NCBI GenBank assembly: GCA_030141605.1
Contig: JAQGDQ010000052.1
Location: 62,001 to 126,000 of the forward strand
Length of the DNA: 64,000 nt
Direction: 5' to 3'
From: Tubiluchus corallicola
Taxonomy: Eukaryota > Priapulida > Priapulimorpha > Priapulimorphida > Tubiluchidae
The position numbers were made by a program, and so were the translations under genes. Of this stretch, positions 1 through 64,000 are shown in pieces; within the stretch, counting starts at the first letter, position 1; each line of letters starts with the position of its first letter. The notes under the pieces are model-generated. The model saw nothing but the letters and a program-made list of their open reading frames with translations, searched no databases and had not been told where the DNA came from.

Positions 1-1237
1 GGGAAAAATATTAGCCTGGTTCTAGACTTTATTATTGTCAATTGGTGGAAATAACACAGTATAGTATTGTTTATAGGAAGAAAGGCACAACGCTTACGTC
101 TATGAGTTGCTGAGTAAACCATTTTGTAATCAAGAAAATAAGCAGTTTAGTTTAGTTTATGGCTTTGCCAGTTAAGTAAAAGCAACTATTTGATTAACTT
201 TAAATAAGGACAAAACAAAATGTCTTCTTTTCTACTAAGTAAATGGGCTAGCGAGCTATGTGCCCTACATAGTTTCTCTCTTTAAAGCATTAGATACTTG
301 TTAATGTTAAGATGATATTAATGGGCTAATAATAATGATGTTATTGTAAAAAAACGTTTGTAAATTGTCAAGCAGTATTCATCATTATGATAAAGTTACT
401 TTTTTCCTAAAACAAATTTAGTTTTATGTTTTATTATGTCACAATTCTCGATAGAAATCGCCAGTGGCCTACTTGGGCTACCCACTACGACACTGCTTTT
501 TGACATATTTAGCACATGCGTTTTAGCGGAAGTCCTACTTCGGCTAGTGGCGTGCTCCGCACCTTACAAACGTGTCAGTTTTCTATATAACACCAATAAA
601 AATTACTAAAAATATAAATGAGTGATATCAGATCAGCTGTGCGTAATTTGTTACAGAAGTAATTATGAAAGCGAACACAACACGGTGGTTTCTTATAAAC
701 TCTGATTTGCAAGTTGTCAATACTGATGATTTTGTGTTAAAACCGTTCAACCTAAATTTCCCCGAGGGCTAACACTTCAGCTGAGCCTGTAGACATGCCT
801 GGAGAACTAGAGGGAGGACTCTATCACAATTCAGTTCCCCATCGATTTTTGCCGGGCACATTAAGTACAATAGTAATGTTTTATAAATAGGGATGGCTGC
901 TAGGTGATTAGCATGATCTCAATGCAATTATAATGAATTGTGTGTAGTTAAATAGTATAATAGTAAATAAACCTAATCTAAATCTGATAAGTATATGATG
1001 TGGTTGACTGGCTCATTGGGCACGTCAGCGACCTGAGTTAGGCTACTGTTGTCTGCAGTATGTTTTAATAAAGGATTGTTGTTTTACTACCAGACTGTGG
1101 AGGGAAATAAAAAATATTGTAGCATCCAGTCAGAAGCTTAACACTCTTTTTCACATTTGCCTCCATTAATTTATATTAACCTCCTCTGTTGCAATTACAG
1201 TCGAGGAACTATTTGTCTCAAAAGTTATATTTATATA

Positions 1238-1285
<48 letters not shown>

Positions 1286-2108
1286 GTAATTCTTTAAACT
1301 TGCATCCAGCCCACCTCTCGAATAAAATTTAATAGAAGCAGTCTGCTGTGTCAGACAACATGAAAGTCTCAAAAAAATCATCAGGGTGCATAATACTGAA
1401 AACAAGAATTGAGGAATTTAAAGATATGGTTAAACCTCTTCATACCGCCCAATTTGGGATTGCAAAAAAAGTCGGCATTGAGCAAGCTTGGCGTTATAAC
1501 TAGGTGCATTAATATTTATGCAAATATGAGACATGTTTTGCCAAAAATATTGGCGTTAAGAGAAGTTGGCATTATAACAAGGTTTGAGTGTAAATTAAAC
1601 TGAACGTTATTAATGCAAAGGCTACACAAATTATAATTATAATCTGATTATCATGAAAAACTTGCAGCATTTTTTAGAAATATTATCATGTTTACTTATC
1701 AATAATAATGATGATAATAATGAAAATGATGATGATGGTATTCAATAATAATTACTATACTTAGTTTACCTGAATAAACTTACATAGACACATTTCTAGA
1801 AACAAATGTAGCAATTTTTTATGCAGATTAAATTACATTTGTCATTATCTGGTATTTTCATGAGTAATAATAATATTTGAATGTTTTATATGATAACATT
1901 AACTCAAACACACTATACATTTTACTGAGAAAGCAGTGACCATGTATGAAGCTTAGGTAGGATAGGCATAAGTGTGGGATCCAGCATATGGAATACGCGA
2001 CTGCTCGGCAAAAATAGATGGGGATGCAGATTGAGATAATGTGCCGTAGAGGGTGCTGAAAGAAACTACCGATCATAGATTGCGAAACTTCAAACTTGAA
2101 CTTGTACC
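1..2108. other. Intergenic, no gene recognised
   Basis: AT-rich sequence with no open frame that looks conserved. It holds one long ACT microsatellite and short AAT/GAT-rich stretches near 1700-1760. The part next to position 2109 would carry the 5' UTR and promoter of the RWDD2-type gene, but I see no diagnostic promoter element. Confidence 0.5.
1238..1285. repeat. (ACT)n microsatellite
   Basis: Sixteen uninterrupted ACT trinucleotides. The serine-rich frame on the opposite strand is a by-product of this repeat and not a gene. Confidence 0.95.
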
Positions 2109-4003
2109 ATGTCAACAAATACAAGTGCCGAGACGATACATTTTCCAAAGCTGAGGGAAAATTTAGAATTGCAGTTAGCTGAAGTTGAAATGTTGAACAG
2201 TATGTTTCCCAGCTCTAGCGAATTTGGAATAATAGACACAAGTATTATTGACGAAATTCGTCAGGTCCTGGACAGTTCAAATTCTTGTCTGCAGTTTATT
2301 CCACCAAGTATTGAGTTCTACATTAAACAAGTTGTTACCGTGAATGATAAACAAGTATGTAAAACATAAAAATATGGCCCTTATCATGTTTCTTCTTATC
2401 CGTTGTAACTTACGATAATGATTTTTCTTTAAATAACAAAAATCATCAAACATTATATATACCTTATCATGCACATAAATATCCTTCTTACCTGTGCTCT
2501 TGAATGAACTCACATCAGTCAGAGACTTGCTGAATATATATAATTAATGAACATAATTTAATCGTTTATCTTGCAGTTCACAAAATATAGATTGAAACCA
2601 GAGCGACAGCCCCATATGATCAATGTCTAATCAACATTGCACTCATAATGTTACTAATTATAAACTTGACACTGCTTAGAGAGTTCACTATATTCACTAA
2701 AGAAAAGAGAGTTAAATAAGAAATTTACTATCCAGTTAGGTATAGCCTGAAAACACTAACTCATGCTAAACACCTTCATGGTCATTTTCACCGTGCATTT
2801 ATCTTTGTTAATCCAATATTATAATAAAGTTTTACTGGCTTAGATATCAGTTACAGAAGAATTCGCTTAATAGATACGTGGATAACAAATCCAGTCGCTT
2901 TTAGTGGGCACTATCACTGAAATGCAACTGTATAATGCTTTAACCCAGTAAAATCCGCTGTTTATTAAGTCCAAACTTTGCTTTGTAAATCTACCTTGCA
3001 TGCCCTGAAGGCAACCATATTGTGGCATAAGATCGCGAAGTTGTCCTGTGTTTTAACTTCAGCTAGATCAACATCTTTTTTTCTAAGCATGTTTTGCACT
3101 TTTCCCAATCAATTACTTGTCTTTAGCAATAAATATGAAAATGTGATAATGCACAAGCATCATTCAAGCAGACTAGATCTTACACTGAAGAGGAGATCTA
3201 ATTAGGCTAAACTAATATGCTGATTTTTTGCTGATAAACCATTTCGTACGACGATGTCATGGCATCATAGATACATATCTTTATTTCAGTTACTTTAATC
3301 ATGCAAATGCTAATAAATTATTATACTTTATTTGTAGGAAACACTTGAGCTAATGTGTGATTTGCCACACAACTATCCATTGGATGCTGTAGCCGAGTTA
3401 TATGTGCGCTGTCCTTCACTCACTAAGTATAATCATACCAAGTTGAATTCAGATCTCCGGGCTTATATATCCGAAAATTGTGTGGAACAATTATGTATAT
3501 GCGAAGCTGCACAGTGGATCAGAGAATATGCAGCAAAATACTTCATTCCGAGTTCTCCAAAATCTAAATCTAAGTCCTTTGCTGGGCCATGGAAGTTCAA
3601 AAGATTGTGGGTGTACAGCCATCATATTTACAGCAAAGTAAAAAGACGCAATATGCTGGACTTGGCTAGTGAGCTAAGATTAACTGGTTTTACTCTACCC
3701 GGAAAGCCTGGTATAATTTGCGTTGAAGGCGATGCGGATGATGTTGATGCTTTTTGGAATGCTGTAAAACACTGGACTTGGAAGCGAATTTCGTTAAAAC
3801 ATGAAGAGTTAGCTGAAAGGGAAAATTATGAGGATTTCATGCAATTGAGAAAGTTTGATAATTTTGAGGAAAAGGCATTTGGTGTTAGAAAACTGTACGG
3901 CAGAGAGTACACTCAGGACTGGGGGATGTTCTCTAAATTTTTAGAAGATCTTGGTCTAGCATTTATATTTAAAGAATATTTTGGTGTAGAGGGCAAAACA
4001 TAG
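2109..4003 (+). CDS. RWDD2: RWD domain-containing protein 2-like (RWDD2)
   Basis: Two exons, 2109-2354 and 3338-4003, join in phase 0 with a GTATGT donor and a TTTGTAG acceptor to give 303 codons, close to the roughly 290-320 of vertebrate RWDD2A/B. The first part is an RWD fold: an N-terminal LQLAEVEMLNSMFP helix, then LCDLPHNYP-type residues just after the splice. The C-terminal half is the DUF1115 domain, seen in the motifs LWVYSHHIYSK, LTGFTLPGKPGIICVEG and the W-rich stretch after it. RWDD2 proteins have no settled biochemical role; RWD domains generally mediate protein contacts, for example with ubiquitin or SUMO conjugating enzymes. The start ATG is the first in frame and precedes the conserved helix. 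The gene converges on a minus-strand gene about 135 bp beyond its stop. No canonical AATAAA is seen near the 3' end. Confidence 0.9.
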
Positions 4004-4136
4004 TATTTGAAGACTTAAATTGCCTCAGTTTGAATACAGATTAATCATTGCTATTGTACTGCTATTGAAATGTCTCTTCATATAAATTTCTACATCATTG
4101 CTTTAGTGAAAAGCAATGTGTAACATCTGCAAAGCT

Positions 4137-5114
4137 TTATTTAGTAAATTTGGTTAATGGAGTGGCATTTTGCAAATACCTCCAAGGTCCGTATGCAGTG
4201 TTTGACAAGGTTCCTATGTAGTGTTTGAAGTGTATCAGATAACTCTAACGCATTTGCATATGCGTTTACCACTCTTTCTTTCGCTTTTACAAAGTGATGT
4301 TGAAAGTAAATATTTACCTGTATTATCTCTGTAAAGTTCATTCGTAGTTTCTCTTTTTCTTCGCATGTGTTGTTTGCTAAATGGCTTGCTTTTGAAAGTT
4401 AATTGATCAATCGAAACTTGTTGTTCCTCCTCAAAGATTCCCAATTTATTGGCTTTCCTGTACAAATGTAAGCTTTCTTGCATGGTTGATTCCACATCCA
4501 AAGCAAACTTATCCAGCAAGTGTTGATCTAGATACCAGAACAATTTTAATTTATGCTACCAAAATCGAAAAAAATGTTGCTATGATATGAAAGAGATATA
4601 GATTTAACTTTTTTAATTTTTGGAATACTTTTGTACATGATGCCAAAATTAACTTCATGTGTACTACCTACATTATTATCTACAGCCTTTATGTCTTTAG
4701 TCCATAATACAACAAAAACTGAGATTTAAAGTCAAGTTATTCATCTATATGTATACAGGAAAATTTAAATGCAAAACATATTATTCAAATCAGGCAGAGA
4801 AATGACTTTCTTGTTCAATATAAATAATGTGGCGCATGAAGAATTCGAGTAAAACATAGTGTACATACTATAGTTAGGCTGTTAGGTTTATGATCAAAGT
4901 AGGCAGTTGTAACGTTAGTTCCTGTTCTTGTTTTTGTGACATTTAGTTGTGACTGAAATACTGCAAATGACTTGTGTTCAGTGTTGAAAATGATTTTAAT
5001 ATGGCACACTTAAAATAGTCCCGATTTAAATGAAAAATAGCTTTTTAATCAAAATATAAGCAAAATACACTTACCAGTTTCTTTGCTGTGCCTTCCACTA
5101 AACAAATCAGACAT
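4137..5114 (-). CDS. Small helical protein, unknown family
   Basis: A likely minus-strand gene read from 5114 downwards. Exon 1 (5114-5075) encodes MSDLFSGRHSKET and ends at a GTAAGTG donor. Exon 2 starts at 4527 after a TATCTAG acceptor, the phases agree (G plus AT gives Asp), and it continues with a charged helical stretch (DQHLLDKFALDVESTMQES). A donor at 4318/4317 (CAG|GTAAAT) ends exon 2 in phase 1. The end is unclear: an acceptor at 4214/4213 gives a 25-residue tail ending at a TAA at 4139-4137, inside an AATAAA signal (4141-4136). Alternatively another frame (4390-4141) is open and heptad-like, ending at a TAA at 4143-4141. I do not recognise the family; it resembles small coiled-coil subunits in general character only. 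It may also be a decayed gene with a frameshift. Confidence 0.4.
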
Positions 5115-5488
5115 GAAGGAACTGAAAGAGGCATCACAATGCCTTGAAACCATGAGAGTGAAAACCACCAAGAATGCTCCATGTCTAGAAATATAATTAC
5201 AGTAGGTCTTGAAATTTAAGTGTGTTACTATTTTTGTAATTATTTATAGCATTAAATACGTTTATATACTGTTTGCTATGTTTTTGGTTGTCTGTGAATT
5301 TGTTTCATTTTCTTGCAGGTCTATGATAATTTAATATATAGGTAAATAGTTCAAAACGACTGAAGTTTACTTCAGACAAATATGTAGTCTAATCTTGACA
5401 GTTTATACAAGTTCTCTTACCGGCCATAATTTTGCAGTTTTGCGTGAAAATATGTGGATCGTGCATTAATTTTTGTTAAACTAAAACG

Positions 5489-5556
5489 GACTGACCCTGG
5501 ATTTGAACTAATGCAATGACGATTTGGCCAGGCAGCTCATCAACCAAACCAGCATT
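5489..5556 (-). other. tRNA-like relic (pseudogene or SINE head)
   Basis: On the minus strand an A-box-like TGGTTTGGTTGATGAGC (about 5551-5535) is followed at suitable distance by a B-box-like GTTCAAATCC (5508-5499). The stems pair poorly, so I do not call a functional tRNA. Confidence 0.3.
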
Positions 5557-6150
5557 TTGTAAGTGTTAGTTTACTACAGTTTCAAATTCAGGTTCAATCC
5601 CAATTTCTTCCCATAATTTCTTACTTTCCATCAGATTTACGTTTCAAAAGCCTATATAGTAGTAATCTACAATGTCTTATCACTCCTACGTAAGAGTAAT
5701 ATGCCAAATCACAAAGTGCCTTATGTAGCAGTAGCCTGGCATGTCTTTATATAATTAGTTTTTGTCACAAAATATGCTATCTCCTTTCCTTAAAGTTTGA
5801 ATGACCCCAAAAAAGCAAAAATTTAGCAGAATTAAACTTTTTGTGTGCAAATATTTTCAAAAGCATCAGAAAGAATAATTGCAAGACTTGTTTTCACGTA
5901 AATACACACAAGTGAAGTTGTTTGTGTCACGTTGTAAAAATGTAATTGATGTTTGCCATTGACCATCTCGTAACTCGCATTGACAAAGCTACCAACAGAT
6001 TCATGATCATCATCTTGTTCTGTACTTTAGTCTTTTTTTATGATACATGAACTCGTTATTGTTGCTAAGTTCCTGCTGAACTGCCTAACCCATTTGACAA
6101 GAAAAACTAATGATAGTGATAGCGTAAAGAAGACAACAAGAAAACAATAA

Positions 6151-6301
6151 ATTAGGGGAAGGAGTTTACAATTCCCCACACTATTTAAATACCGTAAGCT
6201 CAACCCAATCCTAACTCTAACCCCAACTCTAATCCTAGTCTAATGCGCTTCACGAGGTTCTATAATTTTGTTGTGTGGGGAATTGGAAAGTTTAGCCTAA
6301 T
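6151..6301. mobile_element. Short MITE with telomere-like centre
   Basis: The ends form an imperfect inverted repeat whose best part is AATTCCCCACAC near 6170-6182 against GTGTGGGGAATT near 6274-6286. TTA/TAA trinucleotides sit at the outer edges. The interior carries degenerate CCTAACTCTAACCCCAACTC-type units, resembling decayed telomere repeats. Confidence 0.45.
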
Positions 6302-6486
6302 AATGCAAAAAAAGGGTATTGTTGCGCAAGAATTTTTATGTCATGTATTCTTAATAGCAGTTATTATAACTACAGTACAAAATCAAATGCAAATGTTTAA
6401 AAAAACTTAAGTATCATTTCTAAAACCCAACCATCAAGTCTGCTTCAGAATGCTCAAAAATAGGCACAAACACAAAAAATGCGTTT

Positions 6487-6650
6487 CTCCCACAGCCCGT
6501 AGCTGAGCGGCGGGGAAGCTACCATGGCTCCTCCGGGCACCGCATCCGCCTTTCTGTTTGGTCACATTTGCATCCCTTCCCTTCAAAAATCCCCTGAATG
6601 ATGAGGCCCCGCAGATGGAGTCACTTTCTAACTCATCCAGACTGGTCTTG
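6487..6650. repeat. GC-rich block, probable dispersed repeat
   Basis: The segment with GCTGAGCGGCGGGG and CTCCTCCGGGCACC stands far above the local base composition and has no open frame with recognisable motifs. It is most likely a piece of a repeat, but I see no second full copy in the window. Confidence 0.25.
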
Positions 6651-8879
6651 AATATTTTTTACTCCTGATATATTTTAGCAACTTGCAAATTCTTTAAATA
6701 AAATAGAATAGCTATCTCTTGTTTGTCAATACAAATATTCTCTAAGAAATACAACTATTTTACTATTTATTGCAAACCAAATTAGCGCATATTTCGGTGC
6801 AGCCATAGTGAAAAACCGTTTTTTACCAAATGTTACCAAAGCTTGGGGGCAGCAGAGGGACCCAAGGCTACCTACAATACTAGCCTATAGGGTAATCCAG
6901 TCCTCCCGAAGCCCTAAAATCTTGTAAGCTGCACACAGGTGACAAAATGATTGCTTTTCGTTGCACTAATCTGGTTTTGTATGAAGCAAGTTATACTGAG
7001 CGAGCACACAAGCAGGACTAGTTTATGTGAGAAAATATTAAGAACGTTTCACACAACGCACACTAGACAAAATCTGTCTGCAACAATTTGTCTCATAAAG
7101 ATTTTTGCTTGTGTAAGTGCGCACTTGAAATTCTGTTTTACTGAATTACATGACTATTTTACATATTTTTTATTAAAACACGTTTAGCCTTCTGACTGAA
7201 GCATACTTCTCCTGCTCCACCCGTGTGCAGGTTCAGTGCAATAATTTGCATCAGACATGTTATCTTATAAAACTGATAATTGTTGTTACCTATGATTCAG
7301 GTTGCTTCATCCAAAAGACTTTGATGCAGGCAGATTTTTTGTCGTGTGCAACTAGTATTTAATAAAAATATTTAAAAATTTGTGCGAGAGAACAGTGGAG
7401 AAACAGCGTTTATCGAGCGGCGTACACGCAATTGTTGCACACGCATTTTGTCTCGTGTGCGACGGATATTACTGATCGTTGCCAGTGTCTTTCTCAAGCA
7501 GTTACTGTTTACATTACTTGGGAGTCTACGAAAACTCTAGATATTAAACGTCCAATAAGCGAAAATACCAAGGCGACCGCTTTCAAAACCATAAACGAGT
7601 ATTTCTATTCCGATGTGTAAACGTTTAGGAACAGCGTATAAGGCCTAATATGAATAATACGTACATAATAAGAAATCTAGAGCAACATAAGCATTTAGTA
7701 ATAATAATTGTATTGATTTTTATTATTTTACCTGTGTAACTGCATAACACTTTTAAACCAATAAATGAACACCTAGATTACTAACTGTACAACACAGTAA
7801 CAAATGTTTCAGTACTGTTAAGCCAACAAATGCGTCACTAACTTACGAAGCAAACTGCAAATTTTGTACAGTCTACACTGCCCGGCAGTATATGAAGTGA
7901 AGCTGCAGGGCTTTTTTAGGCAATACCATTTAATACAGTAGGTGTAAGGTATCTATACCTATGTGCCCATGTTTCAACAACAGAAAGGAATGGTCTGTCT
8001 AACTATATATTTTATGGACGAGGTGCCTTCATTTGTAGTCCCGATACACATACCACATTCCTTTTATGCAAGGGCATTTGACCATATTTCGTCCATAGTT
8101 TCAAAAAGGGGTACTTTGTAAACGTTTAATTTACAATGAAAATATTTTGTAGCAAAAAGGTGTTTGTGCTGTTAATACAAAACCGTTCATGTCTTTGTTT
8201 TTGCAACAATCTACACGAATAAAGGGAATTTTAGACGACTAGCTCATTTAAAATGCTTTTATTGATGTAATTTCATTGTGGTACGCAGCATCAAAAGGGT
8301 GTATTGCGTACATGGCATGACGGTCATTGTGTAATATGATGCACGCACGGTATAACGTTATAATTGGTCTGGAAGACTTGCAACCAAAGGTACCAACGTC
8401 TTTGTTCGTCTCTTACGAACAACAAGAAAAAACTTCTCAGTTACGAAGAACAATAATAAAAATAGCAATGAATTAAGCCACTAATTATATCTTACTGCAA
8501 CTTTGAGCGCCTAACAAAAGCTCTGTAAAAATGCAGCAAATTAGAAGCTACGAACGGAACCGTAGTAGACTCATCTATTAGATCAATGATCAATTATAAT
8601 GCTGGAATATTTTTTCAGTATTTGTTTGCCAGTCAACCTTCTATTGGTACATTACTTTAGATCATGGTTAAGGTCAAACATGCATATCTAGAAAACACAG
8701 GCGCAGAAACGACAACAGCTGCACAGCTGTGGTAATTTAGAGTTAGCTGATATCATAATAGAGGCATTATATAGTGGCTTATCCTCCTTTTTGGATCCAG
8801 AATTCGAAAAATTTTAACTGTGTTACATGAGCAAGTTGTCTTACTAAATATCAGGCGTAATCTGTGTAGATGCTAGTTA

Positions 8880-9190
8880 AGTGACTGGTGACTATTATTT
8901 TTGGGTGATGACCTGCAATGACATTGAGGTGGCAGGTCAGGGATAGGAATTTAATGATCCGCGAATTTAATGATCATATCGATATAAGTAATTACAGTAA
9001 CTCTGCCCCTATTTACTACCAAATATTTTACAATTGACAAAAATATTTTATTCCTTCCCCGGAAGGGAGGTTTCAGGATTTGAACAATTGTCAAAGAGAT
9101 ATGTTTTGTACTGCAATATTCTGCAAAATGTAAAGTGTAAATGTTAGCTGATGGGTGATAACTTTTTGGCAATGACCTATTATAAGTGAC
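8880..9190. repeat. Dispersed repeat shared with 46.7 kb
   Basis: The run containing AAAATGTAAAGTGTAAATG and GATGGGTGATAACTTTTTGG recurs in similar form near 46738-46800 (AAAATGTCAAGTGTAAAT, GATGGGTGGCAACTTTTGGG). Both copies contain TTCC/GGAAGGGAGG-type motifs. Edges and family are not resolved. Confidence 0.35.
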
Positions 9191-9231
9191 CTATACTTGT
9201 GTTGAGCGGAACGTTGTCAAACATTCAAATA

Positions 9232-9475
9232 CATTGTACATGATATGATTCAATTAAATTTCAAAAAATGTTCAGTGGTTGTGAACAAATATATATATAC
9301 CTGTAATATACCTTCTATACCTGCAATACGACACCCATCGGTTAATAGAAAACGTATCGGTCCCAAAGTGAGTCTATTAGGCGGCGTATATATATATATA
9401 TATGGTTTGCGCATCATCGCCATTTTCACATCCACGCAAAATTTTTTGAAATTTTAATTGACTATCATGTACAAT
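9232..9475. mobile_element. MITE enclosing a Tigger-like right end
   Basis: Arms at 9232-9267 (CATTGTACATGATA, then TTTCAAAAAAT) and 9440-9475 are inverted copies of each other with a few gaps. Inside, about 9316-9388 matches the right end of the pogo/Tigger-like elements at 30.1 and 51.9 kb (ACCCATCGGTTAATAGA, CGGTCCCAAAGTGAGTCT). A short TA run replaces the last bases. Confidence 0.5.
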
Positions 9476-9649
9476 GGATATAATAAATACATATAAAAAC
9501 ATGGAGAGGGCAACGAGTAATAGCCCAGATCAATTTATTTTATTATTATTATTATCAAAGGATTACGAAATCAATAGCAAATTTATTATGCCGTCGGTAT
9601 TTAGTGTGGAAGATCGGTACGATCAGGCAGTGATATAAGATAAAAACTG

Positions 9650-9815
9650 AATGACCTGGAAGTTCACCAGACCTCAACTACATGGATACATTGGAGCTAT
9701 CATAAAAAACAGAGTGAGGGCTAAGATGTCCAAGAACCTTGCCAAGAACATGCACGATCTTTAAGAGACAAGCTTATAGTGTGAGACAACTGCAAGATGT
9801 ATTGAAGATCATGAA
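9650..9815 (+). pseudogene. Tc1/mariner transposase C-terminal relic
   Basis: Frame-broken translation gives PGSSPDLNYMDTL followed after a frameshift by GAIIKNRVRAKMSKNLAK. This corresponds to the conserved SPDLNPIE(N/H)LW box and the following helix of Tc1/mariner transposases. The catalytic Asp in SPDLN survives, but the rest of the gene is absent or unrecognisable and no terminal repeats are seen. Confidence 0.6.
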
Positions 9816-10226
9816 TTCGAGACTTCTTATCATGATCTCTCTGTGTCTCCAATCATACGTTTTAAAATTTTAAAATAACATGTAGGCTGCACAAAATGCA
9901 GGAGGCTTTCACACCTACATATTGAGGGCACGATATATCTCCGTTCATTTTGCGATACATTTATATAATTGTTCTGTACCATACGGTTGATCGTTGGTTT
10001 TGTACCCCTAGCAGAAAGTTGTGCGGCCATATACGTGATTGCAAAACTCGTGATTAAGTGATTTTGTTTAAAATTTCATAAGCAATTTTTAACACATCGC
10101 CTCCTGCAGTGTCTAGTTAGTACAGTTGTTTAATTTTGCAATGTGTCATGCGAGGTGCGCGTGGAAGAACTGAAACAACGCTGTACCCATCGAATACAGA
10201 CTTTGCACTTTACAGTTGATAATGTC

Positions 10227-13200
10227 ATGGCGGCCCCTATTCCTGATCATTTTCACGTGTCTAGAGATGCTGGATTTGCTATAGATAATCCACTTGTAGG
10301 TATTTTATAAATAATATGGTCTTGTGATTTATTTGATGTGTAGAGTCGGTATTGTGTAATAATAGTAATTTTTATTTTCCTCCATAAATATACAAAGATT
10401 TGACAATAAAATACACAAAAATACAAACGAACATAGGAAAAAGGGTGGCGAAAAACCAAATGTTATCGAGTCAACCACCCTTCTCAAAATTGATTTTTTT
10501 CAACAATGAAAAGTAGCTGTGTATTATTCATCCTGTTCTGAGAAACCTTTGTTTTGTGAACATTGTATTCAGAATAATTTCCCTTTTAATCACTTTAAAG
10601 GAAGATAGGGTGATTTTTCATATAGTACCTCATTTTCAAGTCCGATAAAAAGCATATATTTTAACACGATTAATACTGAAAAAGCGTTTCTAATAATTAA
10701 ATAATACTTTTTTAATGGATTAAAAACTTAATTAATGGTAGGCGAGCCAAACTATTGATGACATCACAAACTAACATAATTTTCTAAAGTAAAAATATTC
10801 CACGAGCGTGTTGCATGTGTTTGCAAAAGTGAAAATTGGAGTACAGTGCTACTGTAAGATATTCAGTGTGTTGTTCTATAACTAGGCATGTTTTAAGGTA
10901 AAAATACAAAGTTCAAAGTTATTGCTGTGTTCCAGCTGCGCATGAGCTGTCGAACGTGTGCATTTCATCACAAACTAATTTTTTCATCATCAGAACTGAG
11001 AGGTACCTGTTTTTGTGCAATGCATTTCCGAAATGCAGGTGCTAGCGCCCGTCTAACTAACAAATGGCAAAATGCATGTAACAACGAAGAACTAGTGGTG
11101 CGAATGCAAAATTGTGTTTGTATGGTAATAATTCTTTGACATAAGTCATTTTTTGAAAAAATAGCATGTTTTCTTTCAATATTTTAAAGAGTCGATGGTT
11201 TCGACCTACAGTTTAAACGTGGGTCTAGTTTTATTTTAATGATGACATGGAATTTTTATTTGCACTGGAAGTCCTAATTATCCCACAAACTATTAACATA
11301 CATGAGTTAAATCAATTATATTTTAACCACTTCGCTTACAATGATAAAATATTTTCATCCTTACATGCTGAAATTGATATAGATTCAAATTTTTTTACTA
11401 AGGTCTTAGACCTGTGCAATGTTCTTGACATCTCTACTAGTGATAAAGTCGTAATGTTCTATGCGCACATGCCAGAAGGAGATAGGCCTATTTTGATACC
11501 AAAATCTTCTCCAATACTGATCCAACCTGACCTTGAATATATTAAGTGATAGGGCAGTGACAACATGATCTGATAATGAATTCCACAGATTGACATCCTC
11601 AGTGAGGAATAATGTAGTCTAACAGATAACCTACAGTATGGTTTCTTCAATTTCTTGCTATGTCCTCTAGTCCTACTCATGCCATCAAGGGCAAAGGGAA
11701 CTGGGATGTTGCACGTACCCTAGATAAACTTGTACTATTTTAGAATATCATGTCTTGAACTTGTAGCATTCTAGCATATCATCTCTTGCTCTTCTATAAT
11801 GTAAAGATGGTAATACAATTGCTCATTTGAAACTAGTTGCTAGTTTAATTGTGTACTTACCTATGATGCCGGGTACAGATAAAGATTCAAACTTTCCTCT
11901 ATTTTCTCTATTATACCATAACTGCAGAAGTATTTAAAAAAACTGTGATCATATTACTGATTTCCTACATTTGCTAAATAGAAATTTCTCAGTTTTAGTA
12001 TTTACTGAAACCTGGCTAAAACCTTACATCTAACCAGTTCAATGTACAAAACTATACATGCTATAATAAAATCAGGGAATCAAAAATCACTATATATACA
12101 AAGTAATCTTCATAGTAAACTACGCACTGATCTTAGTTCCTCTGTAGCTGACATACACGAGTCACTGTTTGCTGAAATTTTTCAAAAAGGTACAAAAAAC
12201 ATTATCTTGTGTGTAGTTTATAGAATAACCTGTAATGTAAAAACCTTTCAAGACTCCCTAAACAATGTACTATCTAAAATTGTAAAAGTAAAAACAAACT
12301 AGTTTATATTTGTGGTGATTTCAATCTGAATCTTTTAAACATTGATCTACATCATTCGCCTACATCATTGATTCACATCATTCATCACAGAATACTGTGC
12401 TATTTGTATTAGTAAATAACATAGCTTGGAGTGTTGATCTAGACTGCATGTTTGTAAAGACATTGCAGACATTACAAAAGAAAAAAATGCTTTGCTGTAA
12501 CTTTTGCAACATTTTGATTTTTGATTTGGCATTGTAAGCATTGCAGTGGTCCTGCAAAAACTTGCAACCTTGTTTTCAAATTCCGTAAGGCTTGACGCTA
12601 TGATGTCACTAACTCAATATTTATAAATACATAGCCACAGCAAGGTAAAATACGAATAGTCTGTAATGAATTGACCTGGTAAATCCAGTATCTGTTCGTC
12701 AGAGAGTAATAGCAAGTTTCTCTATTGAATTTTTACAGACTCGTCTACCCGACTATTTTCAACCATGGATGGAATTAGCTGAAAATTGCGAGGCACTGTT
12801 GGAGTCTCGGACAATGCGGGCTAAAATCGATGCAGTATTATTATTATTATGTTTATATATGATTTGAAATTGCAAGTACATACACATTAAATGTGTGCTT
12901 GCATAGGAAAATCGTCCAAAGTTGGGAATTAAGCTTATCCTGAATTTCATGAGGATCATTTTGATACCAAGCTCATCGCTCTTCCTAAGCTGAGATAATA
13001 CACGTTGAAGTTGAAGTGCTGGCTATGCACTGATAAATATAATCTTGAGAAAACTGCTGTTAAAGTTGGCCTTTGTTTTTTGTCGCGTCTGTACAAAACA
13101 CTTAGCAACCATATGAAAGTGTGGATTTTACAAGAGCAATGGATTTTACAAGAGCAAATTGAAGTTACGTTTAAATCCAGTAGATGGCTCTTCCTGACGA

Positions 13201-16200
13201 AGATCTGATCTTGTCAACAAAAAACTTGAAGCAAAGTGGGTGCTTCCACGAGCTACTATTGAAGTTTGAAAATACAAGTTTTTCTGCAATTGCAGTACTA
13301 GTTTCTAGACAGAAAAGTGAGTAAGGAGCTATAAAATTAGATTTCTAGTATTTTTTTGGACATTTTCTTGATAATTTGATGCTGGAATATAAAAGTCCAA
13401 TATATTTAGCATTTGTTTCATAAAAAATAAAAAATTGACATTTGAACAAATTTTTGGTGCTTTCTACTTTGAGCATCATAACGTAGATTTAACTATGCTG
13501 ACTTATGGATGGTTTTCGGTTTGCAAGCACAGAAATGATGTAAAAGATTTGATAATTTAGCAGATCTATGAGTACGGTATAACTAAGCCGAAGCTGTGAT
13601 TAGAGTATAACATTCCATCAGGTGTTTATTCTCATAATGCCAGAGCTCTGAGTAAGCAAAAACGATAGAAAACAGTTTTTAATAGGCAAAACTGGATTTA
13701 CACATAACAAAACTATTCATCCATGCTTTGAACTGCAAAACAAATACCATTTGCTTGAATTTATGTATTAGTTTTATTTAGGCTTACATAGTATGTGTTT
13801 TGTTAGTGGTGTCGCTCTAGGTTATGCCAAAAGATTATAGTTGCTATTTCAAATACAAAAAGTATTATTTAAAACAAAATGCAACAAAACAGATTTATAT
13901 TTGTGGCAAAACTACATTATTTCAATGTAATCTTTTGCATTTAGCACTATTTACAAATGAGCTGCATCTCAAAAACCAAAAATATTTATATTATTTTATT
14001 CTACTTTATTTTTTACAGCTGCCAATTTTAGACTATCGGTATTTGGAAGGACATCGTCATCTAAGATTAGCAAGGGTTATACTGTGCATTTTGACCCAAG
14101 CATACATTTGGCAAGATGGTGATGAGGGTGTGCCACAGGTTAGGATTCTTGTGATTCTAATTTTTAATGGAGCTTATAAAGTTTTTGTCGTTTTTTTGCA
14201 ATTACCTTTTTTAATTTTTGCAGTATAGTGCCAAACAATAATGATGAAAAAGTGACATTTTTAGCAAGAATTAACATACACAATGTAGTAACTGTACAAC
14301 GATAATTGTAAAGAAGTTTATAAATGTCTGGCAACATAAAATACATGCCAATTAAAATAAAATTTTGAGTAGTAGTGCTGCATTCTGGTTTGTAGAATGT
14401 TGAAAGTTATAAAAACAAAGTCATAGTTGAAAAAGTTTAAGACAGTGTGGCTTGACATTGTGCAGAATACAGAAAACTGACTTGCAAACCAAATTTGATT
14501 TCTTTTAGTCTTTCCAAAGTGAAATAATTGTAAGCCTAGCTGAAGCTAACCTGAACTATGACGCTGTTGCAAATCATAGCCACTAGCCAGTGTCAACCAA
14601 ATGCACAGAATATGGCTGGCATATTGTTTGAATTCGAAAATATGAATGCTAGTGTTATATAAAATGTCCCAAAAATAAACACAAGGCTAAAGTTTGTTTA
14701 AACAATTCCAAACTGATTAGCAGAACCTGGTTATTTTCAATATGTTCCAGGATGAATAGGGAGTTGTAGTGTGCATTTGTACTGTCAGAAGTGCCATTTA
14801 TCGTGTGTTAAGCAGCAATGACCAAATCATTTTTTTAAAACAACAATAAAAAATCATGTAATTATAGTATCAAATGACTTGCAGGTTAATATTAGTACCA
14901 GGCATTGCAAATGAGACCTTTTTTCACCAGTTTTAAATAGCGCGTTTGTAATGTGTTTTACAGGTTTTGCCTAAGAGCTTAGCTGTACCATTTTATGCAA
15001 TTGCTGAGCTTCTTGGCTGGCCTCCTATTATTACTAATGCGGACATGATCTGTAATTATGCAAAAATTGATGCTAACGGGTAATGCTTTTACAAATCATT
15101 AATTTACGTTTTAAACTCTTGTCATTTCTGAACTCAAGCAACTACACCTTCAAACATCAATTATTCTGCTTGGTTAGCCTTCAAAAGATGTGCAAAAAAA
15201 AGGTGCTGAAAATTGTAATCTCTGACGCTTATCTGTTTTCCATACTGCTGTATGACTATGAGCAGTATAGCAATGTTTGCCATCAGTGTTTCACTGTAGT
15301 TTACTTTATAAGACTGCTGTATTATTTGGGCACTCAGCTAATTGCAACAAAGTGAGCTTCGTGTTATCGTTATATTTGTGAGCTGCCATAAGTTTGATTT
15401 TATGAAAGATTTATTCAAGGAGCACATGATAGGTTTACTAGTTAATAAGTCAAAGATTTTTTTTATTTGAATATAATGTGTGTTTTGGCCCATGATTTGC
15501 ATTATTATCATTTGATGATAATTGATTACAGAATTATCAAGAATCTGTCTGCCGTCCAATGTAAACTGAGGTGTAATTTATTAAAAGCTGTTATGTGTAG
15601 CTGTGATCATTTTTATTCAGTGTGATCTAGCTCAGAATATTTAAATAAATAAAAACTGTTTGAATGGAAACTGCATCTATATTGTTCATGTCATTTTTAG
15701 TCTTCATATGTATAATGCATTTAGAATGTATTTTTTCTTTTTTTGGTGTTGTGCTGTCAATTATGGCTGTACTACTTCCGAATGCAGTCCTTTAGAACTA
15801 AGGTAAGTAGATTTCATTGGTTTACAGTTTTATATATCACAGCGTCATTTCACGAGAAAAATCAAGTTCCAGGCGTTCTTCTATAAACCACCCAGTTCTA
15901 GGTTCCTCTTATATAATCACCAAGAAAAAGTTAACAGTATCAGAAAATCTTAGTTGGAGCATTTTCTGTCTGTTTTTATGTAAATGAAACTTCACAAAGT
16001 ACTCTGTTTTTGACTTTTAACAAAATTTGAATGAAAAAGAACAATAAATAAACAATAAATTTGAACAAGACAGCCCAACCTACATGAGAATATTGTCGCA
16101 GGTTAAGCAGCACAAGAGATATTGTTGTATATGCTGAAAATAATTGGCTGTATCCGCTGGCATTGTGATATTAAATTAGACTGTTCAATGAACTTCAATC

Positions 16201-19200
16201 AGCTGAGCTAATGTTACTATTCTCTGGGCATGATTTTGCACTAGAACATTTTCTTTAATGTCTGCCCAGCGCATGGACTGCAAATGATTTGCTCTAGCGT
16301 ATATTCTGAGTAATTTTCTATAACATTTGTGGATTAACAACATAGTGTTCTATTTCTTCATCGACAAACTTTTTTCTGAAACTGGCGCGTGATTTCCCAT
16401 TCTACCTTCCAATGCCTTTTTAATCGTAGCCCACACCGTTGATGGCTTTTTATACCAAGTTGCCATGCTAGGCACAAGTAGTCCTTTACTACATAATACA
16501 AAAATGTGTTGATTGGTTTCGTGGGAAATTTGTTAATAAACCATAATGTCTTAATTATTATATGCTCAAAATAAGTAATTGGTTCATCATTAATTAAATT
16601 AATGTTTTAGCATTGCATTAATGAACTATTTTCTGTCAACAAATATTGTCTATTTTAAGATTCTATTGTTTTCTTTAACTGCAACATCATTACGCAAAGA
16701 TAACATGGTATTTATGAACAACTTTATAAAATTATTTTCGCAGAATAGCGATTTTGGTCCTTCACAATTTTAAGTTTAACATTCTTCGTCTTTGCCACAT
16801 TCATATTTGAGATGCCAATATGTGAGTCATATTTGACCTAACATGTGTCTATGTTTCATTTTCCAAAGATGCTTACGATTTGCTGGAAACCATTGTTAAT
16901 ACATTTGAACTACCTAAATGTACATTTGAGTTACCGTACGTCTACATTTGACGTGTAAAACCTGTACACAATTTTTTTAAGCTTACCTATGAAGAAATGA
17001 AACTGAAGCATGTTTATAACTTCTATGTAATATTATTTTTCTCCCGAAGTTTTCTTTATCTTTTTTCTTTTTTGATCTGCTTGTTGTGTGTAATAATTCC
17101 TTTCCTTAATTTCCAAACGGTGTATGTCATCATGTATAGAAGATGTTTTTGATTTAGTCATGTACAATGCATGAAGCTTCTATATTTTCAAGTGAAGGAT
17201 CTTGACTTGGTCAGTTTTCCTTCATGGCTTGTTTTAATCCTGAAAGATAACAAAAACAATGTTATAATTATAGAAAAAAATCAGGTTAAATTGAAATATT
17301 CTGATTGTTATACAATATCCTTTTTCTTGCAGGAACCTGCGTATTTTGTACAAGCTCAAGGGTGGTAGGAACTTTGATTGGTTCATGCTTATTCCTCTGC
17401 AAATGGAATTTGACTTTGCTAAACACGTACTTTCGGTAAGTAATTTTAAGGTTTAATTGATTGTGATATTGTTTATTTGTTTCTAGTTCTTTGTAAAAAT
17501 GTCTGAGTCTAGAAAATCGAGTGCCTCTTTGCTGTAATGGTTAGCATAGTTACTTGGAATGAATAAAGTCTTGGGCTTGAGTCCCAGTGAAGATGCAAAA
17601 TTTTTCTGTCTTTCTAATTTAATATTACTTTCATGCATTTATTCAGTTTTATTGGATATGCTATATGTTCTTTAAAGACACAATGTGTTTTGAAGGCTGT
17701 CTTAAGTCTCTTGAGTCATTCGACCTTAGAACTGTGCCAGTGGGTTGGATGATAAATTACTACTAGAATTGGGTGAAATCTATTTAGAATAACTGAGAAA
17801 AAAATGAATTAACTCAAGAAAGCTGCTGATCGGCACATGATAAAATTTCCTCTAGTTAGTTTCAAACTTTGGCTGTTTTAATTATTGTGACTGAATAAAC
17901 AGCTTATTGTAAATTGTTCTTAAAGTTAATCAAAATGAAACACTGTTTGACTTTTCAAAAATGAACAATAATTTGAAATGTATATGGTGGCCAAAAATTT
18001 TTGTACGTAATTTGTGCCTGAGTTACCGTATATACTCGCATATATGCCGAATTTAGAACTATAAAATACAATACTGAAATCAGGGGGTCGACTTATATGC
18101 GCATGAAACAAAATGAACACAAGGACAGACACTAATGCCAATTTTCCAGCCACACATTTTCATCGCTATCTGACTCTGGGTTTTCAAAAGTATGTTATTG
18201 ATCAAAGAAAGGCTGGTGACAAAATATTTTCTTCTTTAATCATATCAAAATGTATAATTTCTTCTATTTCTTCTAGTTTGTAACATAAAAGTAAGCATTT
18301 TACATCTTTATAGTAAAAAATTTCTATGAACTAAAAATACCCAATTAACAAAATGTGACAAAAAGGGATCAATTTTGTTGATTGGGTATGGAGTAAAATT
18401 AGACAAGTTGATGGTCGGCTTATATACGGGTTTTTGCAAAAACTGGCCATTTTAAAGCAGTTTTAGGGGGTCGGCTTATATGCGATGTAGGCTTATATGC
18501 GAGTATATACGGTAGATGCATCATGTATAGCCAGTAAATTGTAGTTGTTGCTGTAGTTAACTCAAGCATTGCAAGTTTTTGTTTCTCAAAGTGTTTCGTA
18601 TTTTTGCTATAGCCTCAACGAATTTTCCTTTCTTGCATAAAAGCAATTTCAAAAGAATGTAAAATTTTTGACAAATTCTACCAATTTACTTTTGACTTTC
18701 TTTGTGTAGCTATAGATTTGACTTTCATTCTAATCAGGAGCTGGTTTCTATATTGACACTTGTAAAAAATGAAGTTGTATATGGCTTTCTAATGTTTAAG
18801 CGGTCCAGGAGAATGCGAGCATTATATGAAAATAATACTAATATACTAAATTACTACTAGTGTGTTTTCCATTTTTTGCTAGAATTTATTTTCCTTAGAA
18901 TCAAATTAAATCCAAGTTTTTCTGTTGATGCAAAAAATGAAGGCTTATGCTATTTCAGTATTAATTTAGATCAGTATTAATAGCAAGATCTCCATAATAG
19001 ATTTAATTCCATTTTTCATTAGGAAGTAGTAGTTTCTTTGAAAGTAGCAAATGTAGTATCAAAACATACTGTAAATACTGCATTCTTTTAGTTTGCACAT
19101 TGTTGCCGTACTGCCTGGTTAAAGAAATGAGTAGGGCTGCTTAAACATAGTTTATAGAAATAAGTGTAATTTGTTAAAGTACATAAACTTGTAGCTAGAA

Positions 19201-22200
19201 GAAAAGATTGGCTGGTTGTCAAATTATGGGGTGCATATATATATATATATATATATATTAATGGTAACCGCCTCTTCACAAAGTGACCATGTTTGTTCAA
19301 GGTAATTGGTTATTGCTCAAACATGTAAGCCAATAATTTTCTATTATCAATGCAAAAACGTGGTAATGAAACACTAGCAGCTGTGACATTGGAAAACATA
19401 ACGTGATTAAACAAAATGGATTATTAGGTAACTACCTTGTTGTTTAGTACAAATGACACAATTGTTCTTTCTTTTTATGTGCTACACTATATTGACGTAA
19501 GCGTTATAATGTACATAATAGAAAGGCGATTATAGTAACCTCTTGTATATCACTACTATGCAGTAGGAAGCCAAGAAAGTGGCAATGTGTATATGATGCA
19601 CTGTTGCTTCTGTTGATTTGCTATGCAACTTTAGCTAAACTTTAGTTGCCAACAATGAAGACAAGAGCTTTTTCAGTCATAGATGATAGACAAATATAAG
19701 AGATTATACGAAACGAGTCTGTTATCTGTTATAACTATTATTTTGACATGTTGCGATACTCAAGTAGCTAACAAGTGGACAAACTGGCAGCAGCATCAGA
19801 TAATTGCATATTTTGTGGATTTTACGTATTTGTAAATGGATGACGAAACCTTCATGGATCGAAATGACACTGAGAAAACTGACATTGTAACATTGTTCAA
19901 CAATACTAACGTATCTGATGTCACTCAGTCAAGCAGACAAATTGACGGCATAAACTATTTTCAAATCACTCTTTTGGTGATAATATTTGTGATTGCAACA
20001 CCAGGCAATTCTTTAGTGCTGTTAGCAGTTTATCGAACACGGCAGCTGAGGACAAAAACAAACTCATTAATTGCTTCACTTGCTGTTACTGATGTGATTG
20101 TCGGTGTAGCTTCATTTTTTCATGCTGTGCAATGTGGAATTTACAGTGCAGGGTTGCAGTGCTCATTAAGCAGTGTGTATCATTTAAGTGATGCTCCGTA
20201 TTCAATATTTTTTTACCTAATAGAACCGTTGTATATATTTAGTGTAAATGCAAGTATTTACCATATCATTGGTATTGCAATAGAGCGGTATATAGCCATC
20301 ATATATCCATTGCAATATAACACGTGTGTAACTGAAAAATCTATTAAGTATGCTATATTTACAATGTGGGCAATGTCGTTGTTATACTCGTTACTGTCCA
20401 TTATGTTATTTAATTTGTTTGATTCAATTATAGCTGTTGTAGTAGACATAGTATGTTGTTATCTGATACCACTTGTAATGACTATTGTAATTTACATAAA
20501 GATATGGAATGTTGCACAAAAACAGATGCGCAGAATACATGATAATGAATTTCGCACGACAGGATTAATTAGTAGAAGAAAGATTCGAGCAACTGTAATG
20601 ATGGCTGTAGTGACATGTGCTTTCATGTGCTGCTGGCTCCCTTATTATGTTGACTCATTCAACATCATTATCTATCGTGGAGCTTGGCATATTAAACTTA
20701 TATATGCAAGTATAGGTACATTCAACAGCTGCTTGAATCCCTTTATATACACAATATATAGTTCTCAATTCAGAAAAGCTTTTACACAAATTCTAGCCAG
20801 GCAAGATGCATCAAGTGTAAGTTAGGCAAATGCAGTGTTATCCAGAGCCTGTGTTGTAAGTAAAAGTGAAGGAACAAAGCAGAAGAAAGGAAAAGAATAG
20901 TATAATGTAAGTCAAGGTAAAAGAAAGGAGGAAAAGGACACAAGAGAAACATCAAGTGAAAAGAACTCCACTGGGCTGTACCGAAAGAGAGTGAAGAAAA
21001 TGCTGAAATTAGGCATCAATTGTTCATTGCCCTGTCAATAACATAGTATCTCTCAGCTGAATAGCAATGATACCTATGTTTAAAATATGCTGCACACTTT
21101 TGTGAAAAGCAAACTAATATTGAGATTTTTCTAAATGAATTGATAAATGAGGCAGTAATGTTAGAAATTTGAAAGCATCAGATTTATGTATCACATCTTT
21201 GTATCACCTTGTTCAAGTTACAGTGTTGTGATACTCTTATACCTTTATCTTTGGGCTCTTCTTAAGACTAAACCTTATTTTGCCCATACATGACATCACT
21301 TAAAAATATCTTTTTCTTATGATAGTAACTGTGATTCTAGATGTATAGTTAATTTAATTTATGACTCGGGCACCATTTTACTCGAAATATTAATAATTTC
21401 AAGCACTACTTGGTAATGTCTTTGGTAATACATGTAATGTAACAGTTAGTGAAATGTAACATTTTAGTGAAAATTACGTTGTGGGTAGGTTAATCGATAC
21501 GTAAAAATATTGGACAAAAATGAAAATCGATTTCATTTTTAAAATGCTTTTTCTTTTTTAACATCATTTTTTGTTAGTAGATTTTTCTGTTTAATATCAG
21601 TGTTGTATTACTGCTTACATGCCAGTTTAACCCCTTGCTGATCTAGGCTGGTTGGGCCTATTCGTTAAGGCAATTTGTTACTATTGTTGAATTAAATTAG
21701 TTGCTTAGAATTAACTCCTGCATAAATATTGTCGCTGGTTTCATATTTCATAGTTAGTTCCTATTTTGATTGGACTCATTGTTTTATGACTTCCAATCTT
21801 GTATACCTGTGCATGGTTTCCTTCTTTTATTTGTGTATTCGTTTGTTGCTTCAAGTACATATTGATAATAAAAATAAGTGGATCAGCAGAGCTGTGCAGT
21901 GTCTATTCATTCAAAGTCAATGGTCATTTGAAACAAATAAAATTTCAAATCTGTCAAATATTACTGTAGGCTGTATGCCACAAACAGGTGGTAATTTATA
22001 TCTTATAGATTTTGAAGTACAACTACTATCTTGATAAGTAAATTGATTGCAAAATATTTGGCAGTAGCCAAAGGTTCAATTTAGGTGTATCAATTAGTTA
22101 TCAAGGGAAACTGTAAAGCAGATTCATTTTGGTTTATCGTGATATATAGGTTCATCCAAAAAAGAATTACTTACAAATTCTTTAATACAACAAAAATTTC

Positions 22201-25200
22201 ACGAGAAAATGGCATAAAAATTTAACAGAATTACTATGAATATAAATATATAGTTTATATACAAGAAAAAATTGAATTGAGTTGTAAGTTTTATAGTTCC
22301 ATAGAGCAATTTCTCTAAGTTATGTAGAAAAAGCAACTATTAGAGGCTAGGTTTTGTTTTTATTTAAAGAGTAAATGCTGGGAAAAATTCCTTTTCTTTG
22401 TTATTGAATTACAATTTTAAATATCACAGCAAAGTCAGGACAAATAAAATATAAAAGCTACAACCAAATTTTTATTGTATGTATAATATATATATATATT
22501 CCCCGTTATTCTGTTAAATTTTTATGCTTTTTCGATGTATAATTCGCGCTTTATTAAAGAATTGGCAGGTAATGTTTTTATTCCAGACGACCTAGTAGTC
22601 CTCCAGTATATAAACACTGCATATGTTGCAAACTTGTAACATACATTTTAGTTGAGGTCTCTTGGTCAAATTTATTGGTTTTCGTCACTGTCTGTAAGCA
22701 TTGCTCTGGATATGTGTTGATATTTCACAAAATAATACCATGTAATAACATAAAATAATAACAAAATTTTATGTTGTTGTTGACACTTAGTATTATAAAT
22801 TGGACAGGATTTGTTGGATGCTCAAAATGCTGCCACAAGGGGGGATGCATCAGCATTAACGACTGCACTACAGGCTTTTGCAAGGGGCATTAAAGTTATG
22901 TCTCAAACTTTCTGCAGAATTCATGGTGAGTCATAAGTTGAAGAAAATTTTTATCACAATAATGAGGTCATTGTTATATTGTAAAGCCATTTTAATGATA
23001 TCATGCGAACAGCACTGTTTACTGATTACATTTTTCATGATGCATATCAGTGCATTTCATATGGGTGAAACTACGCTATTTTTAAGCTGTCTCAAAAGAA
23101 AGTCTTAATGAGGCTATTAGAAGTTTTGCCAGCATCATCTTCAACAGTATAGCTTCTGATAATGATACTGCTGTGGCAGACAGAAGAACAACGTGTGCCA
23201 CTTTTTAGAAAATGTGTTATGTACGACCTGTCTGGTCATAAAATATCGCGAAATTTCTGAAGTCGCATGCTGACAGGTATGGATATTGAATAATCAATTC
23301 TTTTCTTGCTGGTGATTGTTTATATCATAATTCTTTTAGTATTAACTTCTGTTTAGTTATTTTTATCTAATTCTGTTTTTGTTATGGTTAAGCATCAAAA
23401 CATTATGGTAGTGTGTTAGCAATGACTAGGACTTTTTTAATATGGATATACTCTTAAGTCTTTGCTTAAGGATTCCTATTAAGCAATGATTTATTTTAGT
23501 AACCTTTTGTTACCGTTTTGTGACCTTGTGGCAATTGTTATGTTTCTATAACTAATTTTCAAGCCTTAGTATAGGCACTGGATTTTTTGTTGTTCTGTTG
23601 GTGGTTTGATGCTTTATAAAGAAACTGTTATTTAAAAAAATTAGCTACTGTTTGCTGTAGAGGTTTATAGCAGGCTGTCAGACACTTGCTTACATGTCTG
23701 ACTCACTTGTTATTGCTTTTGACTGATCTCTGTCAACTGTGAAGACTGAAAATGATTTAAATAAGAAATGTTACAGAAAGCCCAGATTATTTTGACCTAC
23801 TGCTAAGCCAAGAAAACTAAAATTTAAAATCTAAATCTTCTCAAATTGCTAAAACTGCACAGTCATTACACACGTAATTTTATGCAAGAAATGTAAAGAA
23901 TGCAATGAAATTGAATTAATTAACAATTTTTTACCTTTTAATAACCAAATATGATGTATATATAAACAATAAAACTCGTGAAATAAAGATTCATTGCACA
24001 TATAGTTGTTGATTTTCGCTCCTAGAAAAGTCTCCATTTATTACATTATTTTCTCCTGGAAGTGTGTCTGTATTTAGCTAGCATTTGCGTAATATGCCAT
24101 TTTATTGGCATGCTTTGCTTCATTAATAGAGGGCTCATCAAACTCCGTGTTGTTTATACAATAACTTCTAATAAAAATGGTTTACTTGCAGAGCACTGTG
24201 ATCCACTTGTCTTTTACAATGAATTTCGTCCATTCTTAGCAGGGTTAGTACAAATTTTTGTAGCAAAGTTGTTTCCGATATAAAAAAACTGTGACACACT
24301 ACCGTGCATTGATGCAAACTATAAAAGTAATCATCCAAAACAGTCTGTAATTCATTTGGTAGTAGCTAAAATATTTTCCATGTAAGAAAAATTAGGTTCT
24401 ATGGCCACCATACTCATTATATTTAGAATTAGTTTTGCAATTAATGATATAAAGTTATAGAGAATTTAAAGTTTTTTTCATAGTTCACAGCATAAGTCAG
24501 AATATAAGTACTGAATATATAAAAATTTGCACGCGACAGTACATTCGTTTTCTGTGTTTACACTTTTCAAAAATAAGTGATAGTGAAAATTGTGTTAATT
24601 TGATGGAATGATAAGTTCATTTAGGCTGGTGAACATTGAAGTTGATGAGCTCGAAGTGATGATGGCAGTGATACTGGTGGCAGTGGCGTGGTGATGGGAG
24701 AGAGGTTTAGAGGGGGCAATTGCAATAATGTATGCAAGGGTGCAACTTTGTGTAAATTGCACCAAAAAAAAGGAAGAAATAAAGTGACAAAAATGAAGGG
24801 AGCAAAAAATGCAAGGCAAAAATGGTTAGAAAATGTATATTATTTTTCAATTATTTGCACTGTCTTAATATTATAGTGATCATTTTGCTTCAAAATTCAT
24901 TGCTCTAGATTATTTCCAAGCTGAAATAATTTACTTTAAAATTGAAGTGTATGTTGCAACCACTGTAGTTATCAGAAAATCTAAGCTTGCCACAGTGAGC
25001 TTGTGATATTACAGTAGTGAAAAACTACGTGAATTCAGTACTAAAATTTCTGTACTTCAGTGTTTCGCCTGAAATATCAGCAAACTAATATTAATATCCA
25101 AGTGTATGTAAGACAAATTTTTAAATATCTTTTGCAGTTATACGTGATCAGTGACTAAAATAAATTGTAGTGTAACGGACTCCGAAGTTTGTCATAGGAC

Positions 25201-28200
25201 TTGCCAAACTTGTGATCAAAATATAAAAAGTACTGTATCAACAAAAATATATTTTGAATCATGTGAAAAAGTATTTCAAAACTGCTCATAAATGTCTTCA
25301 AAATGCCCACAAATGTAGGAAAAGCTTTTCGAACAATTATGGCTGTTTTGTCTTGACTATCACTAAACAGGATTTGCTATGAATTACCGTAGTGATTCTG
25401 TATGATATAGTAATTACTTATTAAGATTTGCAGTGTGTAACCTGAGATTCTGCATTACACAGTATCTTTCTGCTATAGCTTTTATTTCAAAAGCAAAATT
25501 TTTTGGCGATATTTGTGGTAGGCCTATTTTCTAACTCACTTTGCCAGTGAATGGTGAACTCTATTGATAGTTGTTTATTATGTAGGCAGGGTTTTATTTT
25601 TGTGATTTCTTTTACACTTAAATTGTAAATTCACTTTTTGCTTCAGATTTTGAGGTGCATACGTATGCATTGTATGTACATATTTGCACCATGATATAGA
25701 GTTCACATGTGCTGTTATATTCTATTTCCTAAAAAATGTTAAAAATAGGCATGATATACACCAACAGTTTTTTGACATTTAAAAAGGCTACTGCAGCTTA
25801 GTTTAAATCCCATTTTAGGCCTCTAAAATGCCTTGAATGCAGGAAATGCATCAGCGGGCAGGGGCTCTGCCCCGGATCCTGCTGGTGGAGCTTATAGTGT
25901 TTCCAAAGACCCTCTAGCTGGAATTTGGGTCTGCCTGCTTTGTGTAACGCCTTTCAAAATGCTATTGGATGGTGGTGTGTTGGTGATGGTGATGATGAAT
26001 TGATGATCATTATGATGATTTCATACATACACAACATGAAAAGTTGCTTAAGACTTGAAGTGCATGTTTGAAAACATTTTCTTTGATTTTTTGGAAGATA
26101 CTTAATCTTTATGTATATAAATTATAGAAAATTGGTTGTTGTTATTTAAATATTGCATGTGTTCTTATTCTTATATTTAGGTCAGATAGTAAAGCTTTTA
26201 AAAATGGTATAATTTTTGAAGGTGCATCAGATCAACCATTGAAGGTATTTAACTTTTTTCAAATTTATGTATCTATCCGTGTATTGTCCTCATTCCAACT
26301 TGACTTATAGCCACACGCTGGATATACAGCAACACATTGCAAGTAAAATTATTTGCAAAAAATGCATACAGTTTTTAAAATAATAAAAAACATGACTAAA
26401 ACGAACAGTTGGTTTAAAACGACAATCTCAAAATGTTATGTGTCATTTACATGTATTTTGTTATCATTAATAATAATAATAATAATAATAACAGCATCAT
26501 GTGTTTCTGGGGCATCACATTCATGGACATTTTTGTGTATATCAATCCTTTTTTGAAGACACTAAGTGCTTTGATATTTTAAGTGTATATGTTCATTTAG
26601 TATGTATTTCGCCAACATGATTACTAGAAAAGTTCTGTGTGGATGAACCACAGAAACTGTAGCAGTACATACTAGGGATGAGCATCGAATTCGAACGTTA
26701 TTCGATTCGAACCTGAAATTATAGATTCGAATAATTCAGCACTTGAACCACTAATGTTCTTTATCATTAAAACATTTTAAACATCATGCCATTAGTACAG
26801 TTTAGCTGTGATTTCTCCACACAATTTTCAAACAAATTATCAGTGGTTTTACTGCAGACAAAAATCGAGCAGTATGCATGATTTTTGTATTATCACTTTT
26901 TTCTGGCTGTTCGAAAACTTGTTCAAAAATCTTTCAAAACCCATACTAATTCGATGTGAATTCGAAATACTGAAATTCGGTTCGATTAGAATTCGCTTAT
27001 GGTAGAGAATGCTCACCCCTAGTACATGCCGCATTTTAAATCTGAATGAACTTGGCTAAAGCCAATTTTTAACTTACCCAAATGGTGTCTGATTTTAGTG
27101 ACCCTAGTGACCTGTTTTTGGAAATTTTGTGTTGTGAAATTGTTAAAAGAAGTGGAATGGGTATTTGGAAAAATGAAAATGTCATCCAAAACTTGATTAG
27201 CAAGAAGATACAATATTTCTAAGTGAAACAGTATTATGATGTGTAGTGTAATTATGAATTCCTTCCTGTGTTTTCCTATATTAGTTAACTATTTATTGTT
27301 TTGTCATTTTTAGCTCACAGGTGGCAGTGCTGCACAGTCCATGGTTTGGCATTGCATTGATGAAGCACTTGGCATAAAGCATGAAAAAGGTGAAGTTTTT
27401 ATGTTATTCATTGTTCTTTTCAAGCAGATTTGGTCTTAGTTTATGTTTTCTAAACATTTTTAAAAAAATGAGGCATTTGTGATGTGACAACATAAGCGAA
27501 CTTGTATATTTTTTTAGATTTATGACATACAGGTTTAAGTCTAGCTGAGAACAGTATTTTTGCTATTTAAGTCTTAAAATGATTCAAATATTTATGTTTC
27601 TGTGTATTCTGTATATTATTACACGCAGGTCCAGACGCATTTTTGCAGCGCATGAGAAATTTCGTTCCACCTAAGCACAAGGATTTTGTTGATGCTATTG
27701 CAGCAGTATCACCGTCCATACGGTCATGTGGTAAGCAATATTTTATTAAAGGTGTGATATGATTTTTTGAATGCAGTTAATTGTAATTTTTCTCAGTCTG
27801 TGGTTTCATTTTACAATTGTTACTATAATCATGTTTGTGTTTAGTGTTGCAGCAGAGTTCGAGTGCTTTGACTGAATCTTATAACGATTGTATAGCTGAA
27901 GTGGCACATTTCCGAAGTCTTCATATTCAAGTGGTTGCAAAGTGAGTTATTCTTGCATTATTGATGCCTTCTTGGAGGACCGAGATTCACTGAACTTTGC
28001 ACGTTTTATCCATATCCTTAAACATTTTTTATCAACAGACAGTGTTTTTAAAGCTTGTTTGCAATCTCCTAATTTTTAATTAAACTAACGGTAGCTTTTA
28101 GTTGTTTCTGTGTTGGACTGGAAGTGAAGATTTTATCCTGAAGCACAATGTTTTAGTGTTTGCTCATGGTGGCTTTGCAAACACTGCACAATTTGGAATC

Positions 28201-31200
28201 TTGAAACTGGAATCCGGCATTCAAAGGCAGGTCCTTCTCAAATGAGACAGGAAGACCAGAATCTAATTCCTTATCAATGTTATGTCTCTAGGATGAATGT
28301 TATGTCATTGAACTGGCAGAGGTATCTTAGCCATATTTGGACATGTTTATGTTTTTCCTATAAGAAGTAAATAGACAGAAACAAGCACACACTCATCAGT
28401 ACAGAATTGAGACCACACATCATTTTATTTTGGTAACTATAAATCATGTCAGATTTCTTATTCTTCAATCTGTTTTTTCAATCTTTAGCAAACACACATA
28501 AAAATTTTTCTGTTTTTTGTTAGGCCTACTAGATCTAATACATGCTCTGTTGGGAAGAATAATAAATTGTGATACATGTTATTGCACAGCATGAGGATTT
28601 GAAAATATTACATGTTTGTTTATTTTGGCAATCCATGGCAAGAGCTTTGTAAAGTAGTATTATGTGTTTTGCAACATGAGCCGCAGGCCTTATGACATTT
28701 TAGCAAAATATTGCATGCTTATTTTCTTTGGTATTTTTTCATAATATCTGGGAATGGAGAAGTCTAATATGGTATCACTATCTTCATTGGAGTGTTGAAT
28801 GTTTTGATTAGCAACTTGCTATTTGTGATTGGTATGTCAGACATCAAACAACACACATGAATAGCACATACATAAACATTTAAATAAAGAAGAGCAGTTC
28901 GTTTCAGAGCTAAATGAAGGAGTCAAAAAGTAGAGTGATGTTGTGTGCATGCTTACTTTTTTTTACTAATTTTTCATAATTTTGAAAAATGGACTGACAT
29001 GGCTTCACTGCTTGTGTTGTAGCAAAAACATTAACACATTTTCATTATAATTTATATATGCAATTGGCATAATAGACATCAAATAACACATTTGTATAGT
29101 AATTACATAAATATTTAAACAAAGAAGACCACAGTTGCTGTTAAAATGATGCCCCCAATGAAATTAGGGGAGACTTAATGTCACTATTATTTTACCTTGT
29201 TTTAGATATGTGATAACACAAGCTAACAGTGTGAATAGGAATAAAGCTCATGACAGCGTGGCTAAAGTTGGCACTGGAGGCACAGGTATAAGTGTCATTT
29301 AAAATAAACTGTACTTGATTTGTCATGTGTGATCTACAGTAGATGCCGCTTAATAAAACTCGTTTAATAGACCCAATCGCTTAATTGACTCAAGACCGAC
29401 TCAGATACGGGCCGCTTCTATTCAAATATACATAAAAACTGTCGACAATTGACTCAAATAACTCCGCGTAATTAACTCCATATTTTTTCTTCACATACTT
29501 GAAACAAGACATTTGTATGTGCCCAAAGAGCCTTTCTTACTCTTATGTCATCTTTACTTCGCTTTTGTGCACTATAATATGTGTAGAAACAATCATGTTA
29601 AGTACCATTTTGTTTGTATGCAGGTACGTTTACCATGCGCTAATATGCTAGCCTAGTGGTTTTGCTTTGAATCTGTTACCTGCTCATCCACTGCAATTAA
29701 CCTCGTTACCCAAGAATTTCTGTAAGCTAAACATTTAATCACTTGTCTAGCAGTTTCCTTTTAAAGGTCTTGTTGCAAATCACACTTTCACGCTTAGTCA
29801 GTTAGCAGTTACTGATGCAGGTACAGTAATTTTTGCAAATAAAAATGTGTGCTTTAGAAAAGTATACTTTTTAATTTATTGCTAATTCAAATAATTAATA
29901 TTTTAAAATATTTTTTTAAATTTTTAACTGCACAAAGGAATTTAGGCATTACTTCGTTTCTAAAATCCATTAAAAAACATTGCAGTGCATATTAAACTGA
30001 TGCCTCATACAGGTATACCAGTAATACTACACCTATCGGTTAATAGGTTCAGTCGGTTAATTGGGTCAAAACACTTCGGTCCCAAAGTGAGTCTATTAAG
30101 CATCGCCTACTGTATTACTTTCGAGCAATTCCTGCGGGCCACTAGTAGTTAGATCAAGGAGCCAAGTACAGTAGGACCTAATAATTGTTTGCATGCGATC
30201 TGTGCACATCGTTACTGCTGCACTACTACACACTAAAAGCTATTTTAGAAGTTATTAACATTTATATTAAAACCATATATTTCTACTTTCACGACAGATA
30301 GTGGTAATTTTATTACAATGCATATTAGTAATGTGTATAGTAGTACAGTTCATATTAATCTGTTTTGACTCGATGTTCTTCTTCAGTCTTCCTGTTTTTT
30401 CTTATCCATGTTTCTGATCTATAAGAACACTACACCTGGTGAAACGATGAAACAGCCATTGATCAAGGCATGTACTACTGAGCCTAAGCAGAAACTAAAA
30501 TCTGGGAATCCCCCCTAAATCAGGTGTAACTACACTTTTTCAGTTTGCTAGCTACATACAGATTGATCTGCCCAGTTGTCTTCTTGGTCATAGTAGGTTG
30601 ATCATTTTGACTTTTTTATTTTATATTTTTTATAATTTATTTATTTATAATTTATTTTGTAAAATAACCAAGTCAAAATGATCTAACAGCCTCGATAATA
30701 TAAATAATTAATAAATAATTATAAATAAATCAGGTGTAACTACACTTTTTCAGCTTGCTAGCTACATACAGATTGATCTGCCCAGTTGTCTTCTTGGTCA
30801 TAGTAGGTTGATCATTTTGACTTTTTTATTTTATATTTTTTATAATTTATTTATTTATAATTTATTTTGTAAAATAACCAAGTCAAAATGATCTAACAGC
30901 CTCGATAATAAAAGCCTAGAGATTGGCTGGTTGGTCTTCCTATCAGCCAATCAGATTGCTTTTCACATTTCTTGCACGTTTGAGCGTTTCAATGGCGGTT
31001 TCCATGATAGTTTGCTGTGTTCTGTGATTACATCGCTTTTTTGGGTTCCAAGTGAGCAACGTGTAATTTCGTCATGTCCGACAGTGACATTGAGTGGCAA
31101 CCGTCTTGTAAGGGTTAATGCCATCCGATCTAGTGGAAAAAATTACCCGCACACTCTTTGCAGTCGTGTCGCGGACTTCAGCTGGATACACTCAATTTAT

Positions 31201-31656
31201 CGCCCGGGCCGCGCTTTCATTAGGTTGACAAATCTCTTTGCGGGCCGCAAAGAACCTTTTGGCGGGCCTCACTTTGCACACCCCTGAGATAGGTGATTAG
31301 ATTATAGTTGAGAACGCGTAATTGAATCTTTTAAATTTTCTATTATTAATAAGTACATTACCAAAACCTTAAAGAATGCTAAAGATTAATGAGTTTTCAA
31401 ACGTTATTTGTAATTTTGCATCCACTTATCATATCTCAATAAAATATGCTTTAGTAGATGAAAGACGAATGGTGAAGACACTAAAAGTCATGTCAAGTGG
31501 TTAAAAATGAGGTTCAAATCTCTTTTGTTGTCTGGAAAATGTGCATGGCATGAAAAATTAAGATATGCTTTTTTTACAGGAATTATGCCATTTCTAAAAA
31601 GTGTAAGGAACTCGACATTAAATCACAAGTTACCATTGGCGGACACACTACTGTAG
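10227..31656 (+). CDS. IDO: Indoleamine 2,3-dioxygenase, 14 exons
   Basis: Cytosolic haem enzyme opening the tryptophan indole ring to N-formylkynurenine. Exons: 10227-10295, 12739-12834, 14019-14138, 14964-15079, 15788-15802, 17333-17435, 22808-22925, 24192-24243, 26181-26244, 27314-27389, 27629-27730, 27845-27941, 29206-29285, 31580-31656. All junctions are GT-AG and in phase; total 1185 nt, 394 aa (human IDO1 403). Family marks: LPDYFQPWMELA (26-37), HLRLARVILCILTQAY (69-84), LPKSLAVPFY (97-106), VFYNEFRPFLAG (219-230; F220 and R225 match human F226 and R231), GGSAAQS (254-260), RSLHIQVVAKY with proximal haem ligand H337, and GTGGT (365-369). The active site looks intact. AATAAA lies at 31992-31997. 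Intron 1 donor (GTAGGT) and intron 2 donor (GTATTA) are weak but alignment supports them. IDO1/IDO2 subtype is not decidable. A GPCR gene lies in intron 6. Confidence 0.95.
11500..11800 (-). pseudogene. Non-LTR retrotransposon RT C-terminal relic
   Basis: Minus-strand translation, with stops and frame changes, gives RRARDDMLECYKF, TRGHSKKLKKPYCRLSVR and NLWNSLSDHVVTALSLN then FKVRLDQYW. This is the order typical of the C-terminal end of reverse transcriptases from CR1/jockey-like LINEs. It lies in IDO intron 1. Confidence 0.65.
11880..12420 (+). pseudogene. LINE endonuclease domain relic
   Basis: Plus-strand translation gives YHNCRSI, FSVLVFTETWLKP, NIILCVVYR and, after a frameshift, YICGDFNLNLLNID. 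These are the ordered motifs of the AP-endonuclease domain of non-LTR retrotransposons (TETWL box and GDFN box). Several stops make it inactive. It points away from the RT relic on the other strand just upstream, so the two are not one simple element. Confidence 0.7.
15788..15802 (+). other. 15-nt microexon of the IDO gene
   Basis: The sequence TCCTTTAGAACTAAG lies between AATGCAG and GTAAGTAG. It joins exon 4 (ending in two bases of a Gly codon) to exon 6 (starting with the last base of an Arg codon) and adds G-P-L-E-L-R. This restores the segment that aligns with the KPLTYEN region of vertebrate IDO. Skipping it would keep the frame but delete five residues. Confidence 0.85.
17523..17594 (+). 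other. tRNA-like relic or SINE head
   Basis: An A-box-like TGTAATGGTTAGCAT is followed by a B-box-like GGCTTGAGTCCC at tRNA spacing. Acceptor-stem pairing is poor. It lies in IDO intron 6. Confidence 0.35.
18026..18512. mobile_element. MITE with CCGTATATACTCGCATAT ends
   Basis: A 487-bp element bounded by TA dinucleotides (18024-18025 and 18513-18514) and by inverted repeats starting CCGTATATACTCGCATAT. The repeats match perfectly for about 19 bases and imperfectly further in. The inner part repeats GGGGGTCGGCTTATATGCG-like motifs. The TA target site suggests the Tc1/mariner/pogo group; no transposase is encoded. It lies in IDO intron 6. Confidence 0.8.
19235..19259. repeat. (AT)n microsatellite
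   Basis: Uninterrupted AT dinucleotide run about 570 bp upstream of the nested GPCR start codon. Confidence 0.85.
19836..20825 (+). CDS. Class A GPCR, intronless, nested in IDO
   Basis: A 329-residue rhodopsin-family receptor with seven membrane segments. Visible landmarks are GNSLVLL in TM1 (N58), SLAVTD in TM2 (D86), ERY ending TM3 (150-152) followed by IAIIYPLQY, W178 in TM4, P212 in TM5, CWLP in TM6 (266-269) and NPFIY in TM7 (301-305), then a short tail. The N terminus has NDT, NNT and NVS glycosylation sequons and no signal peptide. Position 3.32 is Tyr (Y133), not the Asp of amine receptors. Both Cys of the usual TM3-ECL2 disulfide are missing, since 3.25 is Phe and ECL2 is very short and Cys-free. 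This pattern is known in melanocortin-type receptors, but the ligand cannot be inferred. The gene is one exon on the same strand as IDO, inside its intron 6. The lack of introns fits a retrocopy or an intronless GPCR subfamily. The start is the first ATG of the frame. Confidence 0.93.
   Translation: MDDETFMDRNDTEKTDIVTLFNNTNVSDVTQSSRQIDGINYFQITLLVIIFVIATPGNSLVLLAVYRTRQLRTKTNSLIASLAVTDVIVGVASFFHAVQCGIYSAGLQCSLSSVYHLSDAPYSIFFYLIEPLYIFSVNASIYHIIGIAIERYIAIIYPLQYNTCVTEKSIKYAIFTMWAMSLLYSLLSIMLFNLFDSIIAVVVDIVCCYLIPLVMTIVIYIKIWNVAQKQMRRIHDNEFRTTGLISRRKIRATVMMAVVTCAFMCCWLPYYVDSFNIIIYRGAWHIKLIYASIGTFNSCLNPFIYTIYSSQFRKAFTQILARQDASSVS
25850..25950. repeat. GC-rich short repeat fragment
   Basis: The segment around GGGGCTCTGCCCCGGATCC stands out from AT-rich intron DNA and contains a small palindrome. 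I take it as part of a dispersed repeat in IDO intron 8; no second copy is seen. Confidence 0.25.
26673..27021. mobile_element. Non-autonomous hAT-like element
   Basis: A 349-bp element with inverted ends TAGGGATGAGCAT and ATGCTCACCCCTA, flanked by near-perfect 8-bp direct repeats GTACATAC (26665-26672) and GTACATGC (27022-27029). Eight-base target duplication and TAGGG(A/G)TG ends fit the hAT superfamily. The interior repeats GAATTCGAA-type motifs and codes for nothing. It lies in IDO intron 9. Confidence 0.8.
28707..29140. repeat. Internal tandem duplication in IDO intron 12
   Basis: Two diverged copies of about 200 bp (28707-28915 and 28950-29140) share CATGCTTA at the start, GGCATAATAGACATCAAA-like cores and TAAACATTTAAATAAAGAAG-like ends. 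A related sequence also occurs in the broken IDO copy near 46 kb. Confidence 0.6.
29337..30112. mobile_element. pogo/Tigger-like element, deleted copy
   Basis: A 776-bp element bounded by TA (29335-29336 and 30113-30114) with inverted ends CAGTAGATGCCGCTTAATA and the complement of TATTAAGCATCGCCTACTG. Right-end sub-repeats include CGGTCCCAAAGTGAGTCT. The CAGTAG ends and TA target fit pogo/Tigger elements. Compared with the 50.3-kb copy it lacks the middle portion carrying the transposase relic. It lies in IDO intron 13. Confidence 0.8.
30517..30911. repeat. 210-bp near-identical tandem duplication
   Basis: The unit starting AAATCAGGTGTAACTACAC occurs at 30517 and again at 30727 with only one or two base differences over about 185 bp. 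Each unit contains an inverted repeat GATCATTTTGACTT against AAGTCAAAATGATC around an AT-rich loop. The high identity implies a recent event or gene conversion. Confidence 0.85.
30915..31287. mobile_element. hAT-like terminal fragment, relic
   Basis: GC-rich sequence ending GCGGGCCGCAAAG, then TTTGCACACCCCTG at 31286. The GGGCCGCA...CACCCCTG ending resembles the end of many hAT elements (inverted CAGGGGTG). No matching left end or clear target duplication is found, so only one end remains. Confidence 0.4.
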
Positions 31657-31991
31657 CATTGTGTACTTGAAACTTGAAAAGTTGTTAGTCTTGAATTATA
31701 ATTTGAAATTCTTCCAAAGACAATTCATGACACGTAATCTTTTTCAGTGCTATTTTTGCAGAGTACTTATAGCTTGGTCAGTGGTACAACTATACTTAAA
31801 TGTACCCCAATTAGATTATGAAATTGGCTTTAACTGCGGCAGAAGTGTGAAGCCTACCCTCTTCAGTAACCTGAACATGGGGGGGGGGGTCGTGGGAAAA
31901 CTCCTGCAATGGTGGTGCATTTCCTTGGCGATATTTTTGAAAGAACTACATGCACTTTTACGAGATTTTTTAACATGTTAAAGACTAGTTT

Positions 31992-31997
31992 AATAAA
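31992..31997 (+). promoter_or_regulatory. Probable polyadenylation signal of IDO
   Basis: First canonical AATAAA after the IDO stop, about 335 nt downstream. Confidence 0.5.
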
Positions 31998-31999
31998 CC

Positions 32000-34954
32000 T
32001 TCATGTATAAATTTATAGAAATTGTTAGGTACGTGATTTCCTTGTGCTAAAGTAAGAAATGCAATAAAACTTCAAGTATGTGCTTTGACTATAATGACTC
32101 TGTTAAAAACAGTTGTAAAACTTTCCATCCAGTAATGTGAAAGCTGTTACCTAAATCATCGTCTTCTTTGTTTTCTTCACAGCGAATTGCCATTATCTAA
32201 CTTGGTTTCTTTTCTTTTTTACCATAGCCAAATCACCAAAGGCTTTTGTGATCTGTGAGCTTAGTTGTAATTAAAAACTTTACTTAAAGAGGAATTGAGA
32301 GACAACACTGTTTGCTCTAATTTTCGCATTTTGGTTCCTATCTTGGCTCGTTAAAGAATCCCAGGTTTTAAAAACACTTGGTGCACATGTACCCCATAAT
32401 ACCTAAATTCCTGTGGAAAAAAATTCGAACTAAACTCAAAGCCCTAGGAGGAGTTGAGTAATAATTGAAAAACTGACCGATGTCCAGCGTCCTTGACCCT
32501 TTTACATGAGGTCATTGGTCGCCATACCACTGCCTATACTCCACCTTCAGGTGTCTACCAACCAAGTTTGGTGACGCTAGGTACCACCATTTTGGACTTA
32601 TTCACTGTTGTAGCATTGTTGCGGAGAAACAATATAATAATAATGATGATAATAAAAATAATAATAATAATGATAAATAAATGGTTGATTTTCAATAAGA
32701 TTCTATACAGAATCTTAATAATAATAAACGGTTGATTTCCAGTAAGATACCGCTATATGCAAAATTTTAATTATCCTTAGACAATTAATTTACTTTTAGC
32801 TCATGTACGTTATTCTACAGAAAAGTCAGACGGATGTAAGACAGACAGCAACCACTTGAAAGATTTGTGCATCCCCATCTACTGTTTTGAATAATTTCTT
32901 CTGAATTAGAACAATCAGAAAAGCAGAGAGTGACTGCTGTATAAAACTCAAATGCATATTTATGTTTAATATCTACCAGACAATCACAAAATAATATCAT
33001 TAATCTTCTGAAAGAGTTGCTTAGTATAGGTGGCTTTTATTAGCCAAGTTTTTGACGAGCTGGTTTCTATTGCTGGAAATATATTGCTTCAAGTTGCAAG
33101 AAACTGCAGCATTCTGGTTTTGGCCAAAAAGTGCCCTCCTTGTTCTGCAGGGTCTTGCTTTATAGTAGTTATGCCATTGAACTTGATATAAGTTACTTCA
33201 GGTTTATTAAATAAAGCAGTTCAAATTTTTAAAAAATTCTAAAGTTAGTTGCCTAGTTAAGAGTTATAGTTAATAATGTACCTTTCTGTTGGATGAAAAA
33301 TAATTTTGTGAAAAAGGGCGGTATAACAATCTTTGACTTTTAGAAAAAAACTTTTATTTGTCATAGTGGAAATGAAAATATAGCATAAATCTAGTTAAAA
33401 AGTGAGTTCTTCTTAGTCAGCAAAGTTATTGATAATAAATGAATTTCAATTTTGTATTCTACCAGTTTTTCTAAGTCAAGACAGTTTTACCTGTTGTTAT
33501 TCTGAGTCCTGCTTCGCACAATGTATTTTATTTAGAATATTTTTCTTTTTTGTTGCTATTATGCAGTAATGATTGTTAGACATAGTTAAGTTTTATTTAC
33601 AAAGTGCAAATTTATTCTGATTTAAATGGACCTGATTGTACTTTACTAATTTTTTAAGTGCTCAATAATTATTTTATGCTCAAAGTGTCATTGTATGCAT
33701 ATAAAATATGAAATTTAAGGTAGTTTATAATAAATGATAGCTATAAATAACAAGTGTTGAGTGTTTTAATGTGTGATTAGAAAAAAATCACAGGCACACA
33801 TTGGTAAAGTCACAAATACACAAAAAGTGAACTCTTGACATTTTCCCTGTCATATTTTGACGATCTAGAAGGTTTATCTTATGAATATAAGCACTTTTTT
33901 GATTTTGTGTTAGTTAGAATAGACTGTGACACAGTAGATTTCATTGTAGTAGAATAGTAAATTTCCGAGCAGTGGAGAGCAGTGAAAACAGAGTATATTG
34001 TTGTAGTAGGATAAAATTAAGAGAGTGCGGAGAAGATTGGTTAAAGTGCAGGTGTTGTAATTAAGGGTTAATAATTAGCATTGTACATTGCTGTTATTGT
34101 ATTAATGTAGTTATTATCTATGATAAGCAAGTAGACACCTTCAGTATTGTGTAATCAACTTGCATCTTGCCAACGTCTGCTGTATCATGTCACGAGTTAG
34201 TAAGTAGTGTGAACAATAGGGTGTCAAACAATAGATGTGTACCAGGTTTCTTGCAGGCCTGTCCTTAGGCACTCTGTGCACATGTTATATATGTTAGGAA
34301 ATTTCCTAAATCTGTGTTATTTGTAAGATATACTACGAGCTGACAACATCTGTTGCTTATAAAACAGCTGATTTATTATTGTGATTGGTTTTCTGCACTT
34401 AATATGGTAGAATGGAAGACCATGTGTGGTCTATCTGGATGGTGATGTTGCTGTGGTAGCTGTTTTGGTGAAGTTGTTAATGAAGCTATTGGAATACAGC
34501 CTTCTTGTGTTACTACATGATATCTAGTGTACTTCAATATCTAGTTTGCATAATGTACTTATTAGAGTCAAGCGCATTTCTGTTCATGTTAATTCTATAT
34601 TGTGAATTAATACATTTGATTTTTTATTATTAAGCCATGATCCCGTAGTACTGTTTGAGTTGTTCTGGTTATTTGATTATGTTACGTTATAACTTGTGAT
34701 GCTAGCATGTAATAGCACAAAAGTGGATTGGAATAAAGGACTTAACTAAATTAGGTAAATTGAACGTTTTCATGTGTGTTTTTTGCTGTTCTTTGTACGA
34801 GTGTTAACTGCCTTGTGAATTTTTTGCTATCTGTCACCTGTTCTGTACATGGCCTGAGTTTTAATTGACAGTATGCAAACAGAGGCTGATGTCTGTGTCA
34901 CACATAAGCAGTGGCATTAGGTTTTATTTTGGAATTTGCCATTGACCTAGCAAC
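32000..34954. other. Intergenic between IDO and esterase A
   Basis: No gene seen. It contains ATA/AAT-rich simple sequence at about 32625-32735 and one probable dispersed repeat at 32470-32625. The last 150 bases resemble the region upstream of esterase B and probably hold a shared promoter and 5' UTR. Confidence 0.5.
32470..32625. repeat. Probable dispersed repeat
   Basis: The run with TCCTTGACCCTTTTACATGA and AAGTTTGGTGACGCTAGGT resembles, from memory, an interspersed repeat common in marine invertebrate genomes. Only one copy is present here, so this is a weak call. Confidence 0.3.
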
Positions 34955-37900
34955 ATGGTGTCTTATGAGTATGTGTTTTTCTGCATGGCCGGAGTACTCT
35001 TACAGTTAGTGTTACCAATAGTATCTCAGTTAGGTGAGTGAAACAATATATTTGTGTTTTTATTCCAGCTAGATTATCTTGTCAATTGCATTTTTTGAGC
35101 TCAGTGTCATTTCTATTAATGATTTAGTTGACTGTTTTTAAGTGCAGTGAATCTAGCCAGTGTGGCTTATAGCAAATTAACACATAGACATGAAAGAGCG
35201 TTAGGTATTAATTTTTTAAATTACATCGTTACTTGTAAATATGTAAGGTTTATTCTTTGAACTAATCAGTATTGTGAAAAAAAAATGATGATCTTTATTT
35301 GTGATGTTACTAAGTATTGCAATTACTGTTATCATCAAGAAATTTTATTGAATTGTGACTTTTCGGTAGCTAAAGTATTCTTAGTATTTTACATTTTTAG
35401 TGTTATATTTTGGTTTTTAACACCTTAGTTAGGTACTGAAGCCGCTTTACGAAAGTAAAAAAAGGAAATTATCACTGATTTTTGACTTTCTGTCTGTACC
35501 AAAAAGATTATAAGCTTATTTGAAATTCATCATTTAGAGCTTCTTATCACTTTACTATTTACACACGGTTCTTTTTCCGAACTTTTTCACCAAATCTGTC
35601 AGAGGTGTGACATTGTTCTTGATATGAAAAAATAATTTGTCCTGTTGACTAAATAAGGTGTTTGCTAAATTCAGAATCTTAAAATTAGTGATTAAACGTA
35701 TGTTCTAAGTTCTTTATATCTATTCCATCCTCGTTAGGCTCTCTTCTTTTTACTATAAATTGAACCACAAAGTCCATTATGACTTTCTTTGCAGAAGTAA
35801 AAATTTCCTTGTGTTGTCGTTGTTAGACTTACAATGCTTGCCATACCACTACCAAATCGTTTGCATGAAATAGCCTCATAGACTAGTTTGTATGTGTGTA
35901 AAACCTATCTCTTACAGAAGCTTTTCTCCTTGTATTATTTGATACATGTTTTTATAGAGGGCTATGGAGCAGATAGGAACCTGGTTTCTGTGTCCGGAAT
36001 ATCGTCTGGTGGTTGCATGGCAACTCAGCTTCATGTAGCCTTCTCGAGTACATTTATGGGCGTCGGCATCATTGCTGGTGCCCCTTATTACTGCGCTCAG
36101 AGTAACACCATCACTGCTACAACAGCGTGCATGACAACCCCTTCTCTTATATCAGGTATTTTTGTAGGTTATTTGCTTATTTATAACAGTTTCTTATGCT
36201 ATGCATGTGCATACAATTTTCAGGGATGGTGTTTGATCTACAAATTCAAAAACAGCTAGTAGTGTTATTTCTGTTAAATGGTATTCATTCGGAACTAGCT
36301 TAATAGAATGCTGCGTCCAAAAAAGATAGAGCCTGGGTAAAGAAAGAAAAAAGAAGAGCATTTGCTTGCATGTGATACTTGTTGCCTGAATGATATTTTT
36401 ACGCAATTCACAACCATTAGAGTTTGGCTAAATTTTGTTTTAAATTGAAAATACTTGTAAAGCTGAACTAAACCTTAAAAAAAGTTGTTGGTTGAATGAT
36501 GTGATGTTGATAGTTTAAAATGATTGCTTTTCATTGGTATTATGTCACTTTTTCATTATTTTTGTTTAGTCGCATTATTATGGTCTGAAACAACCTTGGC
36601 ACAAAACATTGGTGTCATAGATCATACATCAAACATGGCTGATGACAGGGTGTGGTTGTTTAGTGGAGCTACAGACAGTGTTGTCAATCCAGGTAAATAA
36701 TAAAACAGAACTGCCTTCTTGGTGTCATGCTGTAAACATTCTGTTTCTCTCCTAATGCTTCTGTTATCCTGTGTTTGTTTATCCCTGAATCTGATTATGT
36801 AAATTTAAGCACACGTGTTGTGGCCAGGGCCGGAAAATTTTCATGGACTAGTAAGTGCTTCATTTGACAGAGGGACGTAAAGTTGTACATACAATATGTT
36901 TTCTCAAAATTTTAATAGAAAAAAGTTAGGAACGTCTTCTCTTTATTGTTCCTATTAGCAAAAATGACAAAACTGTCCCACAATTACTCATCAAAGTTAC
37001 GATGTAATTATTACTAAAAATAATGTCTTGGTGTAAGATTTGTATTTTGAAACTTTGCAGCGGCCAAACGCCCACCAACCAGGTCTAATTGTATTTGCAC
37101 ATGTAGTAGTTATTATTGTGGCCATCTCGTTCTAAAAATAGGCCTGCTTCTATAAAGCAGCACAGCTAGCCTTCCAAATCCTACCAATCTGCAGTAGTAA
37201 AATTTTATTACATGATATTTTATACTTAAAAGTGTGATCTTGCTGACTCATTGATTTTTGGTTGGCTTCTAATTATACTATTATAGTTACCATAACTATA
37301 ATTGGTCTAGCCACCTGTGTTACCAACCGGTACAAGTTTTATACTAATATCTTAGATAGAGAGTTCACGGGATAATTGCTTTATAGCACTCAAAAATACT
37401 TTCTTGAGTAGTTAAGCAATGTCAAATGCTAGAAGTGCCCATGTGGGTGAGATATTTTGCAGAATGATCGTTTTCAAGTTGTGTTTTAGCAGTGTGATAT
37501 AAACACTGAGCTAAAGAAAGTCTAACGCTTCTTTCTTAGTATAGTTCTAAGATAGTTCTAAGAAATTTTAACAATAATGTCTAGCGTAAGGTAAAATTGT
37601 CTTGCTTCAGCATCACAGTTTTATATCTGCATGTGTGCTTGATGTGCATATAGACTACTAATTAATACTATGGATGAGTGTGTTACAGTGACTGAAAAAT
37701 GTGTGAAGATAGCAACAATATTGCCAATGAAGATACATGTAAAAACTAACATTTTAGACATCCAAATTTTCATGTGTGGCTCTGTGGTCTTCTCTGTTTT
37801 TGTAATTGTTTCCGGGTTAGGTACATCACCGGGATGCCAACTTTTAATCCTTGGGACATTTATAAGACTTTCTGTCTTTAGTTCTAGCACTGCGTTTGGT

Positions 37901-40900
37901 GAGATATGCTCAAGATTTATTTGTATTGGTGTTTGAACAGGAAATATAGTCATACAGAATGTTAAGAAAAACTTTGTAACCATTTAATTGCTGAGCAGAT
38001 TAACTTACCATGTTTGTTGCCTTTTTCTGACTTTTTTCCTTAAAGATTATAATGCTAAATAAGGTATTGTTTTAAATTCTTATCAAACATTAGCTTAATC
38101 ATTACAGCAAAACTCTGGTGCAAAATTACAGCCTGTACAACAGGAATAGACCGACATTTGTAGTACAAAGGAGAACTTTAATAATTAACTCACGCTTTTT
38201 CCTGCATTTTTGTAGTGTAATTGTTAAGATAGTGCAGTGCTGTAAGTTTTGATTTAGAGTTGAAATGATAGGATTTAATGCCAAAAAATAATCTTTCAAG
38301 TGTTATGGATTTTTTGCCTCAGATGAACGTGTGTTCAGTAATTGTCTCAGCTCGATATTATAGATAGTAATGAATAACAAAACCCCCAAAATATGTTTTG
38401 TGACTGTAAAGTTTTTCTACTTTAAAGGACGAGCAGTTGTGTTTCTTTGCTGAAAATAAAACATGCATGAAACAATACTGTACAAAAAGCAGTATGCCAC
38501 TTATAAACAACTCCGGCAAATAAATATTGACCTCACTCGATAATATGCTCATGTGGTTGAATTTATTAAGTACAAATTATTTGGGTCTGAATGTATGAGC
38601 ATTCAATTTAATACTGTAAATGAATAATAAGAATTGTCCAATCCAAATTCAATTTTAAATCACAATATTATTGAATTAATTATTGTTTTTAGCTGAAGAA
38701 TAGTTGCATAGATTGTCTGAAGCCTTTTTAAGTAAGCAGTAGGATTCGAAATTTGTTGCCTAATTTGAACTTATAGAATTTAAGTATTTTTTTGTGTGAA
38801 TTCACAGGTGTCGTTGAAAAAGTTGAAGAATATTATGAGAATTATGTTCATTCATCCAATATCAAAAGGGTTTATTCTGTGAATGCTGAACATACATTTG
38901 TAAGTAATCCAAAGATAAAATGTAATGGTTAAAATTATGTGTTTTGTTGGTTGCTCTGCTAAATTGTAAACTTAAGTTTAAAGAGTCAAGATTATAACAC
39001 TTGTCTCACAAATCTGTTTTATTAACTACCCAATGGATTCATTTAACCATTTGTATTGCTATGTGTTAAAAACCTATCTATTACTTTTGTGTTAAACTGA
39101 CCTAGTCTTCTAGGTATACTGTAATAGTTCAGTTATTTGGATTTTCCATTTATCCTGCGATTGCTTTACTTAGCTGTCAGTGCACTCTCTGGACACACCC
39201 CTAGTGTTCATAGTTTATATGTATTTTAACTCATGTTGCAAGGTTGACGTTTGAATCTAGACATCAGAAAAGTGTTGCCGTAACAAATTGAGTGTGTTAT
39301 CGAGTGAGATTGATATTTATTTGCTGGGTTTGTTTAGAAGTAGCATGTTGCTTTTTGTATAGTGCTGTTTTCAGCGAGTTTGTGTTTGTGTTTCCCATTA
39401 ATAATGTAACCTCGGAATTTATTCTTGTTTTATTGTCACGACAGCATTTTTTGCTCATACTGCTACATACTTTTAGAGACAACAATTTAGAAAAAAATAA
39501 TATTGTTGTTTGTCTTTGTGTTTAGCCTACACTTGATTATGGAGGTGCTTGTACTTCAAAAGAGCTTCCTTATATTGGGAAATGTAATTATGATGCTGCT
39601 TACGAGATGCTGAACCATATCTACGGCGATGGATTAATGGTATGATAAAAGTTTTGTGATTTGTAAATTTGTGATCTGTCATTGCAGTGCAAAAACTAAA
39701 GCTAAACAAAGTGCAGCTTTTGAGGTAAGATGTTATTTGAACATAATTTATTAAGTTCGCATGTAACGTCACTACTCGCTCGAACAAAACCTACTCATTA
39801 GAGATGATACACAATTTTTGAATGTTTTTTGCATTTTTCTAAGTTGTGCTTTCAATAGCAAAAATGTTTCGGCAATTTTTACATAATATAGAGCGGATCT
39901 CTAGAGTAAAAATGAATTGCATTAAATTGTGCAAAACCAACAACGCTAAATATGCTTTGTAAAGTTCCAAATGTGAGAAGCCAAAACCAGTTACAAAATT
40001 ATATTTTTTTATATTTGGAAACTTCTGTGTTAACATTTTTACCACTTACTAAAATTCACTTTCAAAATAGATATTTTATAATGTTGTCTTTGATAAAAAC
40101 TACATGTAGAAAAAAAACGCGATTTCTACAATCTTTCAAATAACTTTCTTCATTCGAGCTTGTTCATCAAATAATGTCTACAATAATTTTTACAATTTTG
40201 CAGTGTTTTAGTAAAAAAATTGATAGATCAGCAAATTTTTGATTGGCTAGTTTTAGCTCATGTTTTACACATTATTATTTTGTAGAGACCGACTTCTTCA
40301 ACATCTACTCCCGGAGACGTAAGTAACAGTTACTTGTTTATCAATGCATTATTACTTGTTAATAATAGAGTCCATGCAGAAGTAGCACAAACAAATCATT
40401 TTGCCATTTGTAAAACCTGAATTATTTATTCCTTTACTTGATATTAATAAGGGGGTGCACATACAAACTATTTTTGCTAAAAAAACAAAAAGGTGATGTT
40501 GTTTGATGTTCAGACTAGTAAAATTCACTGTTTTAATTTAATAACATCTAATGGACAATATGCGATATACAATTTTGCGTGTGTAAATATGTAAAGTGTA
40601 TGAAAATAGTTGTAATTTCCCAGTTTTTCTTTTTTCCAAGCATGTCTCTAGCAGGTATATTTTATTATGCTTTTTCAGTTTATACTGTTTGACACAAGAG
40701 AATTTTTTGTAGCCAGTCCTGGATCTTACTCAATGGACACTTACTCTTATGTTTATGTGCCATCAAGATGCAAAACAAATAGTGGTAAGTATTTTCAAGT
40801 TAAATTACATAAAAAATAAAACCTATTTTAAAGGAATTGTGTGTCTGCATTTAGAAGAAATATTGTCCATTAAGTCATTCTGGGGAGCCTAGCTAATTTA

Positions 40901-43470
40901 ACAAAGTTACTTACCCTGTGCATTAGCTGTTGTTTCTATTGTATCTAGCTTTTTTGGAGTGTATCCAATGCTGACTAATTGTTATCTAGCATGAAAGTGC
41001 TGTTTTGTCATACATGTTCGCTTAATTGTTTTAATTTTTTTCTAATAACTCTGATGTTTGCATCACGTCATTTCACTATGTTTGCCATTCATAATATCGC
41101 TAACGTGCTCAACGCCGTAAAAGTTTCATTTTTGGAAAATAAATAGAACGAAAAGCTGATCAAGTAATCATTGTATAATTATTGTTTTATTTGTTGGTCA
41201 AAAGAAAATAACTATGAAAAGATTGCAACAAGAAAACTTAAAACAAGAAAAGCATACGATGCTTATGTAATACACATGTGTACTTGCTGGTATACTAATA
41301 CAGTGTTACTTTGCATATTCTCAGGATGTAAAGTTCATATTGCACTACACGGATGCTCACAAGGAAGGTACGAAATATCTCACTGATTTTTATTATTGAT
41401 TTGTAGACAAACAGAATATCATATTGAACAATATTTGTGTTGTTAGGCTATCTAAAACATTATGTATGGCCAAGATATTGGCAGTTTGTGTTTGTAGTTT
41501 CCTTTTTGTTACATACCAGCTAACTTTTTACTGAGATGATTCAGAAATGAAAATATTTTTATTACGTAAGAACTTAGACCGCTAGGTATTTATTATTTTA
41601 CATTATTCGAATTATGCGATTTGTGTTTTTTGTACATATTCCAAACAAGGTCATTTGCTACTCTAGATAATTGGCCACTGTTACAATGTGAAAATACCAG
41701 CAGAACAATATTAATGCAATGTAATAATATAATGTAACTAATTTACTAGTGATCAGGGTATCTGCTGACATTCTTCTTGAAGTAGTGTTCACAGGAGAAA
41801 TTTTTCTGGTAAGGAATTTGATAAATGATGAGCTCAAGGAAAAACATGGATTTATGAACAGTAGTTTTGCACCCATTATATTCAAAATGCAAATAAGAGA
41901 AGTAGCAGCAAAATGAATATTCAAAACAAACAGGTGAAACTTGGGAAGTACTTGATGAGGACAGGTATCAAAGAAGCTTCATTTAGCAACTAATCTTCAA
42001 CTAGAGACTGTTGAAGCCTAACCCAGACAGACTGACAGTAGGATTTTGCAAAGGTAACAAAGGGCTAAGGTAACAAACTGAAGCACTAGCTCCGATGTGA
42101 CTGCAATAGTTCATGCAAGATCAAATGGATGATTTGAAAAGACACCTTCAGGTGTAGGATAATTGCGAGCATGCTACACGCATTCTATTTTCTTTGTAAA
42201 CGTTACATTATATCACTGTAAATACTATGTGAATTCATTATCATGATTATTATGCACATATTTTAATCTGTTGTTCTTAGCTTTTCTCAAGTGTAAAGTA
42301 CCAGACAAAAAGTAGCAATAGCAATAGTTTCACATTTATTTGGGTCCGCTAGCACACACATTCAGTTTTTGCATTTGGAGCAAAATTTAAACACCAGTCT
42401 GACTCTTCTGAGACACAATTAATAGTTCCTCAGTTTTTTTTGTTTTCTACAATAGATCTTTTATCCTTGCAGCCAATATCCATCAATTTTGGAAGCTTTT
42501 AGGTCTAAGGTTGAGGTGATATGGGCAACAGAATGATTAGAAATTGAAGGATCTGCTGTTGTTGAAAATAATGGAAGCTGCTGTCATGCTTGCACTGTTT
42601 CTAAAAGATCTGTTCTCATGTGCAAGTGATATTTGTCTCAGTTTGAGTTAGTCAATAATTTAGATAGGTGGTAATAATTTCTAATAGTTTCTTTGACTGC
42701 TATCTTGTGACTTCGCTGCTGACATATGATGAAGATTAGCCCAGCTTGCAACAGGAATCAGAAAAAATTGTCTGCAAAAGTTATATACTGTAACAAGCAA
42801 ATTTTGTTGCTTCAAAAAATCACAAAAATTTCAGTGTTATAAGGACACTGGCAAACTTCTGCTTCAATTTTTATTGGACGTTGTTTCTGTAACTGTGAAT
42901 TTTATATGTAGACATTCACTCGGTGATGAGTATGTCAGGAACACAGGATATAACGAAGTTGGTGAATTAAATGACATCATCATCCTCTATCCCCAAGCAA
43001 CAAAATCAACCTTTCCGTACAACCCCTATGGCTGTTGGGATTGGTGGGGTTACTCAAGTGTCAACTACCGTGAGTAGAAATTATTGCAGTTTTGTATTAA
43101 AATAACTGATTTTAAAACTGTTCACTTATAAGTGTAGTTAACATTGCTTTTTTATTTATTTATAAGAGCAGATGTTAGAGTCATTGCTAAGACTAACTTC
43201 TTTATTTACTTGGTGTAAACTTACTCTTTTAAAAACTCACTAAAGATACTAAGTTTTACCTATTTTTATAATTTATGTACTTTTTACATCACTTGACAAA
43301 AATTGTTAATAGATTTTGTAAATAAAACTTAGTACCGTCAGGTGATTTAGGCCTCCATTGTTGTCAGTAACTAGCTTGTACATAAAAACAAAGTTTTTGC
43401 TTTTTCAGCAAACAAGCTTGCACCACAAATGGTTGGAATTGAGCGTATGCTACAGCGTATTCTCTCATAA
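34955..43470 (+). CDS. PHB depolymerase-like secreted esterase, copy A
   Basis: Ten exons: 34955-35033, 35958-36155, 36570-36692, 38808-38899, 39526-39639, 40286-40318, 40679-40784, 41325-41367, 42912-43069, 43409-43470. All junctions are GT-AG and in phase; 1008 nt, 335 aa. Residues 1-26 are a signal peptide ([17 protein letters not shown]). The nucleophile is S42 in SGISSGG, with S43 as oxyanion partner. The acid is D128 in LFSGATDSV, the base H162 in NAEHTF, and the second oxyanion residue C259 in [10 protein letters not shown]; the [11 protein letters not shown] motif follows. Having LHGC after the triad is the circularly permuted type II order of Penicillium funiculosum PHB depolymerase (Ser39, Asp121, His155, Cys250, from memory), a protein of similar size. 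Predicted role: extracellular hydrolysis of polyhydroxybutyrate or short oligomers; the true substrate in an animal is unknown. No separate substrate-binding domain is present. AATAAA occurs at 43532. Confidence 0.93.
37621..37983 (-). other. Unassigned open frame in esterase A intron 3
   Basis: A 120-codon open frame on the minus strand with a hydrophobic stretch ([19 protein letters not shown]) that could cross a membrane. A second open frame lies on the opposite strand. No family is recognised, and it is as likely to be chance or a transposon remnant as a nested gene. Confidence 0.2.
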
Positions 43471-43775
43471 AATCTGTCTTATGCTTTTTTAAGTAGTCTG
43501 TGGTCCAAAAAATTTGTCTACACAGATTAAAAATAAAAGTGTGTAAAAAACATAGTAATTTTTTGTGTAATTTTTATGCTTAGGAACTGGCACAAAAAAT
43601 TTTTATTAACATAATTTTGATGCAGCATTATTTCCTGTTTGGGAAACATAGTTAATATTATACCTTGTATGATTTTTTTTGCTTCATTTTTTATGTGAAA
43701 TTTTGCAGCTATTTCTCTGGAATTTATAAAATTAATTGCTATAATTACTCGATACTTTATTAACTAAGAAAAGTA

Positions 43776-43873
43776 AGTTTAGTGGAAAATCCCGATATCT
43801 GAATGTGTGAATACGTCTGTTAAAAGTTTAGTGGAAAATCCCGTTATCTGAATGTGTGAATACATCTGTTAAC
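43776..43873. repeat. 49-bp tandem duplication
   Basis: The unit with GTTTAGTGGAAAATCCCG and TGAATGTGTGAATAC occurs twice in direct succession with two base differences. Confidence 0.85.
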
Positions 43874-44159
43874 TACAAAATTTTGAGAGCAAATTAATAG
43901 CAAAACTGATACTAACAATACTGAGTCAAAATAACTTATAGGTTTAATTGTTCACTAAAATATTTGCTGCAAAATAATTGTGATTGTAACTAACAGAATT
44001 AATGGCAGCTAAATAAAAGCATTTTGTTTCTTTTATTTATTGTTTTTTTGTCAAAATCGAAGCACCCTTGCAAATCTGTGCAAATACTTACACAAGTAAA
44101 ATTGTCTATAATATTCTTAGCAATAGATATTTTCTGAGCATACACAGACAAATATTAGA

Positions 44160-44430
44160 ATGTTAGAAATGATTAGAGGTGTTGTGGTCTTGCTGCACAA
44201 GGCATTCAAAATGATAAGGCATGTCTTACTTTTAAAATAAAAGAAAAAACATTCATATACATTCATTTGTATTGATCAGTGAGATTTGCATGCAACATGT
44301 GTTATTTTTCCCATAAGCTTCGCACAAAACATGTTACTGATGTGATACTGTCATAGAGTTATTCAAAAAAGACAGTCAGTGGCTCAATGAGAGATGGCCA
44401 TTGCCATCTTTATAATTTTTGATAAATCAG
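44160..44430 (+). pseudogene. Decayed first exon of a C-type esterase
   Basis: This stretch aligns with the region just upstream of esterase C. TGCACAAGGCATTCAAAATG matches TGCACAAGACATTCAATATG, AGTGAGATTTGCATGCA is shared, and CAGTGGCTCAATGAGAGATGGC matches CAGTGACTGAAGACAAGATGGC. The ATG at 44394 then reads MAIAIFIIFD where gene C has MANAVVITIV. No donor site or later exons follow. It is best read as the leftover start of a lost C-type gene that once lay downstream of esterase A. Confidence 0.6.
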
Positions 44431-44969
44431 CAACAATATTCGAAAAATATTCGTTTTTTTAAAGATTTCTAATAGTTGGTTACATTATAGTTAACAAATT
44501 TGATTGTGTGGTAATTGCTTATTATGAGCGTTGATATGATAAGAATTGTAGAGCTGCCGAATTTTAGGTTTGAAATTTAGCTGATATCTAGGTTTTTTCA
44601 TTACTTTAGTGTTTGAAACTACAAAGCAGCAATCTATTTGCATTTCATTATATCTCGCTGCTAGAAAAGGGAGGTGTCAACATGTGTGTTAACTCTTTTA
44701 TTTGTTTATTTGTATTCTTGTTGTCTGGTGTTATGTTTGTTTCTCTTGTGCATTCTTTCATTCCTTTAGTTGTATATCTCTTTATCTGTCTATTTATTCT
44801 GTCTATTGGGCTCCTTTTGATGTGTATGCTTACTTTACTAATACAGTGGTAGCCGGTATGATTTTGACATTCCAGCAGTAGAAAATTGGATCGCTGGTAA
44901 ATATTGGGTATTATCTTATTATGCTTCGTGATTTAAAATGAACTCCTAAAGAGGACAAGTTCAGTTGTT

Positions 44970-45362
44970 AAACAATAGCCAATGTTTTCAGCTTAGATTT
45001 ACAAAAGTCAACAAGGGATTTGTGATGTACTTGCATTATATAAGGTATAAATTGCATACTTGTAACATATATTATAGTTATTCTGATGAAACGCATAAGT
45101 GTTTATTACTATCTCTAAACATAGCAGGCTACACACTATAAACAATCTAGCATTGATTCTAAAGTGCTCTATTATCTTAGTAAGAAAACTTATTGCAATT
45201 TCTTAATAAACAATAGCCAATGTTTTGAGCTTAGATTTACAAAAGTTAACAAGGGATTTGTGATGTACTTGCATTATATAAGGTATAAATTGCATAGTTG
45301 TAACATATATTATAGTTATTCTGATGAAACGCATAAGTGCTTATTACTGTCTCTAAACATAG
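44970..45362. repeat. Tandem duplication of about 155 bp
   Basis: Two copies (44970-45124 and 45208-45362), period about 239, start with AACAATAGCCAATGTTTT and share CAACAAGGGATTTGTGATG and GATGAAACGCATAAGTG. They differ at only a few positions. The open frame across the second copy has no recognisable motif. Confidence 0.8.
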
Positions 45363-45429
45363 GTCTGGTAATGTATTGTTTCGTACAAAATAACAACTCA
45401 AACAGGACATTTTTTAAATTTTTCTGATA

Positions 45430-46170
45430 CTTAGTAATATAATTTTAACATGATTTTCTAGATGCTCAAAATGTTATTATGAGGGTGACGTATCAGCGTC
45501 GGTGATTGTTGATACTTTAAACGGGGTAGCCTGTCACGAGGGGCATAAAGTTTAGATTTTAAACTTTTCCCATAATTCATGGTGAGTCATAAATTGAAGT
45601 AATTTTTATTACACTAATAAAGCCATTATGTTATGAAGCCTTTTTTATATTACGACGTAATTTGAATGGTGCTGTGAGGTTGTTTTTTTGTGATATCTTG
45701 GCATAAGGCATGAAAAAGATGAAATTTCTAGGTTACTAATTATGGCCAGATTTAATTTTAGATTATTTTTAATAGTATTTTAAAAAATACTTTTAATAAG
45801 CATTTATGATATAACAGCAGAATGCCACTATGCAATTTACTGTGTTATCAATCATGACAGACCTCAGTTCATTCTTCTCCTGTTCTTGTTTTTAATAAAT
45901 ATTATTAGCGTTTAGCAAATAAATGTACAATATGTAATAAGGGTCCAGACCTCATTAACATATTGTAGAGAAATATTGTTGCTTTGTTTACTTTGGTATT
46001 TAATCATTATATTGAACAATAGAGAAGAATAACATAACATCACTATTTATGTTTGAGTGTAAATACATTCCTCGTCTGTGATTTGATAATAATTCAATAT
46101 TTCCAAATGGCATAATGGTATTGTAGACATCAGTTAACATCTGTTCACTATAAATACATAAACATTTCAA
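45430..46170 (+). pseudogene. Broken partial copy of the IDO gene
   Basis: Around 45462-45590 the sequence aligns with IDO exon 7 and its donor: GATGCTCAAAATG is shared, the middle is mutated, and AATTCATGGTGAGTCATAA is shared. Near 45698 TTGGCATAAGGCATGAAAAA matches the end of exon 10 (GGCATAAAGCATGAAAAAG). Near 45942 GGGTCCAGACC matches the start of exon 11. From about 45975 to 46170 it follows IDO intron 12 (TTTACTTTGGTATTT, TCACTATTTATGTTTGAGTG, then GTAGACATCAGTTAACA). Order and strand match the intact gene, with large deletions and stops. It is a non-functional remnant of a duplicated IDO. Confidence 0.7.
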
Positions 46171-46369
46171 TGCAATGCAATGCTATGACACATATCATAT
46201 TCCTTTATTCCTTAAATTAGCATTTAGCAAACATAAAAATTACATTGAGACGCACAAAAGGCTTTCCAAGTCTGGGGTTCTTGTGCCTTCACGTAGCTTC
46301 TGTTCGCAATTTGAGTTTAGGCCAGTTATTATACCTGAAACACTTCTGGCAGCCTTAAGTTTTTTTGGT

Positions 46370-46860
46370 ATGAGATGACTTTTGGACAAAGGTCATCCCC
46401 GAGGGCATATTCAGAACAGGGGTAAACAGATGCAGAGTAATGGTGGGCATGATGGGAAGAATCTACTGACAACCTAACATAGCCATAACGAATTTTACCC
46501 CTCCCTCAGAGAGGAAAGGAGGGAGGAACCCGGATAGTGGTTATAGTAGGAAAATGCGTCAGCTTTGTGTCAGGAATTAGAGGACTTGCCACCTATCAAC
46601 AATCCATCCAGAATGTTGAAGTAGGTGTTAGGCGATGGGTGGAAAACATTGACGAAAATTTTTCAACACTCCCCAGAAAGGGCGGATCCAGGAATTCAAT
46701 TGTGACTATATTGTTATAAAGAAAGATTTTGTCCCACAAAATGTCAAGTGTAAATTTTTTGTGATGGGTGGCAACTTTTGGGCAGTAGTTTGCAATGACT
46801 CTTCCTCCCTGAAAAGGAGGAAGGGAGGATCCAGAATGGTGTGTACAATGAGAAAATTTG
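46370..46860. repeat. Dispersed repeat array, degenerate
   Basis: Contains two related sub-blocks with AGGAAAGGAGGGAGGA/AGGAGGAAGGGAGGATCC motifs followed by GTCAGCT(T/C)(T/A)GTGT. It also contains the segment shared with 8880-9190. Family not identified. Confidence 0.35.
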
Positions 46861-47386
46861 AGTCAGCTCAGTGTGGGAGTATTAAACTGGCCTGTCAATT
46901 TAACAGTGAATAGAAATATTTTATCCCCTCCCCAATAAACTTGTTTAGTTTGAGAGGATACATGTAAAGATTTACCATTTTCGACGGCTGGGTTTGAAAA
47001 GCTGGCCAATATTTGAATTTTTTTCGAGCTCCTTTTCATGTATTTAATAGCTTTTAATATAATTTGCCCTGTTGGATAGAAGATCTGGAATGCTAAGTTG
47101 AAAAAAGCTGTCGAAAATAGTAAAATGTTGTTATATTTCAAGTTTTAACCACGGGATTGCAGGAATTTAGCAAATTTTAGCAAAAATTGCTCTACACACA
47201 GCCATGGGCCTGGCTTGCATTGGATCAGCAGAATAATGATGAGTAATGGCTACCTTGTGAAAATTTTCACCTGTTATGTTGTGGCCTGAGTTCTAACTGT
47301 TAATGTGTAAACATGAACTCAGGTTTGTACCACATGTAAACAGTGTTGCTAGATTTTATTTCAAAATTCCCCACTGACCTAGCAAT

Positions 47387-50300
47387 ATGGTGTCTTACGC
47401 TCATGAAATTATTTTTCTTGCTGGGGTATTCTTGCTGTTAGTACTACCAAGTGCAGCCCAGTTGGGTGAGTGAAATAACATATTTATGATTAAATAAATA
47501 CTACTAAACCAATAAATTTTCCTATCAATTGCTAACTGACTTTTTTCATGTTAGCGAGAGTAGCCTATTAACTTGCATGTAACAAATTTACATCAGATGC
47601 TAGATAGTGCTTGTCTTGGAAACATTTGTTTTACAAGGCTAAACCACTTCCAGTTCTGGAACTGATCAAAGTTGCAACAATCTTGGTAATACATAGTTTC
47701 ATTTATAATGTTGTTAGTTATTTGTACTGATGAGCTTCGTCTAGGAAGTTTTGTATGTTGAGTGCTGTCTTTCAGCATTCACCACATCATATGCAAAAGA
47801 TTGTTTCAAATTAATGTATCTTATTTTTCAAATCTAGTTCAATCACTCTGTTTTGGTCTCACTGTTTGTACCAACAAGTCACCAATTTGAAACCTTTTGA
47901 CAATTTAGCACAGCTCCTTTCATTCAATTTTTTTTTAATCTTTCACGAAATCTGGTTCTTCTCATCCATTCTGTCCCACTTAAGTACATCAATTTTTACT
48001 AAATTTGATGCCTGCTTTAGTGATTTGGTTTCTGTTTTCAGTTTAAGTATTTTTGTTTCTCCTTCAAGCACTGCATGTACAGACTTTCGGAGTGTACAGC
48101 TATGCTTGTAGAAGTTTTTTATTTTGTAGAGCTAAGGGCTTTGCTATCAGTGGGTTTCCCTTCTAATCATATCTATGCTTAGACTTGTTGTACAGCTATA
48201 TTTGGTGGCATGCAGTAGTTTCAGTGTTCGTTTTGTATTTTCGTTCACACAACCAATTAACCTTACCTAAATTTTATTTATTATATCATTCACTATCGAT
48301 ATTCTCATAGGGGGCTATGGAGCAGACAAGAACAAGGTCTCTGTTTCTGGCATATCTTCTGGTGGTTGCATGGCAACACAACTTCATGTGGCATTCTCAA
48401 ACACGTTTATGGGCGTTGGCATTATTTCTGCTGCCCCTTATTACTGTGCTCAGAGTAACACAGTCACTGCCACAACAGCATGCATGAAAACTCCATCACT
48501 TATATCAGGTACTTATGTTACAATTTTCAGAGATGTAACAATGAAAATTGTCAAAACTAATTTCACAAACAGTAGCGATACTGTTATGAAACATAGTTAT
48601 GAACTGCTCAGAATTAATAAAGTAACTTTTTATGTGTTATTATGTGTTGGAAATTATGCAGGACTGGTCCAATGACAGATTTATGCAATACTCAATCAGT
48701 TTTTATTCTATCAAGGAGTTTTCACAGTGCATTCCAATGTACAATGTGACTGATCTGGCAGTCAGTCATCTGTTTTTTTTTCTACAATGATGAAAAACAA
48801 TTTATTTTTCCGTTGTATAATCTTAAAATTGCTTCCAAAATTCTTTGACTAAATAGGTTCAATTTATGTATAAATTGATAATTGCTGTTTGCATTTTTCC
48901 ATTTGTGTCAAACTAAGTAGTGGTCATTTTCTGCAGTTTTCAATTTAGGCTATGCTTATAAAAGTGCCTAAAATTTATCGACTCAGATGTGAATGAGTTT
49001 TATGTAATTGTGTTAGTCGTAAATAACTATGTTATAAAACAGCAATTATGCATGTACTGCAAAAACTGTAAATTATCCACATGTAATACTTGAATGACCC
49101 CTTACTTTAAATGAGTGATATTTTAATAAGTGTTAGAATTAAAGTTTTTAAATTTTGGTATATAAATATTATTGTGACTGCTTCTGAATCATTTTGCCTT
49201 TCATTGTTTATATTTAGTGTCAAAATTATGGTCCCAGACAACCTTGGCACAGAATACTGGTGTCATAGACCATACATCAAACATGGCCCATGACAAGGTG
49301 TGGTTGTTTAGTGGAGCTGCAGACAGTGTCATGGATCCAGGTAAATAATAAAAGTTTTAAAGTGAACAGCTGTTATAATGTCAAGCTGTAAAACTTGTTT
49401 TTTTAGATACATTGTTATAATTCATATGTTTAACTTCTTTGTTCTATTTACTACATACATCTATACACATGTACCGAGTGCTGTGGTGGTATGGTATAGT
49501 GAAACAAATTCTCATCTGAAAAACGATGTATAATATTGCACTACAAGAACTTCTGTAACAGTTTAATTGCTAACCCGTCTATCAACTCTCTTTATTTATT
49601 AATTTACTGTCTTTATCTATCTCTTTATCAATTTACCTTATTAATTTTTTTTGCTAAACTGAAAATGCTTAATAGTGTAATGTTTTTAATCAAATGTGAA
49701 ATATCAGTTTTTCATTCAAAAATTATTGCAATATCATGGAAAATTCTAATTTTTTGTTGTGTATTGGCCTATATGGTATTGCTTTTGGTTTTGTGTAATT
49801 TTTGAATTTATTTTTAACTTTATAACAAACCTGTAGCAAAATGGCAAATTCTTGTAATAAAGTAAATCCTTTTTATGCAATGCTGAGTTACAGTGTGAAC
49901 ATTAGTGTATTAAATTTTCTTATTTTGGAACTAAATTGTAAAAGTGAAATTAAATTTTGAATCACAGATTTCATCACCTGAAACAGATTTCATCACAAAA
50001 TTTTGCTAAAGCATTACTGAATATCTGATCAATTTTCTTCAGTAATGTCATGCTGCACTTTCAGTATTACTAACACATTTGGTTGTAACTCATTACATTA
50101 AATCTTTGTCTGCTCTGAATAAGCAGGTGTGACGGAAAAAGTTGAAGAATATTATGGGAACTACGTGCACTCATCCAATATCAAAAGTGTCTTCTCTGTG
50201 AATGCTGAACACACGTTTGTGAGTAAGCTTAATACTGAAGTCGAATGTTTGAATAAGGCTATTTTAGTAATATATTAGTTTTAATTGTAAGTTTTGTGGA

Positions 50301-53300
50301 CATGAAATTGTAATGCTAGTCTTACTACACTAGACGCCGCGTAATAGATTCCAGGTTAATAGACTCAATCGCTTAATTGACTCAAAAACATATTCAAATG
50401 TACATAAAAGCTGTCGGTAATTGGCTCAAATAACTCCACATAATTGACTCAATATTTTTGTTTCACGTGCTTCAATAGACACTTTCGTGTGACTAATAAG
50501 CTATTATGACTTTTATATCATCTTAATTCGCTTTTGTCCTATAATATACATAGAAACAATTATGTTAAGTACCGTTTTGTTTGTAAGCAGGAATTTTTAT
50601 CATATGCTAATGGTTTGCTTTGACCTGTCCGTCCACTGCAACTAACCTCGTTACCCAAGAATTCCTGGAAGCTAAACATTTAATCACTTGTTTAGAGGTT
50701 TGCTTTTGAAGCTCTGGCTGTCTTAGCCAGACGGTTTAATCAGTTAGATGTTGCTGTTGTGTTAGGGACGTACAGTGCAGTAAGTACATCACGATAGCAA
50801 GCGGGAACTTAGGCGAAACTTCAGACGAAGTTACTTGCGGCGAAACACGGGCTCCATCAACAGTTTAAGCACGCCAAGCACTAAGTATTTTACAAGAATT
50901 TATGCATCATACAACAACAGATTTTCAGTGTTTTTATCATTATCAGAACTTTGTGATCCGACTTCTTCATGATAAAATGAAGCAGCCGACTTTGAAGGAA
51001 TTTTTATAACTTTTGTAAATAAACAGATTTGTGTGATTTAGAAAAGTATACTTGTAATTTATTCAATTCAACTTCAATTTATTTATCTCTTTATAGTGTT
51101 ACAATAAAACATGATTAATAAAAGAATCTCTAATAAGTTTTGAAAAATGGTTAAAATGTATAGATAGATCTAGAACTAGAGAAAGGATAGCGAAAAGACT
51201 ATAAAGTCACCTAGTCTGCTATCCTTTACCGAATATAGATAAAAATATTTTTAGACACTGGTGGGCATTAATGTTATCAGTTTAATTTAGGAAACATTAG
51301 TAATTCTTAAAATTATGACATTTTCTATATAATCCAGAGAAAAGAATATACATGTAGTTTAATTAGCGGGCAACAAAATAAGGTCAATCTTGATTAAACT
51401 AAAAATTGCATTTAGATTTTATTTGAAATACAGGTCAAAATTATTATGAAATGGTAAAAACACTTTGGGTTAATAATGCTATTAATCAACAACAGGAGTT
51501 AAATACATTTTGATTTGAGTTCAACTTCATTATTTCTAGGCTTATTGATTAAGAACAAATCTACTGACTAGGACAATAATACTAAGTAATATAATTCTCA
51601 ATATACTGATATGACAAGCATTTAGCTATACAGGTTTTTTAGTAATTTTATAAAGGAGAGGTAAGACTTGTGCAATCTGTGAACAACACCTAAATCTTTA
51701 CTCATAAAATAGTATTGCAGTATGACTTTAATAATTACTCTGCTGTAAAGAATTATTGCTAATTCACTTACATAAATTAATATTTTAGAATATTTTTTTA
51801 ATTTTAACTGCACAAACGAATTTAGGCATTACTTCATTTCTAAAATTTATTAAAAAACCCTGGCAATGCATACTAAACTGGTGATCATACGTCTATACCT
51901 GTAATACTACACCCATCGGTTAATAGATTCAATGCTGTTAATTAGGTCAAAACACTTCGGTCCCAAAGTGAGTCTGTTAAGCGGCGCCTACTGTACTGTG
52001 TTTAGTAACTGTACTCAGTGGATGCATTTGTACCATTCCATTTATTTCAATATTTGTAGCAAACATAAAATATGTAGCTAAAATATGTAGGTCTACTATA
52101 ATGATCCAGTTGTGTGAATTGTGTATTGTTCTAGGACCGGGGTACTGTTGTGTTGTCATTAGTCCACTCTCTTAGCATCGAGTTTTGCCTATTACTAGAA
52201 AGCTATGTATATAGTGCAATAGAGATTGTCTGGAGTAATTTTTGCCAGGATTATGTAACGCTTTGGAGGCCTTCAGTAATTTTCGCCAGGATTATTTAAG
52301 TCCTTTGCTGTATTTAGTAACTTCACTGAAACTTGCTGCTTACAGAATTCCAGGTACACGGTTTCATGAAAGACAACACATGGAAGCAATAATTGGTTCC
52401 TTTTGTGTTTCTTTGCATACTAGTTCCTAAAGTCACATTTAAACATGCTAAACTTTCTTTTTTGTAGGTAATAGTTGTACCACACTACTGTTAGTTTGTG
52501 TATAGGTCATATTCTGTGTAGGCTTCCAGTTTTGAAATTAGCCTTGGAACCTGAAGTTCGTGAGGAAAGTGCAGAGACAAACTTAAGTGTCTTATTCGAA
52601 GTTTCGAATGATGTAATTACTGTAATGCTGAGCATCTTGTTTAATAGTAGTGTGCTAGCTTGTGTGGTACAGTAGTGTTCCAAGCAGCTTTATTTGCCTT
52701 GTATGTTGTTATGTAGTCTGGAATTTAATTGCTGTGTTTTTGACACACAGAACCTTTTGCCCACATTGCCAATTCCCGGTTAAGGGAAAATAAATACTTG
52801 ACTATTTGGACATAATTTGTTGTTTTTAGCCAACTCTTGATAATGGGGTTGCATGCACCATGAAAGAGCTTCCTTATATTGGGAAGTGTGACTATGATGC
52901 GGCTTACGAGATGCTAAATCATATCTATGGTGGTGGATTAATGGTATGATAAAACTTTAGTTCACAAGTTAAAAAATTAATAATTTTATTTTAGTATAGA
53001 TTGTAATATGTATAAGCATTTGTGATCTGCCATTACAGTGTTAAAACTAAGCAGCCTCAAGATGATGTAAAATGTAAAATCTAAAGTTGTAAAATGACGT
53101 TGCTTCACGAATAAATTTAAATAAGTATGAGCTAGGGTGTCCTTTGTTTAAAATGAAATTCAGTAATTAGCTATTTAATTAGAGCTGTATAATTAATTGA
53201 TTTTAAATTTCATGTTTCCATGAGCCAATCAAGTCGAAACTTGTTTGAAGTATGTCATTGGTTCAAAATAAAAAATTCATTAGTAGTAATTCATTAATTA

Positions 53301-56300
53301 GTAAGTTTTTAGATTTAAACTGCGTGTTTCAATAATCAAGCCTCATTCATTTGATGACCTACAGTGGGTTCTGGTGCACTTCTGGCACTTATAATTGCAA
53401 GCCTTGATGCTCCCATGTTAAACTTTTATATTTTGTCTGAAGAGAAAATTTTCATATAAGTTTGGTTTAAAATTAATATAGGTTTATTAATGAAATAGTT
53501 TTATAATCTATTGTAATAAATAAACCAGATCTCCAGTAGGGATGAAAATTTATGTGCAGCTGTTGAATACTTTCTTTTTTTCTAAAGAATGTGCTTTGAG
53601 TTAATTTTTGCATTTTTGGATGAACTTTGAGATTAAAAATGAATTGTATTCTTTGTAAAGCTAATGATGCAAACTCGGCTTTTTAATGTGCACTTGTAAG
53701 AAGTTAGTGCCCATTATAAATTTATATAAGTTTTACAATTCGGAGACCTTTGAGTTGAAGTTTTGATTATTCAACAGCAAAGTCAATTTAGTGTAGTTTC
53801 TTGTTTTCTTAAGAACACTAACAAACTGTCTTAGTGTGACTGTGTATTCCGGAGTGATTGTTGTCAGAGAATACTACACACACACAAGTCTAAAGCTTCC
53901 CTTCACTTTTGACGCTTCCTCTTGAGGGCTGTCAGAGTGGCTGTTTCATTGTGGTTTTAACTTATTGTTTACAGTGGTTTCTTGTCCTAATTGATAATTT
54001 ATTTTGGTATCCGGTAGTTTAGTACTTTTTTGTGGCTTTTCAATAGTGTCTCATTATTCACTTGTGATGTTTTTGGTTTGTTGTCAATACTGTGTCTGTT
54101 GGTACATTAGGAGAGTCCTATTCTAGCTTTTCTCATTTTAATAATTGTAAGCTAATAGTTTTTGTATTTGTGTGTAGATGTATGTAGTTGACTAGTTTTG
54201 CTACTTTTGTTATTTTATATGAAGTTTTTGACTTTGGGTGTACATTACAGTTTTTACTAATAGCTTAATACTTGTTTATATTTGTCTGTGGCATTGTGGT
54301 ATGTAGTAAAGTCTAGCCATATATGTTAACTCAATATTTAGCATTTCTTTTCTTAGAAAAGCTGGAACAATGGAGGAAACAATCACTTTTACTAACCGCT
54401 TCTTATACTGACTGCAAAATGTGTTTCGAATCAGTTTTGTTCTCTCACCTATAATGTTCTATGAGCTATGAAATAAAAATTTCACTTAACAATTTTTGCC
54501 TCTGCCATCACACAAACAATCTTTGTTAAAAAAAGCATAGTCTCTTAGGAATTAGTTTTGACAAAAACAGAAAAAAATATGGATTCAGTCTGACCAACAA
54601 GTCGTTTTAATCAAATAAGCCAAGACTGAGTGACACTTGCTTAATAATCATGCCCAAACAATTTTGCTAAACTCAGAAAAGTTTTAGTAAAAAAATGTAG
54701 AAATAATTGTTTTATGAAGGCTGTATTTGGCTCATGTTTTACATGTTATTATTTTTCAGAGACCAACCTCTTCAACGCCTACTCCAGGAGATGTAAGTAG
54801 TAGTAGTTCTTTTTTTAATACTTTTTCACTTTGTAACAATGACAACGACTAGCATATAAAAATTGAAAGAAAACTGGTGTTTGTTAAGAAGAGAAAGGCT
54901 TGTCAAAAATGTGCCTACTGAGGATGGTAGAGAAGTGGTCAAGCAAGTGCAGTAGCTGATAACTAACAGGTCTCAGTATGTGATATAAAAAAATTTTATG
55001 TGCAAAATTGAAAAAATATTCAATTTATAAATTAGCATTCTTATGGTAATGTGACTCCTGGTTTTTCTTTTGTTGCAAGTGTGGGCCATTAGCTTCAACA
55101 AATATATATATTGTTATTCATTTTCAGTTTATAGAGTTTGACACAAATGAATTTTTTGTTGCCAGTCCTGGATCTTACTCAATGGACAACTTCTCGTATG
55201 TTTACGTACCGTCAGGATGCAGAACAAAGAGCGGTAAATATTCTCAACTTAAATTACATAAAAGCAGAGCTGATTTGAAGAAATTAGAAATTTCTGCATC
55301 TTGAAGGGAAAATGTCCATTAATTAATTTAATTTACTAACACTCAATTAAAATTTACAGATAGTGTGTAACCATAGAACAATACACAATTATACAACACA
55401 ATGAAATATTGCGTTAAGAATAAATAAATTTTTGAGTGTTTTGGAGACACAAAGAGAAAAACTACTTACTTTATATTTGAGAACATTAGCAAGATCAACT
55501 AAACACAATCTTTTGCAGAATAATTTGTTGATTAAATCTCGTATAACTTAGTATGCCTCACTGTTTTTAAGAAGTTATTTTTTGTGTGCTTGTAACTAGT
55601 GTCTTCTAGAAACAAAGCTGTGCTTAGCTGCTTTTTCTGTTTTTCTCTAGCGATTTTTTATTGGACATTTTAGCTGTCAAAATTGCTATCAAAATTTAAG
55701 CAGCACTGAAGGCAAAATAAGAGTGGGTATCAAAATATAATTTAGACATTGCTGATAACCATCATATTTAAAAGTGACAAAAACGTTTGTATAGGAAAAA
55801 ATAAGCTAAGTTATTTTAAGTGTCATGGCACTGGTATCTCTAGCACATTTAACAATGCATGTACGTCTGTTGTAAAATGCAAAAAAGGCTGTTGTGTCAG
55901 AATTTTTCTCTCTTACCCACAAATGAAATACTACTGTATCAGAACTTGCATTAGCAAATTTACACAAATTGCAGTTGACTGTACATTACAAGCAGCCAAA
56001 AATAACCTTGAAATATATCAAGTAAGGAGGCAGGTAGTTTACTTTTTGAACTGTGTTTGTATAGAAACTGTGATGCCTGTATAGTGTTCCATTAGGCTGT
56101 TTGAACAATTTTGGTGTACTGAGTACTCCTGCTAATCAAATCTGTCATCTACAAGCAGGCTGCTTGCCACATGTTTCTGGGTTTTTTCAGACACATTAGT
56201 TAAATGTAATAATTAACCCTTCTGGTTAAATTTCATGAACATTATGTTTAGTCCAGGTTAGGGGTTACTAAGCAATTTTCGTACATGTTTGCAGTTATAA

Positions 56301-59300
56301 TGGTTGTTTTAGTATTGCTATTGTAACTTACAAAAACATTTCATACAAAGTATACTAACTCGGGCACCCTTTAGTTAGGGCTTCCATAGCTCATGGCTTT
56401 TGTGCAAATGAGTGAAATGATAGTGATTTCAGTTCATGGTTATCCATGTTTACTATTTGATCACAGAGCCAAAGGCAAGCCCATATGAAGCAAATTCAGT
56501 GCATGAGGCCAAATGCTAAAATGGGCCCATAGGTATTAGCGAAAAAGTCCCACTCTGACCATTCCCATAGGCATTAGCGAAAAAGTCCCACTCTGACCAT
56601 TTTTTTGTTATGCGCTAAATCAACTGTTATCCTTAAGATCCAATTGCTGGTAAAATGACGAATATTATATTGTGACTTCTATTTAATGTTTTATAAAGCC
56701 AGGCCTATAAAACTGCAAAAAACTACATATCTAGAGCTCACCTACAATGCCAGTAAAAATACATCAGTGTTACATACAATTAAAAGATTACAATTTCTAA
56801 GGTAGTGTAGTTAAAAAAACTTAACTGTAATTACAGCCACTTCACAAAGATTTGCTATTATTTATAGAAATGTAGAGCTGCTATCAATTATAGATCATAT
56901 TTTCTACAACTATATACATTTATAGAAATCTAGCACAAAGAATACTAGGTACTAGGCAGGTCTTAGGATAGGCCCTTTGGCAAGTTGTAAGGGCTTAACT
57001 ACATGAAGTTTAAAAGGCTCGTTTAAGCGCACATAAATATGAGGGGGCCAGGTCACTGCTCTCCTCCCCCACTTCTTACAGTCCTGAAAGAAGCAGCAGT
57101 AGGTTTTGGTATTCTTTTTCTTTCGAACTTCACATTGTCATGCAGTATACCCATTCTGCTAAGGAATCAAAACTGTCTTTGGTAAAGTGCAAAGAGCAAA
57201 CAGTACTGTCTGAGTATCCAATTCATTTCTATCGATCACAGGTACGAATCTGCTGTTCTTTTACAGTTTTTCCTTTGGAAAACATCAAAATGATCACATT
57301 TTGTCAGAAGTACTGTTTGAGCAGCACAAGGCAGCCTGGCAGTGAGACATTTGAAAGGCAGGAATGATTAGAAAACAGAATTTAAGATCAGAATTTAAGC
57401 ATGCTGCAATGTCCTAATAAATATACCTGTGATCTCACACTAAAACTTTCTCATGCTGTACCTCTTTAGTAAAATTGTTTTCATCTATTGCGTAAAGTAC
57501 ATTGAAAAGGTGCTGACAAACCTGTGATTTGAGCTCAACATTAAAAATACATTCAGTGCTCCTTTAAGCTCCACAAAGTGCGGCCTTAGGAATTTGTCAA
57601 TAATAAGCATTTAATCAACTTAGCCTTCTTTTTGGCCTTCTCCTAACAGTCATATTGCTGTATTTATACTGCTTGACATCACTAATATAATCTGTGTGGT
57701 GTTAAAGCTTTATTTTCACAAAATAAATAGAAAAACAAGCTGATGATGCAATGCTGCATAATTATTTGTTTGTGTAACCAAAATGGAACCAAAAGAAAAG
57801 AAGTGTGAAAAGACTGCAACAAGGAAACTTAAAATGATAATAATAGTGACACTAACATAGTACATGTGTATAATAACATGTTCTACTTGCAAATATCACG
57901 ATTCAATATTGCAATTTGTCATATTTTCAGAATGTAAAGTACATATTGCACTACATGGATGCTCACAAGGAAGGTATGAAGTATCTCGTTATTGGTTTTT
58001 AAACAACTCGATGTGGAATAGAATAATTGTCCTTTTGAAGTCAGGTTAGCTAAAGCATTTTAAAGTGATAATACGTAGCTGGTTGTTTCTTAGCTCTTCT
58101 TTCCTTGATACTATATAGCATTTTCCTGAGATGATTCAGGATTGTATTCCTAATCAGGATTCAGGATAATCATTATGATAAATATCTGAGCTGATGCCAT
58201 CTGTATTTTTTAATGTAAATAGTGCCAAAGAAGGCCAGTAGTCCATTTAGGTAAGTGGCCACATTTACAAAAAGAAAATGGGAGAACAGATCCAAAAAAT
58301 AGAATTCTTATAACTAATTTGTTGGAATGAAACAAAGTGTCTTTTGACATTGTTTCAATTTGCATCCTGTCAGACCCTATCAGATTGATAATATGACTTG
58401 CAATCTGTCAGTAGAAGCACTCAGGCATCTGCCTGATGTGGTTGTTGTGCTTCAGACAAAGCTGGATAGTGGACAAGCAAAGTCTTGGTGACTTTTTCGT
58501 TTAGACACTGATTGTTGCAACAGGTGGTAAGCAAATATTTGACACTTGCTTTGGTCTAGTGGTAAGGATAAACATTTGCGATGTTAAACTTTTTAGGTTT
58601 TTTGTATGGGTAACAGTTTGTTTACTGCTGCGATAGAACTGCAAATAGCTGAAAAGTAACCTTTTTACTAATAACTATTTGGTATTACAAATTACAAAAT
58701 TTTAACGATTTAAATTTCTTACTATTGCGTTTTATCTTTTATACCTGTAAATTTTAAGGCAGGATGAGTTTGCTAACTGTTTTTAGCATTACCATTTATA
58801 GCTCTAATGTTGATAAACATTATTCTGCATTTTTATACTGTTCAATAATTCATTGTTATTAAAATGATTCGTATTTAATATTATTTTATTTTGGAGATAG
58901 ACACACTGGTTTTTGTGCAACCATATTAGCCTTAACCAACAATCATCAACAGTCTGACTTGCAGAGACCTTATTGGCAACTTTTGACCAATTGATTTTAA
59001 TTTGTAATGCTTAAATCTCGTGAAATCAAGGAAAGGTGTTGCAGTTACCCTGCATGTTACTCAGGTGTAGACACGTAGATAGAAGTGTCCAAGACTGCTT
59101 GCTGCAGCTACGTTTGTGTATGTAAGCACACTCGCAATTGGCTAACATGGTACCTGGGGTGTGGCCTCACAGAGGTTACTTGTCCAGAAAAACAGTAAAT
59201 ACTCATTTGGTAATTTAGGAGAGCTCCAAAGATCCTACTGATTGGATGCATAATAGGATGGTAATTTGAGTAATCTGTATTCTTACTGGTGCATTTTATT

Positions 59301-60425
59301 TTATGTGCAGTGATAACAGAAGCTATTTTCTACAAAGATATGTGAATTGGTCATACATATGTTTGATAATCTGACCAGCAAAGATACTGTAGACGTGCTC
59401 ATTTTAAGGCGATTCCTGGAATACCCTCACATTGAGAGGTGTTTTACATATGGATTTGGGAAGATATGATCAACCTTTCTAAATTTAGGAATCAGTTTGG
59501 TGACAATAATTTTATTTAGGCCCACTGAGGGGGTGGTGCAGCCTGTTTTTGCAGTGTACAGGGAGCCACATACAAAAAAATTAAAAAGCACATCAGCTTT
59601 GTTTATAAAGTGAACAATATATAATTTTATGCAAGTAAAATAGTGACTTATTTTATGTACAATACATTGCATAGATTTTTGTAGTTTTTCACATGTGCTT
59701 ACTTGATAAGGTATTCCAAAACTAGCTTAATTTCATTTTACACTAGGCTACCAGCACATTTCTCTCCCTTCTGTGGACCTGTTTCTAACAGCTTCTTTAA
59801 TTACTGTATATCTTGACATTGGTACAAACATATGAGTGTAAGATTAGCCTAACTGGCAACAAAATTTACCAGGAAAAATTGCCTACAAAAGTTAGATAAC
59901 TGCAGTAGGACAATTTGATTTATTAAAAAATTAATTGTACATTTTATTTATAGGCACTCGGTTGGAGATGTATTTGCCAGGGACACAGGATATAATGAAG
60001 TTGGTGAATTGAATGACATCATAATCCTCTATCCCCAAGCAACTGATTCGACCATTCCATTCAACCCTTATGGCTGCTGGGATTGGTGGGGTTACTCCAG
60101 TGTCAACTATCGTGAGTTCTAATTGTTGCACTTCCCTGCTGAAATAACTTACTTTAAAACCGGTCACTTATAGGTGTAAATAATGCATCACTGTTTCACA
60201 TGTAGAAATGCTTGTTTGAGTTTGATCCATTTTGCGAGGTTCTGTAATGACAGAATATGTGTTACTAAATTTTATGAACAAAAAATGTAGTTAAATGAAC
60301 TAATTTAGGCATTTAGTGTTTTTAGTAACTACTTTGTATTAAAACAAAGTTTCACCTTTTCAGCAAACAAGCTTGCACCACAAATGGTTGGGATTATGCG
60401 CATGCTGGAGCGCATTCTCACATGA
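47387..60425 (+). CDS. PHB depolymerase-like secreted esterase, copy B
   Basis: Exons: 47387-47465, 48311-48508, 49218-49340, 50127-50218, 52830-52943, 54760-54792, 55128-55233, 57931-57973, 59954-60111, 60364-60425. Each exon has exactly the length and phase of its partner in copy A, giving 335 aa. Signal peptide ([18 protein letters not shown]), SGISSGG nucleophile (S42), D128 in [10 protein letters not shown]162 in NAEHTF, C259 in [10 protein letters not shown] and [11 protein letters not shown] are all kept. By eye exon 2 differs from copy A at 8 of 66 residues and exon 3 at 9 of 41. Sites near the active centre are the most conserved, which suggests both copies are under selection. Introns are longer than in A, and intron 4 carries a Tigger-like element. 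ATTAAA at 60592 may serve polyadenylation. The 5' flank resembles that of A (CCACTGACCTAGCAAT before ATGGTGTCTTA). Substrate as for copy A, unproven. Confidence 0.93.
50328..51993. mobile_element. pogo/Tigger-like element with transposase relic
   Basis: A 1666-bp element with TA at both edges (50326-50327, 51994-51995), left end CACTAGACGCCGCGTAATAG and right end complementary to GCGGCGCCTACTG. Within it, about 50815-51008 (+) translates to GETRAPST, one stop, then [12 protein letters not shown] and [11 protein letters not shown] before a stop. That is the character of a Tigger-type transposase C terminus. The catalytic DDE region is gone, so the element is dead. It lies in esterase B intron 4. 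Confidence 0.75.
51065..51757. mobile_element. Secondary insertion inside the Tigger copy
   Basis: About 690 bp here has no counterpart in the shorter Tigger copy at 29.3 kb, while both sides align. It begins with TTCAATTCAACTTCAATTTA, which on the minus strand reads like the TGAA-rich 3' end of a LINE. It also contains a hairpin AAAGGATAGC against GCTATCCTTT. Probably a 5'-truncated LINE on the minus strand; family unproven. Confidence 0.4.
56526..56601. repeat. 38-bp tandem duplication
   Basis: CCCATAGG(T/C)ATTAGCGAA then AAAGTCCCACTCTGACCATT occurs twice in direct succession with one difference. It lies in esterase B intron 7. Confidence 0.9.
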
Positions 60426-61385
60426 ATTTCCCTCTTTTCTTCTAAAGTTGCTGACACATCTTATACAAACAAAAAATTATAGTAAAAATTACAGAAACCT
60501 TTTCCATGTTATATCCATGCTAAGACATTGTTTCAGTAATGTAAAGTGTAGATAATAATTCCACAATAATTCTTGCACTTGAACTGAGGTAATTAAAGTT
60601 ATATGTGATTGCTTTACATTTTTTACATGTTATATACCATATACTATATATAACATATATAGTATATATAACAAACATGGTATACATAATGTTATACAAA
60701 TGTTATATATAGTATGCATGACATTTAACAAACATAGATACTCCATTGACTGTTTGTTAAATGTTTAAAAAGCATTGGGTCAGTTCTCTTAAAAAGGATT
60801 TTATAAAATTATCTGTTGCAATAATTTGATGCTTTATTAATTCCTAATTACTAATTTAGAGAGGAAGAAACATTTTGATTTCTGAATAGGCAACCTGTTA
60901 ATTACAAAAAAATGAGAGTAAACTAATAATAAAATTAACAATAATAATGCAGAGGCTTAACTGTCCAGTAAAGTACCAGTATTTGTTAAACAACGGTTGT
61001 GGTTGGTATTAGCAGTATTGTAGAAATTTTGATGGCAGCTGAATTAAACCATTTTGTCTTTTGATTTTGTGTTTTGTTTCTTTGTTCTAAATGCTGGTTT
61101 GTGCTGCAAGTTGCATGCTAGTGAAAAATATGTATAATATCTATGGTACTAAAAATTTTGAACGCGGATAGTGTCATTGAGACCTGGCTAAGTTGCACAA
61201 GACATTCAATATGATAACACATGTTAAAATAAAAAAATACTATATTGATATTGATAAGGTATTGATAAGTGAGATTTGCATGCATCATGTGTTAATTTTC
61301 CCATAGGATTTGCACGAAATATTGTGATATAGATTTAAGACTTACAAATAGTCATTCAAGGACTGTCTCAGTGACTGAAGACAAG
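60426..61385. other. Intergenic between esterases B and C
   Basis: No gene. Includes an AT-rich palindromic patch (about 60633-60725) built from ATATATAACATATATAGTAT-like units. A stretch at about 61170-61385 is shared with the sequence downstream of esterase A. This is likely the promoter region of esterase C. Confidence 0.55.
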
Positions 61386-64000
61386 ATGGCTAATGCAGTT
61401 GTAATAACAATTGTGCTAGTTTTGTTTTCAATAGCAACGGCTGCAAAATTGGGTAAGTGGAACCTTTTTAAATCTTACACTGCAAGAATTGTTTTGCCGT
61501 CATTAATAATTATTGCTAATGAGTAACATTTTAAACAAGATAGTGTTTTAATGGTAGTTATTATTTAATACATGATTAAAGTGTTTTTTTTTTAATTTTG
61601 TGCATATCAATAATTATGGACGGAATGGAAGTAACTGCAAATTTATCTTTAGTGGTATAGAAAAGTTGACGTTTTAGAATTGGACTGATTCTTGTATTTT
61701 TAGATTGTATGTATAGTCCTAAATAGCTACTTACAGGGTTAGGCATAGTAATAGTACATTTTCTGCCATTTAATATATACACTTTTTATTTAGAAAGAAC
61801 TTGCTTTAAACAATTTGCACCTTATTTAAAAATACATTATAAATTGTTATTGTGCATATAATATTTGCAAATACCAGGTATAAAACTAGCATGAAAATAC
61901 TTACTTTATGATAATAAATTTTGTATTTCAAACAAAATGATGTTTAAAACAAATAGTTGCCATTTATTTTTCTTTTAACAGTAAGTTAGCCTCTCTGTTT
62001 CTTGTATGTAGAGCTTGAACATGATAGCCTTGCTTGCTGTCAGTGGTAAAATTTTGGGGAAAAGCTGTGCTTATTGTCTGAATGAAGCCACTTAACAAAA
62101 TACAGCTTTTCACTTAAAACACAACTCGATCACTATGTGTGCATGTCAGCAAAGACAAGTGCAACAAACTGAGGTGATATGGAATTTGAATCACTCACGA
62201 CTTCAAGTCAAACTTGGCATATTAGTCTTATCAGCAATTGGCAAGCAGCTAATACTGTCGGATGTACATGATTGCCTCATGATTGTTTTGTAAAATGGCA
62301 TTTCTGATTAGTTTAATGATGTTGTATAATAGTATATAAATGAGTGAGTGACAAATTTAGTTGAATCCATCTTTATAGCTGCTAATTTGGTTTTCATAAA
62401 CTTGTTAGGGTCAGTAGTGTATTTGACATGTTTTAGGTTATGAATACTGTTGACACTCTTGGCAGATAATGCTGTAAAAGCTTAGGGAACATTGGTTCTC
62501 ATCATTAATACTGTTAACTGATTACTGTTTGTAAAATCTTATGAAACAGGTGGTTATGGTGGGGACAGAACACAAGTTTCTGTATCAGGCATGTCGGCTG
62601 GTGCATTTTTTGCTACTCAGTATCATGTCATTCACTCAAGCAAAGTTATGGGGGCAGGAATCATTGCTGGAGGTCCATTCTGGTGTGCTAGAGGGAACTT
62701 AATGACTGCTCTTGGTGCTTGCATGACATCTCCTAACAGCATTGACAGTAAGTTTTCAAATGCATGCATAACAGTATCTAAACTGAGTAGTGATTACTGG
62801 TGTTGGTTAAGTATCACAGAATATTTAATGCAAGTATTATATCACAAGAAGTATTGATAGAGAATGCAACTAAGCACTTATTAATTCTTGATAACAGAGG
62901 AAGGTTTCTTATGTGCATGTGTTTTATTAATAACTGCAGCTCACAGTGATTTATTTAACTTATATACCTTTTTTGTAAAAAAGCCAAAGTGCCCATTAAG
63001 TCTCAAATTTCTTTTATTTTATACACAAGCTTTTGTCCTTCAGGTCTTCATCAGCTGAAATCAACTTGTATGACCTACGAAGACCATTTCACTATCTAGG
63101 CCACACAAGTTGATTTCAGCTGATGAAGTTCATGAAGAACTAAAGCTTCTGTGAAAAAAAATTGAGATACCTAATGGGCACTTTGACTTCTTCGTGAATA
63201 TGACCATGGCAAGTGTCAGAACAGCACTATCTTATTTCCAAGCTACATGTATACACTTTTTGATGTGTACACATTGGCATACTGAAAGCCGAATTGCAGC
63301 ATTAACGGCAAGATATTTATGGCATGTGATACATGTGCATATGATATTTATGACCCAAGCATGACTCAAGGATAAACGTCTAATATGAGCCACTGGACCA
63401 GCAGAGGTGCTCAACCACTTTTCGATATATATACATCATCCTTTCTGATTAAAATGGTAAATAAAACGACTCAAAGCAAGTATCACACTATTTGCAAGCC
63501 ATGATGCGTGCGTCCGTATCCACTCAGCCATGAACTATGAGTTGGGTATGTACATTGTAATTTGTGCACTAAGTGCAAAAAGCGTTGCGCTTCCTTCTTT
63601 GTATTTTTTAAGTTTTATGTCGAAGTTTAGACTCTAAAGCATGAATTGTTATGCATGTCTCAAATCTAGAATTTACACTGTCTGCAAATTAATATGTGGA
63701 AAAGGCAGTAAATTATCACTTTGTTTTAAATTGCTTTAAAATTTGTCTGATTACATTGCAATCGACTACCATAAGTTTGACATATAATTTAATTTATACA
63801 TTGAAGATCACCTGAACCTGAAAGCCCCCGAAGTGTAAATGTGAACTGAATTATAAGCAAGTAAATAAATACACATTGGAAATAGTGGTTTTAAGTCAGC
63901 TCTACATGCACAATTGTGTCATTGGCGATATCCACATTGTTTTTTAGATGGCAGACTGTTTGATCAGACAGCGACTTATGCTGCCAACAGCCAAATTGAT
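61386..64000 (+). CDS. PHB depolymerase-like esterase, copy C (partial)
   Basis: Exon 1 61386-61452, exon 2 62550-62747, exon 3 from 63948 to the window end; phases 1 and 1 agree with genes A and B, and exon 2 has the same 198-nt length. The signal peptide is shorter (22 codons before the splice, VVITIVLVLFSIATAA). Exon 2 reads GGYGGDRTQVSVSGMSAGAF, keeping the nucleophile Ser in GMSAG but with Ala where A and B have the oxyanion-side Ser. PFWCARGN matches PYYCAQSN of A and B. Exon 3 begins NGRLFDQTATYAANSQID. The Asp, His and LHGC residues lie beyond the window, so activity cannot be judged. It is clearly more diverged than A and B are from each other and represents an older duplicate. Confidence 0.88.
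62985..63185. mobile_element. Hairpin-type MITE
   Basis: Two arms of roughly 85 bp are inverted copies, starting CAAAGTGCCCATTA and ending at the complement TAATGGGCACTTTG-like sequence. The best-matched inner part is CATCAGCTGAAATCAACTTG. A loop of about 35 bases separates them. No target duplication is evident. It lies in esterase C intron 2. Confidence 0.7.

What the first reader, a model, noticed from the sequence alone, without database searches (positions are those of the whole stretch)
34955..64000. Tandem animal genes for type II (circularly permuted) PHB depolymerases
Two complete genes and one partial gene encode secreted esterases with the whole catalytic set (S42, D128, H162, C259 in A and B). 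The LHGC oxyanion motif lies after the triad, as in the fungal Penicillium funiculosum enzyme and unlike type I bacterial enzymes. Ten exons with conserved phases show this is a settled animal gene family and not contamination. PHB is a bacterial storage polymer, so the enzymes may digest dietary or symbiont PHB, or act on a host ester. Family assignment rests on motif order and length; the substrate is inference.
Basis: partly seen in the sequence, partly recalled or inferred. Interest (0 to 1): 0.8.

Follow-up and report, generated by a model that had tools for sequence, protein, structure and literature searches.

The report
Animal genes resembling PHB depolymerases
This animal carries a small family of intron-containing genes whose proteins closely resemble the fungal and bacterial enzymes that break down PHB, the storage plastic of bacteria, so the animal may be able to digest bacterial reserves with enzymes of its own.

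Summary
Genes A (34955-43470) and B (47387-60425) each splice from ten exons into exactly 335 residues with identical intron phases. Gene C starts at 61386 and ends outside the window; a fourth paralogue, D, lies on another contig. Both follow the same ten-exon plan, D's first exon being the weakest part. All four pass NCBI's cut-off for 'extracellular catalytic domain type 2 short-chain-length PHA depolymerase' (324-366 bits; cut-off 280). A matches the solved Penicillium enzyme 2D80 over 26-334, E 2.7e-49. S42, D128, H162 and C259 fall on 2D80 S39, D121, H155 and C250 and are kept in all four. Type-1 models match in swapped order, as a permutation requires. A and B are under purifying selection (dN 0.093, dS 0.677). 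The four form one clade of unresolved origin. The genome has Wnt genes, so the owner is an animal; its phylum was not found. Best reading: secreted PHB depolymerases, probably digestive; PHB cleavage and secretion are inferred. New member of a known kind, in an unusual owner.

The parts
34955..43470 (+). Gene A, complete, 10 exons: 34955-35033, 35958-36155, 36570-36692, 38808-38899, 39526-39639, 40286-40318, 40679-40784, 41325-41367, 42912-43069, 43409-43470; 335 aa, type 2 PHA depolymerase
   Evidence: splicing; family, catalytic residues. One search aligned protein A back to its own DNA and gave the same exons, a check of the script rather than independent evidence
34955..35033 (+). Gene A exon 1: start codon and hydrophobic N-terminus (signal peptide-like)
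   Evidence: hydropathy; no signal-peptide predictor was available
35958..36155 (+). Gene A exon 2: lipase box G-I-S-S-G with catalytic Ser42
36570..36692 (+). Gene A exon 3: catalytic Asp128
38808..38899 (+). Gene A exon 4: catalytic His162
41325..41367 (+). Gene A exon 8: LHGC oxyanion motif with Cys259, after the triad in sequence
42912..43069 (+). Gene A exon 9: GCWDWWG motif, aligned with 2D80 W305-D306-W307
47387..60425 (+). Gene B, complete, 10 exons: 47387-47465, 48311-48508, 49218-49340, 50127-50218, 52830-52943, 54760-54792, 55128-55233, 57931-57973, 59954-60111, 60364-60425; 335 aa, 83% identical to A
61386..64000 (+). Gene C, 5' part: exons 61386-61452 (read by eye), 62550-62747 and 63948-64070 (cut by the window end); continues to the window-equivalent position 69659 (C1027:131659); 343 aa in all

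Best explanation
A tandem array of three genes, plus a fourth elsewhere in the genome, encodes secreted single-domain serine esterases of the type 2 (circularly permuted) short-chain-length PHA depolymerase family. Ser42, activated by His162 and Asp128, attacks the ester of a 3-hydroxybutyrate chain lying in a hydrophobic crevice. The main-chain amides of Ser43 and Cys259 hold the oxyanion, and water releases 3HB oligomers or monomer. Shown here: gene structure, family membership by sequence, intact catalytic set, purifying selection on A and B. Inferred: secretion (hydrophobic N-terminus only), hydrolysis of PHB or 3HB oligomers, and use in digesting bacterial reserves taken as food or held by symbionts.
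For: NF050059 at 365.7, 357.9, 353.4 and 324.4 bits for A-D against a curated cut-off of 280. PDB 2D80 over A 26-334, E 2.7e-49. S, D and H of the triad in 4 of 4 paralogues, in 2D80 and in 45 of 45 bacterial relatives used (45 of the 47 fetched); the oxyanion Cys in 4 of 4, 2D80 and 44 of 45, one row being gapped there. The roles of 2D80 Ser39/Asp121/His155 and of the Ser40/Cys250 amides, and the hydrophobic crevice for one polymer chain, are stated in PMC5445757 (passages). W307 and eight cysteines kept in all four and in 2D80 (that W307 lines the crevice is recalled). dN 0.093 against dS 0.677 for A-B. N-termini of A, B and C are the most hydrophobic stretch of each protein; D's does not count, since its exon 1 was picked by hydropathy.
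Against: No activity, expression or localisation data. No linker or substrate-binding domain, which PMC2666664 gives as the common architecture of these enzymes (passages). A and B have Cys46 where 2D80 and 44 of 45 bacterial relatives have Tyr or Phe; C has Phe at 305 where 2D80, A, B, D and 45 of 45 bacteria have Trp, so crevice and preference may differ. No class I PHA synthase was found in the assembly, so no PHB-making symbiont is seen there; this is weak evidence.
Confidence: 0.7

Rival explanations
1. The proteins are active esterases of this fold but their natural substrate is another ester (a host lipid or metabolite, a dietary polyester, or only short 3HB oligomers), with PHB cleavage lost or incidental.
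For: Cys46 in A and B and Phe305 in C are changes near the catalytic Ser and W307 in sequence; no substrate-binding domain; duplicates often diverge in substrate. PHA-cleaving activity in mouse and chicken organ extracts has been put down to lipases (PMC5059232, abstract and passages), so activity on such a film alone would not prove a natural PHB substrate.
Against: W307, eight conserved cysteines and the full catalytic set are kept; all four score over the family's curated cut-off; the fungal enzyme is matched over residues 3-314 of its 318-residue solved chain.
Confidence: 0.2
2. Some or all copies are non-catalytic or decaying duplicates.
For: Substitutions at Tyr43- and Trp305-equivalent positions in some copies.
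Against: No in-frame stops or broken splice sites in the four gene models; triad intact in 4 of 4; dN/dS for A-B about 0.14.
Confidence: 0.05
3. Bacterial or fungal contamination, or a very recent transfer from a bacterium.
For: The relatives found here outside this genome are bacterial or fungal (no eukaryote collection was searched); the tree gives the animal genes no resolved sister.
Against: Nine introns per gene, shared by four paralogues; an 825-kb contig, with a class A GPCR and an RWD-domain gene in the same window; best-segment identity to the 47 bacterial loci 40% or less; animal clade with 100/99 support.
Confidence: 0.03

Closest known systems
Penicillium funiculosum PHB depolymerase (PDB 2D80/2D81)
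   Same: Same order of lipase box, Asp, His and oxyanion Cys; eight conserved cysteines; W307; E 2.7e-49 over A 26-334
   Different: Animal owner; nine introns in a fixed pattern; Cys at the Tyr43 position in A and B; shorter loop before the GCWDW motif
Bacterial extracellular dPHA-scl depolymerases, catalytic domain type 2 (NF050059; Acidovorax, Comamonas, Delftia and Streptomyces exfoliatus examples listed in PMC2666664)
   Same: All four animal proteins score over the curated cut-off; best bacterial locus hits 40% identical in their best segment
   Different: No linker or substrate-binding domain in the animal proteins; introns
Type 1 dPHA-scl depolymerases / Esterase_PHB (NF050058, PF10503)
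   Same: Weak homology of both halves; A and B reach 24.5 bits for PF10503, cut-off 23
   Different: Halves occur in swapped order, as in a circular permutation, and NF050058 scores (76.2-92.5 bits) are below its cut-off of 150
Lipase-like PHA-copolymer-degrading activity in mouse and chicken organ extracts (PMC5059232, abstract and passages)
   Same: Animal enzymes acting on a 3HB-containing polyester
   Different: Attributed by its authors to lipases, not identified as a gene; no link to the type 2 family was made in the passages seen

Membership tests
Extracellular dPHA-scl depolymerase, catalytic domain type 2 (NF050059) | Score over the curated cut-off of 280 bits | tested here: met
   A 365.7, B 357.9, C 353.4, D 324.4 bits for the spliced proteins; single exons searched in the raw genome stay below it
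[quoted passage not shown]
   C259 after S42, D128 and H162 in A; same order in B-D; PF10503 and NF050058 halves matched in swapped order
Extracellular dPHA-scl depolymerase, catalytic domain type 2 (NF050059) | GxSxG lipase box with hydrophobic residue before Ser (PMC2666664) | tested here: met
   GISSG in A, B and D; GMSAG in C
Extracellular dPHA-scl depolymerase, catalytic domain type 2 (NF050059) | Ser-His-Asp triad | tested here: met
   4 of 4 paralogues, by alignment with 2D80
Extracellular dPHA-scl depolymerase, catalytic domain type 2 (NF050059) | Signal peptide | tested here: inconclusive
   Hydrophobic N-terminus in A, B and C by hydropathy only; D's exon 1 was itself picked by hydropathy
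Extracellular dPHA-scl depolymerase, catalytic domain type 2 (NF050059) | Linker and substrate-binding domain (common architecture, PMC2666664) | tested here: not met
   Proteins of 335-359 aa end at or soon after the end of the family model (matches end at 331-333). The 318-residue chain of 2D80, which PMC2666664 lists in this class, is likewise matched to 314, so this is usual, not strictly defining
Extracellular dPHA-scl depolymerase, catalytic domain type 2 (NF050059) | Hydrolyses denatured short-chain-length PHA | not testable with these tools
   Needs recombinant protein
Type 1 dPHA-scl depolymerase (NF050058) | Score over the curated cut-off of 150 bits with oxyanion motif before the lipase box | tested here: not met
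   92.5, 89.1, 76.2 and 83.5 bits for A-D

The most novel reading that the evidence does not exclude
Type 2 PHB depolymerases are an old, vertically kept and locally expanded digestive gene family of animals, letting them harvest the carbon reserve of bacteria with their own enzymes and without gut microbes.
Probability: 0.45. Interest if true: 0.75.

Novelty: new member of a known kind. Interest (0 to 1): 0.52.

Why it matters
PHB breakdown is usually credited to bacteria and fungi (general knowledge); one reference title seen speaks of PHB-degrading bacteria from the gut of aquatic animals as protective agents, and one paper puts PHA-film cleavage by mouse and chicken extracts down to lipases (PMC5059232). 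A host-encoded dedicated depolymerase with an intact active site would change how PHB feeds, bacterivory, PHB-storing symbionts and the fate of PHB plastics in animals are read, and it can be tested with one recombinant protein.

Tried and rejected
Contamination and pseudogenes were considered and rejected (rival explanations). Pfam PF10503 searched over the whole genome gave 0 matches (it rang in 2 of 14 control genomes), probably because the genes are split into short exons; the spliced A and B do match it, at 24.5 bits just over its cut-off of 23, so the Pfam result alone would have been weak support. NF050059 over the whole genome gave 14 exon matches, none over the cut-off, all in A-D. 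A viral-contig scan with A found no relative (4 stretches matched a pattern, 0 confirmed).

The owner's phylum was sought and not found: COX1 PF00115, 0 matches; mollusc haemocyanin PF14830 and GFP PF01353, 0 matches each, but nothing rang in the 14 controls either, so these say nothing; 18S rRNA RF01960 gave a machine error twice. Class I PHA synthase TIGR01838: 0 matches in the assembly (other classes not searched).

A fungal-plus-animal clade is not rejected (p-AU 0.116), and no bacterial group is a supported sister; origin is left open. Two of 47 bacterial loci (L052, L053, fragments) were dropped before the trees and the residue counts, leaving 45 of 47; these loci were fetched by exact peptide patterns of A, so they are a biased sample.

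Gene models of C and D: the first spliced alignments split the weak exon 1 and exon 2/3 regions in ways that do not fit the common plan (C 12 exons with query A, 11 with B; D 12 with A, 16 with B). The final models take exons 2-10 of C from the run with B, exons 2-10 of D from a run with C, and exon 1 of both from inspection. In the first tree D carried a wrong exon 2/3 junction; it was replaced. In one search the C-termini of C and D were cut at a guessed end with no stop reached; the stops came. The pair statistics, the alignment, the second tree and the hydropathy use the shortened C and D (7 and 22 residues missing). Synonymous divergence with C and D is saturated or failed to compute.

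Literature: ten searches. Several found hundreds of papers or more, of which at most 25 were listed. No listed paper, by title and start of abstract, reports an animal gene for a PHB or PHA depolymerase; [quoted passage not shown] The library holds open-licence papers only, so this is not proof of absence. From recall only: sequence databases hold unreviewed animal proteins annotated as such, so the family is probably not unseen.
Full report
What was claimed and what is there. The finding names two complete genes and one partial gene at 34955-64000. Three-frame readings and explicit splicing give gene A at 34955-43470 and gene B at 47387-60425. Each has ten exons, nine GT-AG introns, phases 1,1,1,0,0,0,1,2,1, and an open frame of exactly 335 residues. 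Gene C begins at 61386. Its first two exons and part of the third lie in the window; the rest was fetched from the same contig. It has the same ten-exon plan and 343 residues.

A fourth gene. Searching the whole assembly with the exon carrying the lipase box and with all of A found four loci: A, B, C and one on another contig, C1080. The last, D, has the same plan and 359 residues; its exon 1 is the least sure part, picked by hydropathy from two listed candidates. The family model NF050059 searched over the whole genome gave 14 exon matches, all in A-D. These searches read exon by exon and score only the best candidates, so weak copies may be missed. Placed on the protein alignment, the nine introns have the same phase in all four genes; eight fall on the same column and the fifth within two columns, beside a gap.

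Family. NF050059 (extracellular, catalytic domain type 2, short-chain-length PHA depolymerase) scores 365.7 bits for A (E 2e-109), 357.9 for B, 353.4 for C and 324.4 for D, with a curated cut-off of 280. Type 1 (NF050058) scores 76.2-92.5 against a cut-off of 150. Among solved structures A is nearest to PHB depolymerase 2D80 (E 2.7e-49, residues 26-334 on 3-314 of 318) and to 2D81; the next hit, a feruloyl esterase, is at 2.8e-07. That 2D80 is the P. funiculosum enzyme is stated in passages. Pfam's Esterase_PHB matches A 17-80 to profile 83-142, and B 238-312 to profile 5-71 as the best of two stretches each: the two halves are in swapped order, which is the permutation itself.

Active site. 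In an alignment of the four proteins, 2D80 and 45 of the 47 bacterial loci, A S42, D128, H162 and C259 align with 2D80 S39, D121, H155 and C250. The triad is present in 4 of 4 animal proteins, in 2D80 and in 45 of 45 bacteria; the Cys is present in 4 of 4, 2D80 and 44 of 45 (one gap). PMC5445757 (passages) states that Ser39, Asp121 and His155 are the catalytic residues, that the amides of Ser40 and Cys250 form the oxyanion hole, and that one polymer chain binds in a hydrophobic crevice. W307 and eight cysteines (C72, C84, C173, C184, C244, C250, C259 and C304 in A) are shared by all four animal proteins and 2D80; that W307 belongs to the crevice is recalled. Differences: Cys46 in A and B where 2D80 has Tyr43 and bacteria have Tyr (37) or Phe (7) of 45; Phe in C at Trp305 (Trp in 45 of 45 bacteria); Ala in C at Ser40 (Ala also in 3 of 45 bacteria).

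Owner, age and selection. The assembly has 92 matches to the Wnt family PF00110, all listed as over the cut-off, and 0 of 14 prokaryotic control genomes rang (that Wnt is restricted to animals is established knowledge, not tested here). The window itself holds a class A GPCR (19836-20822) and an RWD/Prp3_C gene. Outside the A-B pair the four paralogues are 44-51% identical and share their introns, so the introns predate the duplications. A and B are 82.7% identical with dN 0.093 and dS 0.677 (NG86; YN00 gives 0.097 and 0.643): strong purifying selection. With C and D synonymous change is saturated or could not be computed, apart from C-D (dN 0.545, dS 3.208).

Origin. The four animal proteins are one clade (bootstrap 100, SH-aLRT 99). 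Their sister is not resolved. The nearest bacterial rows by path from A are a Woeseiaceae and another gammaproteobacterium, at more than 2 changes per site. A clade of animals plus fungus costs 5.2 log-likelihood units and is not rejected (p-AU 0.116). No other eukaryote could be searched, so transfer from bacteria and old eukaryotic ancestry both remain.

Mechanism and role. Best supported: secreted serine esterases that cut 3-hydroxybutyrate esters. The family, catalytic set and constraint are shown; substrate, secretion and digestive use are inferred. No class I PHA synthase was found in the assembly, so there is no direct sign of a PHB-storing symbiont in the data.

Known or new. The enzyme family is well known in bacteria and a fungus (PMC2666664 passages; PMC11893044 passages). 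PMC5059232 (abstract and passages) reports that mouse and chicken pancreatic and duodenal extracts cleave a film of P(3HB-co-4HB) and ascribes it to lipases; so animal enzymes acting on such polyesters are on record, but not, in what I saw, a dedicated depolymerase gene. The Olavius algarvensis host study (PMC5117596, passages) describes digestive enzymes of a symbiotic worm; 'depolymerase' does not occur in its main text. Ten searches of the open library listed no paper on an animal gene for a PHB depolymerase. That is limited evidence, and from recall unreviewed animal entries exist in databases. I file it as a new member of a known kind.

Noticed in passing
G000, contigs C2, C14, C457, C628, C1781, C1850, C2066, C2159, C2185, C2200, C2228, C2254, C2271: One Wnt exon appears with an identical score (91.3 bits) on 13 contigs, at the same coordinate on three of them; another Wnt gene is on three contigs (C2196, C2262, C2263). 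The assembly seems to hold repeated copies of the same sequence, so 343.5 Mb may overstate the genome. The four depolymerase loci were each found once.
   Followed up: no
G000:C1030:434830-508314: A cluster of several Wnt exon sets within about 74 kb.
   Followed up: no
window 19836-20822: Rhodopsin-family GPCR in one open frame of 329 aa (PF00001, E 6e-32).
   Followed up: partly
window 3338-4000: Open frame of an RWD-domain / Prp3_C protein.
   Followed up: partly
window 29393-30152 and 50368-52078: A shared dispersed repeat, the second copy lying in intron 4 of gene B (by translated similarity).
   Followed up: no
window 30499-30888 and 44950-45424: Two short, closely similar tandem duplications with offsets of about 210 and 240 bases, the second between genes A and B (by translated similarity).
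   Followed up: no
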